A stretch of 64,000 bases of DNA from an uncultured Bacteroidales bacterium (GTDB lineage Bacteria > Bacteroidota > Bacteroidia > Bacteroidales > Paludibacteraceae), in the NCBI GenBank assembly GCA_902800215.1, contig CADCDS010000006.1:90953-154952 (forward strand), read 5' to 3'. The notes beneath the pieces were generated by a model. The model saw only the letters and a program-made list of their open reading frames with translations, was not told the origin of the DNA and ran no database searches. The translations under genes and the position numbers were made by a program. The stretch's first letter is position 1, and each line of letters starts with the position of its first letter. Shown piece after piece: positions 1 through 64,000 of the stretch.

Positions 1-1461
1 CACGTCCATTGTGCCGGGAGCGGTGATCGCAAAGTCTATAAAACGGGATGCGTTCTCGTCAATTTCATCCGTTGGCCAGTTGGTTTTGCTACCATTGGCA
101 TCGGCGTTATGGAAACGCACCATGGAGATGTCGTCTTTCTCTCCGTCGCTGAATTCCGCTTTCGTGTCCCATGCCGTCATCAGACTCAACGTCATTGCTG
201 CACTTACGGGACCGCTGACCTCTACATCCGTTGCAGTTGCTTTGTCGGTTATGGCCCAGGTCGCGCTTACCGCACTACCGCCGTCGAGCGAGATGACGCT
301 GGCGGTCACGGGTACTTGAAGGGAGAGATCGCCCGAAGTGATGGTGATCAGATCGTTCTTCTCACCGGCACTCATATAGGTTGCACGCACATAGATTTTT
401 TGGAAGACCGATCCGCCTTCATAAGCAACCGAAGCGCTGGCACTATAGTTCTCTTTATCGGTCGAGATGGTGAGGTCGCCGGAAACCGCAATGTGGATCG
501 TTCCTGCTGCCGGATCAAGGTCAAAACCCGTCAGCAGCAGTTCCCGGTTCTGAGCGACACCGCTGTAGGTCTCGCCGATGGCCAGACTGGTGGGGTTCGC
601 TGAGATGGATGTCGGAATCGAAATATACTCCGCCAGAATACAGGCTTCTTTCATTTTCTTTGCCGCCAGACGGGCAATCAAGTTTCCTCCCATGGCATTG
701 GTATGCGTCTTGTCACCGGCGCAGAAAAGCAGGTTCAGGCATTGGGTCTCTCCATAGGAGAGGTATAACTCACGAGTGGCCTGCGTCAGGTCGATGAAAG
801 GCACGTCTTTCTCCTCTGCCACGATGCGCATCGCCTCTACGTAACTCATCCTCAGGTCGGTAGCCGGAACACTCTGGTTCTCGTACAGTACACCGTTCTC
901 GATCTTGGAGAACTTATCGCCCAGGTCATGACGACCGTTCCGCTTGATGTCGCCGCTGCTGAAATAGGCGCGGCAGATAGGTGCAACCAGGATCGGGTTT
1001 ACGCCCAGCGCACGTGCCTCGTTAATGAACAGGCGCAGGTAATCGCGATAGGTCGTCTGCGGATTGGTACCGCGTGCATCCGTCGGTGCCGGCAGACTGT
1101 TGGCTGCGCAGTACTGAGCATACTCCAAGTTATCCATTCCGTAGGTAACGGTTCCTTCATCATTGTGGGCAAACTGGATCAGCAGGTAATCGCCGGCACT
1201 CATCTGACTCTTCACTGAGGTCCAGTAGGCGGCACCGTCATAGAAACCACGGGTGTCGGCACCGGATTTGGCACGGTTGTTTACTGTTACTTGTGTGGCA
1301 TCGAAGAACGAGCCGAGGTACATGCACCAGCCGCGTTTGTCGGTTGTGTTCTCGTCATAATCGGCCATGGTGCTGTCACCGATCGTGTGTACCTTGATGG
1401 CAGCGCTCATGGTTAGGATACTCATCGCTCCTACCATCAAAAGGGAAAAGATTTTTCTCAT
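1..1461 (-). CDS. SGNH/GDSL esterase, rhamnogalacturonan acetylesterase-like (CE12 type), partial
   Basis: The minus-strand frame opens with ATG at 1459-1461 and stays open to the window edge (487 codons), so the C-terminus is missing. An N-terminal signal peptide (MRKIFSLLMVGAMSIL...) is followed by the block I motif IGDSTMAD near residue 26, and later by DKTHTNAMGG, the Asp/His pair typical of rhamnogalacturonan acetylesterases. The family removes acetyl groups from the rhamnogalacturonan backbone of pectin. After about residue 270 come beta-rich extracellular domains, so this is a larger modular secreted enzyme. The other pectin gene in the window is the GH28 at 22434. A C-terminal sorting tag like that of its neighbours would lie off the window and cannot be checked. 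Family call firm, exact substrate inferred. Confidence 0.8.
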   Translation of the reverse strand, partial: MRKIFSLLMVGAMSILTMSAAIKVHTIGDSTMADYDENTTDKRGWCMYLGSFFDATQVTVNNRAKSGADTRGFYDGAAYWTSVKSQMSAGDYLLIQFAHNDEGTVTYGMDNLEYAQYCAANSLPAPTDARGTNPQTTYRDYLRLFINEARALGVNPILVAPICRAYFSSGDIKRNGRHDLGDKFSKIENGVLYENQSVPATDLRMSYVEAMRIVAEEKDVPFIDLTQATRELYLSYGETQCLNLLFCAGDKTHTNAMGGNLIARLAAKKMKEACILAEYISIPTSISANPTSLAIGETYSGVAQNRELLLTGFDLDPAAGTIHIAVSGDLTISTDKENYSASASVAYEGGSVFQKIYVRATYMSAGEKNDLITITSGDLSLQVPVTASVISLDGGSAVSATWAITDKATATDVEVSGPVSAAMTLSLMTAWDTKAEFSDGEKDDISMVRFHNADANGSKTNWPTDEIDENASRFIDFAITAPGTMDV

Positions 1462-1484
1462 ATTAGTAGCATTTTCTTTTTTAC

Positions 1485-1506
1485 AAAAAGAGCCCCGAAG
1501 GGCTCT
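1485..1506 (-). terminator. rho-independent terminator of the Ig-like secreted protein gene
   Basis: A perfect 7-bp stem (AGAGCCC/GGGCTCT, 1489-1495 with 1500-1506) closes a UUCG tetraloop on the minus strand and is followed by a run of T. It lies 79 nt past the stop of the 1585-4011 gene, between it and the esterase gene. Confidence 0.9.
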
Positions 1507-1520
1507 AAATGTTGCATTTT

Positions 1521-1575
1521 GCGTAGGTAACGCATAGTACTTGCATAGTACTTGCATAGGTAACGCCCATTACAG
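1521..1575. repeat. 11-bp tandem array, core GCATAG
   Basis: Five units of 11 bp begin at 1521, 1532, 1543, 1554 and 1565. The second and third are identical (GCATAGTACTT) and the outer ones read GCRTAGGTAAC. The array fills the gap between the stop at 1585 and the terminator at 1506. Confidence 0.9.
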
Positions 1576-1584
1576 GCGAATGTT

Positions 1585-4011
1585 CTATTTTACGATAGCA
1601 CCCTGAGCATTGAACTCAACGCCGTCACGAACGATGATGAGTTGACCGTCGCGGATTACCTTAACGGCTTTGGTCTCAGCGTTGGTGTTGTCGATAGCGG
1701 TTGGGAATTCTTGAAGGAATTCAGCCGCAACAGTAACAGCCTCTGCCGGCATGATGAAGGTAACATAACCTACTCCGTCGTCATGGAGCGCTACACCGTT
1801 ATAGGTCAAGCTGTAGGTCTTATAGCCTTCAGCTGCTTCGTAATAAACTTTTACTTCCTCACCCGGGATACCCATTTTCCAACCACTGACAGCACCGTTC
1901 TCTGCCTCAGCGTAGTTGATAGTGTATAACTCAGGAGCAGCGAGTTCTTCACCGATAGCGATTTGTTGGAATACTACTGCATTGCCGTCCATCGTCTTGA
2001 TACTGATGAGTTCTTCGGTAGCTGCTGTATGCTCGTAAACATGCTCGGTAATCTCCATTTCTGCATAGTCTCCACCATTGATAGAAACGGTAGGAGTCTT
2101 GGCGATGTTACCGAATTTTACCTTAATGGTTTGACCTGCTGCAACGCGGAAGTTGAGCAGAGCACCCGATTGTTTAACCTTCAGACCGAGGTAAGCGTAG
2201 TTACGCAAACTATCTTTCTTGCTGTTATCCAACGAATCCAACGAACCGGTGATATTTGTTGCATAGTGCTGAGCACCGAGTTGCGAGAGGAAGTCGTAAG
2301 CCTTGCCATTCTCCATAACGGCCTTCTCGAAGTTGTAGGAAGTAGCATAAGCGTTTTCAAATTTAGCATAATAGGTTGTAGCAACGCTGATAACTTCAGA
2401 AGACATGTCTGCTACAATATGTTCGTCTGCAAGGTCTGCATCATTATACCAACCTACGAAGCTTGCAAGCGACTTGTTCTGATATTGAGCGAAATCAGCA
2501 GGATGACCACCGATCGCTACGTTCTCCTCACCCAATTTGGTCTCGCCATCCATGTAGGTTACAACGACACTGTTTTCTTTTGCTGCCTTAACGGTATATG
2601 CAACACCGCCAATAGTAGCAGCAGCTTCCCATGCGCCTTCAACTTCTTCTGCTGTAACCTCAACGACAACATCTTTCTCTGCCTGAGAGTCATCAATATA
2701 AGTGGTAACAACATGCTTCGTGAATTTAACAACCGGAGCATTGACATAAGAATCAGCTAACGTGATTTCGTGGTTAGCTAACAATGCAGCCAAGTCAGAG
2801 ATGGCAACATCATCAACTGCAACTCCTGTCAACGATTCAATAACGTTCTTTGCAGCCATCGGACGGATAACGGACATAGAAGCGAGAACCGGATTCCATT
2901 TGTAACCATCGCTTTCATCGCCGCGGGATACATATAGCGTGTTAATGCTGTTAGCAGCTGCCGGCAATACGATTCTGTACTCCAAAGCAGAGGAAGTCTC
3001 AGTTGCTAAATAAAGGCAATTGGTTCTCTCTTTGTCAGCGAACAAGCACGGATAGTTAGAACCGGCAGTTGTCATAGTGATCACAACGGTGTCACCCTCT
3101 TTGAAATTGCCAGAAGCAAGGGTGATGCCGAAGTATTTTCCCTTATCCATTTTCTTGCTGGAAGAAAGCGAAACGTCAGCCGTACCACCGATGACACCTG
3201 TAACCGTTGCGGCAGTACCGCTGGTCAGCGTAGCCTTGATGATCTCACCGTAAGCGTTAGCCGGATCCATTACGGTAACTACGTGAGCAGCTGCAACAAC
3301 CGGAGTAGTGGTATATTCGTTTGATGCAGCGCAAGTGAAGCTATACTCACCAGCTTCAGTCGGAGAGAAAGTGTATTTCTTTGCATTTGCACCTTCAATC
3401 TCTGTGCCGTTCATGCTCCATTGATAGGTGGTAGCTTTAGCAGCAGTACAGGTCAGTTCAATAGAATTTCCTACCAAACATCCATTCTCACCGCTGATCT
3501 CTGCAGACTCAACCGGGTCTGTAGAAGGAGCTTCACGGTCAACTGCGATAGTACCGAATTTGATATCACTATCGATACGCTCTACACGGATAGTCGTTTG
3601 TCCGACAATAGCATCACCTGCTTGAACGGTGTATGTGAGCGTGTTGGCAGTGCTTGCCGGGAAATCACCAGTAACGGCAATACCATTCAATTTAACACCT
3701 TTACCTTTTTTGGCGCTTGTACCACAAGCCGCAGTAATAGAGATAACGTCACCTTCTGCGAAAGAGCCTTCGCCAGCAAGTGTAAACTCCCATGCGGAAC
3801 TGGAGTTGAATTTGTAGAACGTTTGATCACCGATAGTGATTTCATTTGAACCGCCCGAAGCCATTGCTTTAACGCATTTGGCAGTTCCTCCTTCGGCATC
3901 ATAGATGGTGCCATCAGTGCCGGCAGCTGTCAATGTGTACGAGAAAATCGTCGTAGCACTCATTGCCAAGCTGGCTAATACAGCAGCGGCTAATGTGAAA
4001 ATTTTTTTCAT
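1585..4011 (-). CDS. secreted multidomain protein with Ig-like domain and C-terminal tag
   Basis: The start is ATG at 4011 (MKKIFTLAAAVLASLAMS, a signal peptide), giving 808 aa. A longer in-frame start at 4116 would lie inside the promoter. The protein is beta-rich: an Ig-like module (TTYQWSMNGTEIEGAN), carbohydrate-binding-like stretches, and bacterial-repeat segments (FVGWYNDADL, INYAEAENGAVSG). It ends in the tag VIRDGQLIIVRDG-x-FNAQG, shared with five other proteins here. No catalytic motif was recognised. It is likely exported and anchored or released at the cell surface; the function is unknown. It has its own promoter, divergent from the M6 protease operon, and a strong terminator. Confidence 0.8.
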   Translation of the reverse strand: MKKIFTLAAAVLASLAMSATTIFSYTLTAAGTDGTIYDAEGGTAKCVKAMASGGSNEITIGDQTFYKFNSSSAWEFTLAGEGSFAEGDVISITAACGTSAKKGKGVKLNGIAVTGDFPASTANTLTYTVQAGDAIVGQTTIRVERIDSDIKFGTIAVDREAPSTDPVESAEISGENGCLVGNSIELTCTAAKATTYQWSMNGTEIEGANAKKYTFSPTEAGEYSFTCAASNEYTTTPVVAAAHVVTVMDPANAYGEIIKATLTSGTAATVTGVIGGTADVSLSSSKKMDKGKYFGITLASGNFKEGDTVVITMTTAGSNYPCLFADKERTNCLYLATETSSALEYRIVLPAAANSINTLYVSRGDESDGYKWNPVLASMSVIRPMAAKNVIESLTGVAVDDVAISDLAALLANHEITLADSYVNAPVVKFTKHVVTTYIDDSQAEKDVVVEVTAEEVEGAWEAAATIGGVAYTVKAAKENSVVVTYMDGETKLGEENVAIGGHPADFAQYQNKSLASFVGWYNDADLADEHIVADMSSEVISVATTYYAKFENAYATSYNFEKAVMENGKAYDFLSQLGAQHYATNITGSLDSLDNSKKDSLRNYAYLGLKVKQSGALLNFRVAAGQTIKVKFGNIAKTPTVSINGGDYAEMEITEHVYEHTAATEELISIKTMDGNAVVFQQIAIGEELAAPELYTINYAEAENGAVSGWKMGIPGEEVKVYYEAAEGYKTYSLTYNGVALHDDGVGYVTFIMPAEAVTVAAEFLQEFPTAIDNTNAETKAVKVIRDGQLIIVRDGVEFNAQGAIVK

Positions 4012-4093
4012 TGTGTTTTTGTGTTTTAAGTTAAATGAATAAAATTGGTCTTTATTTGTTTTTTTTGCTAAATGTACTTTGCAAAATCGAATG

Positions 4094-4125
4094 CAAAGGT
4101 ACAATATTTTACGCACATGCGCAAA
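4094..4125 (-). promoter_or_regulatory. Bacteroidota-type promoter for the 1585-4011 gene
   Basis: On the minus strand TTTG (4122-4125), 20 nt, then TACCTTTG (4094-4101). It is divergent from the M6 operon promoter 58 bp away and predicts a leader of roughly 75 nt. Confidence 0.85.
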
Positions 4126-4182
4126 TAAATAAGGAGAAAAAATGCATTTTCTGCAATTTCCGTCAATTTTTCCACATTTAAA

Positions 4183-4214
4183 TTTGTGTATGTCAAAAAA
4201 AAGCAGTAATTTTG
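4183..4214 (+). promoter_or_regulatory. Bacteroidota-type promoter for the M6 protease operon
   Basis: TTTG (4183-4186), exactly 20 nt, TAATTTTG (4207-4214). The expected start of transcription is about 12 nt before the ATG at 4233. This rules out the alternative TTG start at 4212, which is part of the -7 element. Confidence 0.9.
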
Positions 4215-4232
4215 CACGCTAAAATTAGGAAT

Positions 4233-5777
4233 ATGAGAAAAATCGGATATATAATCATTCTGTTGGCTGTTTGCCTGTCCGTTTATGCCGCTCCGGCACG
4301 GAGGGGTTGGATGCCGCGTGTGTTAGCGGATGGTACGGAAGTGGAAGTGCAGCAATATGGCGATGAGTACTATCATTTTATGGTGACAAGAGACGGAAAG
4401 ATGGTAGAAGAGACGGTTGATGGATTACGGATTACGGAAGAACCGGTTCCGACACAAGAGCAAGTGGCTGCACGCCGTGCAAAGAGAGCACCGCAAGCGG
4501 TGGGAAAACCGAACTTGGCTCCCAGAGGATTGGTGATCTTAACCAGTTTCTCCGACCTGCCGATAGCAGAATATAATACAAGCATATCGATCGACTCAAT
4601 GATGAATATATCGGGATACGACTATCATGGTTCTACTGGCTCGGCAAGGGATTATTTCATTGCACAGTCGGACAGCCAGTACATGCCGATCTTCGATGTG
4701 GTAGGGCCGGTTACATTGCCTCATAACAGGGCGTACTATGGCGGCGGATATCCGGATGCCAATCCGAAGCAGATGATAGCGGATGCATGCCAATTAGTGG
4801 ATAGTGAGGTGGATTTTACAAAATATAACAACGATAACGACAGTTATGTGGATTTTGTGTATGTGATCTATGCCGGTATCGGAGAGAATGACCGAGACGG
4901 AGAGTCGGATGCCGTATGGGCGCATAACGGTTCGGCTTCCAGTAAGAACTGTATCGTGGATGGATTGCGTGTGAGCAACTACGCTTGTTCAGGAGACATC
5001 GACGGTATTACTAAAGACCGGAACGGTATCGGTGTGCTGTGCCATGAGTTCAGTCACGTGATCGGTTTACCGGATTATTATAGCACTAATGGTGCTTGTC
5101 CTCCTATTTTCGGCGAATGGAGTATTATGGATTACGGCTGTTATAACCACGATGCACTAACGCCGCCGAATTATTCGATTTTTGACAAGTATTTCATGGG
5201 TTGGGCGACACCGGAAGTGCTGAAAAAGGATTCGGCGATGAATGTGGTGCTGTCTGCGGATTATGACAATGCCTACCAGATCACCGGAGGGGATGCGTTA
5301 TTGCCATATACAACGACGAACACGGTGTATTATATCGAGAACCGCCAGAACACCGGATGGGATGCGTATTTACCGGGTCACGGAATGCTTGTGTGGCGGG
5401 TAAGTTTTAACCAATCCTCATGGAATAGTAACCGGGTCAATTATACGATGGGTTCACCGCGTTATACGGTATATTCCGCGGCTAACGGTCTAATGACCAA
5501 TGGGGATAATGTGTGGAGTACCGCTGCCGATCCCTTCCCGGGAACGGGAAATGTGACGGAATGGACGCCTTTTGAAGGTTGTGCGTTGACGGAGATAGCG
5601 GAAGTCAACGGACAGATCACGTTTAAGTTGAACGGCGGAGCACCGGTGGATCCGACGGACGTAGAGGTTACGGGTGACGGGTTACAGGTTACGGGGAAGA
5701 AGATCATCCGGAACGGACAGTTGATCATTATTCGGGGAGAGAAAGAGTATAACGCGCAGGGCGCCGAGATACGATAA
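4233..5777 (+). CDS. M6-family metalloprotease with C-terminal tag
   Basis: 514 aa. The signal peptide is MRKIGYIIILLAVCLSVYA. A propeptide-like domain (DGTEVEVQQYGDEYYHFMVTRDG) is followed by a basic processing region (RRAKRAPQ) and the M6 domain starting at NLAPRGLVIL. The zinc motif HEFSH is at residues 271-275 (CHEFSHVIGLPDYY), with the downstream Met-turn-like WSIMDYG. The end is the tag IIRNGQLIIIRG-x-x-YNAQG. The protein is a secreted zinc protease; family members cleave host or matrix proteins, but the substrate is unknown. First gene of a five-gene operon, 23 nt before a second M6 protease. A heptamer array (5666-5693) forms the linker just before the tag. Confidence 0.93.
   Translation: MRKIGYIIILLAVCLSVYAAPARRGWMPRVLADGTEVEVQQYGDEYYHFMVTRDGKMVEETVDGLRITEEPVPTQEQVAARRAKRAPQAVGKPNLAPRGLVILTSFSDLPIAEYNTSISIDSMMNISGYDYHGSTGSARDYFIAQSDSQYMPIFDVVGPVTLPHNRAYYGGGYPDANPKQMIADACQLVDSEVDFTKYNNDNDSYVDFVYVIYAGIGENDRDGESDAVWAHNGSASSKNCIVDGLRVSNYACSGDIDGITKDRNGIGVLCHEFSHVIGLPDYYSTNGACPPIFGEWSIMDYGCYNHDALTPPNYSIFDKYFMGWATPEVLKKDSAMNVVLSADYDNAYQITGGDALLPYTTTNTVYYIENRQNTGWDAYLPGHGMLVWRVSFNQSSWNSNRVNYTMGSPRYTVYSAANGLMTNGDNVWSTAADPFPGTGNVTEWTPFEGCALTEIAEVNGQITFKLNGGAPVDPTDVEVTGDGLQVTGKKIIRNGQLIIIRGEKEYNAQGAEIR
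4422..4442. repeat. short heptamer repeat, core GGATTAC
   Basis: Two exact GGATTAC units and a diverged third (period 7) inside the propeptide of the first M6 protease, encoding DGLRITEE. It is the weakest of the heptamer arrays and could be chance. Confidence 0.4.
5666..5695. repeat. heptamer array, GGTTACG family (copy 1 of 4)
   Basis: Four consecutive 7-bp units (5666, 5673, 5680, 5687) with consensus GGTKACG, in frame, encoding VTGDGLQVTGK in the linker before the C-terminal tag. The same unit occurs at 43631 (dxs), 57947 (SpoIID-like) and 59613 (glycosyltransferase). Confidence 0.9.
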
Positions 5778-5800
5778 AAGACTATTAAAAAATTATAGAG

Positions 5801-8167
5801 ATGAGGAAAATTGTTGCAGCAATTTTATTGTGCAGTCTGGCATTGACTGCCCATGCCGTTCCGGCGAAACGCGGATGGCAGACACGTACCCAGGCAGATG
5901 GGTCAAGTATTGAGGTTCAAGTGATCGGTGATGAGTTTTATCACTACACGATTAACCGTGAGGGGAAGCAGATTCGTCTGAATGAGGCGGGTATGTATGA
6001 AGTAGTAGGCGAGGCACCGAGTGCAGCGAAAGTGCAGGCACGTCGTGCCAATGCTCGCAGAGCACGCAGAGAGTTTGGTGTAACGCCGAACTTGGCACCG
6101 AGAGGTATTGTCATCTTGGTGAATTTTACGGACAAGTCGTTTGCAGCATCGCATACGCGTACCGTCGTTGACTCGCTTTGTAATGCAAAGGACTGCCAGG
6201 TGAACAAACACGGCACGAAAGCGTTCCCGTCAGCAGGCCAGTATTTCCTGGACCAATCCAACGGATTGTATCATCCGGTGTTTGACGTGTATGGTCCGGT
6301 GAATCTAAGTCATAACATGAAGTACTACGGAGAGAACGATGAGAACGGCAACGATATGCGTCCGGCAGTAGCCGTAGTAGAGGCATGTAAGCAGTTGGAG
6401 AGTTCGGTGGACTTTACGCTGTATGATTCCGATAACGACGGTAAGGTCGATTTCGTGTATATGATCTATGCCGGTGAAGGCGAGCATGCTACGGAAGTGG
6501 AGAATCAGATCTGGCCGCATGCTTTTTCTATTGACGAGGAGTTTGAGTACGAGGACACCTATTTCACGGATGTCTATCCGACGAAGAACAGTTGTAAGGT
6601 GGATGGCAAGCAGATCAATACCTATGCTTGTTCGTCCGAGTTATCGGGTAGTGACCTGGACGGTATCGGAACATTGTGCCATGAGTTCAGCCACGTAATG
6701 GGTTTACCGGATTTCTACGATACGAAATATGGAAATAACTACAACAACCACGTCACACCGAATGATTGGGACGTAATGGATGGCGGTAGTTACAATGAAG
6801 AAGGTCACTGTCCTCCTAACTACAGTGCATGGGAGAAGTATTTCTTCGGCTGGCATACTCCGGTTAACTTGGGTAACGAAGGTCAGAACCTGACCTTATA
6901 TGCAAGTGGCACGGAGAACTATCAGGCTTATCAGATTAATACAAGCGGAAGCCTTATCACCGCTACTACGGCAGGTGAGTGCTATTATATCGAGAACCGT
7001 CAGGCCGTAGGATGGGATCGTGGTCTGCCGCACCATGGATTATTGATCTGGAAAGTGAACTATAACCAGTCGGCTTGGGTGAATAATGAACCGAATAACA
7101 CGTCCGGTAATCCCCGTTATACGTTGGCTTCGGCTTATGGCACGACGATCGGTACGTATTTGAACAGTTCGCAGACGGCCTATGTATATGACGGACCGAA
7201 GAACCCGTATCCGGGATCCAAGAACGTGACGACGAAGACGATTGCCAATAAACCGCTGTTGAACATTGCGGAGAGCAATCAGTTGATCACCTTGACGTAT
7301 ATCGAGGAACCTGTCGTACCGGTAGATCCGTTTAACGTGGTGTTTAAGGTGAATGGAGCGGATTTTGCAACGGTGGAGAGTACCGGAAAACTGGTATTGC
7401 CGGAGAATGAACCGAGTGCATGCCAGGACGGAAGAGTGTTCATGGGATGGTGCACCAGCGCTAACTACAGCAGTCAAACGACTGCACCGACCTTTGCACA
7501 GGCCGGTCAAGCGGTTCAAGAAGGTGCTGTGTTCTACGCGGTGTTTGCTGACCAGGAAGGCGAAGGCGGTGCCGCTGTGAACGATGAGTTGACCTTAGCT
7601 ACTACCGGCGTTTCCGGTACGAATTATACGGATTGGAGTGGTAAAACCGGTGCATCGGGAGCCGTTTATGCAGGTCAGAGCGCAGGAGGAAACAATGCCA
7701 TTCAATTACGTTCCAAGAACAGCAATTCGGGAATTATCACTACCACTTCCGGCGGAAAGGTTTCTAAGATCACGGTCGTATGGAACAGCAGTACTTCCGG
7801 TCGTACCTTGGATGTATATGGAAAGAGCAGTGCTTATTCGAGTCCTTCGGATCTGTATGGCAATAACAAAGGTACCAAGATCGGTTCTATCGCCAGCGAT
7901 ACGGATACGGAGTTGACGGTAGAAGGCGAATATACGTATATCGGTCTTCGTTCCAATAGCGGTGCATTGTGGTTAGACAAGATCACGATCACTTGGGGCG
8001 GTGGTGCTTCCTACAGCAACTACAGCACGTTATGCGGCGGTGGTGAGTCGATTGTAGAAACCATCGGTGAGCAAGAGAAGACTGTGAAGAAAGCGATTCG
8101 GAATGGTCAGTTAGTGATTATTCGCGGAGAAGAAGTGTACTCGATCACCGGTGAACGGATTGAATGA
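5801..8167 (+). CDS. M6-family metalloprotease with C-terminal tag
   Basis: 788 aa, a paralogue of the preceding gene. The signal peptide MRKIVAAILLCSLALTAHA is followed by a propeptide (YHYTINREGKQIRLNE), a basic stretch (RRANARRARRE), and the catalytic domain with HEFSH at residues 294-298 (CHEFSHVMGLPDFYD) and WDVMDGGSYN downstream. After the protease comes a bacterial-repeat module (VFMGWCTSANYSS) and a Ser/Gly-rich beta domain. The end is the tag AIRNGQLVIIRG-x-x-VYSITG. A secreted zinc protease. It overlaps the next gene by 4 bp (ATGA), indicating coupled translation. Confidence 0.93.
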   Translation: MRKIVAAILLCSLALTAHAVPAKRGWQTRTQADGSSIEVQVIGDEFYHYTINREGKQIRLNEAGMYEVVGEAPSAAKVQARRANARRARREFGVTPNLAPRGIVILVNFTDKSFAASHTRTVVDSLCNAKDCQVNKHGTKAFPSAGQYFLDQSNGLYHPVFDVYGPVNLSHNMKYYGENDENGNDMRPAVAVVEACKQLESSVDFTLYDSDNDGKVDFVYMIYAGEGEHATEVENQIWPHAFSIDEEFEYEDTYFTDVYPTKNSCKVDGKQINTYACSSELSGSDLDGIGTLCHEFSHVMGLPDFYDTKYGNNYNNHVTPNDWDVMDGGSYNEEGHCPPNYSAWEKYFFGWHTPVNLGNEGQNLTLYASGTENYQAYQINTSGSLITATTAGECYYIENRQAVGWDRGLPHHGLLIWKVNYNQSAWVNNEPNNTSGNPRYTLASAYGTTIGTYLNSSQTAYVYDGPKNPYPGSKNVTTKTIANKPLLNIAESNQLITLTYIEEPVVPVDPFNVVFKVNGADFATVESTGKLVLPENEPSACQDGRVFMGWCTSANYSSQTTAPTFAQAGQAVQEGAVFYAVFADQEGEGGAAVNDELTLATTGVSGTNYTDWSGKTGASGAVYAGQSAGGNNAIQLRSKNSNSGIITTTSGGKVSKITVVWNSSTSGRTLDVYGKSSAYSSPSDLYGNNKGTKIGSIASDTDTELTVEGEYTYIGLRSNSGALWLDKITITWGGGASYSNYSTLCGGGESIVETIGEQEKTVKKAIRNGQLVIIRGEEVYSITGERIE

Positions 8168-8718
8168 TCAAGGCGTTACCGCATATATGGATGATTTGTT
8201 GGATGCTGCTGAGTCCTGCTATTTGCATGGCTCAGCGGAATCCGGTAAGGCATACATTTCATAGCGATTCGCAAGGCGGGGTAAGGTTGACGTTTAGCGC
8301 TGACTACAAACAAGGATATACTTCCTTATTGACCTATACCTGCAGCCATAATGCGGTTTTTGGAACATATACGGTGGGTTATACGCCTACTATCTGTATC
8401 AATCTGCCGGAGAAGGATGATTTTGTGACGACCACAGCGGTGGATAGTCTGAGAGCAGTGACGATAGGTTTTTATCCGAATACCGACAAACGCCATGATG
8501 TGAAGTTGCAATTATCGAGAGATAGTATCCATTGGTCCGACTCGATTGTTTCGGATTTGATGTATAATTCGGCAGGATTGATAAGGGCGACTTTTGTGCC
8601 GGGACGGTATTATGTGCGGATAAAGAATACTACCATTAAGAAGAAAGCGGTGTCGCTGTGGTATATCGAGTACTTGTTTGGAGATTGTAATTGCGTGCTA
8701 TATATTCCGGAAGAATGA
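8164..8718 (+). CDS. small secreted protein of unknown function
   Basis: 184 aa, family not recognised. The N-terminus is a signal peptide (MIKALPHIWMICWMLLSPAICMAQ). The mature part is beta-rich with Cys residues (YTCSHNAV, TICINL, FGDCNCVLYI). Both ends overlap neighbours as ATGA, so it is firmly inside the protease/S26/PqqD operon. It might be a substrate or partner of the downstream peptidase; this is inference from position only. Confidence 0.7.
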   Translation: MIKALPHIWMICWMLLSPAICMAQRNPVRHTFHSDSQGGVRLTFSADYKQGYTSLLTYTCSHNAVFGTYTVGYTPTICINLPEKDDFVTTTAVDSLRAVTIGFYPNTDKRHDVKLQLSRDSIHWSDSIVSDLMYNSAGLIRATFVPGRYYVRIKNTTIKKKAVSLWYIEYLFGDCNCVLYIPEE

Positions 8719-9170
8719 AGATAGCGAATGACATATTGATTCCTGAACTGGCGCGATTGGTAGCCGAAGGTAAGGAAGTGCGGTTTACGCCGGCAGGCGT
8801 AAGCATGCGGCCGTTTATTGAAGGAGATAAGGATAGCGTGGTGTTAGAGCCTTTACGCCGTGCGCCGAGAAGGGGTGATGTGTTGTTAGCGGAAGTGGAG
8901 ACGCTTTGCGGAAGGAGGACGTATGTGCTGCACCGATTGGTACGGATAGAGGGCGAGACCTTGGTGCTGCAAGGGGACGGAAACTTACGGGGAGAGGAAA
9001 GATGTGGTATCGGTGACGTTATTGCACGCGTGAAGCGGGTAGAGAGTCCCAAAGGGCACCGAAAAATGCTGACGAGAGGTTTTATCTGGTACGGATTGAA
9101 ACCGGTAAGAAAGTGGTTATTAAAGATTTATAGACATTCGATATTAATTTGGTTTTATGAAAACAATTGA
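8715..9170 (+). CDS. S24/S26-type serine peptidase (signal-peptidase-like)
   Basis: 151 aa from ATG 8715; an upstream in-frame start would overlap the preceding gene further. The motif FTPAGVSMRPFIEGD carries the expected nucleophile Ser before Met, and RGDVLLAEV plus YVLHRLVRIEGETLVLQGDGN match the S26/S24 core. The general base seen as Lys in LepB is not obvious; the family often has His/Lys variants here (VLHRLV). A C-terminal hydrophobic tail (YRHSILIWFY) may attach it to the membrane. Bacteroidota commonly pair this kind of peptidase with a PqqD-like protein, as here. It probably processes an exported or modified peptide; the target is unknown. Confidence 0.82.
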   Translation: MKIANDILIPELARLVAEGKEVRFTPAGVSMRPFIEGDKDSVVLEPLRRAPRRGDVLLAEVETLCGRRTYVLHRLVRIEGETLVLQGDGNLRGEERCGIGDVIARVKRVESPKGHRKMLTRGFIWYGLKPVRKWLLKIYRHSILIWFYENN

Positions 9171-9423
9171 AGGATTTAAGTTGCGTAAGTTAGGCAACGA
9201 GTATATTTTAGTAGGCGAGTCGATGGCGTTGATCAATTTCAACAAGATGATCACGCTGAACGAGACAGCTGCTTTCTTATGGAAAGAAGCAGAGAAGGGT
9301 AGTTTTGACGCAGCATCGCTGTGCAAGGCTTTGTGCGATGAGTACGACGTAGCACCGGAGAAGGCGATGACGGATGTGGTAGCTACGATCGATTCCTGGA
9401 AAGAAGCTGGAGTGATAGAGTAA
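9157..9423 (+). CDS. PqqD-family peptide-binding protein
   Basis: 88 aa. The fold signature LRKLGNEYILVGESMALINFNKMITLNETAAFLWKEAEKG shows the beta-hairpins and the NETAAFLW helix of PqqD/RRE proteins (quoted stretches: LGNEYILVGE, MITLNETAAFLW). PqqD domains bind leader peptides of ribosomally made, modified peptides and hand them to enzymes. No radical SAM or other modifying enzyme lies next to it, so the partner is unknown. It overlaps the S24/S26 gene by 14 bp and closes the operon. A candidate short peptide is at 20075. Confidence 0.82.
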   Translation: MKTIEGFKLRKLGNEYILVGESMALINFNKMITLNETAAFLWKEAEKGSFDAASLCKALCDEYDVAPEKAMTDVVATIDSWKEAGVIE

Positions 9424-9484
9424 GGTGAAAGGAGGAAGGTGAAAGGTGAAAGATCCTTTCAATTTTCATTTTTCAATTTTCAAT
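9424..9484. repeat. two adjacent heptamer arrays after pqqD-like gene (GGTGAAA, then TTTCAAT)
   Basis: Starting right after the stop codon, four units of consensus GGTGAAA (9424-9451) are followed by four units of TTTCAAT (9457-9484), both period 7. The two arrays are partly complementary (GAAAG, ATC, CTTTC) and T-rich at the 3' side, so they may act as the operon terminator. Confidence 0.85.
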
Positions 9485-9486
9485 TA

Positions 9487-9532
9487 TTAAGAATCGGTTA
9501 TACCTTATTATTATTCGTGCGCGTAAGCGTGC
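9487..9532 (+). repeat. upstream block shared with 12338-12382
   Basis: About 46 bp starting TTAAGAATCGG and ending in a GC-rich GCGCGTAAG segment, lying 6 bp before the -33 element. An almost identical block precedes the next promoter, so it may be a regulatory site or duplicated promoter DNA. Confidence 0.75.
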
Positions 9533-9538
9533 GAATTT

Positions 9539-9570
9539 TTTGTATATATCAAAAAAAAGCATTAATTTTG
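9539..9570 (+). promoter_or_regulatory. Bacteroidota-type promoter for the 9623 gene
   Basis: TTTG (9539-9542), 20 nt containing ATATATCAAAA, TAATTTTG (9563-9570). Confidence 0.88.
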
Positions 9571-9622
9571 CGCGTTTTTGGGTACAAAAATTAAGAATTT
9601 ACAAAAATTAGGTATAAAAAAG

Positions 9623-12271
9623 ATGAAGAAATTTTACACATTATTTCTTATTGCCCTAATGGGTATTGGCTCGGTTTGGGCGCAGACCTACGACGGAGGA
9701 ACTTGGTATTCGCTTTTGCAGAATCAAGAGTTCAACCAAGGAAGTATTGGTACATTAACCAAAGAGTTTGATGTATTTCCTCCTACGGCGTCTTCAATGT
9801 CTTTTCAATGGAAGAATAAGAAATTCTGGTTCAATGGCACTTATGGTAGTGTGGATTTGAATTTTTATGAAAGTACAGATGGTTCTTCCTATGGTGAAGG
9901 ACAACAAGTGGTTAACTGTGGTGTCGGAACAGACAAAACTTCTTATCAGAGTGATTCGTACACCATACTCAATCCAAGTCAACTTCTGAAATTTAAGTTT
10001 ACATTGGGTACTTCGTATGGAGCGTGGGTGTCTTATCTGAAATTGCCTTTGGCAAAACATATTTTATTGAAGGATAATACAGCTTATGGAAAGACGACGG
10101 CTTCCAAGACCTTTACGCAGGAGACACGTATTGGTAAATCGAGTAATATCCGTGCAGATTTCCGTTCTTTCTTGACGAATGGTGATATCTCTATTTCGCT
10201 GACGGAAGGCGATGCAGAGGTGTTCCGTTTAGGAGCGGAGAACAACACTACAGGTGTGTTGAGTAGCAGTACGGCCGGTAAGACCTATGATGTAGGTGCG
10301 AATGCATGTGCAAGTGCTAATGGTAGCGCAGCTGCATGTTCTGCAGGTCAGTTGGGTAAAATTGATAACTACTCGTTCCAGATCTATTTCTGCCCGAAAG
10401 CGGTAGGTGAAGCAACCGGTAAAATTACTATTACGGATGGCACTAATACTGCGACAATATCGCTGAAAGGAACCGGTATTAAGATGGAGACGTTGGAGGT
10501 TGATGTACCGCTGAGTTTCTGTCAGGGCAGTTCGGTTGAGTACCGCGGAAAGACCTATACGGCAGCTACAAGTGAGCAGATTAATGCGACCGGTGCTATC
10601 CGTGATACCGTATATAATGTGACAGTAACGGTTCTGCAGCCGACAACGGGTACAGCTGAGAAGACGATTGTATATGGCGCAGAGGAAAGCTGGAACGGTA
10701 TTGACTTGTCGGAATATACAGTAGGTTCTCACGAAGTAGAGTTTAAGACGACGAACGTAGCCGGCTGTGATTCAACGGTAACCTTGACGCTGACGGTCAA
10801 CAAGCAGGAGACGTTGGAGGTACCGGTAGAGTTGAGCTTCTGTGCCGGCGGATCGGAGTTCTACCGCGGAGTAGAGTATACAGAAACCGGTGTGTTTGAT
10901 GTACCTGCTGAGGGTGCAGTACGCGATACCTTGTATAAGGTGAACGTGATTGTTCTGCAACCTACGACGGGTACAGACGAGATGACGATTGTTTATGGTG
11001 ACGACCTGGAATGGAACGGTATTGCGCTGAAAGATTCGACGGTAGGTGTGCATAGTGTAGTCGCTGTGCTGACGAATGCCGCAGGCTGTGATTCGACGGT
11101 AACGCTGACGCTGACCGTCAATAAGATCGAGACCATTGAACTGCCGGTAGATTTGAGTTTCTGTGCCGGTGGTTCGGAATGGTACCGGGGTACGGAGTAT
11201 GCTGAGGCAGGTGTGTATGATGTGCCGGTAGAGGGAGCAACGCGTGATACGCTGTATAAGGTCAATGTAACCGTTCTGCAGCCGAGTTCTGAGGCCGTAG
11301 AGATGGAGATGACGGTAGGTGACGACCTGGAATGGAATGGTATCGCCCTCAAGGATTCTACCGTAGGCGTCTATACGATCGTTTATGAGACCACGAATGT
11401 ATCGGGCTGTGACTCGACCGTTACCCTGACGCTGACCGTTAACAAGATGGATACGCTGAAAGTGGACACTGCCTTCGCATTCTGCGAGGGTGGTTCGGAG
11501 GACTTCCATGGTAAGACCTACACCGAAGCAATCAAGGACACGATCCTGGCTATCGGCGAAACGCGTGACACGCTCTATTTCGTGAATGTGACGGTGCTGC
11601 AGTCGAGTTTCGATACTGCGGAGATGGAGATCACCGTAGGTGACGAGGTAGAGTGGAACGGTATTGCGCTGAAAGATTCGACGGTAGGTGTGCATTATGT
11701 GGAATTTGTGACCACAAATGCAGTTGGTTGCGATTCGACGGTGACCTTGACGCTGACGGTAAATAAGCTGGAGATGCTGGAGACGGAATACCAAATTGAG
11801 ATCTGTGAGGGTAGCGAGCAAGAGTATCGCGGTGTAACCTATAATGAGGAAGGAATGTTTACGCTGGATGTGATTGAAGGCGAAACGAGAGACACGTTGC
11901 TGACGGTAGTTGTGACGGTTAATGCGAAGGGTTATGAAGAGATTCTACTGACGGATACCATCGGAAATACCATTGAACTGCCGGAAGGCGAGTGGACGCT
12001 GGGCGAAGAGGTTGTTAGTGGTTCTTATGAGATCCAGGAGACTGATATTGAGGGACTTGTGTTTGTTCAGATCGGTGAAACGGAGAAGGGTTGTGAAGCC
12101 GTAACGAAGATCATTGTGACGGTGGAGGAGAAGCCGCAAGATCAGGGTGATCCGACAGGTTTTGAGAACGTAGGAGAGGCACAAAAGGCCGTGAAAGAGT
12201 TCCGTAACGGTGTGCTCTATATCCGCCGTGGCGAGAAGGTGTATACGGCATCCGGAGAGCTGGTGAAGTAA
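9623..12271 (+). CDS. secreted modular repeat protein with C-terminal tag
   Basis: 882 aa from ATG 9623 (signal peptide MKKFYTLFLIALMGIGSVWAQ). Residues 22-290 form a lead domain ending in an IgA/choice-of-anchor-like stretch (GEATGKITITDGTNTATISLKGTG). Then come five tandem modules of about 107 aa, starting near DNA 10496, 10807, 11129, 11449 and 11771. Each has SFCxGGSE, an YRG/FHG step, RDTLYxVNV, EWNGIALKDSTVG and GCDSTVTLTLTVNK; the first and last modules are more diverged. Two Cys per module may form disulfides. A linker rich in Glu precedes the tag FRNGVLYIRRGEKVYTASG. It probably extends from the cell surface as a stalk or adhesin; no enzyme motif is seen. Confidence 0.85.
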   Translation: MKKFYTLFLIALMGIGSVWAQTYDGGTWYSLLQNQEFNQGSIGTLTKEFDVFPPTASSMSFQWKNKKFWFNGTYGSVDLNFYESTDGSSYGEGQQVVNCGVGTDKTSYQSDSYTILNPSQLLKFKFTLGTSYGAWVSYLKLPLAKHILLKDNTAYGKTTASKTFTQETRIGKSSNIRADFRSFLTNGDISISLTEGDAEVFRLGAENNTTGVLSSSTAGKTYDVGANACASANGSAAACSAGQLGKIDNYSFQIYFCPKAVGEATGKITITDGTNTATISLKGTGIKMETLEVDVPLSFCQGSSVEYRGKTYTAATSEQINATGAIRDTVYNVTVTVLQPTTGTAEKTIVYGAEESWNGIDLSEYTVGSHEVEFKTTNVAGCDSTVTLTLTVNKQETLEVPVELSFCAGGSEFYRGVEYTETGVFDVPAEGAVRDTLYKVNVIVLQPTTGTDEMTIVYGDDLEWNGIALKDSTVGVHSVVAVLTNAAGCDSTVTLTLTVNKIETIELPVDLSFCAGGSEWYRGTEYAEAGVYDVPVEGATRDTLYKVNVTVLQPSSEAVEMEMTVGDDLEWNGIALKDSTVGVYTIVYETTNVSGCDSTVTLTLTVNKMDTLKVDTAFAFCEGGSEDFHGKTYTEAIKDTILAIGETRDTLYFVNVTVLQSSFDTAEMEITVGDEVEWNGIALKDSTVGVHYVEFVTTNAVGCDSTVTLTLTVNKLEMLETEYQIEICEGSEQEYRGVTYNEEGMFTLDVIEGETRDTLLTVVVTVNAKGYEEILLTDTIGNTIELPEGEWTLGEEVVSGSYEIQETDIEGLVFVQIGETEKGCEAVTKIIVTVEEKPQDQGDPTGFENVGEAQKAVKEFRNGVLYIRRGEKVYTASGELVK
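10496..12130 (+). repeat. five tandem ~321-bp coding modules
   Basis: Start-to-start spacing is 311, 322, 320 and 322 bp. Nucleotide identity is high in the shared segments (for example GAATGGAACGGTATTGC around 11009 and 11653), implying recent duplication or gene conversion. Confidence 0.85.
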
Positions 12272-12299
12272 ACGATACGATTGTTAAGATAAAATGAAA

Positions 12300-12326
12300 G
12301 AGAAGGCCCCAAACCTTCTCTTTTTT
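12300..12326 (+). terminator. rho-independent terminator of the 9623 gene
   Basis: Stem GAGAAGG (12300-12306) with CCTTCTC (12314-12320), then six T. It lies 28 nt past the stop codon. Confidence 0.92.
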
Positions 12327-12337
12327 ATATTCATTTT

Positions 12338-12382
12338 TTAAGAATCGGCTACACCTTATTATTATTCGCGCGCGTGAGAGTG
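12338..12382 (+). repeat. upstream block shared with 9487-9532
   Basis: Second copy of the TTAAGAATCGG block, differing at a few positions, immediately before the promoter of the giant protein gene. Confidence 0.75.
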
Positions 12383-12388
12383 TAAAAA

Positions 12389-12420
12389 TTTGCATAATTC
12401 GAAGAATTATATTAATTTTG
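12389..12420 (+). promoter_or_regulatory. Bacteroidota-type promoter for the 12739 giant gene
   Basis: TTTG (12389-12392), 20 nt, TAATTTTG (12413-12420). The start codon is about 312 nt downstream, an unusually long leader for this window, where several leaders are near 12 nt. Confidence 0.88.
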
Positions 12421-12738
12421 CACCCAATTTTGGAAACTACGGCTAAGAAAATGTGCACAAAATCTTAATAATCGTACATTTTGATAAATCAACTTGACAA
12501 TTAGTCCAAAAGGACCAAAAATGAGCAAAAAAATAATTGAAATGGCAAAGTGGCAAAATGACAAAGTGTCCTGAGGCCGCTAAAATCAAGGAGTTTGCCA
12601 ACTTTGCCACTTTGTCACGACAAAAATAAAGTGTCTCAGAGTCTCAGAGTCTCACGACATTTTTTGAAAATAGACAAAATGGACAATATGGACAAAATGG
12701 ACAGTCCACAAAAATATAACAAACAAGAAATTTAAGGT
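12421..12738 (+). other. 318-nt 5' leader with three tandem arrays and a long hairpin
   Basis: No credible gene. Contents: a GTCC-AAAA-GGAC mini hairpin near 12513; an 8-bp array TGGCAAAG (12543-12566); its inverted copy at 12603-12617, giving a 15-bp stem with one G-U pair against 12543-12557; an 8-bp array GTCTCAGA (12633-12656); and a 9-bp array ATGGACAAA (12670-12705). It may control translation of the giant protein. Confidence 0.75.
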
Positions 12739-15700
12739 ATGATTAGGACTTTGGTAGGACTAAGGTCTAGGATTACCAGTACAAAACCCTTACTTACTAT
12801 GCTTGCGCTCCTCATGGTGTGCCTTTTTGGCGTGAATGAGAAGGCGTGGGGAAAGGAGTGGAAATGGGAACTTACAGTTAATGTGTCAGAGGGAAAGGGT
12901 TCTGTATATGCTAAAATTGATAAGCAAGTAGCAATATGGTATGATGAAAAAACTTCCGATGATGCAACATCCGGGTCTCCTCAAACTATAACTGTAACAA
13001 CAAACAATCGGCATGATTGGCAAAACTCGAATCGTAGGGGTAGAGTGTTGTTTCGTTCTAATGATACAGGTTATACCTTTGCGGGATGGTATGATGGGGA
13101 CGGTAATCAATTAAGTACAGCAACCGATTATACTGCCTTTGGCGCTTGCAATGACGGAAAGATAATGACGGTTTATGCGCATTTTAGAGCTCATACTTAT
13201 ACCATTAAGTTCAATGGTAATGGTGGATCGGGAAGTATGGGTGAGCATACATGTACCTATGACAAAGCATGGAATCTTACTGCGAACGCTTTTACTCGTA
13301 CCGGTTACACTTTCGCTGGTTGGAATACAAAAGCAAATGGTACTGGCACTTCGTATACAGATAAAAAATCCGTTAAGAACCTCACTTCAACCGACGGAGC
13401 TACCATCAACCTATATGCGCAGTGGACGGCGAATACGTACAAGGTAAGATTTAACGGTAATGGTAATTCCGGTGGTTCAATGAGCGATCAAACAATGACT
13501 TGCCATCAGGCAGCAAACCTTACCGCTAATACGTTTACTCGTTCGTACACCGTAACCTACAATGCAGACGGTGGTAATTACACAAAATCTTCTGAAACGG
13601 CCACCTATACCTTTGACGGTTGGGCAGAAAGTGCAACCGGCGCAAAGAAATACAACAACCAAGCAAGTGTTACGAATCTCTCCTATACCAAAGACTCAAT
13701 AGTCAACCTCTATGCTAAATGGACGGGTGGAACTATCACCTTGGATAAAGCAACCAAAGATGGCAAAGTGTTTGAAGGATGGTATCTAGGCAATACAGAT
13801 GAATATGTTGGTTCAAAGAATACAAACTATAACCCGACAGGTAACGTAACCCTAAAGGCCCATTGGGTAGATAAAGCAGAACCTAAATATACTTGGAACG
13901 GTGATACGATTTACCATGTTGGTGACGCGGCTTTGGACCTTAATGCCCTTTGGGTTAGTAACAACGATGAGGTTGCCAAGACCTTTACACTCGTTTCGTT
14001 CACGCCTTCCGGTACGAACAATACCGGTGCTCCGACTACTACATCCCTTACCGGTTCTACTTTGTCATTAGGTCAGGCCGGTGAAGTGAAAATCAAAGTT
14101 ACCCAGCCTGCATCTACCTCTTTTTATGCCGGTATAGCCGAACTGACATTGACTATCAACAAGCACGAGAATATCATCCTCGTGAAAGGTAAGCAGAGCT
14201 ACCGTAAAGAGATCGATATTAACAGTTCTGACAATGAGTTTACCTTTGCTGCAACCAATACGGATTACGAGCATTATCCTATTCAAGTGGAGCAAATTGC
14301 CGGTCATAATATTGCTACTTATAATCCGGATAAGCACGTCGTACATAGTGCTAACGTGTCCGGTGAAGCTATTTGGCAGGTAACCCAGGCGGAGAACTAC
14401 TACTACGAGAGTGCTTCTTCCCTTTTTGCAATTGATGTGCGTTTGGCAGCAGAAGAGGTATGCTACCTGGTAAATGATGATGAACTACAAGAATGGAGTA
14501 CTATCTGGGCTTCTAAGACTTATGAATTTGATCGCCGAGGAAAGGTTTGTACATTCAAGGCTTGGCGCGATGATATTGCAGGATTTTCCAATAACGACCA
14601 TTTTTATGCCGAGTATTCTGCGGACGGATCGAATTGGATATCTGCTTTGAAATTGAATCTGCCCAACGAGAATGATTGGGATGATTTTTCGATGAATCTT
14701 CCGGCTGATGCCCGTTATGTTCGTTTTGCAACTTATACCGGTGCCACCGGAAGAAGAGGAGTTCGTAATGTTAAAGTTTCTCGTTTTACCTACCTCAACC
14801 TCTCTGACGAGACATTGACTTTTGCTAAGACGAATACCAATGCACCGCTTTATTGCGGCGATGAGTTATCCAAGACCTTTACCGTTGATTGGAGTATGCC
14901 GACTAACGGAACAGAGATCAATATCTCTTCTAATAATCCGAAGTTCACTGTTTCGCCGGCGAAAATTTCGAATACCGGTTGTGACGATGGTCAAACGACG
15001 ATTACCGTGACCTACTCATCAGACACAGTCGGTACTTTTGATGGCAAGATTATCATCAACAATGAGGTATATTACAAGGAGATTGCTGTAAGCGGAACGA
15101 CCATTCGCCGTCCGCAGACCATTACGTGGAGTACGGAGGATGAGACTTTCGTTGAAGGAGATGAGATCTCGGCTTCTGCGGTAGGCGCGGTAACGATGAG
15201 TGTATCCGGAGATGGTGCAGCATATGTGGAAGTTTCCGGTAATAAAGCTACCATCAATGAGTTGGATGGAGAGTTGTCGTCTGTTACGGCTATTTTGACG
15301 GCTTCTGCAGCGCAAACGGACGTATATAATGCAAAGGATTCTGTTCGTACGATCACTATTACGAATAAGACGAAACAGTCTATCACTTGGGAGCAGGATT
15401 TTGCGCATTATAAGACAACGGATACGGAATTGGAAGTGACATTGAATGCGACGGCTTCCAGTGGATTGAAAGTATATTATGTGCTTAGTGAAGAGGTAGA
15501 TGGTTTGACGCTTTCGCACAATGCCGATTCGACAGTATGGACGCTGACTCACTCTAATAAAGAGTGCGGCGGTGTAACGCTGATCGCTAAGCAGGATGGT
15601 AATAGCGAGTACGCTGCTGCAAGTTCTGTTTCTCTGCCGGTTCGTGTACTTGATCCTACGAAAAAATGTCCGATGGAAGAGACGTTAATCGTTAGTTCCA

Positions 15701-18700
15701 ATCCGACTAAAGGATTAAAGAGTAGCAGTAGTGCCTTGTTGTACGAAGTATCTATCCCGGATAGGATCAATATTGCTGCAAAACGTTCTAATGGTTTGAT
15801 ATATCGGACGGAGAACGGATTGAAAGTAGATGTATTGGATAAGGATCAAAAGAAAATCGGAGACGGTTTCCATTATGGCGCCGATATTATCAATACATCG
15901 ATGAGTAGAACGATTGATTTGACAGATGAAGATACGTACAAAGATGTAAAGTATATACGTATTACTTCGGAGTCTTCTAACGGATACGATGTTACTTCCT
16001 TGTCGGTTCATAGAAGAAGATATTGCCGCATAGCAGAAAATAAGACATCGTTGTCCTTTACGGCTACCACTAACTCTGCTTCTAATGAGCAGGCGATTGA
16101 TGTACAATATGCCAACTATCCGTTGATGGTAGAGTGCTCCAATTCGAAGTTTACGTTCACTCCTACTGATATGTTTGGAGACTGCGGTAGTTATGGGGTG
16201 CAGACGGTATTGGTTACGTACCATGCCGGCGCTACGGCAGGAGATGATAGCGGCGAGTTGTATATTAAGGACAATACCGGCGATACGTTGCAGACGATTA
16301 CGCTGAGTGCAACCATCAATAAGTCGTCACAAACGATTACCTCCCATAATGTAGCAAGTTCCTATAAGACGACGGATGAAGTTACGTTGACGGTAGCGAC
16401 CAGTTCCGGTTTATCGAATTTCGAATATACCATCTCGGACGATAAGGTTGCACAGGTGAACGGTTCTAAACTGACGTTCCTGAAAGAAGGACATTTTGAT
16501 CTCACGATTCGTGAGCCGGGTAATGCCGGTATTGATGCCGTGGAAGAGACGATCTCCAATATTGAGGTGAAAAAAGTTACGCCGACGATCACAGGACCGG
16601 CTATTGCGATTGTTACATTGCCGGCTATGTTGGAAAACGTGCCTGTTGGTGCGTATACAGCAGAGGATGATAAGGGTACGGAAGTTACGGGTACGTTTAC
16701 TTGGAACGGTACTCCGTTGAAGATGGTTGAGGGCACACGTTACCATAGTATCACCTTTACTCCGGATCAACCGGAAGGTAAAGATTGGTATGATAGCAAG
16801 ACGTTTGATCTCTCTGTAACGGCCGTTAAGGGCGCACAGACGATTGATTGGTCGTCATTCCCGGATGAGAGTTCGCAGGCATGCTCGAAGGCAACCTCGT
16901 TCAGCGCTACAGCAAGTAGCGGATTAACGGTGGTTTATACGACCAGCGATTCGGAAATTGCTACCATCATCAATAATAATGAGTTGCACGTGCTCAAAGC
17001 CGGTGAGGTAACGATTTATGCGGATCAGGAAGGCGACGATGACTATGCTGCGGCTCCGCGGGTAAGCAAAACCATTACGCTGACTACAGAGACACCGGTA
17101 ATTGCGACAATGCCGAAAGCGGATACGATTTATGTGAGCCAGAAGTTGGCTATATCGCAATTCCACGACTGGAGTGCGACGGTGAATGAAGAAGCGATTG
17201 AGGGTTCGTTTGCATGGAACAATCCGAACATCCTTCCGGAAGAAGGCAAACGTACATATAAGGCTACCTTCACGGGGTCACCTGCGGCTTGGTACGAAAC
17301 GGTAGAGGTGGATGTAGAGATCGTTTGCCGCCGTTATCCGCAAGAAGTTACGTGGGATTATGAGGGGGGGACGATTTATGTGAATGATGTAATATCCTTC
17401 AGCGGTGCTGAGTCAAGTGTAGAGCAGCCGATTCATTATTTGACGTCTGATCTTTCGATTGCTGAAGTGGATGAGGCGCATGGAAATAAACTGATTGTTC
17501 ATGGTAAGGGTACGATTGAAGTAATCGCTCGTCCGGAAGAGAATGCTATTTATGAGGCAACGGAGCAACGTCGAACCTTGACGATCTTGCCGTTGGCGAC
17601 GACGGTAACGGCTAATCCGGCTGCGGCTGAGGACCTTACATACGGTCAGGCGCTGAATGCAACGGATGTTGTTGGCGGAACTGTGAAGGGTTCGGATGAT
17701 GCGGAACTGCAAGGAACATGGTCATGGAATAATGGTGCAGAAGAGTTGAATGCAGGACAGGGTCAAGTGCGTGGTGTAACGTTTACACCGAACGATAGTC
17801 ATTGGTATGCGACGGCTACAAGTACTGCGACGGTGAATGTGAATAAGGCTACACCTGAGGAAATGGCGAACAATGTGGCGGTTACTTATGGTACAACTGC
17901 ATCGAGTGTAACGCTGTCCGGATCGGGTAACGGTACATGGAGTTGGAATGACAGCCGTGCAAATGAGACGTTGGATGCAGATCATTATTCATTAGATGTT
18001 CGGTTTACTCCGAATGATGGAGATAATTACAATGTACAGAATACGACCGTTCAGGTAACGGTTAATCCGGCAACACCGGATTTGGCATGGACAAAGGCTC
18101 CGACAGAATGTCTGACCACAGATGCAAATGTGGTATTTGCTGCGGCTTCGGAAGCCTCGACGGGTGCTATCTCTTATGAGATTGTAAGCGGAACGGGTGT
18201 GTCGATTCATCCGACGAGCGGTGTGCTGACGATTACTGAGGCAGGAACGGTGACGATTCAGGCAACGATCGCTGCTACTCGGAACTACGAGAGTCGCTCG
18301 ATCACGACGAGTCTGACTATTACTCCTCCGAATGTGTTCACGAATGCGACGGGTAACGGTAAGTGGGATGATCCTGCGAACTGGAGCGTAAAAGTGCCGC
18401 AAGAGGAGGTACCGGATGTAGTGGTAAGCGGTGAGTTGGTGATCGATGGAGAAGTGACGGTTGGTGATCTGACGATTCAGCCGACAGGTGGTGTGACGAT
18501 CGTGGATGACGGTAAGTTAACTGTGACCGGTCATAGCAATGATATTCCGGAATACGGCGATATCCACGTCATGGACGATGGTGCGCTTGAACTGGAGAGC
18601 GCAGCCGTGCTGGAGGTTCGCCACTTTACGCTGGATGCGAAGTTAGGAGACAATACAGAAGCTAACCCTGCTGCTTCCGGTCAGGTGGAAGGCAAGGAGA

Positions 18701-19866
18701 AATTGAATGTTAATGGTGATGTTTACTTCCAGATGACTTTTGATCCAAGTGGCAACATTACGTATGGTTGGTATGACTTTGTGGTTCCGTTTGAAGTGGA
18801 AGTTTTGAATGGTGTTTACGATGAGCATCTCAACAAACTGACATATGGCGTTGATTACCTTGTTATGAATTATAACGAGCAGAAACGTGCGGTAAAGGGT
18901 AAAGACTGGAACGAATATAAAGGTACTATGCAACCGGGCTGTATTTATACGATCACATTTGAGGAGACAAAAACTTGGAATACTTTCATCTTCAAAAAGA
19001 AAGCTGGCTCTAATACATGGAGTGACGGTAGTTTTGCAGCAGAATACTCTAGTGTCGGACAAACAGCAGATCGTGGATGGAATGGTTTAGGAAACGGAAC
19101 ATTACAACATCGTGAGTTAAGTGGTTTAGCAGAAGGTACACTTGTGCAGATGTATAATCACACGCTGAATTGTTACGAGCCATTTGAAGCAGAAGAAAAG
19201 GCATATGCAGTTGGTACCGCATTCTTCTTACAAGTGGATGGAAACGTTTCGTCAATAGATTTGTCTGCAACAGATGGAACAAAAGAGTTGCGTGCGCCAA
19301 AACGAGATGCGGAAACTACGGATAAGTTCCGTTTGGTTCTTGCAGCGGAAAATAGCCAATATACGGATCGTTTATGGTTCTCAGCAGATGAGGAAGCGAC
19401 AGAAACATATGTGATTGGACACGACGTACTTAAAATGGGTACTCTTACCAGCGCCAAGAAAGCGCAGATGTGGTCCACAAAGGGAGGAAAGAACCTCTGC
19501 GATGTAGAAGCAACTTTGAACGGTTCTACGGCGACCACTCCTTTATCGATCTTTGCTCCTGCTGCAGGTAATTACGAACTGACGGTAGAAAAGGCACCGG
19601 AGAACACAATGCTGTATCTGACGTACAACGGACGTGCAATTTGGAACTTGACGTACAGTCCGTATGTCTTTGATCTGACGAAGGGAACGACGGAAGGGTA
19701 TGGACTGAAGATGTATGTAATGCAGGTTGCTACAGACGTAGAAACGGTTAGCGGAGAGCGGTTAGAGGTTAGCGGAAATCGCAAAGTGCTGATTGATGAC
19801 GTCATTTATATCGTAACTCCGGAAGGAAAGATGTACGATATAACGGGAAAAAGTGCAAATTATTAA
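12739..19866 (+). CDS. giant secreted protein with Listeria-Bacteroides repeats and C-terminal tag
   Basis: 2375 aa. A long n-region leads to the signal core MLALLMVCLFGVNEKAWG. Residues about 70-375 carry bacterial-repeat (InlB B/Flg_new type) units: YTFAGWYDGDGN, YTFAGWNTKANGTG, YTFDGWAESATG, VFEGWYLGN. A discoidin-like region (about 575-680, WRDDIAGFSNNDHFYAEYS) and many Ig-like/MBG-like beta units follow, with repeated phrases such as QTITW, ITSHNVASSYKTTDE and TWSWNN. From about residue 1870 a different beta domain begins (GNGKWDDPANWSV). The end is a diverged tag VLIDDVIYIVTPEGKMYDITG. Likely a long surface fibre or adhesin. A heptamer array (19746-19780) makes the linker before the tag, as in the M6 protease. 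Start supported by the signal peptide; function unproven. Confidence 0.85.
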   Translation: MIRTLVGLRSRITSTKPLLTMLALLMVCLFGVNEKAWGKEWKWELTVNVSEGKGSVYAKIDKQVAIWYDEKTSDDATSGSPQTITVTTNNRHDWQNSNRRGRVLFRSNDTGYTFAGWYDGDGNQLSTATDYTAFGACNDGKIMTVYAHFRAHTYTIKFNGNGGSGSMGEHTCTYDKAWNLTANAFTRTGYTFAGWNTKANGTGTSYTDKKSVKNLTSTDGATINLYAQWTANTYKVRFNGNGNSGGSMSDQTMTCHQAANLTANTFTRSYTVTYNADGGNYTKSSETATYTFDGWAESATGAKKYNNQASVTNLSYTKDSIVNLYAKWTGGTITLDKATKDGKVFEGWYLGNTDEYVGSKNTNYNPTGNVTLKAHWVDKAEPKYTWNGDTIYHVGDAALDLNALWVSNNDEVAKTFTLVSFTPSGTNNTGAPTTTSLTGSTLSLGQAGEVKIKVTQPASTSFYAGIAELTLTINKHENIILVKGKQSYRKEIDINSSDNEFTFAATNTDYEHYPIQVEQIAGHNIATYNPDKHVVHSANVSGEAIWQVTQAENYYYESASSLFAIDVRLAAEEVCYLVNDDELQEWSTIWASKTYEFDRRGKVCTFKAWRDDIAGFSNNDHFYAEYSADGSNWISALKLNLPNENDWDDFSMNLPADARYVRFATYTGATGRRGVRNVKVSRFTYLNLSDETLTFAKTNTNAPLYCGDELSKTFTVDWSMPTNGTEINISSNNPKFTVSPAKISNTGCDDGQTTITVTYSSDTVGTFDGKIIINNEVYYKEIAVSGTTIRRPQTITWSTEDETFVEGDEISASAVGAVTMSVSGDGAAYVEVSGNKATINELDGELSSVTAILTASAAQTDVYNAKDSVRTITITNKTKQSITWEQDFAHYKTTDTELEVTLNATASSGLKVYYVLSEEVDGLTLSHNADSTVWTLTHSNKECGGVTLIAKQDGNSEYAAASSVSLPVRVLDPTKKCPMEETLIVSSNPTKGLKSSSSALLYEVSIPDRINIAAKRSNGLIYRTENGLKVDVLDKDQKKIGDGFHYGADIINTSMSRTIDLTDEDTYKDVKYIRITSESSNGYDVTSLSVHRRRYCRIAENKTSLSFTATTNSASNEQAIDVQYANYPLMVECSNSKFTFTPTDMFGDCGSYGVQTVLVTYHAGATAGDDSGELYIKDNTGDTLQTITLSATINKSSQTITSHNVASSYKTTDEVTLTVATSSGLSNFEYTISDDKVAQVNGSKLTFLKEGHFDLTIREPGNAGIDAVEETISNIEVKKVTPTITGPAIAIVTLPAMLENVPVGAYTAEDDKGTEVTGTFTWNGTPLKMVEGTRYHSITFTPDQPEGKDWYDSKTFDLSVTAVKGAQTIDWSSFPDESSQACSKATSFSATASSGLTVVYTTSDSEIATIINNNELHVLKAGEVTIYADQEGDDDYAAAPRVSKTITLTTETPVIATMPKADTIYVSQKLAISQFHDWSATVNEEAIEGSFAWNNPNILPEEGKRTYKATFTGSPAAWYETVEVDVEIVCRRYPQEVTWDYEGGTIYVNDVISFSGAESSVEQPIHYLTSDLSIAEVDEAHGNKLIVHGKGTIEVIARPEENAIYEATEQRRTLTILPLATTVTANPAAAEDLTYGQALNATDVVGGTVKGSDDAELQGTWSWNNGAEELNAGQGQVRGVTFTPNDSHWYATATSTATVNVNKATPEEMANNVAVTYGTTASSVTLSGSGNGTWSWNDSRANETLDADHYSLDVRFTPNDGDNYNVQNTTVQVTVNPATPDLAWTKAPTECLTTDANVVFAAASEASTGAISYEIVSGTGVSIHPTSGVLTITEAGTVTIQATIAATRNYESRSITTSLTITPPNVFTNATGNGKWDDPANWSVKVPQEEVPDVVVSGELVIDGEVTVGDLTIQPTGGVTIVDDGKLTVTGHSNDIPEYGDIHVMDDGALELESAAVLEVRHFTLDAKLGDNTEANPAASGQVEGKEKLNVNGDVYFQMTFDPSGNITYGWYDFVVPFEVEVLNGVYDEHLNKLTYGVDYLVMNYNEQKRAVKGKDWNEYKGTMQPGCIYTITFEETKTWNTFIFKKKAGSNTWSDGSFAAEYSSVGQTADRGWNGLGNGTLQHRELSGLAEGTLVQMYNHTLNCYEPFEAEEKAYAVGTAFFLQVDGNVSSIDLSATDGTKELRAPKRDAETTDKFRLVLAAENSQYTDRLWFSADEEATETYVIGHDVLKMGTLTSAKKAQMWSTKGGKNLCDVEATLNGSTATTPLSIFAPAAGNYELTVEKAPENTMLYLTYNGRAIWNLTYSPYVFDLTKGTTEGYGLKMYVMQVATDVETVSGERLEVSGNRKVLIDDVIYIVTPEGKMYDITGKSANY
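19746..19780. repeat. heptamer array, core GGTTAGC
   Basis: Five 7-bp units starting at 19746, in frame, encoding VSGERLEVSGNR directly before the C-terminal tag of the giant protein. Confidence 0.85.
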
Positions 19867-19872
19867 GAAATA

Positions 19873-19949
19873 TTTGCGTATATCAAAAAAAAGCAAACAA
19901 ATATTTGTTGTACTTCGGCACGCCCTTATAAATAAGGAATCCTCCGAAG
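19873..19949 (+). other. chimeric or decayed promoter and nested hairpin
   Basis: A good -33 half (TTTG at 19873 with GTATATCAAAA) is not followed at 20 nt by a -7. Further on, GTTGTACTTCGGCACGCC resembles the -7 region of the next promoter with TTTG changed to TCGG. That CTTCGG (19913-19918) pairs with CCGAAG (19944-19949) around CCTTAT/ATAAGG (19924-19937). It may be a promoter remnant or the terminator of the giant gene. Confidence 0.5.
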
Positions 19950-20026
19950 GTACGGTCGCACAGTTGTGCAAATAGCAATCCTTTTTAATAAAAAACTCAA
20001 ATAATTTTGGTTTTTTAATAAAAGTC

Positions 20027-20057
20027 TTGCATATTTCAAATATTTGTTGTACCTTTG
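20027..20057 (+). promoter_or_regulatory. Bacteroidota-type promoter for the 44-aa peptide
   Basis: TTG (20027-20029), 20 nt with CATATTTCAAA, TACCTTTG (20050-20057). Among the best matches to the local consensus. Confidence 0.9.
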
Positions 20058-20074
20058 CACGCTTTTTTGACTAA

Positions 20075-20209
20075 ATGAAAAGAACGTATTACATACCGAC
20101 GGTAGAAATCCTTTACGTGAATACAGAGGAGATGATGCTCGGCTCTATGGAGAGTGGAGGTCACTCATCTGTGGGTCAAGCTCCTGAGCGTCGTGATCCG
20201 GCGTTCTAA
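20075..20209 (+). CDS. 44-aa peptide of the MKxxYxxPxxE type
   Basis: A 44-codon gene beginning MKRTYYIPTVEILYV, then NTEEMMLGSMESGG and a polar tail ending in APERRDPAF. It lies 18 nt after a consensus promoter and is closed by a strong terminator, so it is a dedicated transcription unit. Bacteroidales encode many short peptides with MKKxYxxPxxE...LxGS...GG architecture; their role is not established. The Met-Leu-Gly-Ser and Gly-Gly features look like a leader/core junction, and a PqqD-like protein and S24/S26 peptidase are encoded in the same window, so a modified or cleaved peptide is possible. No modifying enzyme is adjacent. Being a real gene is well supported; the function is unknown. 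Confidence 0.75.
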   Translation: MKRTYYIPTVEILYVNTEEMMLGSMESGGHSSVGQAPERRDPAF

Positions 20210-20230
20210 TTATCGGAAGAATAAGGTAAA

Positions 20231-20254
20231 AGGCTGCGAACGGCAGCCTTTTTT
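20231..20254 (+). terminator. rho-independent terminator of the 44-aa peptide gene
   Basis: Stem AGGCTGC (20231-20237) with GCAGCCT (20243-20249), five-base loop, then T run. Confidence 0.93.
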
Positions 20255-20304
20255 CATGGAGGGAGATAAAACTCCAAATAAATTTGATTTTTATCGTTAA
20301 ATAC

Positions 20305-20335
20305 TTGTATATTCCAAATATTTGTTGTAACTTTG
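20305..20335 (+). promoter_or_regulatory. Bacteroidota-type promoter for rhuM-like gene
   Basis: TTG (20305-20307), 20 nt with TATATTCCAAA, TAACTTTG (20328-20335); start codon 20 nt downstream. Confidence 0.88.
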
Positions 20336-20354
20336 CAACAAATTTAGTGAAACT

Positions 20355-21380
20355 ATGAGCGGGATGCTTGATACATATAATCCGCAAGGCGAGATGGTGA
20401 TTTACCAGACGGAGGATGGGAAGGCTTCGGTAGATGTGATGCTGGAGAACGAAACCGTGTGGCTGACACAAGATCAAATCGCTGCTTTGTACGGAAAAAG
20501 TAAGTCCACGATTAGTTACCATCTCTCTAATATTTTCCAAGAGGGAGAACTAGATGAAAAAGTGGTAGTTCGAAATTATCGAACAACCACTCAGCACGGG
20601 GCTATACCAGGGAAGACACAGGTTCATGACAAGGAATTTTATAACCTGGACGTCATTATAGCAGTAGGATACAGAGTTCGGAGTCAGCGAGGTACGCAAT
20701 TCCGCAAATGGGCGACCGAGCGGCTGAAGGAATATATTATTAAGGGCTTTACGATTGATGCAGAGCGATTAAAAGGCAATGCAGGCGGACAATACTGGTA
20801 TGACCTGTTAGCCACTATCAAAGACATCCGCTCGTCAGAAAAGGTACTTTATCGCCAGGTTTTGGATCTGTACGCAACGAGTGTGGACTATGATGCCAAG
20901 GCGGAAGATACGATTCTGTTCTTTAAGATGGTGCAAAATAAGTTGCATTACGCAACGCACGGACAGACGGCTTCGGAGTTGATTTATCACCGAGCAGATT
21001 CGGAACAACCGTTTATGGGGTTGACGACCTTCAAAGGTACGCATCCAACGCAAGCAGATGTAGTGATCGCAAAGAACTATCTGAGTGAAGAGGAATTGAG
21101 AAAGTTGAACAATATGGTTTCGGGTTACTTTGATTTCGCAGAGAACCGAGCGATGGAGCACATCCCGACAACCATGCGTGAGTATAGAGAGCTCTTGGAT
21201 CGAATCCTTTCGGCTAACGGTTCACCGGTATTGGATAACGCAGGAAGTATTTCGGCAGACGAGGCGCGTGCAAAAGCGATTGCAGAGTACCGCAAATACC
21301 AAGTACGTGCGCTTACACCGGTAGAACAGGCCTACTACGCTTCCCTGAAAGCAATAGAGGCTACGGCAAAGAAGAAATGA
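20355..21380 (+). CDS. rhuM: RhuM-family protein
   Basis: 341 aa, full length for the family. The N-terminal part (VWLTQDQIAALYGKSKSTISYHLSNIFQEGEL) is a helix-turn-helix-like segment, followed by the typical YNLDVIIAVGYRVRSQRGTQFRKWATERLKEYIIKGF block. The C-terminal half (ADVVIAKNYLSEEELRKLNNMVSGYFDFAE) is helical. RhuM proteins occur next to toxins, restriction systems and in genomic islands, and their biochemistry is not settled. It is a single-gene unit with its own promoter, converging with the DUF4861 gene with only 2 bp between stops. Confidence 0.9.
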   Translation: MSGMLDTYNPQGEMVIYQTEDGKASVDVMLENETVWLTQDQIAALYGKSKSTISYHLSNIFQEGELDEKVVVRNYRTTTQHGAIPGKTQVHDKEFYNLDVIIAVGYRVRSQRGTQFRKWATERLKEYIIKGFTIDAERLKGNAGGQYWYDLLATIKDIRSSEKVLYRQVLDLYATSVDYDAKAEDTILFFKMVQNKLHYATHGQTASELIYHRADSEQPFMGLTTFKGTHPTQADVVIAKNYLSEEELRKLNNMVSGYFDFAENRAMEHIPTTMREYRELLDRILSANGSPVLDNAGSISADEARAKAIAEYRKYQVRALTPVEQAYYASLKAIEATAKKK

Positions 21381-21382
21381 TA

Positions 21383-22450
21383 TTATTTGAGATGTTTCGC
21401 CCAGCGGCGAAGATAGATTAACCACTCCTCAGCAGTTCTTGCGACGGGGTGGTTTTCTTTTGTGGCACCGACGCAAGTTAAATAGAAATGGGGTGTCGCA
21501 CACATTGGAGATTGGAGATTGGAAATTGGAGATTGCTTTAGCAGACAAAGCAGATTCTGCTTGTCTTGGACGATGTCGCCGGCATAGGCTTTAGGGATAA
21601 AGACGGCAAGGCCGACGGTTTCTTTGGCGTATTTGGCAGAGTCGTTTACGGGCCAATCGGTACCCCATGAGGCGAGGAGAACGCCGTTCTCCAATTGGAT
21701 ATTGGATATTGAAGATTGGAGATTTGCTCCTTTCGCAGGAATGAACTGTACTCCCGTGCAGAGGCCGGAGAGGGTATCGGAGAGGAGGACATCGCAGCGG
21801 AGATCACGATGACCGGCACGCATGGTGTAGCGGGTGGTGAGGTCGACGAGGGGACTAGGAACACTAGGATCCCTAGGCGTCCTAGGATTCCAACCGCGGA
21901 CGGAGACTTCGATAGTGGCCTCATTCTTTGTTTGAGAAACGATTCGTTGACTTCTTTTTGCGACGGGTTCGATGTGAACCATCTTCTTGCCGTTCCAGTA
22001 TTTGACCGAACCGACACCTACTGTACCGGAGACACGGAGAATATCATCGCCGTAACCTTCGGCAAGAAGGCTGTCGTTGGGATACCAATGACTCTGGGCG
22101 AGTTCAAGCTGGGGCTTGCGTTTGCAATAGGGATCGATGGTTTGCTTCTTATCGAAATAGATACGATAGGCCATGAGTTCGGACTCTACCGCTACACCGT
22201 GATGATGCAATTGATGGTATGTATCCTCTGCCGGATCGGCTGTCCATTCGGTGATAGGGTAGCAATGACGCATTTTAGCGCCTTCGGAGAGGATGGCGTA
22301 ACCGGGACGGACACTATCAGTCTCCGTACCGATCTTCCAAAAAGATGTTGCTACTCGCGGGCTACAACCCGCAAGTAGCAAAGCAATCAACGGAATCCCG
22401 GTATATCGGAATCCCGGAATACCGAAAGGATTCTTAGTTGCGTGTGACAT
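21383..22450 (-). CDS. DUF4861-family lipoprotein
   Basis: 355 aa if the start is ATG 22450 (MSHATKNP...), which overlaps the GH28 stop by 17 bp. A lipobox (LIALLLAGCSP) marks it as a lipoprotein. The body matches DUF4861 (SFWKIGTETDSVRPGYAIL..., YGDDILRVSGTVGVGSVKYWNG, VDLTTRYTMRAGHRDLRCDVLLSD). DUF4861 genes sit near pectin and other polysaccharide genes in Bacteroidota, and here it follows a GH28 enzyme. The gene carries four tandem arrays (21504, 21694, 21855, 22391) encoding odd Pro/Asn/Ser-rich inserts, all in frame, including one in the signal peptide region. Confidence 0.8.
   Translation of the reverse strand: MSHATKNPFGIPGFRYTGIPLIALLLAGCSPRVATSFWKIGTETDSVRPGYAILSEGAKMRHCYPITEWTADPAEDTYHQLHHHGVAVESELMAYRIYFDKKQTIDPYCKRKPQLELAQSHWYPNDSLLAEGYGDDILRVSGTVGVGSVKYWNGKKMVHIEPVAKRSQRIVSQTKNEATIEVSVRGWNPRTPRDPSVPSPLVDLTTRYTMRAGHRDLRCDVLLSDTLSGLCTGVQFIPAKGANLQSSISNIQLENGVLLASWGTDWPVNDSAKYAKETVGLAVFIPKAYAGDIVQDKQNLLCLLKQSPISNLQSPMCATPHFYLTCVGATKENHPVARTAEEWLIYLRRWAKHLK
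21504..21535. repeat. heptamer array, ATTGGAG family (copy 1 of 3)
   Basis: Four to five units of ATTGGAN from 21504, in frame within the DUF4861 gene, encoding SPISNLQSP. The same unit recurs at 21694 and, inverted, at 57070. Confidence 0.9.
21694..21721. repeat. heptamer array, ATTGGAG family (copy 2 of 3)
   Basis: Four units ATTGGAT/ATTGAAG/ATTGGAG in the same DUF4861 gene, 156 bp from copy 1, encoding SSISNIQLE. Confidence 0.9.
21855..21890. repeat. 9-bp array, core CTAGG
   Basis: Four units of CTAGGNNNC (21855, 21864, 21873, 21882) in the DUF4861 gene. The 9-bp period gives a periodic peptide NPRTPRDPSVPS. Confidence 0.88.
22391..22430. repeat. 8-bp array, CGGWATNC family (copy 1 of 2)
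   Basis: Five units of period 8 from 22391, encoding NPFGIPGFRYTGIP at the N-terminus of the DUF4861 lipoprotein. The related array is at 39702. Confidence 0.88.
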
Positions 22451-23978
22451 TCTCAACGGTCGGAGCGATCGTGAAAGCTTCACCTTTCTCAGCGTTGATA
22501 GTAACGTTGTCGATGACAAGGCCGTTCGTCTGGCGGAAGATAGCGCCTTCGGTCGCATTCATGGTGATGTTACGGAGTGTGACGTTCTGGATCTTCATCT
22601 CCGGTAAGCCATTGAAATAGATCGCACGTTTGATGTTAGCGCCAGTGACATTCTCAATAACGATATTCTTGAAGGCCGGTGTCTCTTCGGATACTTCCGG
22701 TGCCTCGGCGTTCATACGGGCAGCCAGTTCTTCTTCGGTCTCTTCACCGGCACCTTTACCGCCGTAGAAAAGGTCAAAGAGCAGACCTTCGTTGGGGATA
22801 TTGACCATGTTGACGTTCTTGACGTAGATATTCTCCACCACACCGCCGCGACCACGGGTGGATTTGAAACGCAGGCCGACGTCGGTACCGATATAGAGGT
22901 TATTACGCACCTCCACATTCTTGATACCACCGGACATCTCCGAGCCGCAGACGAATCCGCCGTGACCATGATAAACGACGCAGTCATCGACTACTACGTT
23001 CTCCGTCGGGATGCCGCGGTCACGACCGGGTTTATCCTTACCGGACTTCATGCAGATAGCATCGTCGCCGACGTCAAAAGAGCAATGCGCGATCACGACG
23101 TTCTTGCACGATTCAATATCCACACCGTCGCCATTCTGACTGTACCAGGGGTTACGGACATTGACGTTGTTGAGGATGATATTCTCGCAGCACATGGGGT
23201 GGAGATTCCATGCCGGACTATTCTCAAAGGTGACGCCTTCGAGGAGGATATTCTTACAATCCACAAAATGGAGCAGTACCGGACGGAGGAAGGATTTCAC
23301 TACTTGCCAAAGCGAGTCATCTTCGATAACCGGCACGTTCTGATCCAGACAGTAGGACTGCGCTAACAGCGACGCACTATCCGGGTACCAGATGTCGTTG
23401 GCTACGATGCCTCCTTTCTCTTTGAGATGTTTCTTCCATTGTCCCGGTGCCATTTTGGATTTCTTAAGCGGTCTCCACCAGTCTCCGTTTCCGTTGAAAG
23501 TACCGTAACCGGTGATGGCGATGTTCTCTGCACCACGGGCGTTGAGCGGCGAGGTGCAGCGCTTGGTAGGAATACCTTCGAACCACTCGTCATAGATCTC
23601 GTACAGATCGAGGTCATGGGAAAAGACGATGAAGCTGTTCTTCTCCGAATAGAGCCGCACGTTGGACTTGAGGGTGATTGGACCGGTGGTATAGATACCT
23701 GCAGGGATGAGGACTGTTCCACCTCCGGCTGCGCTACACTCGTCTATCGCCTGTTGGATGGCATAAGTAGAGAGGTCTACACCGTAAGGATCAGCTCCGT
23801 AAGCCACTACGTTGAAAACGCGATTGGGGAACGAAGGAACGGTTACTTTCGGCATGTCGAATGATGCCGACTGAGTGAGCGCGTTGATGTCGCTTTGCTT
23901 CGTCGTTTGATAGTCCGACGATTGGCTACAAGCGCCTAGGAGTGCTGCAGCAAGCAGCAAGAGTGTTAGTTTTCGCAT
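22434..23978 (-). CDS. GH28-family polygalacturonase-like lipoprotein
   Basis: 514 aa. The signal peptide ends in the lipobox LLGACS, so it is lipid-anchored. A beta-helix enzyme with the GH28 signatures: NGDGVDIESC and DVGDDAICMKSG (catalytic Asp residues), then GHGGFVCGSEMSGG and RGRGGVVENIYVKN (RxK-type substrate-binding region). The family hydrolyses galacturonan or rhamnogalacturonan in pectin. It overlaps the truA stop by 13 bp at its start and is followed by the DUF4861 lipoprotein, so both pectin-type genes form the tail of a housekeeping cluster rather than sitting in a classical SusCD locus. Confidence 0.93.
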   Translation of the reverse strand: MRKLTLLLLAAALLGACSQSSDYQTTKQSDINALTQSASFDMPKVTVPSFPNRVFNVVAYGADPYGVDLSTYAIQQAIDECSAAGGGTVLIPAGIYTTGPITLKSNVRLYSEKNSFIVFSHDLDLYEIYDEWFEGIPTKRCTSPLNARGAENIAITGYGTFNGNGDWWRPLKKSKMAPGQWKKHLKEKGGIVANDIWYPDSASLLAQSYCLDQNVPVIEDDSLWQVVKSFLRPVLLHFVDCKNILLEGVTFENSPAWNLHPMCCENIILNNVNVRNPWYSQNGDGVDIESCKNVVIAHCSFDVGDDAICMKSGKDKPGRDRGIPTENVVVDDCVVYHGHGGFVCGSEMSGGIKNVEVRNNLYIGTDVGLRFKSTRGRGGVVENIYVKNVNMVNIPNEGLLFDLFYGGKGAGEETEEELAARMNAEAPEVSEETPAFKNIVIENVTGANIKRAIYFNGLPEMKIQNVTLRNITMNATEGAIFRQTNGLVIDNVTINAEKGEAFTIAPTVENVTRN

Positions 23979-24718
23979 AAGTATGTATTTTTAGGATAAA
24001 TGATTTCTACTAAACTGAGTCCTTCCGCAGGTGCCGAATGACCGGCTTTGCAGCGGTCATGGGCCGCGATGATGTCCGCCAGTCGGGCTTCGGTCATCTT
24101 GCCTTTTCCGATCTCAAAGAGGGTGCCAACGACCGCACGTACCATGTTACGCAGGAACCGATCGGCGGTGATGACAAAGGTATATTCTGTTTCGGACTCT
24201 TGGATCCACTGCGCCTGTTTGACATCGCAGATGGTGGTTTTCACATCCGTGTGCACGCGACAGAAAGAAGCGAAGTCCTGTTTACCGATCAGGAAACGCG
24301 CTGCTTTGTTCATCGCGTCGAAATCCAGTCCCGGCGCTACACGCGTATGGTTGATATAGATGAATGGATCTTTGCGTGTTGTGATCCGGTAATGGTAGGT
24401 TCGTTCGATGGCATCGAAGCGTGCGTGTGCATCGTCTTGGACGTGCTGCAGGTCGATGATAGCGATCGAGTTCGGCAAAAGGTTGTTAAGACGTGCGGCG
24501 AAATTCGCCGGTACGGCTTTGTCAATATCAAAATGCGCTACCATCTTATCGGCATGCACGCCTGCGTCGGTGCGACCGGCAAAGGTGAGCGGCACGGGTT
24601 GACGAAGGATCGTAGCGAAAGCTGCTTCCATTTCCGCCTGCACCGTGTTTCCGTTCGGCTGCGTCTGCGAACCGTGGAAGTCTGTGCCTCTATATGTGAA
24701 GGATATAAAATAACGCAC
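23966..24718 (-). CDS. truA: tRNA pseudouridine synthase A
   Basis: 250 aa from a GTG start at 24718 (VRYFISFTYRGTDFHGSQ); the longer frame upstream is not conserved and runs through the flippase gene. It makes pseudouridine at positions 38-40 of tRNA anticodon arms. The catalytic Asp is in FAGRTDAGVHA. Other family blocks: ARFDAIERTYHYRI, ADRFLRNMVRAVVGTL. Only 4 nt separate its start from the flippase stop, and a heptamer array covers the end of that gene. Confidence 0.93.
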   Translation of the reverse strand: MRYFISFTYRGTDFHGSQTQPNGNTVQAEMEAAFATILRQPVPLTFAGRTDAGVHADKMVAHFDIDKAVPANFAARLNNLLPNSIAIIDLQHVQDDAHARFDAIERTYHYRITTRKDPFIYINHTRVAPGLDFDAMNKAARFLIGKQDFASFCRVHTDVKTTICDVKQAQWIQESETEYTFVITADRFLRNMVRAVVGTLFEIGKGKMTEARLADIIAAHDRCKAGHSAPAEGLSLVEIIYPKNTYLCEN

Positions 24719-24722
24719 GTTA

Positions 24723-26231
24723 TTATTTGTGATTGGTGATTTTTGATTTGTAATTTTTGATTTGCTCGTTGATCTCGGGGGAGAGGTTGGCTTTGTATGC
24801 AATGAGGCAAGCACCACCGAGGAGAACAAGGCTGCGCAAGATTGAGTCAGCCCATAGACCGAGAGAGGGGATGTATTGCTGCCAAACGTAGTTAAGACCG
24901 AAGACAGCGAGTAACAAGGCTGCAATCATCCACCACTGCTTATCCACGATTCTGATGCGGCAGAGAGGAACGACGGTGCAGATGATAAGGATATAATAGA
25001 GGCCGTAAGAAGCGAGGTTGCTGGTTGCGGCTCCGATGATGCCATAGGAGGGGATTAGGAGGTAATTGAGGAAGATGGAACTTCCGGTCAATACGATGGA
25101 AAACAAAAGACTGAAGGCGTAAAAACGCGAGTAGTTAAGGGTGTTGAGGCAGATGGTGAACGTGCCTAAGATCAATTGACTGAGGCCCAGGATGAGGACT
25201 ACATATTTGGCGGAGATATAATCGGCACCATTGGGCAAAATATGGAAGATGAGATCGACGTTGATCCAGATCGCCAATAGGATGAATCCGCCGATGAGGA
25301 GCATGTTACGCGTGACCTGGCGAATAAGATGACTGCATTCTTCGCGATTTTGTTCCTTGATGGTGCGTGCCAACTGCGGTGAAGCGATCGCAGAAACGGA
25401 GCGGTTCGGAATACTGACCATGACCGCGATGTAGGTAGCAATCGCAAAGATACCGGTACTGTCCAGACCCATCTCCGCCGAGATGAAGAAGGACGAGATG
25501 ATCGGTGCCAATACGAGGGGTAGGGCATTGACGCTAAGGAACCCCATATAGATCAGATAACGCCGGATGAGCGGTTTATTCGCACGCAGGAAAGACCAAT
25601 CGGGCCGCAGGTTGATGGGTTTAAGCGAGAAGAAATAGCAGAGGTTGATAAGAGCAGCGATAGCGTAGTTGAGACAGAGTCCTATGACAAAACCGTCCAA
25701 AGAGAGGATGTCATGGGCGTAGAGCAGATAGAGGATGAGGAGTCCGATACGAACGCCGAGTTCCCGTACACCGCGAGGAACAACAATGCGCATCAGCACA
25801 TTGCAGGTGGTCTCAAAGATCGTCTGGTAGAGCATAAAGAAGGCCAAGGGGAGTACGAAATAATAGTACTCCACGAACTTAGGCGACTTATCTCCGAACC
25901 AATCGGTGAGCGGCGCTTGGCATGCCCAGAAGATGAGGGCGAAAAGCAGGAAACCGATGAAAGGAACGACCAATGCCCAGAAGAAGAATCCGTGGTCTTC
26001 GTCCGTCTCCTTATTATGGAAATAGGGGAAGAAACGAATAATGGAGGCGTTGGTGCCCAGTTGAGCGAGACCGATGAAGAGGGTGGCAGCATCGATAAGC
26101 ACGCGTGCTAACCCGATCTCCTCTTGGCTGAGGAAACGGGTTAACACGACGAACGTGGTGAAGATACCTACGGCAATGCCGAGGTAGGTAACGATTGTAC
26201 CACGAATCGATTGCTTAGCGATGACGCCCAT
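24723..26231 (-). CDS. polysaccharide flippase (Wzx/MATE-like)
   Basis: 502 aa, about 12-14 membrane helices (for example LGIAVGIFTTFVVLTRFL, FFFWALVVPFIGFLLFALIFW). N-terminal GTIVTYLGIAVGIFTTF is typical of the oligosaccharide flippase family, which move lipid-linked glycans across the inner membrane. No glycosyltransferase cluster is adjacent. The last 12 residues come from a heptamer array (24730-24764), so the C-terminal tail is not conserved sequence. Confidence 0.88.
   Translation of the reverse strand: MGVIAKQSIRGTIVTYLGIAVGIFTTFVVLTRFLSQEEIGLARVLIDAATLFIGLAQLGTNASIIRFFPYFHNKETDEDHGFFFWALVVPFIGFLLFALIFWACQAPLTDWFGDKSPKFVEYYYFVLPLAFFMLYQTIFETTCNVLMRIVVPRGVRELGVRIGLLILYLLYAHDILSLDGFVIGLCLNYAIAALINLCYFFSLKPINLRPDWSFLRANKPLIRRYLIYMGFLSVNALPLVLAPIISSFFISAEMGLDSTGIFAIATYIAVMVSIPNRSVSAIASPQLARTIKEQNREECSHLIRQVTRNMLLIGGFILLAIWINVDLIFHILPNGADYISAKYVVLILGLSQLILGTFTICLNTLNYSRFYAFSLLFSIVLTGSSIFLNYLLIPSYGIIGAATSNLASYGLYYILIICTVVPLCRIRIVDKQWWMIAALLLAVFGLNYVWQQYIPSLGLWADSILRSLVLLGGACLIAYKANLSPEINEQIKNYKSKITNHK
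24730..24764. repeat. heptamer array, core TGATTTK
   Basis: Five 7-bp units from 24730 covering the 3' end of the flippase gene (tail KNYKSKITNHK), 5 bp from its stop and 12 bp from the truA start. Confidence 0.88.
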
Positions 26232-26240
26232 CCTGTAAAA

Positions 26241-26269
26241 GTACGATTTAACGATTTACGATGTACGAT
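26241..26269. repeat. tandem array, core TACGAT
   Basis: Four units with spacing 7, 8, 7 in the 38-bp gap between the flippase start and the FKBP lipoprotein stop. Confidence 0.8.
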
Positions 26270-27148
26270 TTATTTGATTTCAAGGAGCTCTACCTTGAAG
26301 ATAAGGGTTGCGAAGGGCGGGATGGCACCACCGGCACCACGCTCACCGTAACCGAGTTGGTACGGGATGTAAAGCATGTAGGTAGAACCGACGGGCATCA
26401 GTTGCAGACCTTCGGTCCAACCTTTGATCACTCCGTTCAACGGGAACTCGATCGGTTCACCGCGTTGGTAGCTGCTGTCGAAAGTTGTACCATCGACGAG
26501 TTTTCCTTCGTAGTGCACTTTAACGGTCGATTCAGCGGTCGGTTTAGCACCTTCACCTTGAACCAATACTTCATATTGCAGACCAGAAGCGGTAGTCTTT
26601 ACTTCCGGACGTTTTGCGTTCTCTTCCAAGAATGCTTCACCCTCTGTCTGTGCTTTCTCCGCTTCCTTTGCCATTTGTGCTTGTGCAAGCGGTTGCAACG
26701 TCTCGTTCATGTACGTAGCAATAGCGTTCGGATCCACATTAGCGGTATCCAGATAGAGACCGTTGATGAATCCTTGACGAATGAGGTCAAAGTCCGTCTC
26801 GAGGCCATCAATACCCATCAGGCCGCTTTCGCGTTCCTGTTCACGAATCATCCGGCCGCACATCTGCGCATTATTAACGAGTTTCTCGTCGATGTCATAG
26901 GCTTCAGCCTCCACTTCGATGCCGTTGTACGAATCTTCGAGTGCACCTACGAAAGCATCTACGGTTTCTGCGGTGCTGTCGTTAGCCAGAAACATCATCT
27001 TAATCTGCAAACCGGTCATGTAGCCAGCGAAATAGTTGAGCGAATCGATCTGCGTTTTAGGGTTAACTGTTTGTGTCGTGTAGTGACGACTGTTGCTGCA
27101 TGCTACAATAGCGAAAGCAGCTAACAAAAAGATACTAATCTTTTTCAT
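26270..27148 (-). CDS. FKBP-type peptidyl-prolyl isomerase, lipoprotein (Mip/FkpA-like)
   Basis: 292 aa. The lipobox is AIVACS. A helical N-terminal dimerisation region (residues about 30-170) with DxxSY/MTGLQIK-like motifs is followed by the FKBP domain from about 175 ([80 protein letters not shown]). It catalyses proline isomerisation during folding of envelope proteins. It sits 29 nt after a cytoplasmic paralogue. Confidence 0.93.
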
Positions 27149-27175
27149 TTTAGATTTTAAATTTTAAATTTATTG
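27148..27175. repeat. heptamer array, core TTTTAAA
   Basis: Four 7-bp units (27148, 27155, 27162, 27169) overlapping the start of the FKBP lipoprotein gene and filling the gap to the next gene. Confidence 0.75.
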
Positions 27176-27177
27176 TT

Positions 27178-27693
27178 TTACTCAATTCCTAAAAGTTCTA
27201 CGGTAAAGATGAGGGCAGCGTAGGGAGGAATGGACGCACCGGCACCGTGCTCACCGTAAGCGAGTTGGTATGGGATGAAGAATTTGTACTTCGATCCTAC
27301 GGACATCAGTTGCAGACCTTCGGTCCAACCTTTGATGACACCGTTCAACGGGAAAGCAATCGACTCACCGCGTTTATAACTGCTGTCAAAGACTGTGCCG
27401 TCGATGAGGGTTCCTTCATAATGTACGCGAACGTTGTCGGTGGCTTTTGGTTTCTGACCGATAGTAGCTTCCAGTACTTCGTACTGCAAACCACTTGCGG
27501 TGGTTTTTACTTCCGGACGTTTTGCATTCTCTGCCAGGAATTTCTCGCCTTCTTCTTTTGCCTTTGCGGACATATTCATCACGAAGTCGATACCGGCTTT
27601 GAACTCCTCATAGTTGAGTTCTTTCTCTCCGTATTGCATCAAGTACTGCGCAACGGAGGTGCCTAATTGAAAAGATAAAGAATTTTGATTCAT
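27178..27693 (-). CDS. FKBP-type peptidyl-prolyl isomerase
   Basis: 171 aa, no signal peptide ([31 protein letters not shown]), so cytoplasmic or periplasmic by another route. A short helical region precedes the FKBP domain from about residue 65, with the same conserved blocks as its neighbour ([36 protein letters not shown]). Starts 1 nt after the ribE stop, so it is translated from the same message. A tandem duplicate pair with the gene at 26270. Confidence 0.92.
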
Positions 27694-27694
27694 A

Positions 27695-28318
27695 TTATTT
27701 GTTATTTAAAATTGCTGCATAGCGAGATAGGTATTTACCGAGGATATCGAACTCGATATTGACGACCGTACCCGGTTGGATATATTTGAAATTGGTGTTT
27801 TCGTGCGTGTACGGGATGATGCAAACGGACACGTAACCTTTGTCGCCTTTGATGTCCGGTTCGCACACCGTGAGACTTACACCATTGATGGTGACCGATC
27901 CTTTATCCACGCAGAAATAACCGCGTTCGATCATTTCACGGGAAGAGTCATATTCAAAGCGGTAATACCAGCTTCCGTCGGTTTCTTTTGCTTCGATACA
28001 GACGGCTTTTTGGTCCACGTGGCCTTGCACGATGTGTCCGTCTAACCGACCGCCCATGAGCATGGAGCGCTCTACGTTGACAAAGTCACCGACTTGCAAG
28101 TTATCGAGGTTGGTGAGCCGAAGCGTCTCCTGCATCGCGGTGACGGTATAGAGGTCACCTTCTATCTTCACCACCGTCAGGCACACACCATTATGAGCAA
28201 TCGATTGATCGATGCTTAACGGTTCGCCATAAGGGTTGCGAAGCGTGAAATGTTTATTGGTTTGCTCAGTCTCGATCTTAACGACCTGAGCCATGGTTTC
28301 TACGATTCCTGAGAACAT
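27695..28318 (-). CDS. ribE: riboflavin synthase, alpha subunit
   Basis: 207 aa, normal length. Two lumazine-binding repeats: [12 protein letters not shown]... with NGVCLTVV, and [12 protein letters not shown]... with INGVSLTV. It converts two 6,7-dimethyl-8-ribityllumazine molecules to riboflavin. The start at 28318 is fixed by the conserved MFSGIVE and lies 41 bp inside the 3' end of the flippase gene, an unusually long overlap. Confidence 0.96.
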
Positions 28319-29741
28319 ACAAATAGTTTTTTATCGGAAAATCCAGTTTTAACAATACGCCCATATAGACGAATAATAACAATGTGCCGACGAGCATGGA
28401 CTGCAGCATACGCATACCGAGTGCATAACGGCATGCGTAGTAGGCTGCCAAGAGCACGATGGTGAGCACGGTATATAAGCCGATACGCTTGAGGTCGTAA
28501 GGGATAGGTGCCTTGCGTTGACCGATGAAGTAAGACAGGCACATGATAACAAAATAGCAGACGAGGCTGCTTCCGCAACTTGCCCAATAACCGATCAACG
28601 GTACACCGATGACTTGAATGAGCAGCGTAATCACTAAACCAATGATGGAGAAATAAGCACCCCATTTGGTCTCATCGGTCAGTTTATACCAGAAGCTGAG
28701 GTTGAAATAGATGCCTTGGAAGACATAGGTCCAAAGGACTACCGGTACGATCTGCAAGCCGTCCCAATAACTGCGGGAGATGATGAACTTGAAGATATCC
28801 AGATAGAAGATCACACCGAGCAGGATGAGGTACGAGAAAATGACGTAGTACTTCATTCCGTCAGCGCAGGCTTCGACGGAGTTCCGGTCCTTATGCTTGG
28901 CGAACACAAAAGGTTCGTAAGCGTACCGGAAGGCCTGGGTGAACATCATCATCACCATCGCTACCTTGAAACAAGCGCCGTATATACCGAGTTGCGTCTG
29001 GGCATCCTCTCCGGTGTACAGATAAGGGAAGAGGATACGGTCGAGAGTCTGGTTCATGATACCGGCTACACCGAGCACAAGCAGGGGTAGGGAGTACCGT
29101 AACATCGCGCCCAAGATCGACCAGGAGAACCGACCGCCTTTTGGGAAGGTGAACGGCAGCAGACAAAGCGTCTGGATGGTGGTAGCAAGGATGTTACTGA
29201 GGAAGACATAGAACACGTCGGTCTTGCCCAATACCACGATGAACAGGATCGTGAAGGCGATGTTGAGCAGAACGAACAGCAGTTTGAGTCCGGCAAAAAG
29301 GAAAGGCCGTTTCTGTTGCCGCAAGTAGGCAAAGGGGATGCAGGCAAAGGCATCGACGGCTACGGTAGCGAACATCATCGCGATGAACTCCGAATGGTCG
29401 GAATAGCCGAGCACGTTTGCGATCGGTTGCTGGCAAGCGATGACGAGTGCCGCAAAGAAAGCGCTGGACGCAAAAAGCGTGACGTAAGCCGTGCGGTACA
29501 CATTCTTGGCATCGTAGTCATCGCGGTTGGCAAAACGGAAGAAACCGGTCTCCATGCCGTAGGTAAGAAGGACTAACAGCAGTGCCGTCCATGCATATAG
29601 GTTGGTGACGATACCGTAATCCGCTTCACTGGCCAGTTTATAGGTGTACAGCGGAACCAACAGGTAGTTGAGAAACTTACCTATTATCGAACTTAACCCA
29701 TAGATGGCGGTGTCCTTCGCCAAGGATTTCATCTCACTCAT
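28278..29741 (-). CDS. polysaccharide flippase (Wzx-like)
   Basis: 487 aa with about 14 predicted membrane helices. The N-terminal LAKDTAIYGLSSIIGKFLNYLLVPLYTYKL is typical of the polysaccharide-synthesis export family. It differs clearly from the flippase at 24723, so they are not a recent duplication. It overlaps rsmI by 8 bp upstream and ribE by 41 bp downstream. Likely exports a lipid-linked glycan; the substrate is unknown. Confidence 0.9.
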   Translation of the reverse strand: MSEMKSLAKDTAIYGLSSIIGKFLNYLLVPLYTYKLASEADYGIVTNLYAWTALLLVLLTYGMETGFFRFANRDDYDAKNVYRTAYVTLFASSAFFAALVIACQQPIANVLGYSDHSEFIAMMFATVAVDAFACIPFAYLRQQKRPFLFAGLKLLFVLLNIAFTILFIVVLGKTDVFYVFLSNILATTIQTLCLLPFTFPKGGRFSWSILGAMLRYSLPLLVLGVAGIMNQTLDRILFPYLYTGEDAQTQLGIYGACFKVAMVMMMFTQAFRYAYEPFVFAKHKDRNSVEACADGMKYYVIFSYLILLGVIFYLDIFKFIISRSYWDGLQIVPVVLWTYVFQGIYFNLSFWYKLTDETKWGAYFSIIGLVITLLIQVIGVPLIGYWASCGSSLVCYFVIMCLSYFIGQRKAPIPYDLKRIGLYTVLTIVLLAAYYACRYALGMRMLQSMLVGTLLLFVYMGVLLKLDFPIKNYLYVLRNRRNHGSGR

Positions 29742-30399
29742 GGCCTGCTACACAAATTACAATCTCGCCTTTAGGCGGTGTTTGTTTGAAATGGTTGATT
29801 AACTCCACTAATGTACCACGTACCGTCTCTTCATGCACCTTACTGATTTCCCGTGTGACACTGGCTTTGCGTTCTTCGCCGCACACCGGAATCAGTTGTT
29901 CCAAGGTCTTGACTAACCGGAAAGGAGACTCATAGATGATGAAGGTCTGATCCAATTGCGCCAAGTACTGCAGACGGGTCTGCCGACCTTTCTTCTGCGG
30001 CAGGAAGCCTTCAAAATAGAAGTGGTTATTGGGTAAGCCGGAGTCCACCAAAGCCGGTACGAAAGCAGTCGCACCCGGCAGACATTGGATCTCAATATCC
30101 GCTTCGGCTGCGGCGCGTACCAGGAAGAATCCCGGGTCACTGATAGCCGGTGTACCGGCATCGGAGATCAAGGCGATGTTGGCACCTGCTTTGAGTCGTT
30201 CTACGATATCAGCGCTGGTCTCGTGTTCATTGAACTTATGATGACTCTTGAGCGGCGTGTGGATATCGAAATGCTGCAGCAAGATACCACTTGTGCGTGT
30301 ATCTTCTGCGAGAATCAGATCGACGGACTTCAGCACCTCAATGGCACGGAAGGTCATATCTTGCAGGTTACCAACCGGTGTCGGAACGATATACAGCAT
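29734..30399 (-). CDS. rsmI: 16S rRNA (cytidine-1402 2'-O) methyltransferase
   Basis: 221 aa. Tetrapyrrole-methylase fold: MLYIVPTPVGNLQDMTFRA, LILAEDTRTSG, ALISDAGTPAISDPGFFLV, GATAFVPALVDSGLP, IIYESPFRLVKTLEQL. It methylates C1402 in the decoding centre. Its start abuts the stop of the upstream hypothetical gene. Slightly short of some family members, which have a C-terminal extension. Confidence 0.96.
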   Translation of the reverse strand: MLYIVPTPVGNLQDMTFRAIEVLKSVDLILAEDTRTSGILLQHFDIHTPLKSHHKFNEHETSADIVERLKAGANIALISDAGTPAISDPGFFLVRAAAEADIEIQCLPGATAFVPALVDSGLPNNHFYFEGFLPQKKGRQTRLQYLAQLDQTFIIYESPFRLVKTLEQLIPVCGEERKASVTREISKVHEETVRGTLVELINHFKQTPPKGEIVICVAGHE

Positions 30400-30966
30400 T
30401 TATCCGAAGCGACGATGAAGGGTTACTATAAACTGTTGATACGTGCTACTGTCTGCATCCCATTGGAAATGGGTCATGATATAGCTGACGGCCTCATCGA
30501 AGGAGCGCAGTGCGTTCAGATCCGTTAAGGTGCGTTGCATCAATTCGGCATTCTGGCCGAAGAGTTCGCGTTGATAGAGGAAACGGTCTCCGAGCGAGAT
30601 CGCTTGACGGATATCGTCCACCGGTTTACCATACAGCACGGCTTTCGATGCCTGCGGCTCGTCAAATAACTCAGGTGCCGGTTTGGGTTCCGGTTCTTTG
30701 ACCGGTTCTTCGGGAATAACCGGTTCCTTAACGGGTTCCGGCTCTATAACCGGTTCGGGCTCTTGCTCGGCAGGCGTCTCAGGAACAACCGGTTCTGCCG
30801 GTTTTTCCACTTCCACCACTTTCTCCACGATTTTCTCTACCACCTGAGGTTCGGGTTGAGGTTGATTTTGCAATGCCTCCACCTTCGCCTCCAGGGTAGC
30901 GATACGTTGTTCTTGAGCCGCCAGACGCGCCTCAAGGGATTCGAAATATTTGATTAATTCTTCCAT
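30400..30966 (-). CDS. conserved coiled-coil protein with Pro/Glu-rich linker
   Basis: 188 aa, unknown function. Residues 1-35 form a coiled coil (MEELIKYFESLEARLAAQEQ...). Residues 36-105 are low-complexity Pro/Glu/Val repeats (EPVKEPVIPEEP). Residues 110-188 form a conserved helical C-terminal domain (DDIRQAISLGDRFLYQRELFG, IMTHFQWD). Bacteroidota often encode this next to rsmI. No signal peptide, so probably cytoplasmic. Adjacent without spacing to rsmI. Confidence 0.8.
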   Translation of the reverse strand: MEELIKYFESLEARLAAQEQRIATLEAKVEALQNQPQPEPQVVEKIVEKVVEVEKPAEPVVPETPAEQEPEPVIEPEPVKEPVIPEEPVKEPEPKPAPELFDEPQASKAVLYGKPVDDIRQAISLGDRFLYQRELFGQNAELMQRTLTDLNALRSFDEAVSYIMTHFQWDADSSTYQQFIVTLHRRFG

Positions 30967-30975
30967 AAGAACTTA

Positions 30976-32529
30976 TTACGCGGTCATCTTTTTCAGTTTC
31001 TTAAGCAGCGAGAACATGATGATAGCGCTGACGAGACAGAGGGCAATGAGGATAGCCCAGTTGTACATCAACGGAATCTTGTTCCACAGCATCGAAGGAA
31101 TGGAACTGAGGTAGTTACCGATCGCAGTAGCTGCAAACCAACCACCCATCATCAGACCTTTATACTTCGGAGGAGCCACTTTGGTAACGAAAGAGATACC
31201 CATCGGGGAGAGTAACAACTCAGCGATCGTCAGGGTGAAATAGGTGGAGATGAGCCATGCCGGTGACAAGATACTCTGTGTGCCGTTACCCAGATCCATC
31301 GGGGAGATGAGTGAACGGGAAGCGAGTGTGATGACGCCGAAACCAAGTGCAGCTACCAACATACCCCAAGCGATACGAGCGGGAGCACTGATCTCTTTAC
31401 CTCTTCTTTCCAAAGCCGCAAAGAACGCCATGCTGAACGGAGTGAGTGCCACTACAAAGAACGGGTTGAACTGCTGGAAATCAGAAGCCTGAACATGCAG
31501 CGGATTTTTAGTGTTTAACGACAGCCAGATAGCGCCTCCCCACAACGCTAAGGTGGAGAAGGCCAAGATCAGGCGGTTACGAATCTCTTTGGACTGGAAA
31601 GTAGCAAAAGCGGTGTAAACGGATGCTGCGATCAAAGCCAACGAGAAGATGTTAAAGCTGAAACGAAGCGGTCCACCTACGGTTAGGTTCGTATATTTCT
31701 TAGCGAAGAACGTAAGTGCGGCACCATTTTGGTGGAAAGCCATCCAGAAGAAGATCACTACACCGAAGACGAGTAAGAGCGCTACGATACGGTCTTTGGT
31801 CTGCTTGGGCGTTAACTCAACGGTTTGCGTCGGGCTTGCCACTTTGACTTGTTTAACCGTTACGTCAGCATGCTTGAACCATTTGCGGCATGCGAAATAG
31901 ATGATAGCGGACAGAACCAATGAACCGCAAGCAACACCGAAGCATAAGCCGTAAGCGTTATACAAAGCATCCAAATATGCGGGATCGGTGCAACCGGCGT
32001 CATAGACGAAACCGTATTTCGCCAGGTGCATGTTGGTGATCCAACGCGCCATTGAAGGAGCAAACATTGCACCGATGTTAATAGCCATGTAGAACAAAGA
32101 GAAAGCAGCATCGCGGCGATCGGAATACTTGGGATCGTCATAGAGGTTACCTACCAATACTTGCAGATTACCCTTGAATAGACCAGTACCCAGAGAAACG
32201 AGTCCCAGACCACCGAACATCACTACTTTACCGACTGTGTCGGGTGCGGTGGGGATGGCCAAGGCCAGATAGCCCAGGAACATCGTGATCATACCGATCA
32301 CAACACACTTGCCGTAACCGATCTTATCTGCGATAAAACCACCTAACAGCGGGGAGAAATACACGATCGCAAGGAAGATAGCGTACACTTGTCCGGCGGC
32401 AGCTTCTGTCCAGCCGAATTTCGCTTGCATAAACAACGTGAAGATGGCTAACATCGTGTAGTAGCCGAAACGCTCACCGGTATTCGCCAAGGCGAGCGCA
32501 AATAATCCTTTTGGTTGATTTTTAAACAT
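30976..32529 (-). CDS. POT-family proton-dependent oligopeptide transporter
   Basis: 517 aa, about 14 helices. The N-terminal GLFALALANTGERFGYYTMLAIFTLFM contains the ExxER-type motif region (here NTGERFGYY), and GGFIADKIGYGKCVVIGM matches MFS motif A. FFWMAFHQNGAALTFFAKKYT matches the family block. Imports di- and tripeptides with protons across the inner membrane. 9 nt from the next gene. Confidence 0.93.
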   Translation of the reverse strand: MFKNQPKGLFALALANTGERFGYYTMLAIFTLFMQAKFGWTEAAAGQVYAIFLAIVYFSPLLGGFIADKIGYGKCVVIGMITMFLGYLALAIPTAPDTVGKVVMFGGLGLVSLGTGLFKGNLQVLVGNLYDDPKYSDRRDAAFSLFYMAINIGAMFAPSMARWITNMHLAKYGFVYDAGCTDPAYLDALYNAYGLCFGVACGSLVLSAIIYFACRKWFKHADVTVKQVKVASPTQTVELTPKQTKDRIVALLLVFGVVIFFWMAFHQNGAALTFFAKKYTNLTVGGPLRFSFNIFSLALIAASVYTAFATFQSKEIRNRLILAFSTLALWGGAIWLSLNTKNPLHVQASDFQQFNPFFVVALTPFSMAFFAALERRGKEISAPARIAWGMLVAALGFGVITLASRSLISPMDLGNGTQSILSPAWLISTYFTLTIAELLLSPMGISFVTKVAPPKYKGLMMGGWFAATAIGNYLSSIPSMLWNKIPLMYNWAILIALCLVSAIIMFSLLKKLKKMTA

Positions 32530-32548
32530 AAACTATAATTTTAAAATT

Positions 32549-33565
32549 TTAATTTTCAACTATTTCACACCAGTGGTGCGTATCTTCTGCACGACCGAAC
32601 TGGATATCGCGTAGGGCGTGATAGAGTTCGCTCAGTACCGGTCCCGGTTCATTGCCGAATAAATAGGTCTTTCCTTTCTCCGGATCCAGCACTTTATCAA
32701 TCGGCGAGATCACGCAGGCTGTTCCACATGCTGCACCTTCACTCATCTCACTTAACTCCTCCAGCCGTATATGCCGTCTCGTCACTTTCATTCCCCGTTC
32801 CTTGGCCAAGGTCATGAGGCTGTCGTTGGTGATGCTCGGTAGGATAGCGCTTGATCTGGGTGTGAGGTACTCATTGCCTTTGATGCCAATGAAGTTAGCC
32901 GCTGAACACTCGTCGATATACCGATGATGTTTGGCATCAAGGAACAAGCAGTCGTATCCTAAGGCATGTGCCGCTTCGGTTGCACGGAACGAGGAGGCGT
33001 AGTTTCCTCCCACTTTGAACTGACCTGTTCCCAATGGAGCGGCACGGTCCACATGGCGGTTGACGATAAACGTCGTGCAGTGGAACTTACCCGGATAGTA
33101 AGGACCGATAGGCGAAGGGATGACGATGAACTCAAAATCTCTTCCCGGTCCTACACCCAGACGCGGTGTGGTACCGATTAGTAACGGGCGGAAATACAGG
33201 GTCGCACCGGTTCCATAAGGCGGTACGAGATCGATGTTCTTCTCCAAAGCCAAGTGTATCGCTTTGCCGAAGATCTCCTCCGGTACCGGTTCCATAAACA
33301 AACCCTCTGCACTCTTCGCCATTCGTTTCGCATTCTCTTTCCAACGGAAGATACGAATCTTCCCGTCCACACCTCGAAACGCTTTCAATCCCTCAAAAGC
33401 TTCCTGTCCGTATTGCAGACAAGTAGCCGATACATGCAAATGCAGGTATTTGTCCTTTGTGGCGTATGGTTCCTCCCATGCTCCCTCATGATACGCCGAG
33501 CGAACGATATATTCCGGCTCGGTATAATGAAATCCCAATTTACTCCAATCGATATCTCGTTTCAT
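32549..33565 (-). CDS. ilvE: branched-chain amino acid aminotransferase
   Basis: 338 aa from ATG 33565 (MKRDIDWSKLGFHYTEPEYI); a longer frame to 33610 lies within the wbqC-like gene. Fold-IV aminotransferase: YGQEAFEGLKAFRG, FKVGGNYASS with the PLP Lys, YIDECSAANFIGI, EGAACGTACVISPID. Interconverts branched-chain amino acids and keto acids using glutamate. The start overlaps the upstream stop by 26 bp. Confidence 0.95.
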   Translation of the reverse strand: MKRDIDWSKLGFHYTEPEYIVRSAYHEGAWEEPYATKDKYLHLHVSATCLQYGQEAFEGLKAFRGVDGKIRIFRWKENAKRMAKSAEGLFMEPVPEEIFGKAIHLALEKNIDLVPPYGTGATLYFRPLLIGTTPRLGVGPGRDFEFIVIPSPIGPYYPGKFHCTTFIVNRHVDRAAPLGTGQFKVGGNYASSFRATEAAHALGYDCLFLDAKHHRYIDECSAANFIGIKGNEYLTPRSSAILPSITNDSLMTLAKERGMKVTRRHIRLEELSEMSEGAACGTACVISPIDKVLDPEKGKTYLFGNEPGPVLSELYHALRDIQFGRAEDTHHWCEIVEN

Positions 33566-34073
33566 TTCCGTATTCAAACAATGTATCCAATATACTTTTT
33601 CCGTCTCCAAAAGAACGGTTCAATTCTTCGTTTTTCCAATCCGTGGTGGACTTGTATGCAAAGCCTTCTATGGGTTTGGGACTGTTGAGCAACAAAGCCA
33701 TGATCGTCTCGTGAATAGCGTTGTTATAGTCCCATAAAAACCGATATTCGTGTTCATAGAACGGTTTTAGAAACTCTGCATAGTAGTCAAAGAACGGTGT
33801 GTGCTTGTATGCCGAGACCAGACTGATCCAGTGTTGGTGTTGCCATCGGGTCTGATAACTGATCTCGATATCGCGTGTGAACTGCTTATGTTCCACTTTC
33901 TTCACCGGAACGGTGAGACGTATCTCATCTCCGTTAGCGCCGGTGATCGTGCAGCGGTTCCGGCAGGTCTGTTTCTCAAAACTCTCCCAACCTTCTATCT
34001 CCACCGTTTCGGGTGCGATGAGGTACGCTTTGTACCACTCGCTCGGTGCCATATATGCGACAGGCAGCGTCAT
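33540..34073 (-). CDS. WbqC-family protein
   Basis: 177 aa. WbqC blocks: YMAPSEWYKAYLIAPETVEIEGWESFEKQTCRNRCTI (key start YMAPSEWY), LTVPVKK, WQHQHWISLVSAYKHTPFFDYY. The family is linked to O-antigen and amino-sugar gene clusters but has no proven reaction. Here it lies between lepB and ilvE; its start overlaps the lepB stop by 1 nt. Confidence 0.9.
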   Translation of the reverse strand: MTLPVAYMAPSEWYKAYLIAPETVEIEGWESFEKQTCRNRCTITGANGDEIRLTVPVKKVEHKQFTRDIEISYQTRWQHQHWISLVSAYKHTPFFDYYAEFLKPFYEHEYRFLWDYNNAIHETIMALLLNSPKPIEGFAYKSTTDWKNEELNRSFGDGKSILDTLFEYGNETRYRLE

Positions 34074-35473
34074 CAGCAGTTCGTCACCCGTTTCCCGATT
34101 CGATTCCAGCGGATACGGCCTTTGTCTTTGTCAATACTGAGCCAGATGAAGATCGGTCGTCCGACGATGTGATCTTCCGGCACAAATCCCCAGTAACGGC
34201 TGTCAGCACTCTTATGGCGGTTGTCACCCATCATCCAGTAGTAGTCCATTTCAAAGGTATATTCCTCTCCGATCTTCATCGGCTTGAACTCATAGGCATC
34301 GGCGATGCGCCGGTAGATCCAGTAGTTCTCCTCCGTGATCAGGATCTTATCACCTTTCTTAGGAATATAGATGGGTCCGTAGTCGTCTCGTGTCCAATCG
34401 TTGTGTCCTAAGGGATACACTTCTCCTTCCGCGTCACGTTCCACTTCAATGGCCGTAATATGACTATTCTTCTCCATCTGCGCCTTCATCTCTTTGGTCA
34501 ACGGGAAATGGTAAGAACCGTTGGGACCGCGTTGACGGTCATCCAGACTGATCTCCAGTTTATCCAGGTACTTGGCACTCAACGGTGTTCCGTCGGTGAA
34601 GACGAAGTAGTTGTATTGTACGCCTTCCCGTTCCGGTTCCGGTACCCAAGCACTGTCACTCATCGTCCAGATCACGTTTTCGATGATCTTCAAACTGTCT
34701 CCCGGTTCGCCTACACAACGCTTGACGTAGTTCTCCCGACGATCAACCGGTCGCACTTTCAAATGCTGAAAATCTTTCTGTTTCACCGGAATACCGAACC
34801 GTGCCGATAAGGCATGGTATCCGTATTTCTCCGCCATATATTTGAGCGTGTAGTAATCCGGATTTTCTATACCGGCGATGACAGTATCTCCGGCAGGGAA
34901 ATTAAACACCACGATATCGCCTTTCTGGGGATGCGTCCAACCTTTGAGACGCTTGTAATTCCAATGCGGGTGATAGAAATAACTCTGTCCTCCACCTAAC
35001 CAACTCGGCATCGTGTGCTGTACCAACGGCATGGATAAAGGCGTCATCGGTACACGGGGTCCGTATCCCATCTTATCCACATACAGAAAGTCTCCTACCA
35101 GCAAGGATTTCTCCAAACTGGAACTCGGGATCTGGTAGTTCTGGAAGATATAGAGGTTGATGAAATACACCGCTACCAGTGCAAACACGATCGCATCTAC
35201 CCATGAGAGAATGCGGAATAACCAGGGTCTGGTCTCTTTGTACTTATGCCACCACGTCCATTTGATATACTTGGTGGTAAAAGCATCGATGATGACGGGT
35301 AATAGTAGCAGCCATCCCAAGCTGGCCCAATCTCCCCATGCGACCCAAAAGATGAAGATCACATACAGTGTTCCCCATATGCCGGCACGAATCCATCCGC
35401 CGCGTTTGGTAGCCGCAATGCGCTCCTTTAAGGAAGCTAAAACAATGTTTTTTATTTCTTTCCAATCTTTCAT
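34073..35473 (-). CDS. lepB: signal peptidase I
   Basis: 466 aa, longer than the enterobacterial enzyme as usual in Bacteroidota. Several hydrophobic segments lie before residue 110. The nucleophile is Ser119 in QIPSSSLEKSL, and the general base Lys251 in YVKRCVGEPGDSL, with a large insert between them. The C-terminal box is YWMMGDNRHKSADSRYWGFVPEDHIVGRP. Cleaves signal peptides of Sec-exported proteins in the inner membrane. It overlaps the dapB end by 4 bp. Confidence 0.96.
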   Translation of the reverse strand: MKDWKEIKNIVLASLKERIAATKRGGWIRAGIWGTLYVIFIFWVAWGDWASLGWLLLLPVIIDAFTTKYIKWTWWHKYKETRPWLFRILSWVDAIVFALVAVYFINLYIFQNYQIPSSSLEKSLLVGDFLYVDKMGYGPRVPMTPLSMPLVQHTMPSWLGGGQSYFYHPHWNYKRLKGWTHPQKGDIVVFNFPAGDTVIAGIENPDYYTLKYMAEKYGYHALSARFGIPVKQKDFQHLKVRPVDRRENYVKRCVGEPGDSLKIIENVIWTMSDSAWVPEPEREGVQYNYFVFTDGTPLSAKYLDKLEISLDDRQRGPNGSYHFPLTKEMKAQMEKNSHITAIEVERDAEGEVYPLGHNDWTRDDYGPIYIPKKGDKILITEENYWIYRRIADAYEFKPMKIGEEYTFEMDYYWMMGDNRHKSADSRYWGFVPEDHIVGRPIFIWLSIDKDKGRIRWNRIGKRVTNC

Positions 35474-36084
35474 AATCTAACCATTTCTTCCGCTGCCAAA
35501 ACAGCACCTAATGCAAAACCTCTACGACCCTTGGCGATGTGGGTGATCACGATCGTATCCTCTTCACTGTCCCATCTCACCTCATGCGTGCCCGGCACTT
35601 CCCCTTCTCGAATACTCTCTATAACAACATCCGTGCCAATCTGCTCCGCTAGTGTCTTCGCTGTACCGCTGGGTTTGTCCAGTTTGTGAATATGGTGGGT
35701 CTCCGTAATGGAAGGCGTGTACTGCGGTTGGTCTTTCATCGCCGCGGCTAATTCTTTGTTGAGCTCAAAGAAGAGGTTCACTCCTACGGAGAAATTGCTT
35801 TTCCATACCAGCATCGGTTTCTGATGAATCCGCTTGTCTTCTTCCATCAGCGCAGCGGCATCCCAACCTGTACTTCCGCATACCACCGGCACTCCTTGCT
35901 CCCATGCCTTACGAATATTGGTTTCTGCCGTTGACGGGGTCGTGAACTCAATTGCCACTTCCGCGTCTTTCAGATCAAACGCGTCACCAACGTCAATATG
36001 TGCCACGATTTCGTGACCTCTACTCAGGGCGATATCCTCTATCATATGCCCCATCTTTCCGTATCCGATAATAGCTATCTTCAT
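35470..36084 (-). CDS. dapB: 4-hydroxy-tetrahydrodipicolinate reductase
   Basis: 204 aa from ATG 36084 (MKIAIIGYGKMGHMIEDIA); the longer frame to 36192 runs through the promoter. This is the short Bacteroidota form. Nucleotide-binding GYGKMG, then AIEFTTPS, VVCGSTGW, and the catalytic EFTH-like block SITETHHIHKLDKPSGTAKTLA. Catalyses the NAD(P)H-dependent step toward diaminopimelate and lysine. First gene of the 15-gene cluster, leader about 14 nt. Confidence 0.95.
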   Translation of the reverse strand: MKIAIIGYGKMGHMIEDIALSRGHEIVAHIDVGDAFDLKDAEVAIEFTTPSTAETNIRKAWEQGVPVVCGSTGWDAAALMEEDKRIHQKPMLVWKSNFSVGVNLFFELNKELAAAMKDQPQYTPSITETHHIHKLDKPSGTAKTLAEQIGTDVVIESIREGEVPGTHEVRWDSEEDTIVITHIAKGRRGFALGAVLAAEEMVRL

Positions 36085-36104
36085 TTCTTTACACAAAAAT
36101 CGCG

Positions 36105-36135
36105 CAAAGGTACAAAAAAAAAATGACATATGCAA
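36105..36135 (-). promoter_or_regulatory. Bacteroidota-type promoter for the dapB cluster
   Basis: On the minus strand TTG (36133-36135), 20 nt starting CATATGTCA, TACCTTTG (36105-36112). It is the only canonical promoter I could find for the run of genes down to 21383. Confidence 0.9.
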
Positions 36136-36173
36136 GCATATGCCATTCTTTTCCGTTATTTCGCTTATTTCCG

Positions 36174-36761
36174 TCAATTTTTCCACATCCAATGTGTAAT
36201 TTTTTCTACGAATTCCGGGATATCGGTCTTTCCGTCATTAATGATCGTCAGATCTCCCTTATGAACTTTTTGTGCGCGTATACGAGCGCGTACATTATTT
36301 ATATTTACGTCCGAAGCGATGTCCTGATAGTCCCGGTGGATGGTGCGTGCGATGCGGATATCTTCCGGTGCGTCCACAACGATCACTTTATCACACAGCG
36401 TATCCATTCCGGCTTCATACAAGATAGCGGATTCTACGAAGATGCAGCTGTTGGCTGTTAGCTGTTGGCTCTTGGCTTTTATATCGTTCTTGACGGCAGG
36501 GTGAACAATCTGATTCAATGCCTCAAGCAACGCCTTATCGGCAAACACCCGTTGACTCACATAGGCGGTGTTGTACTTCCCGTCCACAAACGCCTCTTCT
36601 CCCAATAATCCGATAATCGCCTTTTGCACGGATTCATCTTCTGCGATGATTCGCTTGGCTTCGATGTCACAGTCATAGACGACAAAGCCGCGCTTTGCCA
36701 ATTCCCGTGCGATAGTTGATTTACCGCTTCCTATACCTCCTGTGATGCCTATGGTCTGCAT
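36174..36761 (-). CDS. coaE: dephospho-CoA kinase
   Basis: 195 aa. P-loop GGIGSGKST at residues 8-16, YDCDIEAKRI, QIVHPAV, CIFVESAILYEAGMD. Phosphorylates dephospho-CoA in the last CoA step. A heptamer array adds the segment IKAKSQQLTANS (residues 94-105) directly before the conserved VESA strand. Last gene of the dxs operon; the dapB promoter follows. Confidence 0.95.
   Translation of the reverse strand: MQTIGITGGIGSGKSTIARELAKRGFVVYDCDIEAKRIIAEDESVQKAIIGLLGEEAFVDGKYNTAYVSQRVFADKALLEALNQIVHPAVKNDIKAKSQQLTANSCIFVESAILYEAGMDTLCDKVIVVDAPEDIRIARTIHRDYQDIASDVNINNVRARIRAQKVHKGDLTIINDGKTDIPEFVEKITHWMWKN
36446..36480. repeat. heptamer array, RGCTNTT family (copy 1 of 3), inside coaE
   Basis: Five 7-bp units from 36446. 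The same unit is in the MBOAT gene (38325) and the glycosyltransferase gene (59426). Confidence 0.92.
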
Positions 36762-36788
36762 AGATAACTTGGTCCGGTTCTAAACCGG

Positions 36789-38633
36789 TTAGAATTGGAA
36801 ATAAATAAACGGTTGCATCTCTGCCGATACAAACTGATAGATGATTACTAAGGCTACACATACCACGATCGTCATGAGCCATAACGGCATAGCGGTGAAC
36901 CACAGCCGGTAACGTCTCTTCCAGTTGGTGGGTAGCCAGTGAATAATCATGCCGACCACGAACATCGCTACCACCCAGCGGTACTCCCACAGAAAATCCG
37001 GTATCATGGCGCTGTTCCATGCCCCACCGATCTGGTTTACCATGTTCTTGGCCGTACTCCATGCCACTTCATTGGCCGTCGCCGGGTCCAGGTTACTGCT
37101 GCTGCGGAAGAACAGACGGGTGAAGGTGATAAACGCAAAGGTCTGAGCAATCGCCCAAGAGACACCAAGACCTTTGGTCCACTTACTGTCTTTTCCTTTG
37201 CACAGGAAATAGATATACCGTATCGCCGTTCCGATCCACACGATCGCTGCCCAGATGGCAAACAAACGCCAAGCGGGTTGGTTCGTGCTGTAATCGGCAT
37301 AACCGAGCCCCATGGTAAGCAGGGTCATCAAACCAAAACGAATATGCCAGTTCATCTCCCGCCAGATCTTATTGACGATCATTCCGATACCGTTGATGCC
37401 GCCCCAGATGATGAAGTTCCAACTGGCACCGTGCCATAAACCACCCAACACCTGCGTGATAAACGAGTTGAGGTTGGAGTAGAGCAGTTTGCTGGAAGAA
37501 GCCGTAGAATCGGCATGCCGATCCCAGATGAACACACCTACCATGAATGCCACAAAAGGCACCATGATCCAGATCCACCAGCCGGTGAGTGCTGACGAGA
37601 CAACAGCGATCACCAACCACCATATATATGTTCCTTTGCCGATTCGTCTATTACCGCCCAACGGGATATACAGATAGGTCTTGAGCCAGCGACCCAGCGA
37701 CATATGCCATCTTCTCCAGAACTCCTGCGGGTTCTGCGACTTGTACGGACTGTTGAAGTTCATCGGCAGGTAGAATCCCATCAGCAAGGCGATGCCGATC
37801 GCGATATCCGTGTAACCGGAGAAGTCCGCATAGACCTGCAAGGAATAGGAGAACAGCGCAAACAGGTTCTCAAAACCGGAGAACAGAAGCGGATTATCAA
37901 ACACCCGATCGATGAAGTTCACCGCCAGATAGTCCGACAGAATGATCTTCTTAGCCAAACCGTTTAGGATCCAGAAAATAGCGATACCGAACATCCTTCG
38001 GCTGAGCCGGTAAGGTTTGTATAACTGCGGCACGAACTCTTCGGCACGCACGATAGGTCCGGCTACCAGTTGCGGAAAGAAACTGACGTAGAACCCGAAG
38101 TCCAGGATGTTCTTCACCGGTTGGATACGTCCGTGATAGACGTCAGAGGTGTAGGAGATGACCTGGAAGGTATAGAACGAGATACCGACGGGCAGGATAA
38201 TCTGATCAACGATCGTCACATGTGAACCGGTGAGGTCGTTGAACATGTTCGTGAAGAAATACGCGTACTTGAAATACGCTAAGATTCCCAAATCAATGAT
38301 CACAGATAGGATCAAATAAACTTTGGCTGTTAGCTTTTGGCTGTTGGCTTTTATTCGTTCAGCGATTAACCAGTTAGCGATCGTCAGGAAGATGAGAATG
38401 GTCAGGAATACACCGCTGGTCTTGTAGTAAAAGAAACAACTGACGACGAGCAAAAAGATGTTACGGCTGTGCAGCCTGCTTCTACTGCGACGTGACGCGT
38501 CATCTTTCGCTCCCACCTCCATGATCAACGCAAACAACGCAAACACTAGTGCGAAGAATGCCCAGAAATAGAACTGCGTGAACAGTAAAGGCGAATCCGG
38601 GTTAAAGGCGAATATGTGCTCAATCAAGTCCAT
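36789..38633 (-). CDS. MBOAT-family O-acyltransferase (AlgI/DltB-like)
   Basis: 614 aa, about 12 helices. Family blocks: LPVGISFYTFQVISYTSDVYHGRI, FFPQLVAGPIVRAEEFVPQL, PYKSQNPQEFWRRWHMSLGRWLKTYLYIPLGGNRR, and the catalytic His in LGGLWHGASWNFIIWGG. With the SGNH protein encoded upstream (14-bp overlap), it forms a two-part system that moves acyl (usually acetyl) groups onto an envelope polymer. Residues 94-103 (KANSQKLTAK) come from a heptamer array in a loop between helices. Confidence 0.93.
   Translation of the reverse strand: MDLIEHIFAFNPDSPLLFTQFYFWAFFALVFALFALIMEVGAKDDASRRSRSRLHSRNIFLLVVSCFFYYKTSGVFLTILIFLTIANWLIAERIKANSQKLTAKVYLILSVIIDLGILAYFKYAYFFTNMFNDLTGSHVTIVDQIILPVGISFYTFQVISYTSDVYHGRIQPVKNILDFGFYVSFFPQLVAGPIVRAEEFVPQLYKPYRLSRRMFGIAIFWILNGLAKKIILSDYLAVNFIDRVFDNPLLFSGFENLFALFSYSLQVYADFSGYTDIAIGIALLMGFYLPMNFNSPYKSQNPQEFWRRWHMSLGRWLKTYLYIPLGGNRRIGKGTYIWWLVIAVVSSALTGWWIWIMVPFVAFMVGVFIWDRHADSTASSSKLLYSNLNSFITQVLGGLWHGASWNFIIWGGINGIGMIVNKIWREMNWHIRFGLMTLLTMGLGYADYSTNQPAWRLFAIWAAIVWIGTAIRYIYFLCKGKDSKWTKGLGVSWAIAQTFAFITFTRLFFRSSSNLDPATANEVAWSTAKNMVNQIGGAWNSAMIPDFLWEYRWVVAMFVVGMIIHWLPTNWKRRYRLWFTAMPLWLMTIVVCVALVIIYQFVSAEMQPFIYFQF
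38325..38352. repeat. heptamer array, RGCTNTT family (copy 2 of 3), inside MBOAT gene
   Basis: Four 7-bp units from 38325, in frame. Confidence 0.92.
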
Positions 38634-39933
38634 TTAAGATCCATTCCGAAATCGCCTGGCCGGCTTTTTTAGCACCTTTCCGGGTGAAGTGAATACCGTC
38701 ATTTCCGGCCCAACCGTTCTCTTTCCATCTCAGCATACTACCGGCACCGCCCATCCAGTTATTCAAACTGAAATAGGCGATATTCTCCTCAAGGCACATC
38801 TTCCTCAGCAACTTATCCATGTATGCCACCATCGGATAACTCTGCCAAACACCGTCTTTCAGGCGCATCATGTCGCTGGGACCGATAAAGAGGATATCTG
38901 CTTGCGGCGCACATTGCCGCAGATAACGGATCTGTTCCCGATACCCTTTGATGAACCCACGAATCGTCTCCGGTTTCTCATTGGACGGAATAGCGTTTCC
39001 GCCGAACTGCATGATAATCAACTGCACGTTTTCCTGTTGATAAAACGATGCCAAGAGTGCACTATCCATCTTAGTGAACACCATTCCCAGACAACCTCGC
39101 ATCGGGATATTATCCACGATCACACCGGTGTCGGTCTCTTGCGAAATAGCATAGACGAATCCTCGTCCCGTCAGATGCACCGTGTCGCCGTTCGTGGTCC
39201 ATTCGATGGTACTGTCAGCAAACACCCGCCATCTGTCGTAATGAGCACTGGGCACCTGCGGTTTGCACATCGCGATCACGTCTTCACTGCCGCTTACCAG
39301 ACTATCCGCCATAACGGCCACTTGTCCCATCACACCGTACAGATGATCCTTGCGTTGCGTCTTCTTGGGCCCATAGACGAGGTAGCGTTTAGGTCCTTGT
39401 TGCGGTGTGATCACCTTACCGTTCATGCGAATCTCCTGCCGCACGGTGTTGGTAGGAATCGTCTGCGCTAACGGCATCAGACCGACACCGCGTCCACCGA
39501 AACGTGCCTGCAATCCTTCCCGGATCTGCTGGGTGATCCGGTCTTCTTCGATCTGGCTGTCCCCGTAATGGAGTACACGCACTACCCGTGTTCCCGCCTC
39601 CGACAAGGAAGCATAGAATCGGCTTAAGAAAATACGGCTGTCCGTCGTAGAATCCACTTCTATCTTCGGCGGAAGAACCGGTTTAGGTGTTTCTTGAATA
39701 GCGGTATCCGGTATAACTACGGTATCCCGGTATTCCGGTATAACGGTATTCCGGTATTCCATTGAATCTGAATCCTGAATGCTGACTTCTGACGGCTTTC
39801 CCATCACCTCTGACAGCGTAGGCCATCTTACTTCCGTTCCGGCAATAGAAACCCGGCCGGGCAACACCACACATAAGGCTGCCAGACTCACCAGTAAACC
39901 GGCGATGAACAGAAGAACTTTATAAGGCCTCAT
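38620..39933 (-). CDS. SGNH/GDSL hydrolase-like protein, partner of MBOAT
   Basis: 437 aa. One N-terminal membrane anchor (VLLFIAGLLVSLAALCVVL), a disordered linker that includes array-encoded MEYRNTVIPEYRDTVVIPD (residues about 59-77), then the SGNH domain: VLHYGDSQIEED (block I Ser), LIIMQFGGNA (block III Asn), and GNDGIHFTRKGAKKAG (Asp/His). Likely the periplasmic acetyl-transfer or esterase partner of the MBOAT protein, as AlgJ/AlgX-type proteins are for AlgI. Ends 14 bp inside the MBOAT start. Confidence 0.88.
   Translation of the reverse strand: MRPYKVLLFIAGLLVSLAALCVVLPGRVSIAGTEVRWPTLSEVMGKPSEVSIQDSDSMEYRNTVIPEYRDTVVIPDTAIQETPKPVLPPKIEVDSTTDSRIFLSRFYASLSEAGTRVVRVLHYGDSQIEEDRITQQIREGLQARFGGRGVGLMPLAQTIPTNTVRQEIRMNGKVITPQQGPKRYLVYGPKKTQRKDHLYGVMGQVAVMADSLVSGSEDVIAMCKPQVPSAHYDRWRVFADSTIEWTTNGDTVHLTGRGFVYAISQETDTGVIVDNIPMRGCLGMVFTKMDSALLASFYQQENVQLIIMQFGGNAIPSNEKPETIRGFIKGYREQIRYLRQCAPQADILFIGPSDMMRLKDGVWQSYPMVAYMDKLLRKMCLEENIAYFSLNNWMGGAGSMLRWKENGWAGNDGIHFTRKGAKKAGQAISEWILNGLD
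39702..39759. repeat. 8-bp array, CGGTATNN family (copy 2 of 2)
   Basis: Five contiguous 8-bp units from 39720 plus two looser ones upstream, in the linker of the SGNH protein gene. Related to 22391-22430. Confidence 0.9.
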
Positions 39934-39934
39934 C

Positions 39935-41383
39935 TTATCGTTTCCACAATGAACGGCTGAACAACAACAGGATCGTAAAGATCTCCAAACGACCGATCAA
40001 CATCACGAATGTCGCTACCCATTTGGCTACATCCGGCATGGCTTCGTAACAACCGCTGGATCCCCATTGACCGATAGACACACCTACGTTTCCGATCATC
40101 GACACACCGATACCAATCGCTTCATCAAAACCGATACCGCAGGCACAGAAACAGATCGATGCCAGCACGATCGTAAGCGCATAGAAGAAGACGAAGGCGA
40201 CGATGTTACTGGTAGCCGACTCACTCATCGTCATGCCGTTGAATCGAACCGGAATGACCGCATTCGGGTGAATACGCCGTTTGATCTCGGCATTAGCTGA
40301 CTTGGCAAAAATAGCCAGACGCACCCATTTGATACCACCGGCCGTCGAACCCGACGCACCTCCGGTGAGCATCAGGAAGAAGACGATCATCCACAGCACA
40401 GGTGGCCAGATCATATAATCCGACGCCACAAAACCGGTACTGGTGATCGTAGAAACAGACGTAAATAGACCTAAACGGATACTGTCTATCTGGTGGGTAT
40501 GAATCAGCAGACCGACCGCCAAGATGATACCGGCGATCAGGCACGCACCTACGTACCACCGCGTCTCCTCGTCCTTGATCATTCGTTTGGGTTTGCCTCG
40601 GAACAGATAGATCAACTGCGTAAAGTTGATACCCGACAGGAGCATAAAGCCCATCACGGTCCATTGGATGGCCGGACCGTAACTCATCAAACTGTCGTTA
40701 TGGGTTGCAAAACCACCGGTAGAGATTGTACTCATCGAATGGCAAACGGAGTCGAAGATATTCATTCCGAACAGCCATAACATGATGCCTTCTCCGATGG
40801 TGAGCAGGATATACGTCAACCACATATGCTTGGCGGTGTCCGCAATTCGGGGACTGAGTTTCTCGTAACTCACACCTGTCACTTCGGCGCTGTACAGCTG
40901 CATGCCGCCTAAACCGAACATCGGCAGGATCGCCACACTCAGCACGATGATACCCATACCGCCGATCCACTGCATCAACGCACGCCAGAGTAAGATCGAA
41001 TGCGTCTGCGCCGCTACATCGGTGAAGACGGTGGAACCGGTGGTCGTAAATCCGGCCATAGTCTCGTACCAGGCATCGGTGAAACTCGGTAACGCACCGC
41101 TTAACCAGAACGGTAACATGCCGAACAACGAATAGACGAGCCATACCGCGGCTACAATCACATATCCTTCCCGTTCACCGACCCGTTTCTCGGCCTTGCG
41201 ACCTGCTCCTAACATCCACCAGCTGCTGATCCACGTGATCGCACTTGCCGCTATCCATGCTCCAAAATCCGGGTCTTTGTACCACCACGCAACGAAGGTA
41301 GGCACTAACATAAACAGTGCCTCCAGCGTGGTTAACACGCCCATCGTCTTAAAGACTAACTTCCAGTTGAATGTTCGTGTCAT
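39935..41383 (-). CDS. trkH: Trk potassium uptake protein, membrane subunit
   Basis: 482 aa. Four MPM-type repeats with selectivity-filter segments: TTTGSTVF, STGGFATHN, TSTGFVASD and GNVGVSIG-like. ASGSTAGGIKWVRL matches the family. Forms the inner-membrane potassium channel gated by the TrkA ring. Overlaps trkA by 4 bp. Confidence 0.95.
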   Translation of the reverse strand: MTRTFNWKLVFKTMGVLTTLEALFMLVPTFVAWWYKDPDFGAWIAASAITWISSWWMLGAGRKAEKRVGEREGYVIVAAVWLVYSLFGMLPFWLSGALPSFTDAWYETMAGFTTTGSTVFTDVAAQTHSILLWRALMQWIGGMGIIVLSVAILPMFGLGGMQLYSAEVTGVSYEKLSPRIADTAKHMWLTYILLTIGEGIMLWLFGMNIFDSVCHSMSTISTGGFATHNDSLMSYGPAIQWTVMGFMLLSGINFTQLIYLFRGKPKRMIKDEETRWYVGACLIAGIILAVGLLIHTHQIDSIRLGLFTSVSTITSTGFVASDYMIWPPVLWMIVFFLMLTGGASGSTAGGIKWVRLAIFAKSANAEIKRRIHPNAVIPVRFNGMTMSESATSNIVAFVFFYALTIVLASICFCACGIGFDEAIGIGVSMIGNVGVSIGQWGSSGCYEAMPDVAKWVATFVMLIGRLEIFTILLLFSRSLWKR

Positions 41384-42714
41384 TTGAATAGTTTCTCTAA
41401 GTTACGGATCACGTGACTCTTGCAGAAGATGATCACTAAGTCGCCGTTGATGATCTGGGTGTCACCGTTGACGAGGATACCTTCCCCGGCACGTACGATA
41501 CCACCGATATTGGCTTCCTTCGGGATATCCAGATCTTTCACTTTGTTCTTCGTGATCAAGCTTCCGTCTTTGGCTTCAAACTCCACAATCTCGGCATCGG
41601 CACTCGTCAGATTATGCACCCCGCGTACACTCGCATCCAGTAACATCTGGTAGATATAGCTGGCAGCGATCGTCTTCTTGTTCAGTACCGCACCGATATC
41701 CAGACCTTCCGCTAACGGAATATAATCGAGGTTCTCCACTTCGGCGATCGTCTTACGAACACCGAAACGGTTCGCCGCTAAGCAAGCGAAGATATTCGCT
41801 TCGCTACTGTCCGTAACCGCTACAAAAGCGTCCGCATCCTGGATGCCTTCTTCCTTGAGCACCTCCATATCGGAACCGTCGGCGTTGATGATCAGCGCAT
41901 TAGGCACTTTCTCACTCAACTTTCGGCAGACATCACGGTCCTTCTCAATGATCTTGATGTTCATCTCTTTGCCTAATTCCGTTGCCGCTTTACGGGCGAT
42001 GCGGCCACCTCCGAAGATGATCACATTCTTGATCTCCCGTTTGGTCTTACCTAACTCTTCCCGCATGTACTCCATGTACTCTTTGGGACACATGCAGTAC
42101 ACCATATCGCCTTCTTCCACCGTGTCATGACCTCTCGGAATGATCGTCTCGTTACCACGCTTAATCGCCACAATACGGTATTTACCGTGGTTATAGACAC
42201 CCGACGCAAACGCTTTTCCCAAAATCTTAGCCGTCGAACGGATCTTAATCACGCACAGCTCCATGCCGCCTTGGCCCAGATGCAGATGGTATCGCATCCA
42301 GTTGGTGCGCAGACTCTCTTCGATCTCATTGGCGGCCAGCACCTCCGGATAGATCAGGTGGTTCAGACCCATGTTCTCGAAGAACTTACGGTTCTCCGGC
42401 AGCAGGTATTCGTAGTTGTCAATACGCGCTAACGTGCGTTTCGCACCCACTGCATTCGCAATGAGGCACGCCGTCATGTTCTCTGACTCGTTCGGCGTAA
42501 CGGAGATGAACAGGTCGCAGTCCTTCACTCCCACGTCCCGTTGGTCGTGGATAGACGTCGGATTTCCGACTTTGGTCAACATGTCGTAGTTGGCACTCAG
42601 GTCACCCAGACGGTCCGAGTGCTCGTCTAACAACGAGATCTCCATGTTCTCACGACTCAGCAGTTTTGCCAAGTGCGTACCTACTTCTCCAGCGCCTGCA
42701 ATAACGATTCGCAT
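41380..42714 (-). CDS. trkA: Trk potassium uptake regulatory subunit
   Basis: 444 aa. Two RCK units: GAGEVGTHLAKLLSRE (residues 6-21) and FGGGRIARKAATELGKE in the second half, each followed by a RCK-C domain. Binds NAD(H)/nucleotides on the cytosolic face and gates TrkH. The start lies 34 bp inside the dxs 3' end. Confidence 0.96.
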   Translation of the reverse strand: MRIVIAGAGEVGTHLAKLLSRENMEISLLDEHSDRLGDLSANYDMLTKVGNPTSIHDQRDVGVKDCDLFISVTPNESENMTACLIANAVGAKRTLARIDNYEYLLPENRKFFENMGLNHLIYPEVLAANEIEESLRTNWMRYHLHLGQGGMELCVIKIRSTAKILGKAFASGVYNHGKYRIVAIKRGNETIIPRGHDTVEEGDMVYCMCPKEYMEYMREELGKTKREIKNVIIFGGGRIARKAATELGKEMNIKIIEKDRDVCRKLSEKVPNALIINADGSDMEVLKEEGIQDADAFVAVTDSSEANIFACLAANRFGVRKTIAEVENLDYIPLAEGLDIGAVLNKKTIAASYIYQMLLDASVRGVHNLTSADAEIVEFEAKDGSLITKNKVKDLDIPKEANIGGIVRAGEGILVNGDTQIINGDLVIIFCKSHVIRNLEKLFK

Positions 42715-44609
42715 ATTCCCTCCTTGTCTAATTTAAGCATATGATAAAGCTCTTTGGTAGAGCCGTGTTCTACAAACTGATCGTTCACTCCCAGACGGAT
42801 CACATGAGGCGTATAGCCGTGGTCAGCCATCCATTCCAGCACTGCACTACCCAAACCACCTGCAATCACACCATCCTCTGCCGTTACGATCGTCTTGAAT
42901 TGCTGACCCACTTCATGTAGTATCTCCTCATCCAGCGGTTTTAACCACCGCATATCGTAATGGGCAATAGATAGAGAAGAAGGTGCATTAGCCTCTAACC
43001 TTTCGCCTTTAGCCATTTCGATCGCATCAGCAACAGCGTTGCCAATAGAGCCGATACTCAGCACCGCAAAATCCGTTCCTTCCCGCAGTTTGACACCCTT
43101 TCCGTATTGTACTTTAGCCTCTAACCTTTCGCCTTTAGCCGTTCGTCCTCTCGGATAACGAATTGCTACCGGCCCTTCTAAAGTCTCCGCCAGATCCATC
43201 ATCTGCCTCAAATCCTCTGCCGTTCTCGGTGCGCAGATCTGCATGTTCGGGATCGGTCGCAAGTACGCCAGATCCAACAACCCGTGGTGTGTTGCTCCGT
43301 CGTTACCCACAATTCCCGCTCGGTCAATACAGAGCACTACATGCAGGTTCTGCAGCGCCACGTCATGCACGATATTATCGTACGCCCGTTGTAGGAACGT
43401 GGAATAGATATTGCAGTAAGGCAGCATTCCTGCCTTCGCCAAACCGGCACTGAACGTCACGGCATGTCCTTCGGCAATACCTACGTCAAACACACGATCC
43501 GGCAACTCTTTCTGCATGATACTCATGCTGCATCCACTCGGCATCGCCGGCGTGATACCCACGATCTTCTCATTCCCCTTCGCCAACTCCAGCAACTTCT
43601 CTCCGAACACTTCCTGCCATAACGGCGGAACCCGTAACCCGTCACCCGTAACCTGTAACCGCTCACCGGAGGCTACATTAAACTCTCCCGGTGCATGCCA
43701 AACCGTCTGGTCGTTCTCTGCCGGCGCATAACCCTTGCCTTTCTTAGTGATGATATGCAGCACTTTCGGACCGCGGTGGTTCTTGATCTCATTCAGGATC
43801 CGCACCAGATTGATCACATCGTGACCGTCTGTCGGACCAAAATAACGGATATTCAAACCCGTGAAGATATTGTTCGCATGCTTGCTGAACATCGCTTTGA
43901 GACTGGTATGACGACGCAAGATCCGTTGCCGCTTACGTTCGTTCATGATGTGCAGTTTCGATGCCGCTTTGTAGATCCACCAGCGCAGTTTATTATAACT
44001 CGTACTGGTCGTCAGATCCACCAAGTATTGCGTAAATCCACCCTTTAACGGATCGATCGCCATATTGTTATCGTTCAGCACGATCAGAAGGTTGTTCTTA
44101 TCCATCGAGGTGTTGTTCAATCCCTCAAAAGCCAAACCACCCGTCATCGCGCCATCACCAATGATAGCCACCACATTGCGAGTTAATTCTTCATTTTTAA
44201 TTTTTAATTTTGAATTAGCAATATCAAGGCCCAAGGCCGCAGATATGCTGTTGCTGGCGTGTCCTGCAATAAACGCATCGTATTCACTCTCCTTCGGATT
44301 CGTGAACGGACTCAAACCCTTGAACTGCCTATTCGTGTGGAAACGATCCCGTCTGCCGGTCAAAATCTTATGCGCGTAAGCCTGATGACCTACGTCCCAT
44401 ACCAACTTATCATTCGGCGTATCAAACACGTAATGTAATGCAACCGTCAACTCGATCGTACCCAATGACGAACCCAGATGTCCCGGATTCGTACTCAGCG
44501 CCTCGATGATAAACTGCCGCAACTCCGCACACACGTCCGGCAACTCCTCCAGTTTTACCTTCTTCAAATCTGCCGGCGAATCAATCTTATTTATGTACTT
44601 ATAGTCCAT
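42681..44609 (-). CDS. dxs: 1-deoxy-D-xylulose-5-phosphate synthase
   Basis: 642 aa from ATG 44609 (MDYKYINKIDSPADLKKV), consistent with the promoter 19 nt upstream. ThDP enzyme: GHLGSSLGTIELTVALHYVF, DVGHQAYAHKILTGR, IGDGAMTGGLAFEGLNN, FDVGIAEGHAVTFSAGLA, CIDRAGIVGNDGATHHG. Makes DXP from pyruvate and glyceraldehyde 3-phosphate for isoprenoids and cofactors. Four tandem arrays add residues about 130-141, 313-326, 490-499 and 532-541; all fall at loops or domain linkers. First gene of the dxs-coaE operon. Confidence 0.96.
   Translation of the reverse strand: MDYKYINKIDSPADLKKVKLEELPDVCAELRQFIIEALSTNPGHLGSSLGTIELTVALHYVFDTPNDKLVWDVGHQAYAHKILTGRRDRFHTNRQFKGLSPFTNPKESEYDAFIAGHASNSISAALGLDIANSKLKIKNEELTRNVVAIIGDGAMTGGLAFEGLNNTSMDKNNLLIVLNDNNMAIDPLKGGFTQYLVDLTTSTSYNKLRWWIYKAASKLHIMNERKRQRILRRHTSLKAMFSKHANNIFTGLNIRYFGPTDGHDVINLVRILNEIKNHRGPKVLHIITKKGKGYAPAENDQTVWHAPGEFNVASGERLQVTGDGLRVPPLWQEVFGEKLLELAKGNEKIVGITPAMPSGCSMSIMQKELPDRVFDVGIAEGHAVTFSAGLAKAGMLPYCNIYSTFLQRAYDNIVHDVALQNLHVVLCIDRAGIVGNDGATHHGLLDLAYLRPIPNMQICAPRTAEDLRQMMDLAETLEGPVAIRYPRGRTAKGERLEAKVQYGKGVKLREGTDFAVLSIGSIGNAVADAIEMAKGERLEANAPSSLSIAHYDMRWLKPLDEEILHEVGQQFKTIVTAEDGVIAGGLGSAVLEWMADHGYTPHVIRLGVNDQFVEHGSTKELYHMLKLDKEGICESLLQALEK
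42988..43015. repeat. heptamer array in dxs, core TTAGCCT (copy 1)
   Basis: Four 7-bp units encoding AKGERLEA. Differs at one base from the array at 43114-43141. Confidence 0.92.
43114..43141. repeat. heptamer array in dxs, core TTAGCCT (copy 2)
   Basis: Four 7-bp units, 27 of 28 bases identical to 42988-43015 in the same gene, 126 bp away. Confidence 0.92.
43631..43672. repeat. heptamer array in dxs, GGTTACG family (copy 2 of 4)
   Basis: Six 7-bp units (CCCGTAA on the plus strand) encoding ASGERLQVTGDGLRV in the linker between the first two domains of Dxs. Confidence 0.9.
44186..44220. repeat. heptamer array in dxs, core ATTTTTA
   Basis: Five 7-bp units encoding ANSKLKIKNEEL just before the conserved IGDGAMTGG strand. 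Confidence 0.85.
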
Positions 44610-44627
44610 ATTTCCCAATTTCGGGCG

Positions 44628-44659
44628 CAAAATTACAAAAAAAAACTGACATGTGCAAA
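44628..44659 (-). promoter_or_regulatory. Bacteroidota-type promoter for the dxs operon
   Basis: On the minus strand TTTG (44656-44659), 20 nt with CACATGTCA, TAATTTTG (44628-44635). Divergent from the DUF4160 promoter with GCAAAT/ATTTGC dyads between. Confidence 0.9.
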
Positions 44660-44693
44660 TTTATTTGCAATATTGTGAATTTTTCTCGATTTA

Positions 44694-44725
44694 TTTGCAT
44701 ATATGAAATTATTTTCGTACCTTTG
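44694..44725 (+). promoter_or_regulatory. Bacteroidota-type promoter for the DUF4160/DUF2442 pair
   Basis: TTTG (44694-44697), 20 nt with CATATATGAAA, TACCTTTG (44718-44725). Confidence 0.9.
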
Positions 44726-44751
44726 CAGGCAAAATTGAAAGGAACACGATT

Positions 44752-45054
44752 ATGCCTAAGATTTTTGAGTATTTTGGATTTGTCTTTTTCTTCTATTCGA
44801 ATGAGCACGAGCCTATCCACGTGCATGTTACGCATAAAGGGTGCCAGAGTATATTCGAGCTTATCATGGATAACGGAATTTTGACGGAGATTCGTGTTCG
44901 CGAAAAGGCAGGAGAGGAACCTTTGTCATCCAAAGACCAAAAGACAGCCGAAGAGTTCATCCGGAAATATAGCAAGAATATCATTACCAAATGGATTAAG
45001 TTCTTCGTGTTGAGACAGGCAGTTAAAAGTACAACCATTAAAACCAAATTATAA
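44752..45054 (+). CDS. DUF4160-family protein
   Basis: 100 aa. Typical start MPKIFEYFGFVFFFYSNEHEPIHVHV (short core FFFYSNEHEPIHVHV), basic C-terminus. DUF4160 genes are nearly always paired with a DUF2442 gene, as here with 2 nt spacing; the pair is thought to be toxin-antitoxin-like, without proof of activity that I can cite. The internal start at 44752 fits the leader of the promoter at 44694. Confidence 0.9.
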   Translation: MPKIFEYFGFVFFFYSNEHEPIHVHVTHKGCQSIFELIMDNGILTEIRVREKAGEEPLSSKDQKTAEEFIRKYSKNIITKWIKFFVLRQAVKSTTIKTKL

Positions 45055-45056
45055 CT

Positions 45057-45311
45057 ATGAGCAGATTGTATATTACACAAGCAAAGGATGCCGGTAACTT
45101 GTCTGTGGACCTGTTGTTCAGCGATAATACGTCACGCCGGGTAAATGTGGGTGACTTCATTCGTCGTCATCCGCATCCGCAGTATAATAAATATCTTGAC
45201 CCTCAGAAATTTCGTCGTTTTGAAATCGAAGACGGTAACATTGTTTGGGGCAAGAATTGGGATCTTATTTTCCCGATCGAGCAATTACACGCAGGCGTAA
45301 TTGCCGACTAA
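45057..45311 (+). CDS. DUF2442-family protein
   Basis: 84 aa. Core: VDLLFSDNTSRRVNVGDFI, FRRFEIEDGNIVWGKNWDLIFPIEQLHAG. Partner of the DUF4160 gene, 2 nt downstream of it. A short CGTCG/CGACG hairpin (45316-45330) follows the stop with few T, so termination is weak. Confidence 0.88.
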   Translation: MSRLYITQAKDAGNLSVDLLFSDNTSRRVNVGDFIRRHPHPQYNKYLDPQKFRRFEIEDGNIVWGKNWDLIFPIEQLHAGVIAD

Positions 45312-45391
45312 CCCTCGTCGCTTCCCGACGTTAAACAGAAGGACATATTAAAAGGCGTTTATTGATAACGTTGTTTGCGACTCATCAGAAT

Positions 45392-45581
45392 CTTCGCAAA
45401 ATTCGCAACTAGTCGTAACAGCAGCAATGAATGTCCATGTGGGTATGTTATATATCCACGCCTCGCTATAGGGTGAGGCGGGTTTAGCATATCGGGCGTG
45501 GATTTCGGTTGTTTTTCTACTAGTTGCAGGGATTGCGAAGCCCTTGATGAGCGTGAAGAGCAGACGGACTTCACGCTTTTT
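45392..45581 (+). ncRNA. candidate structured RNA upstream of DUF4062 gene
   Basis: A long-range helix pairs 45392-45399 with 45533-45540 (8 bp) and 45405-45413 with 45519-45527 (9 bp), separated by a symmetric 5/5 internal loop; all 17 pairs are Watson-Crick. Inside it, ATCCACGCC (45454-45462) pairs with GGCGTGGAT (45495-45503), competing with CGCCTC/GAGGCG (45459-45464 with 45475-45480) and with a GTGGGTAT hairpin (45439-45459). A terminator follows at 45551-45581. No known RNA family recognised. It could be a free RNA or a regulatory leader of the downstream gene. Confidence 0.55.
45551..45581 (+). terminator. intrinsic terminator ending the candidate RNA
   Basis: Stem GCGTGAAG (45551-45558) with CTTCACGC (45569-45576), 10-nt loop, then five T. 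It lies 28 nt upstream of the DUF4062 start, so reading into that gene needs read-through, antitermination or a weak promoter in between. Confidence 0.85.
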
Positions 45582-45608
45582 ATGTGTATGTTATTAACTA
45601 AAAGCAAT

Positions 45609-46652
45609 ATGCCTATGAAGAAGATGTATCGCGTCTTTGTTAGTTCCACCTACGAAGACTTAAAAGAAGAAAGAATCGCAGTAATGCGAACACTTGTATC
45701 TATGGGGTGTTTGCCTGTTGGTATGGAGCTCAGTCCTGCTTCAAACAATACGCAGCAAGCAGAGATTCAAAATCTCATTACTACATGTGATTATTATGTG
45801 CTAGTGATGGCAGGAAGATATGGTTCAATTATTCCTGATGGCACCATTAGTTATACAGAATGGGAATATGAGTTGGCAAAGCACGCAGGTATTCCTATTT
45901 TAGCCTTTCTTCATGAGGATATTAATAAATTACCTCATGGCAAAGTAGATACTAAACAAAAACAATTACAGAAATTTCGCAAAAAGGTGGATGCTGAACG
46001 ATATAGAAAGACATGGGGAAACAAAGATGAACTAGCTAAAGAAGTAATGAATAGTTTACATCTTTGCTTTAAAAATTCACCAGCTTCCGGATATGCATAT
46101 GGTAATGATTTGGAAACGTCCGTGATATTGACTAACAATTTTGATTTCAGAGAAGTATCTGACAAAATGATGGCAGCCGAAGAGACCTATGTTTTTGCTT
46201 TGGGGTGTACAGTGACGATGCCGCTTTTGAAAGATCGTACAACTAATTTGAGTCAAGAAAAACAACCTAAATTTAAATTCTTATTAATGCAACCTGACGG
46301 CGATGCTGTTAAGCTGGCAGCAATGCGCGCAAACGTAGAAATTGAAGACATGGTAAACACCTACAAAGTCAACATGAAAAAAGTAATGTCTATTCCTAAT
46401 TCTGAATGCAGAACGATGGATTATCTTCCTCCTTATAACATGTTCATCTTTAATCCGAATAATGAGGATTCAGAAATGATTGTTCATGTAGCAGGATGGA
46501 ATACGCCGTCTGAGAATTCTCGTCCAGCTTTGAGAATTCATAAAAAAGAGCATAAAGCATGGTTTGGTTACTTCTTGGACCAGTTCAACAAAATGTGGAA
46601 GTTTGCAGAAGAAAAGAATGGTGAGAAAGAAAATGATAACACAAATAATTAA
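45609..46652 (+). CDS. DUF4062-domain protein with C-terminal sensor-like domain
   Basis: 347 aa from ATG 45609 (MPMKKMYRVFVSSTYEDL; ATG 45615 is an alternative). Residues 5-150 are DUF4062: YRVFVSSTYEDLKEERIAV, GMELSPASNN, DYYVLVMAGRYGSI, SYTEWEYELAKHAGIPILAFLH. DUF4062 is common at the N-terminus of STAND-type and other defence-linked proteins. The C-terminal part (MMAAEETYVFALGCTVTMPLL..., FKFLLMQPDGDAVKLAAMRA) resembles PLD-like/ligand-sensing domains that report nucleotide or lipid signals. No NTPase core. Codon use is AT-rich. It is preceded by the structured RNA and followed 8 nt later by a giant surface protein. Confidence 0.8.
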   Translation: MPMKKMYRVFVSSTYEDLKEERIAVMRTLVSMGCLPVGMELSPASNNTQQAEIQNLITTCDYYVLVMAGRYGSIIPDGTISYTEWEYELAKHAGIPILAFLHEDINKLPHGKVDTKQKQLQKFRKKVDAERYRKTWGNKDELAKEVMNSLHLCFKNSPASGYAYGNDLETSVILTNNFDFREVSDKMMAAEETYVFALGCTVTMPLLKDRTTNLSQEKQPKFKFLLMQPDGDAVKLAAMRANVEIEDMVNTYKVNMKKVMSIPNSECRTMDYLPPYNMFIFNPNNEDSEMIVHVAGWNTPSENSRPALRIHKKEHKAWFGYFLDQFNKMWKFAEEKNGEKENDNTNN

Positions 46653-46660
46653 ATAGTAAT

Positions 46661-49600
46661 ATGAAACGAGTATTTTTATTTTTAGCGATGACTCTCACAA
46701 GTCTCGCAATGACGGTAACCGCACAAAGCGCTACGATAGCAAGCGGTACGTGTGGTGACAATCTGACATGGGAGTTAACGAACGATGGTGTGTTGACTAT
46801 TAGTGGAACGGGTGCAATGACGGAGTTTTCTTCACGTGCCCCATGGTACAATTATATGGATCAAATAACAACCGTCATAATTGGAAGCGATGTTACGAGT
46901 ATTGGTGCTAATGCCTTTGCAGGCACTTATAGTTTAATGTCCGTCTATAACCACTCTTCTATGTTTTTTACGCTTGGAGAGAGAACTTATTCGCACATAG
47001 CATTATACGCGGATGTGGTAATTAATTATCAATATAATAATGTTCAATCCAACAATGCTCCGGCAAACAAGAATATGATTTATGATATAGACGGAGATGG
47101 CACAATGGAGTTTGTCGGATACAAGGAAGTTCGCAATAACTATCAGGCCGTAGTGAACTATGGTGTCTATCCTTATTCCATATATGGTGCAATAGCGAAC
47201 GAACCTTTGGCCTCAATGGATTTGCTACAATCTTCTACAACAAGAACTATTTATTGTCTAAATAGTAATAATGATGATACATTAGATTTAGGATTCAACT
47301 GGCAACAAGAAACTACAATAGAGCATAATCTGGGGTATAATCTCTTAGAATCCACCACTATAGGCTATACGAATCAGGAACTATTTTATAAAAGCAATGT
47401 AGATAATAATGAATATTTCACTTATAGTTTCTTTTCACTTGATGCTAACTTAGACGGCCTAATCGATTTTTATAGCAGAGAAGGAGGTAACAAAGCGGCT
47501 ACGCACTACTTTTATTTACGTCAAGCCGATAGCAGTTATCTCAAAACTAAATTGAAAATATTGACTGATACGGCGGAAATCGATAGCGCCATCTACAAGC
47601 AGTGGGGGAATAGTACTATGTATAGTGAACCCATGTCTTGGACAACTATGCCTTCCGTAAGCGATGGCTGGATACATCGTGCACCCAAACGAAATAATAA
47701 AAGTGATGAACCGCTTCAACCTCTAATGGCAAAACGGGTCATATCGGCAACAGACTTGTCTGAAAAAGACTTTAATTCAATAGACCAGGCAATTGATTTA
47801 GATAGAAACGGATTGATTGATTTAATGTCTAGTACAACAGGTGCTATCCTTTACAATTTAGGCAACAATCAATTCTTGATGGGACAATTCCCTGGACGAG
47901 TAACTGTTAAAGATCTGAATGCCGATGGTATAATGGATTACATTATTTATGATGCTACCAATAAAATTGTTACGTTGCAGATATATACAGGCAATGGACT
48001 CTTCAAAACTCAAACATTGATGCGAAACCAAGCCATAACCAATGTTTGGTGCTATGATTTTGATAAAGATGGGGATGTGGACATTTTACTGCCGTTTGAC
48101 TATACCACATCATCTGGATATGCGTACTTGGTGTTTTTCCGAAATGATGGAAACAACACCTTCAAGAAGGTAGAAAATGCATTTGATGATCCTTTGCACA
48201 AATTCTCGTTTATAGATTGCAAAGATGTAGATAATGATGGCCATTATGAAATCATCGCAAAAGAAGATTCCTCATTATATGCCATATATTATACGAACAG
48301 ATTCAAAGTGTCTGCCGGAACGCCATTTGTGACTAACGGTACAGGGCAATTCTATCTTTCCGGCGATTTCAACAATGATGGATCGGTTGATTATTGGTAT
48401 CTGGATTCCATTAATCGAAATACAAAAAAATATATCCTGTCTCACCATACACCTTCTACTCCCAACACAGCGCCTGCTAAGATGAGCCAGCCGCGCATTC
48501 TAATGGATACGGAGCGTAAAATGATCAATGTACTATGGGATCGGGGCAGCGATGCTGAAAGTTCTGCCTTGGATTTGGAATACGCTATCCGTATCGGTTC
48601 TACTTCCGGAGCAGGCGATATGTGGTATGCAGCGTCCGGAGCAGATGGAAAACAACGCAGTTTGGCTGGTGGCAATGTGGGAACATGGCTCAATCAATGG
48701 GTGAACGTGTCAGGATGGGAAGAAGGCGATTATTATATCTCCGTGCAAGCCATTGACCCAAACGGATTAGGTGGAGCATGGAGCGATGAGGTAGTATACC
48801 ATCATTCGTTACTTTCGGCAGATTTCGTGATAAATCTACACGAAATGAGTACAGCCGATACGCTCATCGTACAATTCTCAGGCATAGAAAATGACACCTA
48901 CACCTATGAATGGAACTTTGGTGATAGTGCGATAATATTGTCTCAAGCCGGACAGAAATATGCTATCTCTTATTATACACCGGGTGAAAAAACGATTAGC
49001 CTAAAGGTTTTAGCACCTGATGGTACTGCATCTTCAATAGAAACACGGGATATTACAGTATGGCCACTGCGTTTTGAGGATCGTAGCAATCAGCCGCAAC
49101 TTTGCTATTTTGATATGGATATGGATGGCGTATTGGATGGTATAGGAGGTAATGGAAAATATAATTACAATGGACACTATTTCGCAGAGAGTAATGGCTT
49201 TTTTAGGGGAAAAGGTGATGGCTCTTTTATTAAATTAGCCAAAACATATAATGCAGACTTTAGTAACATACAGACTAGTTCGCTCTATTTTATTCCTAAA
49301 ATGGTCTTCCGCGATTACAATATGGATGGTTTTCCTGATGCACTGATTGAAACGAATAAAGGTAATCTATTTATCAATCAGGAAGATTACGATATGGACA
49401 TCTATCAGAAAACGTTTTATGGATTGCCGTCTGGCTACTTGAGTTATTATATCTATTCGGATATAAATAACGATGGAAGTTTGGACGTTATAAAACAAGC
49501 AGTAATTAACAATAATGAGACACTTATACGTACTCAGAGGTTAGATGACTTATATTTGTTTACTTCACCGAACTCTTATACTACGCATCCGAACTTTGGG

Positions 49601-52600
49601 TGGTCTATTCAAAAACGTCCGGGATATTACTATCGCAATCAATGTTACTTCTGGGGGGATTTCAATAATGATGGTTTAGACGATGCTATTAGTCTACTCT
49701 ATGATTGGGATATAGACAGAAAAGAATTCATCATCAATTTGCAGCAAATAGATGGCACATTTAAAGAATTAACTGGAGTTAGTTTTAATTGTAACAATGA
49801 ATTTCTTGGTGTAGCAGACTTAAATAATGACGGTTGGCTGGATGTTTTGCAAAAGAAAAATAACTACACTATTGTGTGCCATTTGGGAGATGAAAATCTT
49901 TCCTTCACTCAAACAAAGGAAATATGTCTTCCGTCCCTTGTGCAGATGTCCACTACTAATAATATAGATTTTCGTGATTTGGATAATAATGGTTATGTAG
50001 ATTTAATCATTAATGGAAAATTATTTGTATACATGTATCCTGACGTAGAATATAAGACACAAGTATTCCCGATATATGAAGCATTTACTGGGAACTATTA
50101 TCAATCTCGGTATGTGTTTTATGCATATCCCTTTGCTGATTTTGATGGCGATGGTGTGCCGGATAGTCAAGATTATGCGATGCATAGCCGAATTACCAAT
50201 CAAGCGCCGGCTGTACCACAGAATATACGTGCCATACAAATAGATGGTGGCATATTGTTACAATGGGATGCAGCGATGGATAAAGAAACACCGGCAGCGC
50301 AAATGCGTTATAATATTTCCGTTAAAAAGAAAGGTATGTCAGTTGGACAAGACAGTGCATTTATCATCTCTCCGATGAACGGTTTATATAACGAATCTGT
50401 CATCGTACCGGACTATCCGTATCGTCGGGGTACACAGATGCTGATTCCGATTAATAACTTTGTGGTCGGGCAGCAGTACGAGTTCCAGATTCAGGCTATT
50501 GATGCATGGAATGCGCATAGCGATATGTCTTCGGCATATACCTTCAAGGTAGAACAGCAAGTCAATCTCAACATGCCCCAAGAAGCATGTACGGATGCAG
50601 AGGTACAAGTGCAGTATCTTGGTACGGAAAGCGGATCTCTGCAATGGAACACGAGCGGTGCTACCATGGTTGCACGCCAAGGCAATTCCTGTACCTTACG
50701 TTGGAGCACACCTGGAGTGAAGAATGTATCCGTTACCGTCAATGGGTTGACTGCTACACGCGCCATCCGTATCAAGCAGAGTGCAGATCTTTCCTTCTCT
50801 TTCCCAAGTGCAGTGCTGGCAGGCGCATGGATAGATTTCACACTGCCGGAGATTTGTATGGATCCGTCTGTCAAAGTACAAGTAATAACTTCGGACAATG
50901 TGATGGATAAAGAGAGTTATATCGTTGATGGCACACGGATTACAACAGGCAAGATTATGCGTGAAGCCAATAGCCTACGTGCTAAAGTGCGCTTTGAGAA
51001 AGGTACTACAGATCAACCCGGGTACATTGAATTGATGATAAACGATTCTTGCTGTGGGGCAATCAGTTATCGAGCGACAACTCAAGTGATTGGTTCTGCC
51101 CCGGATCCCGCTATCGCTATAGTTACTGTGGATGCGGTTACAGGTAAGAACAAAATTATATGGGATGCACCCTCTGATCTGCCCGATTATGTGGATCGTA
51201 TTTATGTTTACAAGGAAGAAGGCTCTACCAATAATTGGGTGCGTCAATGTGAAATACCGGTTTCTGCCGGAGCTTGGATTGATCTGGCTTCGGATCCTGC
51301 CGTGCGTAAATACCGCTATTGCATGGCATATGGAACGAACTTCGGTGCGGAAAGTAACAAAAGTGCCGTTCATAGCAGTACACACCTGCAAATGAATGTC
51401 GGATTGCAGGGATCCGTAAACCTGATTTGGACAAAATATGAAGGAGGAACGGTTGACCAGTATCGTATTCTGCGTGGCTCAACGCCGGACAACATGAGCG
51501 TGATTGCTACGGTGCCGGGAACGGAAAACACCTACACCGACCTGAACGCACCTGAGAATGCTTATTATGCGCTGGAATATGACAACCTCTATTTTGAGAA
51601 ATGGATCTGGATGTCTCTGTACGGTGCGCCTGAACGTATGCCGGCTGCTACAATGGCGGTAACACGGAATGGACAATCCAATATCATGGCATCGGCGAAC
51701 AAGAACGAAGTAACCTTTGCCGCAAGTATCAATATACGTGCCATGGAACAAAATGTAGAATTGAATGCCAACCAGATTACGTTGCATCTCTATGCAGAAA
51801 TCATGCCGGCAACTGCAACCATCAGACAGGCTTCGTGGAGAATTGTCAGCGGCAACAATCTAGCCACTATAGATGACAATGGATTGTTAGTAGCCAATAC
51901 AGAGGGTCTGAACGGAACGGTTTGCGTTCGTGCTACGGCTTTGGATGGTTCCGGTGTTTATGCTGAACGGTGGATTGCGGTTACTGGTATGACGCAGAAT
52001 ATTCCTGTCCAATCCATAACGCTCAATAGCATATCAGGGGACACTGTATTTAACCAAAGTAATACTCAGATAACAGTAGAAGCGGTCGTGCTCCCTGTAG
52101 ATGCTACCAATACGGATCTTGCATGGTCAATCGTCAATGGAGCGGATAAAGTAACGATTACCCCCAATGGCACGCAATGTACGGTTACTATGAAAGCGGA
52201 TGCAGAAAACGGAGATGTGCTTCTGGCTGCTACCGCGCAAGATGGTTCCGAGGTATTCGGGTCCCTGCAGTTGTCCGTCAATAAAACGGCAGAACCTACG
52301 CTTTATACCATTTGTTTCTATAACATCGACACTCTTTTGTTGTCAATACAAGTACCGGAAGGAGAAATGCCGATATACACAGGTCCCGTTCCGACAAGGG
52401 AACCGGCTGAACATTCCTATTACGTTTTCACGGATTGGTACAGGTTCGTTTCGGATAATTTCGTATATGGCATTCAGCCTGCCACCGCCGATGAATGGTA
52501 TTACGCAGAATTTGCCGAATACTTGAATGAATACACCGTTACATTCGTTGATTGGGATGGTAGTACAATAGACATTCAATATGTCCCATATGGATGGGCG

Positions 52601-53050
52601 GCTTCGGCTCCTGTAAACCCGGAACGAGAAGGATATACATTTACCGGATGGGACACGGACTTCAGTCATGTGGAAGGCGATATGGTCATTATTGCTCAAT
52701 ACGAACAAAATAGTACACCTACATCATATACGATTCTGTTTGTTAACTGGGATAACGCACTCTTGCAGACGCTAAATGTAACCGAAGGTGAGTTGCCTGT
52801 TTACACTGAAGCAACACCCATTCGTCCGGACGATGAACAATATACATATACGTTTATTGGCTGGACTCCCGAGATTGTGGCAGCTATAGCAGATGCAACC
52901 TATACTGCTACTTATGAAGCGAAGGATATACACGAAGGTTTTGAAGATATTGATGCCTCTTCCGCTCCGCGAAAGATCGTTATTGACAACGTCATATATA
53001 TCCTCCGTGGTGACAAGACCTACACCCTCACCGGCCAAGAGGTGAAATAA
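46661..53050 (+). CDS. giant surface protein with calcium-type FG-GAP repeats and C-terminal tag
   Basis: 2129 aa. The signal peptide is MKRVFLFLAMTLTSLAMTVTAQ. A BspA-like start (SGTCGDNLTWELTNDGVLTISGTG) is followed by about 14 DxDxDG repeats in two blocks (for example DIDGDGTMEF, DFDKDGDVDI, DFNNDGSVDY; then DYNMDGFPDA, DLNNDGWLDV, DFDGDGVPDS), a PKD-like module between them (YEWNFGDSAIILS), FnIII/Ig-like units, BIG2-like units (SITLNSISGDTVF) and Listeria-Bacteroides repeats (YTFTGWDTDFSHVEGD). Tag: IVIDNVIYILRGDKTYTLTG. Probably a calcium-stabilised surface adhesin. AT-rich relative to the housekeeping genes. It lacks its own promoter and likely shares a message with the DUF4062 gene. 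Confidence 0.87.
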   Translation: MKRVFLFLAMTLTSLAMTVTAQSATIASGTCGDNLTWELTNDGVLTISGTGAMTEFSSRAPWYNYMDQITTVIIGSDVTSIGANAFAGTYSLMSVYNHSSMFFTLGERTYSHIALYADVVINYQYNNVQSNNAPANKNMIYDIDGDGTMEFVGYKEVRNNYQAVVNYGVYPYSIYGAIANEPLASMDLLQSSTTRTIYCLNSNNDDTLDLGFNWQQETTIEHNLGYNLLESTTIGYTNQELFYKSNVDNNEYFTYSFFSLDANLDGLIDFYSREGGNKAATHYFYLRQADSSYLKTKLKILTDTAEIDSAIYKQWGNSTMYSEPMSWTTMPSVSDGWIHRAPKRNNKSDEPLQPLMAKRVISATDLSEKDFNSIDQAIDLDRNGLIDLMSSTTGAILYNLGNNQFLMGQFPGRVTVKDLNADGIMDYIIYDATNKIVTLQIYTGNGLFKTQTLMRNQAITNVWCYDFDKDGDVDILLPFDYTTSSGYAYLVFFRNDGNNTFKKVENAFDDPLHKFSFIDCKDVDNDGHYEIIAKEDSSLYAIYYTNRFKVSAGTPFVTNGTGQFYLSGDFNNDGSVDYWYLDSINRNTKKYILSHHTPSTPNTAPAKMSQPRILMDTERKMINVLWDRGSDAESSALDLEYAIRIGSTSGAGDMWYAASGADGKQRSLAGGNVGTWLNQWVNVSGWEEGDYYISVQAIDPNGLGGAWSDEVVYHHSLLSADFVINLHEMSTADTLIVQFSGIENDTYTYEWNFGDSAIILSQAGQKYAISYYTPGEKTISLKVLAPDGTASSIETRDITVWPLRFEDRSNQPQLCYFDMDMDGVLDGIGGNGKYNYNGHYFAESNGFFRGKGDGSFIKLAKTYNADFSNIQTSSLYFIPKMVFRDYNMDGFPDALIETNKGNLFINQEDYDMDIYQKTFYGLPSGYLSYYIYSDINNDGSLDVIKQAVINNNETLIRTQRLDDLYLFTSPNSYTTHPNFGWSIQKRPGYYYRNQCYFWGDFNNDGLDDAISLLYDWDIDRKEFIINLQQIDGTFKELTGVSFNCNNEFLGVADLNNDGWLDVLQKKNNYTIVCHLGDENLSFTQTKEICLPSLVQMSTTNNIDFRDLDNNGYVDLIINGKLFVYMYPDVEYKTQVFPIYEAFTGNYYQSRYVFYAYPFADFDGDGVPDSQDYAMHSRITNQAPAVPQNIRAIQIDGGILLQWDAAMDKETPAAQMRYNISVKKKGMSVGQDSAFIISPMNGLYNESVIVPDYPYRRGTQMLIPINNFVVGQQYEFQIQAIDAWNAHSDMSSAYTFKVEQQVNLNMPQEACTDAEVQVQYLGTESGSLQWNTSGATMVARQGNSCTLRWSTPGVKNVSVTVNGLTATRAIRIKQSADLSFSFPSAVLAGAWIDFTLPEICMDPSVKVQVITSDNVMDKESYIVDGTRITTGKIMREANSLRAKVRFEKGTTDQPGYIELMINDSCCGAISYRATTQVIGSAPDPAIAIVTVDAVTGKNKIIWDAPSDLPDYVDRIYVYKEEGSTNNWVRQCEIPVSAGAWIDLASDPAVRKYRYCMAYGTNFGAESNKSAVHSSTHLQMNVGLQGSVNLIWTKYEGGTVDQYRILRGSTPDNMSVIATVPGTENTYTDLNAPENAYYALEYDNLYFEKWIWMSLYGAPERMPAATMAVTRNGQSNIMASANKNEVTFAASINIRAMEQNVELNANQITLHLYAEIMPATATIRQASWRIVSGNNLATIDDNGLLVANTEGLNGTVCVRATALDGSGVYAERWIAVTGMTQNIPVQSITLNSISGDTVFNQSNTQITVEAVVLPVDATNTDLAWSIVNGADKVTITPNGTQCTVTMKADAENGDVLLAATAQDGSEVFGSLQLSVNKTAEPTLYTICFYNIDTLLLSIQVPEGEMPIYTGPVPTREPAEHSYYVFTDWYRFVSDNFVYGIQPATADEWYYAEFAEYLNEYTVTFVDWDGSTIDIQYVPYGWAASAPVNPEREGYTFTGWDTDFSHVEGDMVIIAQYEQNSTPTSYTILFVNWDNALLQTLNVTEGELPVYTEATPIRPDDEQYTYTFIGWTPEIVAAIADATYTATYEAKDIHEGFEDIDASSAPRKIVIDNVIYILRGDKTYTLTGQEVK

Positions 53051-53089
53051 GATTCGATCATTTTTGTTGCATATTTGCGACAACCTATC

Positions 53090-53125
53090 ATCCCCTTCTC
53101 TCCTGTAGAGGAGGGGATTTATCTT
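53090..53125 (+). terminator. terminator of the 46661 giant gene
   Basis: 12-bp stem (53090-53101 with 53107-53118, one G-U), loop CCTGT, then a T-rich tail; 40 nt past the stop. Confidence 0.85.
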
Positions 53126-53194
53126 TATTTTGTCCATTACCTGGAATGCTATTCCGGTCGTTTTACCCACCTTCGGTAATATCCTCTCCCTTTT

Positions 53195-53264
53195 CTCCAC
53201 GTGGTCTCCACCTGGTTTCAATGGATGCTCAATGGATGCTGAAAGGGTGCTCAATGGATGCTCA
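53195..53264. repeat. two adjacent 11-bp arrays
   Basis: Two units of CTCCACSTGGT (53195, 53206), then four units of ATGGATGCTCA type (53221, 53232, 53243, 53254). Confidence 0.88.
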
Positions 53265-53352
53265 AACCTTGCTTCATCCATTGTCACACTTCTGAAAAGC
53301 CTATATCTGCTTAAGAAAATTTGTGACTGATTTGTCACTTCGAAATTCTTTG

Positions 53353-53384
53353 CAAAGATACAAAAAATATTTGGAATATGCAAA
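53353..53384 (-). promoter_or_regulatory. minus-strand promoter without an obvious gene
   Basis: On the minus strand TTTG (53381-53384), 20 nt with CATATTCCAAA, TATCTTTG (53353-53360). As good as the promoters of known genes here, but the DNA it faces has no accepted coding region. Confidence 0.75.
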
Positions 53385-53420
53385 TTTTTTGCCTCAAAAT
53401 TATCATTTTTCTACATTTTC

Positions 53421-53451
53421 TTGCATATGTCAATTTTTTGTTGTACCTTTG
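53421..53451 (+). promoter_or_regulatory. Bacteroidota-type promoter for the 53495 gene
   Basis: TTG (53421-53423), 20 nt with CATATGTCAA, TACCTTTG (53444-53451). It likely also serves the murF-alr and ABC genes. Confidence 0.9.
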
Positions 53452-53494
53452 CACCCGCAAAGGTTTGTGTCAGTAAAATATGTCAATTACTATG

Positions 53495-54220
53495 ATGAAA
53501 AAATTTTTACTTTTTGCAATAACATGCCTGATGGCATTGTCAATGACTGCGCAGAACACTCCGTACGTCATCTATGATTATCTAAAAGTATTCCCGAATG
53601 ATTTGGGTGCGTTTGATGCTGAACCTAAAACAATCATAGCACGTCTGAACCAAAACCAGCAATACGGCTATGGTACATGGCGTCTGCCGACCAACGAAGA
53701 ATTGGCATTGATAAAAGCCAATAATCTGATAGGTGATGGTTCTTATATGACGCGCGAGAACCCAAAAGGTATCGTGCGTCTGGTGACGGACAAGGAGAAA
53801 GGCGAAACCCTGCCTGCTATTCCGAAAGGGTACGTAGATCTGGGCTTGCCAAGCGGCACTCTTTGGAAAGATCAAAACGAAATAGCCGGATTATATACCT
53901 ACGAGCAAGCAATGGAAAAATTCGGCAACGAACTTCCTACGAAAGAGCAGTTGGAGGAATTACAAACCTCTTGTCGATGGACATGGACAGGAAGTAGTTA
54001 TAGAGTGGAAGGTCCCAACGGAGAAACCATTACGCTGCCTGCGGACGGCCGCCGCTTTGGTGCCACCGGCACGGTGTACTTCGCCGGATCGGACGGCGGC
54101 TATTGGTCCTCTACACCGAGTGGTGCGGAGGAAGCATGGGATCTGCACTTCACTTCGGAGGAAGTAATAATGAGCGTCTACGGCCGTCGCAGCGGTCTAT
54201 CCGTTCGCCTCGTACGTTAG
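53495..54220 (+). CDS. secreted protein with Fibrobacter-type major paralogous domain
   Basis: 241 aa from ATG 53495 (MKKFLLFAITCLMALSMTAQ, signal peptide); in-frame ATGs at 53480 and 53492 are alternatives. Two lectin-like segments: TWRLPTNEELALIKANNLIGDG, and GYVDLGLPSGTLWKDQN through YWSSTPSGAEEAWDLHF to YGRRSGLSVRLVR, which matches the TIGR02145/DUF1566-like fold. Such domains are found in surface proteins and as variable regions of diversity-generating retroelements, but no reverse transcriptase or template repeat is visible. 11 nt before the murF-alr gene, so likely co-transcribed. Confidence 0.82.
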   Translation: MKKFLLFAITCLMALSMTAQNTPYVIYDYLKVFPNDLGAFDAEPKTIIARLNQNQQYGYGTWRLPTNEELALIKANNLIGDGSYMTRENPKGIVRLVTDKEKGETLPAIPKGYVDLGLPSGTLWKDQNEIAGLYTYEQAMEKFGNELPTKEQLEELQTSCRWTWTGSSYRVEGPNGETITLPADGRRFGATGTVYFAGSDGGYWSSTPSGAEEAWDLHFTSEEVIMSVYGRRSGLSVRLVR

Positions 54221-54231
54221 TTTTTTTGCAT

Positions 54232-56055
54232 ATGCTTTTATCAGAAATAAAACAAGTTATAGGTTCGATCGCAACCGTAACGGGTGACGAGAACCTGGAG
54301 ATCAAACATCTGCTGACGGACAGTCGTCAGTTAGGTGCGGAACCGGAACACACCTTGTTCTTTGCCCTCAAAACGGCCAAGAACGATGGTTCAAAATACA
54401 TTCCTGAACTGCAGACAAAAGGTGTGCAGGCATTCGTAACCGGTGACGCCTTGTCTGCTTTGCAGACATTAGCCGCCTATGTCCGTTCGCAGTTCACCGG
54501 CACCGTCATCGGTATCACCGGTTCGAACGGCAAGACGGTCGTCAAGGAGTGGTTGTATCAATTGCTTAAAGACGATTATATCGTCATTCGTTCGCCCAAA
54601 TCTTACAATTCGCAAATCGGCGTGCCGCTGAGCGTGTGGCAATTGACCCATTACAAACCGCAAACTACCAACCATAAACAACCGATCGCGGTTTTCGAAG
54701 CCGGCATCAGTCAGCCCGGCGAAATGGAGAAACTCGAGCGAATCATTCGCCCGACGATCGGCGTAATTACCTATATCGGTCACGAGCACGACGAGAACTT
54801 CGCTTCGCTCGAGCAGAAACGCGAAGAGAAGATGAAATTATTTGTTCATTCGACCACGGTCATCGAAGATCCTACGCATCAGAATGTGCGCACCTGTGCT
54901 GCCGTAATGCGTGCACTTGGTTACGACGAAGAGACGATCTCTTCTCGTATCCTGCAACAGACCCATGAGACGGTGCTTAAAGTGAACCTTTCGGCACTGG
55001 TGGATAATGTTCGGTATTTCCGTTCCAAACTGAAACCCACCACCAAACTCACTTGTATGGTGAAAGCCTTTGCCTACGGTGCCGGAAGTGTCGAAGTAAG
55101 CAAAGCACTCCAGACCTCCGGACTCGTTGATTATCTGGCAGTCGCGGTTGCAGACGAAGGTGTGGAACTGCGTCGTGCCGGTATTACCTTACCCATCATC
55201 ATCATGGATCCGGAAGTGGCATCGATGGATCTCATTCTCGAGAATAACTTAGAACCGAATGTCTATTCTCACCAGTCTCTCAAAACCGTCATTGCCGCCG
55301 CTGAGGCCAAAGGTCTGGAGAATGTACCCATCCACATCAAGATCGACTCCGGCATGCACCGTTTGGGCTTTTACAAAGAAGACATGCCTTGGCTCATTGA
55401 CCGGCTAACGCATCAGAAAGCGGTGCGTGTTGCCTCCGTCTTCTCGCATTTGGCAGGTTCCGATGAGGAGCAGTTCGATGACTTTACGTTGGGTCAAATT
55501 AAATATTTTGATTCTTGCGCAGAAGAGTTGAAGGCAGGTCTCAACTATCCGATCATCAAGCATATCTGCAATAGTGCCGGAATTGAGCGCTTTAGCGATT
55601 TCCAATTCGATATGTGTCGTTTAGGTATCGGTCTATACGGTTTCTCGTTCGTGGGTGCGCAGTTACGCAATGTCTGCACGCTGGAAACCACGATCCTCTC
55701 TGTCAAAACCGTCAAAGCCGGTGAGACGATAGGCTACGGTAGGCATACCACTCTCAACGAAGACCGTGTCATCGCGGTCATCCCGATCGGCTACGCCGAC
55801 GGATTCGATCGCCGTTTCTCGAACTACGGAGGTGAAGTCTATGTCCGCGGTAAACGTTGTCCGGTGGTAGGCAATGTCTGCATGGACCAGGCGATGATTG
55901 ATGTCACCGGCGCTGATGCCCGACCCGGCGATATCGCTGAAGTGTTTGGAGAACATATGCCGCTGCAAGAATTAGCTGATAAACTCGGAACCATCACCTA
56001 CGAAATCCTAACATCCGTTTCTCGCCGTGTCCAACGTATCTATTTCTACGAATAA
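54232..56055 (+). CDS. alr: MurF-like/alanine racemase fusion with shortened MurF part
   Basis: 607 aa from ATG 54232 (MLLSEIKQVIGSI); Bacteroidota fusions are usually near 820 aa. Residues 1-205 are MurF-like with P-loop GITGSNGKT (94-102), GVPLSVW and GVITYIGHEHDENF. The next ~40 residues (IEDPTHQNVRTCAAVMRALGY) match the end of MurF, so roughly 200 residues of its central and C-terminal domains are missing. The Alr part is complete: PLP Lys278 in MVKAFAYGAGS, IKIDSGMHRLGF, ETIGYGRHTTL, IPIGYADGFDRRF, GNVCMDQAMIDVTG. It makes D-alanine for peptidoglycan; MurF ligase activity is doubtful. A heptamer array encodes YKPQTTNHKQP (about residues 141-151). Confidence 0.9.
   Translation: MLLSEIKQVIGSIATVTGDENLEIKHLLTDSRQLGAEPEHTLFFALKTAKNDGSKYIPELQTKGVQAFVTGDALSALQTLAAYVRSQFTGTVIGITGSNGKTVVKEWLYQLLKDDYIVIRSPKSYNSQIGVPLSVWQLTHYKPQTTNHKQPIAVFEAGISQPGEMEKLERIIRPTIGVITYIGHEHDENFASLEQKREEKMKLFVHSTTVIEDPTHQNVRTCAAVMRALGYDEETISSRILQQTHETVLKVNLSALVDNVRYFRSKLKPTTKLTCMVKAFAYGAGSVEVSKALQTSGLVDYLAVAVADEGVELRRAGITLPIIIMDPEVASMDLILENNLEPNVYSHQSLKTVIAAAEAKGLENVPIHIKIDSGMHRLGFYKEDMPWLIDRLTHQKAVRVASVFSHLAGSDEEQFDDFTLGQIKYFDSCAEELKAGLNYPIIKHICNSAGIERFSDFQFDMCRLGIGLYGFSFVGAQLRNVCTLETTILSVKTVKAGETIGYGRHTTLNEDRVIAVIPIGYADGFDRRFSNYGGEVYVRGKRCPVVGNVCMDQAMIDVTGADARPGDIAEVFGEHMPLQELADKLGTITYEILTSVSRRVQRIYFYE
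54653..54680. repeat. heptamer array, core RYMAACC, inside murF part
   Basis: Four 7-bp units (54653, 54660, 54667, 54674), in frame, encoding a Thr/Asn/Lys-rich insert between two conserved MurF strands. Confidence 0.75.
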
Positions 56056-56767
56056 ACTCACTATCGGCTACGGTGCGACTATCGTCCAACGTGACCTCTC
56101 CTTCTCGCTGAATACCGGCGAGATGGTTTGCATGTTAGGTCCGAACGGTTGTGGAAAATCAACCCTCTTACGCACTTTAGCCGGCTTACAACCGGCACTC
56201 TCCGGTGAATATACACACAGTGATGCGAAGAATATCGCGCTTGTCCTCACTGAACGCCTCTCGATGGATAATACGACCGTCCATGACGTCGTCGCGTTAG
56301 GTCGTTATCCCTATTCATCCTTCTTGGATGGCTTAAAGAAAGAAGATGAAGAGATTATTGCCGAATCGTTAAAGCAAGTAGGCTTCGAAAATCAAACTAC
56401 TTCAAACGATATCAAACAACTTCAAACAACGTTCTTTAATGCCCATTCCGATGGAGAGAAACAGCGTATCTTAATCGCCAAAGCGCTTGCGCAACAGACA
56501 CCTATTATTCTTCTCGACGAGCCCACCGCGCACCTCGATCTGCCGCATAGAATATTGATTTTGCGCCTCCTGCGTACCCTTGCACACGAACAAGGCAAAA
56601 CGATTTTGATCTCTACGCACGAATTGGATTTGGCCTTAGCACTCAGTGACCGCATCTTACTGATGACGCCCGGTCACGGCATTCAATTGGACACTGCTGC
56701 GAACCTAAAAAAAGCTAACGCTTTCACGTCAGCTTTTGGAATGGATATCTTCAATCCGCTCGGCTAA
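56027..56767 (+). CDS. ABC transporter ATP-binding protein (FecE/BtuD-like), orphan
   Basis: 246 aa, GTG start at 56027, 29 bp inside the alr gene. Walker A GPNGCGKST (38-46), Walker B IILLDEPTAHLDL, H-loop STHELDL. The signature is HSDGEKQR, a weak LSGGQ. Best fit is the iron-siderophore/cobalamin importer family, but no permease or binding protein is nearby. A 10-bp array (56392-56431) encodes QTTSNDIKQLQTTF just before the signature. It ends 39 bp inside the convergent methyltransferase gene. Confidence 0.85.
   Translation: MSNVSISTNKLTIGYGATIVQRDLSFSLNTGEMVCMLGPNGCGKSTLLRTLAGLQPALSGEYTHSDAKNIALVLTERLSMDNTTVHDVVALGRYPYSSFLDGLKKEDEEIIAESLKQVGFENQTTSNDIKQLQTTFFNAHSDGEKQRILIAKALAQQTPIILLDEPTAHLDLPHRILILRLLRTLAHEQGKTILISTHELDLALALSDRILLMTPGHGIQLDTAANLKKANAFTSAFGMDIFNPLG
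56392..56431. repeat. 10-bp array, TCAAACNNNN family (copy 1 of 2)
   Basis: Four units (56392, 56402, 56412, 56422) inside the ABC ATPase gene. The same family is at 58823. Confidence 0.92.
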
Positions 56768-57832
56768 GAATAGGGTAGGTTTGTTATTCACTCTACAACC
56801 AATCACATAAGCTGTACCTCCATCACGAAGGTGCAGTTTTTTCTTTAATTGTTCCGGTGTTAATGGATAATTGCGACACAGCACATTCGCCTGTTTAAGA
56901 TCTTGTTTTTCAGTAATTCGCCAAATTCTGCCGGGGAAATTCTCGATTAATGTATCCGAACCATAAAGATGCGTATTTACATCCAATTTGTGCAGTCCAA
57001 AACGTTCGGCAATAAGTTTATATGCCCCGGCTTTGAGGATAGCAGCCGAAGGCTCATAGAGATAATTCTCCAATTTCCAATTTCCAATCTCCAATATACA
57101 ATTTTGCTCTTCTCCTCGTGAGAAGACAAACGCTTGGTCCTTTTGGGTAAGATCGATGGCGGTTATTTGTCCGGAGCCACCGCTAAGAAGGAGAACTTCT
57201 TTTACTTCGTTCTTGATGGCGATTACGAAGATGTCCCAACATACTTGCGAAAGACTTGTTACCGCTTGTGTCAGGTCCAACATCGGCGATAATTTAATCA
57301 TCAGCCGTTTGCCATGTGCCAGCAGAGTAGGTAACAACTCCACCACATTCGGTGTGCAGTCTTCAAGACGAAAGACTTTACCGCCATGACTATCGCGTCG
57401 TGCAGGATCAATAAAAATCAAATCATATTGTCCGGCTGAGGCTAAAAATTCTTCGGCGGACGTATTATGAATCGAAATGGGCTTATGGCTGAAATTATGC
57501 TCCGCTATTCGGCATAGTTCTGCATTCTGCTCGACGTAGTCGGTGTGCGTAAATTGTTCGCTGATAAAGTAGGTATCTACGCCATAACCGCCTGTCAAAT
57601 CCACCATCGTTTCTCCGCTCACAAGGCTGGCTTTATACCGTGCCGCTAATTCCGAAGAACACTGTTCACAACTTAGTCTCACCGGATACCACCAATCAGG
57701 AATAGATGCAAAAGTGGGCAACTTATCCGCTGTCCGTTCTTTTCCTTCCACTTGTTGGAGAAACCACCGCCATTCCTCATCCGAAAGGTGCTTGTATTTA
57801 GAGCGCTGGAGTGCTAAGTCGGCTACCGACAT
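56729..57832 (-). CDS. class I SAM methyltransferase with THUMP-like C-terminal domain
   Basis: 367 aa. SAM motif VDLTGGYGVDTYFISEQ; catalytic-type motif IFIDPARRD (in place of NPPY). N-terminal helical part includes SCEQCSSELAARYKA; the C-terminal half (YEPSAAILKAGAYKLIAERFGL, LCRNYPLTPEQLKKKLHLRDGG) fits the THUMP-like domain of this Bacteroidota family. Substrate unknown, perhaps RNA. An inverted ATTGGAN array (57070-57104) encodes CILEIGNWKLENY. It overlaps the SpoIID-like gene by 35 bp and the ABC gene tail to tail by 39 bp. Confidence 0.88.
   Translation of the reverse strand: MSVADLALQRSKYKHLSDEEWRWFLQQVEGKERTADKLPTFASIPDWWYPVRLSCEQCSSELAARYKASLVSGETMVDLTGGYGVDTYFISEQFTHTDYVEQNAELCRIAEHNFSHKPISIHNTSAEEFLASAGQYDLIFIDPARRDSHGGKVFRLEDCTPNVVELLPTLLAHGKRLMIKLSPMLDLTQAVTSLSQVCWDIFVIAIKNEVKEVLLLSGGSGQITAIDLTQKDQAFVFSRGEEQNCILEIGNWKLENYLYEPSAAILKAGAYKLIAERFGLHKLDVNTHLYGSDTLIENFPGRIWRITEKQDLKQANVLCRNYPLTPEQLKKKLHLRDGGTAYVIGCRVNNKPTLFLAERIEDIHSKS
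57070..57104. repeat. heptamer array, ATTGGAG family inverted (copy 3 of 3)
   Basis: Five units CCAATTT/CCAATCT (reverse complement AAATTGG/AGATTGG) in the methyltransferase gene; same family as 21504 and 21694. Confidence 0.9.
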
Positions 57833-58826
57833 AATAATAACTGAGTATTTCTTCGTACTTCATTCCTTCGCTTGCCATCACCGCCGCACCTATCTGACAA
57901 AGTCCGGCGCCGTGACCCCAACCGTGTCCAATTAGCGTCCATGAGGGGTTACCGGTTACGGGTGACGGGTTACGGGAAACTTCAAACCAGGAACTATAGA
58001 GACAAGACTTACTTAACCAATACCGGATCTTGAGTTCTTTGCCGATGATCTCGGTGTGTTTGGTGCCAACAATCTTGAGGCTGTCGATGCGACCACTTAC
58101 TCCACGATGAAGCGGAATAAGATCGATAATATCACCGAAGTCAATTCCGGACTTAATACGTACGATCTCACTAAGTTCTTCTTGCGTATAACTTACTTTC
58201 CAATCCCGGAAATCGGTGGTCTCCTGGTCATAATCGTTCAGTACTAATCGCAGTACTTTCGGCGAAGGAGATTTGCAGTAATTGCATTGTACCGATTGGA
58301 TATACGGCACGTCTATATCTTCCCAGCAGGTTCGCCAAATTTCTGTCTTACCACCGCAACATTTGTAATACCGGCAATCACATATCTCATCGCTATACAT
58401 CAACACCTGCCCTCTTGTCGCGTTGACGGCTTCTACGGCACGTTCGTTCATTCGTTTTAGTCCCTCGTACCGCTGACAATGATCGTCACCACACACATCA
58501 TACCCCTCATGGTTCGGTTTTTGCATCGCACGAATGGCCCAACTCCTACTAATGACCGCGTGTGCTTTGAGCAGTTCCATCGGACTATTGGCGTTCATTT
58601 CAGACGAGATGACGGAACACAAGTACTCCTCCAGATCGATGGTGTTGATGGCCGTTTGGGTACCATCCTCATTATCCCGAATTTCCAAAGAACCGGCAAA
58701 CTCTTGGTCTTCCTGTCTGTCCCAATGAAAACCAATACCGATGCGGACATTCTTTAGAATGAACGTCTTTTCCTTTTGCTCAAATTCGATCTTTGGCGCT
58801 GTTAATATACCAACACGTATATTCAA
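57798..58826 (-). CDS. SpoIID/LytB-domain protein
   Basis: 342 aa. The start is a TTG at 58826 inside a tandem array; no ATG lies upstream in frame. SpoIID blocks: LEEYLCSVISSEMNANSPMELLKAHAVISRSWAI, YYKCCGGKTE, and GHGWGHGAGLCQIGA near the C-terminus. SpoIID enzymes are lytic transglycosylases on denuded glycan; in Bacteroidota the family probably works on peptidoglycan recycling or cell-wall turnover. No signal peptide at the chosen start. Residues 285-293 (NPSPVTGNP) come from a GGTTACG array. Third gene of the sugar-kinase operon. Confidence 0.85.
   Translation of the reverse strand: MNIRVGILTAPKIEFEQKEKTFILKNVRIGIGFHWDRQEDQEFAGSLEIRDNEDGTQTAINTIDLEEYLCSVISSEMNANSPMELLKAHAVISRSWAIRAMQKPNHEGYDVCGDDHCQRYEGLKRMNERAVEAVNATRGQVLMYSDEICDCRYYKCCGGKTEIWRTCWEDIDVPYIQSVQCNYCKSPSPKVLRLVLNDYDQETTDFRDWKVSYTQEELSEIVRIKSGIDFGDIIDLIPLHRGVSGRIDSLKIVGTKHTEIIGKELKIRYWLSKSCLYSSWFEVSRNPSPVTGNPSWTLIGHGWGHGAGLCQIGAAVMASEGMKYEEILSYYYVGSRLSTPAL
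57947..57975. repeat. heptamer array, GGTTACG family (copy 3 of 4)
   Basis: Four 7-bp units in the SpoIID-like gene, opposite orientation to coding compared with copy 2 in dxs. Confidence 0.92.
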
Positions 58827-58858
58827 ACTACTTCAAACAATGTCAAACTATTTCAAAC
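58823..58858. repeat. 10-bp array, TCAAACNNNN family (copy 2 of 2)
   Basis: Units at 58823, 58833, 58843 and a partial at 58853. They span the junction of the glycosyltransferase stop and the SpoIID-like TTG start. Confidence 0.92.
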
Positions 58859-60203
58859 GAGCTTGCAGCTCCCATGTGCGCAGACGGTCCTTGTACCAGT
58901 TATTACGGTTCATAGCAACGATGTCGCAGTTAGCATCCGAGTTATCTTCCCACCGGCGGCAGTTATACAGCACGTCGTAGATACGACCGATAGGATAGTC
59001 CCGACTGATACGCAAACCGACCGCATAGTCCTCACCATACTTGGTGGTAGGATAATTGATGGTGCGTAATAGCGGCACATAGAACCCACGCGGTGCACCG
59101 AGACCATTGATGCGTAGCGCATTGTTCCGTCCATTATCATCCGTCCATTCGCGGTGATCAATTACACCCGGCGGTAAGATCTCACCGGCCATATTCGTTA
59201 ACTGATACGTACCGATGACCATGCCGTAACGGGGAGCCGCATGGATATCTTGCTCCGGTTCTAAACCGGCGAAGGCATCAATAAACTTCTGCACGGTCGT
59301 CTCGTCGAAATAGGTATCATCGCTATCTAACTGAATGGCATACATCCCGCAACGAGGATCATGAATCGCCACGTTCCAGTTTCCGCCAATCGCGTGCCAG
59401 GTCTTGTCCTGGGCTATATATATAAGGCTCTTAGCTCTTAGCTCTTGGCTGTTGGCTATTTCTTGAATGATCTCTTTCGTACCATCGGTAGAATTATCGT
59501 CCACTACAATGACATTGAAGCTATACCCTTCCCGTACTTTCTGATTCAAAGCACTATGAATGGCATCAGCGATTGTGCGTGCACGGTTCTTACAAGGAAT
59601 GATGACCGAAGCGGTGACGGGGTACGGGTTACCGGTTACGGGTAATTCTTTATACTCGCCGGGTTTCAGGTACGCACCGATCCGTTTGAGGTGCGCCGTT
59701 ACACAGGCTTCCATCTCGATCTGTACTTGACGGTTTCGCGGATCTACATAGTCGAAGAGTTTTTCTCCGGACTTACGGGTGTCGGTTTCTACTTCATAAT
59801 ACAAATACTCCGGGATATGCTCCAATTTCTCAGCGCGAAGTCTTAGATCATACAGTCCTGCAAACTCATACTCCGTATCCATCTGAGCCACGATGGATTT
59901 GAGTTTAGCGGTGTCCCAAAGGAGGACTGCACCGAAATCAAAATCATCGCGTAACGCACCGATCTGGTAGTCGATGACCGGCGCTTCCGTAACCACGTCA
60001 TTGATCTTGGCAAAATGGTCTGCATAAACCATCGTCGCACCGCTCATTTCGAGCACTTGGATCATTCGCTCTTGCCCCAGATAAACCCATTCGATCTCGG
60101 GTTTGAGACAGATCATGGTGTACTTCTCGGTGGTCTTTTCAGCGATTTCCTTAATCGCCTTGGTCGAACAAACGCGACCCGGTAAATAGAAAACAGATAT
60201 CAT
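58848..60203 (-). CDS. family 2 glycosyltransferase with N-terminal extension
   Basis: 451 aa. Residues 1-187 are an extra domain of the Bacteroidota type ([40 protein letters not shown]). The GT-A domain begins at about 199 ([24 protein letters not shown]), with [12 protein letters not shown] and the metal-site [12 protein letters not shown]. Transfers a sugar, donor and acceptor unknown. Two arrays interrupt it: residues about 188-198 ([10 protein letters not shown], linker before the GT domain) and 248-259 ([12 protein letters not shown]). It overlaps the sugar-kinase gene by 4 bp. Confidence 0.88.
59426..59460. repeat. heptamer array, RGCTNTT family (copy 3 of 3)
   Basis: Five 7-bp units from 59426 inside the glycosyltransferase gene. 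Confidence 0.92.
59613..59642. repeat. heptamer array, GGTTACG family (copy 4 of 4)
   Basis: Four 7-bp units from 59613 in the glycosyltransferase gene, 153 bp from the other array. Confidence 0.92.
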
Positions 60204-61063
60204 TCGGTAGTCGGAATTATAGCGTCTTTATGAAATTCTTTCAGTCCTTCAATAGGATCTTGTAAAATCGTGCCTAACGGCATACCTTCTGCCTGCATCG
60301 CTTCTTCAAGGATGGGCTTATAGTAATAAGCAATCGAACCCACAAATCCGATAGGAGAGCTTACACGGTACTGTACCAGATTCCGGCGAATAAACTGCAC
60401 AAAATGGTCATATACCAGGTCATGAATCCGCTTATCATCGATATGGTCTGCGCAGAACTTAGACAGTTTAGCCAGGAAACGGTTCGGGAAGGGTTGACGG
60501 TATACGCGTTCAAAGATATCCGGCATAGAGGTCTCGTATTCCTTGAAAAACGCTTCTTTGAGATCGTCGCCCAATTGGTTCTTGAGCAGATCACTCACCA
60601 GTCGTTTGCCTAACACCGCAGCCGATCCTTCGTCCCCTAAGATATAGCCCAAGGAAGGCACGCACCAGTCGATGTTCTCGCCGTTGAAGTAACAACTGCC
60701 GCTACCCGTTCCGAGGATACATGCTACACCGGCATTGTGACCTAACAAGGCACGCGCCGCACCGAGCATGTCGGATTCAACGTGCACTTCGGCTTTCTTG
60801 AACACACCTTCCAGCGCTTTCTGTACAAAACCTTTTTTCTCCGGCGTACAACCGGCACCGTAGAAGAAGATATGCGTCAGCGTTCCTGCCCAAAGGAGAG
60901 GTGCAATCTTCGGAAGAAGTTGGTTACAGATACTATTCCGCATCGCATCGGATGTCTGGAAAAACGGGTTGATACCATCGGTGAAGATGTCCGTGTACTG
61001 ACCACTTGCGGTGACTAAACACCAATGCACTTTTGTGCTTCCACTGTCGGCTAAAAGAATCAT
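60200..61063 (-). CDS. BadF/BadG-type N-acetylglucosamine kinase-like protein
   Basis: 287 aa from ATG 61063 ([17 protein letters not shown]); the longer frame to 61111 runs through the promoter. ASKHA fold: phosphate-1 [19 protein letters not shown], and [19 protein letters not shown]. Related to GlcNAc/MurNAc kinases used in peptidoglycan recycling. With the SpoIID-like gene downstream, a cell-wall turnover theme is plausible. Leader about 11 nt. Confidence 0.9.
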
Positions 61064-61080
61064 AATCGCAAAATTTTGTG

Positions 61081-61112
61081 CAAAATTACATTTTTTTTTG
61101 CACATATGCAAA
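61081..61112 (-). promoter_or_regulatory. Bacteroidota-type promoter for the sugar-kinase operon
   Basis: On the minus strand TTTG (61109-61112), 20 nt with CATATGTGCAAA, TAATTTTG (61081-61088). Confidence 0.9.
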
Positions 61113-61242
61113 TTTTTTTGAGATATGCAAGAATTTGGGGGCTTTTTTTTTATTTGGGGGCTTTAAAACCAGACGTGAACGAAGTGAACACCTTATTGAA
61201 AGAATACAGAAGACAGACCGCTTCGCTGACAGAATACAGATA

Positions 61243-61277
61243 AAAAGAAGAAGAGCACCTCGGTTGAGATGCTCTTC
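61243..61277 (-). terminator. terminator of the 61301 gene
   Basis: On the minus strand a 12-bp stem (61250-61261 with 61266-61277, one G-U), 4-nt loop, then a T run. Between it and the sugar-kinase promoter lies a direct repeat of TTTGGGGGCTTT (near 61135 and 61152). Confidence 0.9.
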
Positions 61278-61300
61278 CAATGGGCCGTTCGGTGGTACGA

Positions 61301-61690
61301 TTAGCCGTTCAGGCTCTCGTCGTACTGGTCACCGCAGATCTTCCAGTAATAGGCCTTGAGGGTCTTCTTACCGTCTGCGAGGTCCTTCTGGGCGATGAAG
61401 GCAGCTTGGTCGGCTGCAATCTTGGTGAGGTCGCCTTTACGCTGCTTCACCATCGCGGCTACGGTGCTGAACCGCAGACGTGCTGCAGCCTCATCCGCCG
61501 TGATCGGGGTGGTACGCTCGTAAGCGTCCTCCTTGCGGATGTACAGACGCATGCAGTTCGGGTTCTGGGTGGGCGCGATACGGTGAGTGCCGATGAGGTA
61601 CGTTCCGCAGGAGTGACCGTTCTTTACGGTCGGTTTGGCAAGACTACCTTGAACGGTGTCAATACCGGTTGCATAATGGACTTTTGCCAT
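61301..61690 (-). CDS. hypothetical protein, paralogue of 63165
   Basis: 129 aa, unknown function, no signal peptide. Pattern GSLAKPTVKNG..., NCMRLYIRKEDAYERTTPITADEAAARLRFSTVAAMV. The same order of motifs (HMYFRSADSYKRKSPVSENELAARSRFATISEKIK) is in the gene at 63165, so the two are diverged duplicates in one block. Such genes are seen near integrated elements of Bacteroidales; role unknown. Confidence 0.75.
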   Translation of the reverse strand: MAKVHYATGIDTVQGSLAKPTVKNGHSCGTYLIGTHRIAPTQNPNCMRLYIRKEDAYERTTPITADEAAARLRFSTVAAMVKQRKGDLTKIAADQAAFIAQKDLADGKKTLKAYYWKICGDQYDESLNG

Positions 61691-61701
61691 AGTGAGTAAG
61701 T

Positions 61702-61749
61702 GTTAAAACGTTAAATTGTTAAACTGTTAAACTGTTAAATTGTTAATGG
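61702..61749. repeat. 8-bp array, core GTTAAA
   Basis: Six units of GTTAAANN (61702 to 61742) in the gap between the small lipoprotein stop and the 61301 gene start. Confidence 0.92.
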
Positions 61750-61779
61750 ACGCTTTCTTTTGATAGGCGCGTCTTTTAC

Positions 61780-61962
61780 CTATTTCTTTTTAACGCCTTG
61801 ATATTCCTCCACGGTTTTGGAGGAGATGGTTGTGGTTGTTTTGGTGGAGTCGTTCTGCTGCACGTAAGTGGCGGTAGTGGAGATGGTTCTCCAAGCCTTG
61901 CAAGAACAAAACCCAATGGTGATACTACAGATCAGTAGTAACGGTAATAAATACTTCTTCAT
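61780..61962 (-). CDS. small lipoprotein (Rz1-like size)
   Basis: 60 aa from ATG 61962 (MKKYLLPLLLICSITIGFCSCKAWR). The lipobox GFCSC and a Thr/Gln-rich mature part of about 40 residues (TTATYVQQNDSTKTTTT) are seen. It lies beside a two-helix membrane protein and a DUF5675 protein, an arrangement that looks like a phage lysis module with a spanin-like partner; this is inference. Confidence 0.65.
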   Translation of the reverse strand: MKKYLLPLLLICSITIGFCSCKAWRTISTTATYVQQNDSTKTTTTISSKTVEEYQGVKKK

Positions 61963-62203
61963 CGATTTCAAAGACAGATATCTGGTTAAACAAAATGTCG
62001 AGGTTGGCCATTCCAGTCATATCGAGCAGGATGCAACCTTTTGAGTGCTCGGGCAATGTGCCGCGGTGGATGCGTATGCCGGTTCGTTCGGGTACTTCGA
62101 GGAGTTCGGGCAGGAACTTACGGAACTTGGGTGACCAGGTGCGCTCGACCTTATAGACGGCTTTTCCATCCCTATTGAGGCGTGTTAGTGTTAGTTGAAT
62201 CAT
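61925..62203 (-). CDS. DUF5675-family protein, shortened
   Basis: 92 aa. Conserved core: YKVERTWSPKFRKFLPELLEVPERTGIRIHRGTLPEHSKGCILL (key GIRIHRG...GCILL). Usual members are about 120-150 aa and have a middle segment after the first strand that is absent here (LNRDGKA runs straight into VYKV). DUF5675 proteins occur with prophages and conjugative elements and may act on peptidoglycan. Overlaps the lipoprotein gene by 38 bp. Confidence 0.75.
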   Translation of the reverse strand: MIQLTLTRLNRDGKAVYKVERTWSPKFRKFLPELLEVPERTGIRIHRGTLPEHSKGCILLDMTGMANLDILFNQISVFEIDEEVFITVTTDL

Positions 62204-62405
62204 TGTTGCTTTGGTTTTTGCGTTTGTAATGGTAGTCGATACCGATGATAGATCCGGCGAAGGTAGCTATCTCACCGAAGGCGACGAGTATCGTATCATG
62301 GATCTCTCCTTGGGGTGCGAAGCAAGCGCCGAGGAAGAGTAGGGCGATACCGGCAAGCGCAAGCGCGGCAGCAATAATGAGTTGTATGGTTTTGTTATCG
62401 TTCAT
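62172..62405 (-). CDS. small two-helix membrane protein, holin-like
   Basis: 77 aa. Two hydrophobic helices (LIIAAALALAGIALLFLGACFA and ILVAFGEIATFAGSIIGI), then YHYKRK and a polar tail. A common Bacteroidales mobile-element protein with no proven function; size and topology fit a holin. 32-bp overlap with the DUF5675 gene. Confidence 0.72.
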   Translation of the reverse strand: MNDNKTIQLIIAAALALAGIALLFLGACFAPQGEIHDTILVAFGEIATFAGSIIGIDYHYKRKNQSNNDSTNTNTPQ

Positions 62406-62431
62406 AATGTGTTATGGGTTATGGATTATGC
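62404..62431. repeat. heptamer array, core GTTATGG
   Basis: Four 7-bp units (62404, 62411, 62418, 62425) overlapping the start of the membrane-protein gene. Confidence 0.85.
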
Positions 62432-62561
62432 TACTCATCAAAAAACGTACTGCCCCGTACTCGTGTTTCGCGTTCCCTAACCGCTCCACAACGTTTTTGA
62501 TTGAGTACATACTCCAATGCGGGTGTCGGGTAAATGGACAGATGTTTTCTGAAATCCGGTG

Positions 62562-62592
62562 CAAAGGTAGTACAAAAATGCGAGACCGCCAA
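62562..62592 (-). promoter_or_regulatory. promoter overlapping a terminator
   Basis: On the minus strand TTG (62590-62592), 20 nt, TACCTTTG (62562-62569). The -33 lies in the loop of the terminator at 62574-62608. Likely drives the holin-like, DUF5675, lipoprotein and 61301 genes. Confidence 0.75.
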
Positions 62593-62608
62593 GAAAAGCA
62601 GTCTCGCA
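62574..62608 (-). terminator. terminator of the 62630 gene
   Basis: On the minus strand an 8-bp stem TGCGAGAC/GTCTCGCA (62601-62608 with 62579-62586), 14-nt loop, T run at 62574-62578. Confidence 0.88.
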
Positions 62609-62629
62609 AGTCTAAAAAATGGTCGTTTT

Positions 62630-63109
62630 TCAATTTCTGTCAATCGGATAGCCTACATATAAGGCAAATTCGTGTGCCTTAACGGGAGACATCCATCCTT
62701 GCCTAAATATAGACCCCGCCCATCCGGTTTTATGTCTTTTGTGTTTGCCAAAGCACAAAATCAACGTTCTAAATGCGCTCGATGGGTGATCATAATTCAT
62801 TATCGCCTGCAAATTCCGTTGCATATCAACGAGATCGAGGCGGAGGTTCTGCATGGCGATGAAGCAGTGGGCTTCGTACAAGGCCGTTTTGAGTTCTTCA
62901 CGCGAGACGCGGATGTCCGTGATGTGTAGTTTGTTCTGTGCGAGTTCGGCGCAGAGGAAGATGAAGCGGAGGTGTCCGTCAGGAGGGACGGAGCCGCGTT
63001 GGTTTCGTTTGGCGAAGAAGCCGTTTTTGCGGTGCTCGATGTGATATCCGAGCGAATGGTCCAGCATTCCGGTGAGGGAGATGCAGTTGGTTGATAAGAT
63101 GATTTTCAT
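62630..63109 (-). CDS. conserved Bacteroidales mobile-element protein, unknown function
   Basis: 159 aa from ATG 63109 (MKIILSTNCISLTGMLDHSLGYHIEHRKNGFFAKRN; short core LGYHIEHRKNGFF). The block VPPDGHLRFIFLCAELAQN and REELKTALYEAH is typical of a short protein found in Bacteroidales ICEs and prophages. The C-terminal third is less conserved. No signal peptide. Confidence 0.8.
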   Translation of the reverse strand: MKIILSTNCISLTGMLDHSLGYHIEHRKNGFFAKRNQRGSVPPDGHLRFIFLCAELAQNKLHITDIRVSREELKTALYEAHCFIAMQNLRLDLVDMQRNLQAIMNYDHPSSAFRTLILCFGKHKRHKTGWAGSIFRQGWMSPVKAHEFALYVGYPIDRN

Positions 63110-63119
63110 AATTCTAAAC

Positions 63120-63152
63120 AGGTAATAACCAGGTAATGATAAGGTAATGAGT
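63120..63152. repeat. 11-bp array, core AGGTAAT
   Basis: Three units (63120, 63131, 63142) in the gap between the 62630 and 63165 genes. Confidence 0.9.
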
Positions 63153-63164
63153 AGTACGAGACCC

Positions 63165-63515
63165 TTACTGCTCCGCATAAAGTCGAGCCATGATATAGCC
63201 GCGGAGGGTAGCATATTTTTTCCCGTTAAACATGTATTTGGCAGCTGCCCACTGCTCTTGATAACTCATCCGTTCTTCGGGGGAGAGGTTCTTGATCTTT
63301 TCGGAGATCGTTGCGAACCGCGAGCGTGCAGCGAGTTCATTCTCGGAGACAGGAGACTTTCGTTTGTACGAATCAGCCGAACGGAAGTACATATGTGTAC
63401 GGAGTTTAGAGGATGTGGGTGCTTTGCGCGTGGTGACGATGATCCGGTCACCGTTTTTGAGTTTACGGAACGTGCCTGAAGCAGACGCTATTCCGGATAA
63501 AAATTCTACTTTCAT
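63165..63515 (-). CDS. hypothetical protein, paralogue of 61301
   Basis: 116 aa. MKVEFLSGIASASGTFRKLKNGDRIIV then HMYFRSADSYKRKSPVSENELAARSRF and a helical end. Shares the order of motifs with 61301-61690 (shorter at the front). Unknown function. Confidence 0.75.
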   Translation of the reverse strand: MKVEFLSGIASASGTFRKLKNGDRIIVTTRKAPTSSKLRTHMYFRSADSYKRKSPVSENELAARSRFATISEKIKNLSPEERMSYQEQWAAAKYMFNGKKYATLRGYIMARLYAEQ

Positions 63516-63545
63516 AATGTTAAAAATTAAAAGGGTTAATACTAT

Positions 63546-63562
63546 GTCGGATACTATCCGAC
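63546..63562. other. short perfect hairpin
   Basis: GTCGGAT-ACT-ATCCGAC (7-bp stem, 3-nt loop) between the 63579 stop and the 63165 start. No T run on either strand, so not a clear terminator; could be an operator. Confidence 0.5.
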
Positions 63563-63578
63563 CTAATAAACAACGTTT

Positions 63579-63908
63579 TTATTGTTTGACATAGATTGTC
63601 TTGTGTTGGTCGGGGAGGAAGATCTTTTTGAAGCCGCTCACCTCTTCCGTCGTGCCAAAAGTTTTGTAGTATTCGGCATAGGAGAGGACTTGCGTTTGCG
63701 GAGCTCTTGGGACATTATCGAGCAAAGCTTCGTTGGGTCGGTAACTGACAAATCGGCCCGACTGGAGTTTCTTCTCAATGGATTCACAAATGGCCTGTTG
63801 TTGTTCAGGCGAATAGTTGTTCCAAAGCGCCTCACATTCGTTCCTGTAGAAGTTGGCCACGCGACCGCGGTCCTTCACTAAACGCCAAAAATTTTCTTCA
63901 AAATTCAT
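63579..63908 (-). CDS. hypothetical protein of mobile-element type
   Basis: 109 aa. Helical N-terminal half (FYRNECEALWNNYSPEQQQAICESIEKKL), then RFVSYRPNEALLDN and TQVLSYAEYYKTFGTTEEVSGFKKIFLPDQHKTIYVK. I recognise it as a type commonly found near primase/VirE-like genes in Bacteroidales elements, without a known role. Its ATG overlaps the stop of the preceding gene (ATGA). Confidence 0.75.
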   Translation of the reverse strand: MNFEENFWRLVKDRGRVANFYRNECEALWNNYSPEQQQAICESIEKKLQSGRFVSYRPNEALLDNVPRAPQTQVLSYAEYYKTFGTTEEVSGFKKIFLPDQHKTIYVKQ

Positions 63909-64000
63909 AAAAGGTCTTCCTCCTCTTCTTCCTCTTCCTCGTGTAAAGGAGGAGGAACTTTTTCTTTATTCTTTTTTGGTACTTTTTTCTGTTTTCTTTT
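63905..64000 (-). CDS. 3' end of an upstream gene (partial)
   Basis: Only the last 31 codons are in the window: a Lys-rich stretch (KRKQKKVPKKNKEKV) then an acidic end with eight Glu and a final LL. The TGA at 63905-63907 overlaps the next ATG. A charged, disordered C-terminal tail; the family cannot be told. Confidence 0.7.
   Translation of the reverse strand, partial: KRKQKKVPKKNKEKVPPPLHEEEEEEEEDLL

Follow-up and report, generated by a model that had tools for sequence, protein, structure and literature searches.

The short tandemly repeated repetitive (STRR) sequences of cyanobacteria are dispersed, short, mostly 7-bp head-to-tail arrays, and we know of no mechanism for them. TAACTGA direct repeats are carried by Beggiatoaceae, Cyanobacteria and five Bacteroidetes, Paludibacter among them; in that system one unit is favoured, its single-base variants are rare as arrays and most copies lie upstream of start codons (PMC4679880; this and the following report are cited from the parts available to us). 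The heptamers GGGAATC and GGGGA(C/T)T of Xanthomonas and Nostoc are G-rich, of one type per group, and linked by the authors to greater rather than lesser stability (PMC4692102). The long simple sequence repeats (LSSR) of Mrazek 2007, selected for length, have units of 5–11 bp, with heptamers commonest in most genomes and multiple-of-3 units likeliest in genes (via PMC4679880 and PMC4692102). Bacterial heptamer arrays have been noted repeatedly, with no mechanism settled.

The arrays described here fit STRR and LSSR in the wide sense, being short head-to-tail units, most commonly of 7 bp, with the same unit at many sites. Compared with cyanobacterial STRR as generally known, there are more than 100 seven-mer unit types as well as units of 8–11 bp, and the arrays are degenerate, often lie in conserved genes and differ between close relatives. 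As with TAACTGA repeats, few-copy heptamer arrays stand at gene junctions, spacers of relatives occur without repeats, and one orientation gives stops in all frames (PMC4679880). Unlike that system, many degenerate units are present rather than one dominant unit with rarely repeated variants, and 258 of 587 arrays (44%) lie inside genes, as judged outside the window by crude gene calls (longest ORFs of at least 80 aa). Unlike the Mrazek 2007 repeats, 7-bp arrays dominate within genes as well (179 of the 258), so coding copies are not mainly multiples of 3. An earlier note on this DNA had named the cyanobacterial heptamers as nearest precedent, a choice in keeping with the available parts of both reports (PMC4679880, PMC4692102). 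Heptamer arrays are known; we found no description of this density, core-gene location and turnover.

Tandem arrays in the window

The window is the whole 64 kb stretch of DNA analysed, in which the earlier note had reported at least 25 short tandem arrays, an observation that we confirm as genuine. A self-match detector (lag 6–12, match +1, mismatch −2) found 30 arrays at a score of at least 10 and 19 at a score of at least 12, against a mean of 0.45 (maximum 3) and none, respectively, in 20 dinucleotide shuffles of the window; the note had proposed a shuffled control, genome-wide. TRF at a score of at least 30 gave 72 overlapping rows, weak two-copy rows among them. Periods at the stricter cut-off were 7 (11 arrays), 8 (3), 11 (3), 9 (1) and 10 (1). 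The arrays and the signal peptidase gene discussed below are as follows.

1532–1559, no strand: 11-bp array GCATAGTACTT, about 2.5 units, between ORFs 109–603 and 1585–4116
4422–4438, plus: weak 7-bp array GGATTAC (score 10) in M6-peptidase-like ORF 4212–5777
5666–5692, plus: 7-bp array GGTTACG/GGTGACG close to the 3' end of ORF 4212–5777
9422–9485, no strand: two adjoining 7-bp arrays, GGTGAAA then TTTCAAT, between ORFs 8691–9170 and 9578–12271
12508–12703, no strand: spacer cluster 5' of ORF 12739, with a weak 10-bp row, two 8-bp rows seen by TRF only (TGGCAAAG and its inverse), then 8-bp GTCTCAGA and 9-bp AAAATGGAC
21504–21535, minus: 7-bp array ATTGGAG in DUF4861 gene, aa 342–352
21694–21724, minus: 7-bp array ATTGGAT/ATTGGAG in DUF4861 gene, aa 279–289
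22391–22424, minus: 8-bp array CGGAATAC/CGGAATCC near the 5' end of ORF 21383–22558 (TRF 55 and 40; self-match below 9)
24725–24763, minus: 7-bp array ATTTGTG/ATTTTTG where the 3' end of the flippase-like gene overlaps the 5' part of the pseudouridine synthase ORF
26241–26272, no strand: 7-bp array GTACGAT where the flippase-like gene meets ORF 26270–27148
27147–27171, no strand: 7-bp array ATTTTAA adjoining the start of ORF 26270–27148
34073–35473, minus: signal peptidase I-like gene (Peptidase_S26), with a 6-bp row (34625–34643) but no strong array
36447–36477, minus: 7-bp array GCTGTTG in coaE, aa 95–105, KAKSQQLTANS
38322–38352, minus: 7-bp array TTGGCTG in MBOAT gene, TRF only; relatives' peptides differ at the site
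39720–39793, minus: 8-bp array CGGTATTC, then weak 7-bp CTGAATC, in GDSL-lipase-like gene
43117–43151, minus: weak 7/14-bp array GCCTCTAACCGTTC in dxs (TRF score 40)
43629–43660, minus: 7-bp array AACCCGT in dxs, aa 324–334
44186–44216, minus: 7-bp array TTAATTT in dxs, aa 139–149, NSKLKIKNEEL
53194–53339, no strand: 11-bp arrays, weak TCTCCACCTGG, strong TCAATGGATGC and weak ATTTGTCACTG, after ORF 46661–53050
56392–56430, plus: 10-bp array TCAAACNNNN in ABC ATPase gene, aa 122–135
57069–57102, minus: 7-bp array CCAATTT in THUMP-like gene, aa 244–255
57947–57976, minus: 7-bp array GGTTACG in SpoIID-like gene, aa 284–294
58822–58858, minus: 10-bp array TTCAAACNNN across the glycosyltransferase/SpoIID-like junction, holding the glycosyltransferase stop
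59427–59457, minus: 7-bp array GGCTCTT/GGCTGTT in family-2 glycosyltransferase gene, aa 249–259
59617–59643, minus: 7-bp array GGGTTAC in the same glycosyltransferase gene, aa 187–196
61702–61746, no strand: 8-bp array GTTAAATT/GTTAAACT after ORF 61280–61699
62407–62430, plus: weak 7-bp array ATGGGTT in ORF 62245–62682
63115–63150, minus: 11-bp array AGGTAATNNNN in ORF 62630–63214

Unit families reappear at separate sites on both strands, GGGTTAC at 5666, 43629, 57947 and 59617 and ATTGGAG at 21504, 21694 and 57069; such recurrence, anticipated by the note, is also seen in the own-genome sample and in arrays of relatives. Arrays within ORFs are translated straight through with the frame intact. 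Pfam matches bear out the host genes that had been named from the letters, namely coaE, MBOAT, DUF4861, dxs, SpoIID, family-2 glycosyltransferase, the murF-alr fusion, the ABC protein and the flippase-like Polysacc_synt, the "methyltransferase" corresponding to PG_1098_Fer and Thump_like. The dxs array at 44186–44216 adjoins a conserved NVVAIIGDGAMTGG stretch and is absent from four relatives (L032, L057, L062 and L074). Some rows of the original list are weak or ordinary, such as the 6-mer at 34625 and the 9-mers at 2227 and 63915 (scores 10, 10 and 11); the 6-mer falls at the margin of the array site found in signal peptidase orthologues. In the MBOAT gene, TRF detects the array at 38322, which the stricter self-match scan misses at a score of at least 10.

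A CRISPR array, which the note had also discounted, needs repeats of at least 20 bp with unique spacers of like size; here the units are of 6–12 bp, head to tail, and no such spacer pattern is seen. An assembly artefact is unlikely, since one array is identical in UBA3653 and RGIG4850 (loci L040 and L048), which are separately named MAGs.

Distribution and units of the arrays

The carriers are uncultured gut and rumen bacteria, the named relatives being Paludibacteraceae. Density in the window's own genome is 2.3 arrays per 10 kb (463-kb sample), and arrays occur in 79 of 80 loci of relatives. The self-match scan found no such arrays in 50 kb of E. coli, and arrays were absent from 10 of 12 readable stretches of other Bacteroidales families, so the excess holds against other real genomes too.

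Period 7 accounts for 378 of the 587 arrays, and these 378 fall into 112 canonical units; variant units are mixed within single arrays and no one unit dominates. Sharing of units within a genome is weak, a point against copying from array to array: same-locus pairs have an identical 7-mer unit at a rate of 8.0% and pairs between genomes at 3.1%, compared with 0.5% for letter-shuffled units. Of 178 genomes of the genus, 61 contain three copies of AAAGTCG, and several of them do so in ten or more places; among 247 genomes drawn from the order the tract turned up in 2, both from the window's genus; in the samples examined this unit is therefore confined to the genus. Units read backward served as controls: reversed AAAGTCG has a stop codon in it, which biases it as a control for coding arrays, and reversed AATTGAG happens to be a heptamer array unit too, with matches in 6 of 247 genomes.

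Intergenic or junction positions hold 291 of the 587 arrays against about 10% by chance, and among 168 spacer seven-mers read in the direction of transcription 130 are purine-rich and 35 pyrimidine-rich. Both features, and the constancy of certain cores within an array, would suit selected sites, spacers gaining binding or translation sites for a nucleic-acid-binding protein, as proposed for the TAACTGA repeats in Beggiatoaceae (PMC4679880, in the part available). We consider this the least probable of the explanations weighed here: close relatives differ in unit and period at one site, many arrays lie in coding loops with unrelated units, and the strand bias may also mirror general strand composition.

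Turnover between close relatives

Turnover was followed in 21 close pairs (85–95% identical), from a comparison set with one genome per species. Among 246 array sites, 86 were not placed and 160 were; in 57 of the latter both family and length are kept, and in 15 the family but not the length. A different family stands at 28 and a different period at 15, while at 23 the array is missing and the allele shorter, and at 22 it is missing otherwise. These are counts in which pairs overlap, sites are entered in both directions and orthologous pairs are not independent. Only 53 of 1764 placed random array-free windows differ in length by at least 5 (756 of 2520 not placed). Arrays therefore vary among close relatives far more than flanking DNA, and the array-free alleles that the earlier note had expected in close relatives do exist.

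Where lengths differ, they do so by a multiple of 3 in 91 of 94 coding comparisons against 101 of 349 in spacers, with 35 mixed sites set aside. In phase-variation repeats, changes of copy number switch the frame or the promoter spacing of surface genes; here coding arrays of the same family, with hosts including dxs, coaE and signal peptidase, keep their length in all 44 between-species comparisons, while same-family 7-mer arrays outside genes differ, where they differ, by multiples of 7 in 20 of 43. The note had read insertion plus selection for frame; the constraint on frame stands, while insertion and loss are usually not told apart for a single difference. The process seems to create new peptide loops in enzymes such as DXP synthase and dephospho-CoA kinase, visibly supplying essential proteins with small in-frame insertions.

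Were slippage during local replication the sole cause, chance near-duplicates of 7–11 bp would expand and tolerance would decide which arrays survive. The dominance of period 7 agrees with this; that period is likewise commonest in other bacteria (PMC4679880, PMC4692102), and Mrazek et al. 2007 proposed that a polymerase footprint favours it (per PMC4679880). Spacer lengths step in whole units, and where another array stands the first array's unit persists in 20% of 97 alleles against 10% by chance, which points to some change in place. However, the unit was present in none of the 23 short array-free alleles (chance about 1%) and in 9% of all 112 array-free alleles against 5% by chance. As the direction of change is usually not fixed, clean loss could also leave no seed. 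The genus-bound AAAGTCG unit, the roughly six-fold excess of between-genome matches over shuffled units and the different families and periods at one site in close relatives also argue against it. Slippage from a local seed is disfavoured, and slippage is unlikely to be the whole account. Wobble copying left no sign, the transition share being 0.49 between neighbouring units and 0.59 in orthologous DNA.

Shared array sites in signal peptidase

Across 76 orthologues of signal peptidase, the arrays inside the gene have many different units and lie at essentially two positions, so the sites are shared while the units change. The window's own gene carries no strong array at the loop where many relatives have one. 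Arrays at the same position in distant homologues, which the earlier note had set as counting against it, thus occur in part: positions are shared, but units differ. Permissive loops can explain the shared positions. A target preference of the arrays was rejected, since other variable-length stretches exist besides these two loops and tolerance explains the choice.

The two positions, occupied in many species, would also be expected if arrays stood at old, fixed sites, were rarely inserted anew and passed from species to species through homologous recombination of the flanking DNA. Such exchange would accord with a unit repertoire shared between genomes as much as within one. Array-free alleles are frequent, however, and the source of the differing arrays is left unexplained, so that we hold this to be quite unlikely.

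The window's gene overlaps the upstream ORF 35470–36192 by 4 bp. At the junction before the gene, four taxa have a 4-bp overlap and no array, and at least six taxa have 8-bp arrays. As proof of array gain this comparison was not upheld: the upstream gene has a longer end in other relatives, and the start codon was not located in many rows.

Candidate machinery

Genes were surveyed in 24 genomes (12 array-rich, 11 array-poor and the window's own) with incomplete assemblies, the contrast resting on a single locus of about 12–21 kb in each, and the genome of L068 amounting to only 0.9 Mb. A dedicated mobile or copying system, whether a transposase, a reverse transcriptase or another enzyme with a repeat template, could insert arrays without a seed; a unit specific to the lineage is consistent with it, as are palindrome-like inserts found in relatives at the same sites. 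Yet in the 23 shorter array-free alleles no common ends or target duplication, as expected of insertion sequences, MITEs or REP elements, were apparent by eye. RVT_1 exceeds the cut-off in 2 of 24 genomes (1 of 12 array-rich, 1 of 11 array-poor, not the window's own), and reverse transcriptase was rejected as the copier. Y1 transposase exceeds it in 11 of 24 (6 of 12 array-rich, 4 of 11 array-poor and the own genome), mostly as weak partial matches, and Y1/REP transposase shows no pattern with array density. A crude REP-like test found 5 perfect GC-rich hairpins against 13 in one shuffle, leaving palindrome-like inserts unsupported as a general class. We regard a dedicated system as distinctly doubtful.

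Mismatch repair loss was set aside (mutS1 over cut-off in 22 of 24 genomes), as was a Y-family polymerase (22 of 24). In short-patch double illegitimate recombination, described in Acinetobacter, ectopic DNA replaces tens of bases without long homology; RecJ suppresses it, and RecJ loss raises such events elsewhere. To our knowledge it has no preference for tandem arrays. RecJ is present here in 22 of 24 genomes; RecJ loss was set aside as an explanation, and its presence is a point against patch copying.

Proposed origin of the arrays

The arrays are best explained as dispersed, degenerate minisatellite-like tracts. Tentatively, and at rather less than even confidence, we favour copying of pre-formed arrays by short patches or template switching, followed by slippage and filtering for frame. 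A pre-formed array, mostly of 20–60 bp, would be copied to a new place or over the old content of a tolerant site, its source being an array elsewhere in the genome or one in the DNA of a relative, perhaps by short illegitimate patch replacement or by replication template switching at a few bases' homology. Slippage would then shift copy number by whole units, a pattern seen in spacers; units would mutate, and two families could fuse in phase. Arrays would persist where least harmful, as their pattern at gene junctions and variable loops suggests, with frame changes in genes removed and coding arrays mostly of stop-free units. This calls for no sequence-specific function, since what stays constant at a site is its location and frame, and the unit and even the period vary. 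A donor was traced for no array, which counts against copy-in.

An unlikely extension is that the arrays are minimal mobile DNA, without ends, genes or evident target preference, spreading as pre-formed 20–60 bp tracts through an undescribed copying process active in the lineage; if so, junctions and surface loops of essential enzymes would be continually rewritten. With about 80 related genomes carrying same-site alleles, gain, loss, exchange and frame filtering become countable.

In-phase fusions rest mainly on examples seen by eye (L063 against L060, L039, L086 and L150), since an automatic search gave only 6 adjacent two-family candidates, and these include the reverse-complementary pair at 9422–9485. 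Own-genome units are no more uniform than 69 arrays taken one per other genome (59% versus 58%), so genome-wide homogenisation of units was not upheld there as a general rule, and like units are not clustered within 6 kb in that genome (p 0.74). Overall, like units do cluster within 6 kb (77 versus 63 expected, p 0.0015; thinned, 30 versus 23.6, p 0.019), a modest local spread.

Abundance of the arrays

The earlier note's claim that many short head-to-tail repeats occur in the window holds against a shuffled control: a self-match detector (lag 6-12, match +1, mismatch -2) finds 30 arrays at a score of at least 10 and 19 at a score of at least 12, compared with means of 0.45 and 0 in 20 dinucleotide shuffles. 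The own-genome assembly (1.96 Mb, 30 contigs, 85% complete; the window is C6:90953-154952) carries 108 arrays at the higher cut-off in the window and 20 further stretches (462,808 bases), and none when each stretch is shuffled once. A 50-kb piece of E. coli K-12 has no array. Of 13 stretches taken from other Bacteroidales families one is all N; among the 12 readable ones, 10 lack arrays and two have 3 and 1.

For comparison within the clade we retained 80 loci, 3.9 to 21.5 kb each, from 284 encoding a relative of the window's signal peptidase. The two window genes used in these comparisons are:

34073-35473, minus strand: signal peptidase gene (Peptidase_S26)
35470-36192: gene upstream of the signal peptidase, which we take to be dapB-like

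Among named genomes, the closest are MAGs from rumen and gut (Paludibacteraceae/Bacteroidales), and the top match of the signal peptidase is 82% identical. At least one array is found in 79 of the 80 loci, L045 being the only locus with none, at densities from 0 to ~10 per 10 kb; L045, L054, L088, L105 and L108 have 0 or 1 array in ~21 kb, compared with 12-18 in others. The arrays are real and clade-wide, and an origin as artefacts is unlikely.

Periods and units

The 587 arrays from the window and the relatives' loci are mostly of period 7 (378), followed by 8 (85), 11 (49), 9 (32), 12 (21), 10 (13) and 6 (9). Coding interiors hold 21 of the 32 9-bp and 20 of the 21 12-bp arrays, and these probably represent ordinary peptide repeats. 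Among the 7-bp arrays there are 112 canonical units, AAAGTCG leading with 45 arrays in 25 loci. Within 7- and 8-bp arrays, one unit differs from the next at ~10% of sites. Among 178 genomes of the genus, 61 have three exact copies of AAAGTCG (backward-read control: one place in one genome); of 247 genomes across the order only 2 have them, both of this genus (control: a single place in a different genome). Within the sampled genomes this unit is lineage-bound. Three copies of AATTGAG are scattered over 14 of the 247 order-wide genomes and absent from the own genome; the backward-read control, which is a heptamer unit in its own right, matched in 6 of the 247. Other Bacteroidales thus also have heptamer arrays, of other units.

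Heptamer arrays in bacteria are already known. MacGregor (2015; PMC4679880) describes TAACTGA arrays from five Bacteroidetes, Paludibacter among them, as well as from Beggiatoaceae and cyanobacteria, and sees no evident mechanism of horizontal spread. Rehm (2015; PMC4692102) describes GGGAATC arrays and notes a lack of detailed literature on heptameric repeats. Only these two reports were on bacterial heptamer arrays among the matches listed, in a search whose coverage excludes most subscription journals; within the same coverage we found no prior description of how many unit families a genome carries, of regular presence in core-gene loops or of same-site array differences between close relatives. 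The arrays offer an unusually clear comparative record.

Location and reading frame

Arrays lie between genes in 187 of 587 cases (5.6% expected at random), at junctions in 104 (4%), near gene ends in 38 (8.5%) and in coding interiors in 258 (82%), and 287 of 728 spacers of 15-400 bp contain an array at a score of at least 10. Where a spacer separates genes of one direction, 214 of 270 arrays carry a stop in the sense-strand unit, compared with 51 of 245 coding arrays, some of which may stem from crude gene calls; the antisense-strand unit has one in about half, for spacer and coding arrays alike. In the window, arrays encode loops in dxs, coaE, MBOAT, SpoIID, glycosyltransferase and other genes. 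The dxs insert NSKLKIKNEEL, which adjoins the conserved NVVAIIGDGAMTGG stretch, is absent in L032, L057, L062 and L074, near-identical in L050 and replaced by other peptides elsewhere, and at the coaE array site seven residues are absent in 7 of 13 relatives shown.

Selection for frame, proposed in the earlier note, is borne out by 94 relative pairs with 604 placed sites, 35 mixed-context sites being excluded: nonzero length differences are divisible by 3 in 91 of 94 coding cases compared with 101 of 349 in spacers (11 of 22 at the excluded sites). Same-family arrays in genes keep their length in 44 of 44 comparisons; outside genes, nonzero differences between same-family 7-bp arrays are multiples of 7 in 20 of 43. 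Whole-unit slippage is therefore likely to be ongoing and purged from genes, in which a change by one or two units would shift the reading frame.

Different arrays at the same sites

Of 81 signal peptidase sequences tried, 76 are full-length orthologues; in these, almost all interior arrays stand at two positions, with loop units as diverse as AAAGTCG, AGTTGAG, GGACAAA, ACAGAAC, ACCAAGT and AGCCGTC. Both positions rank among the widest variable-length stretches of the alignment, so tolerance is enough to explain site choice.

Between close relatives (21 pairs, ~85-95% identical over aligned DNA; pairs share species and totals are summed over pairs), 160 of 246 array sites could be placed and 86 could not. 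Family and length are kept at 57 placed sites, family is kept with changed length at 15, a different family of the same period is found at 28 and a different period at 15; the remaining alleles lack an array and are shorter (23), longer (11) or of similar length (11). Of 2520 random array-free windows, 756 could not be placed; among the 1764 placed ones, 53 differ in length by at least 5, a measure not identical to the array-site outcome classes. At single sites, an 8-bp GTTAAACT array in L051 faces a 7-bp AATTGAG array in L082, a 9-bp CTAGAAGAA-type array in L060 faces AATTACG units in L063, and AAAGTCG in L080 faces no array in L087 and a palindrome-like CCTCTCC...GAGAGG insert in L067.

Inserts of this palindrome-like type occupy array sites of relatives in three loci:

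L067: at sites matching L080 10757-10787 and L087 2043-2078
L038: at the site matching L077 6445-6484
L073: directly past its signal peptidase gene

The L067 insert encodes SPQPSPQERE in the signal peptidase loop. By a rough count of hairpins, such inserts found no support as a general class.

Gain, loss and possible donors

Polymerase slippage was proposed by Mrazek (2007), as relayed by MacGregor (2015; PMC4679880). Growth from a local copy predicts that unit in array-free alleles. It is present in none of 23 short array-free alleles (within one mismatch or none, 9% compared with 18% by chance) and in 9% of all 112 array-free alleles, compared with 5% by chance; slippage from a local seed is a poor explanation for array gain. 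The differences are unpolarised, and clean loss of whole arrays could likewise leave no seed. Where the allele has another array, the first array's unit is found in 20% of 97 compared with 10% by chance, which fits some change in place.

The upstream junction of the signal peptidase gene is a 4-bp gene overlap free of arrays in the window, L034, L069 and L070, and has 8-bp arrays in L046, L047, L061, L080, L090 and L091. The upstream gene has a longer 3' end in other relatives, continuing WLKGK..HTM.EVL, so either state of the junction, overlap or array, may be the older; others stop or diverge directly past ..AAE, followed by arrays or other spacer.

Arrays may instead be placed by template switching or short illegitimate patch replacement. 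Such events would fit the array size (mostly 20-60 bp), the few changed edge bases and no evident common ends, as well as in-phase fusions of two families: AATTGAG units pass into AAAGTCG in L063, where L060 has only AAAGTCG, GGACAAA into GGAATCA in L086, and AAAGGCG into ACGGGTT in L150, a stretch of the own genome. Alone, they would leave the high activity of this lineage unexplained, and in 24 genomes the genes for reverse transcriptase, Y1 transposase, mismatch repair, Y-family polymerase and RecJ gave no clue to the mechanism. As for the donor, strong copying within the genome is at odds with units of the own genome no more uniform than a one-array-per-genome pool and with only modest clustering of like units nearby, making between-species exchange an alternative route.

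Further features of the window

Two pairs of neighbouring arrays are near reverse complements and could form hairpins:

9422-9485: GGTGAAA/TTTCAAT
12543-12618: TGGCAAAG/TTTGCCAC

Other genes of the window are:

1585-4116: ORF whose last ~45 residues have counterparts in many further ORFs of the genus and presumably resemble a secretion sorting domain (type IX secretion)
4212-8167: two adjacent ORFs matching the M6 metallopeptidase (immune inhibitor A) family
12739-19866: giant ORF of 2375 residues
46661-53050: giant ORF of 2129 residues
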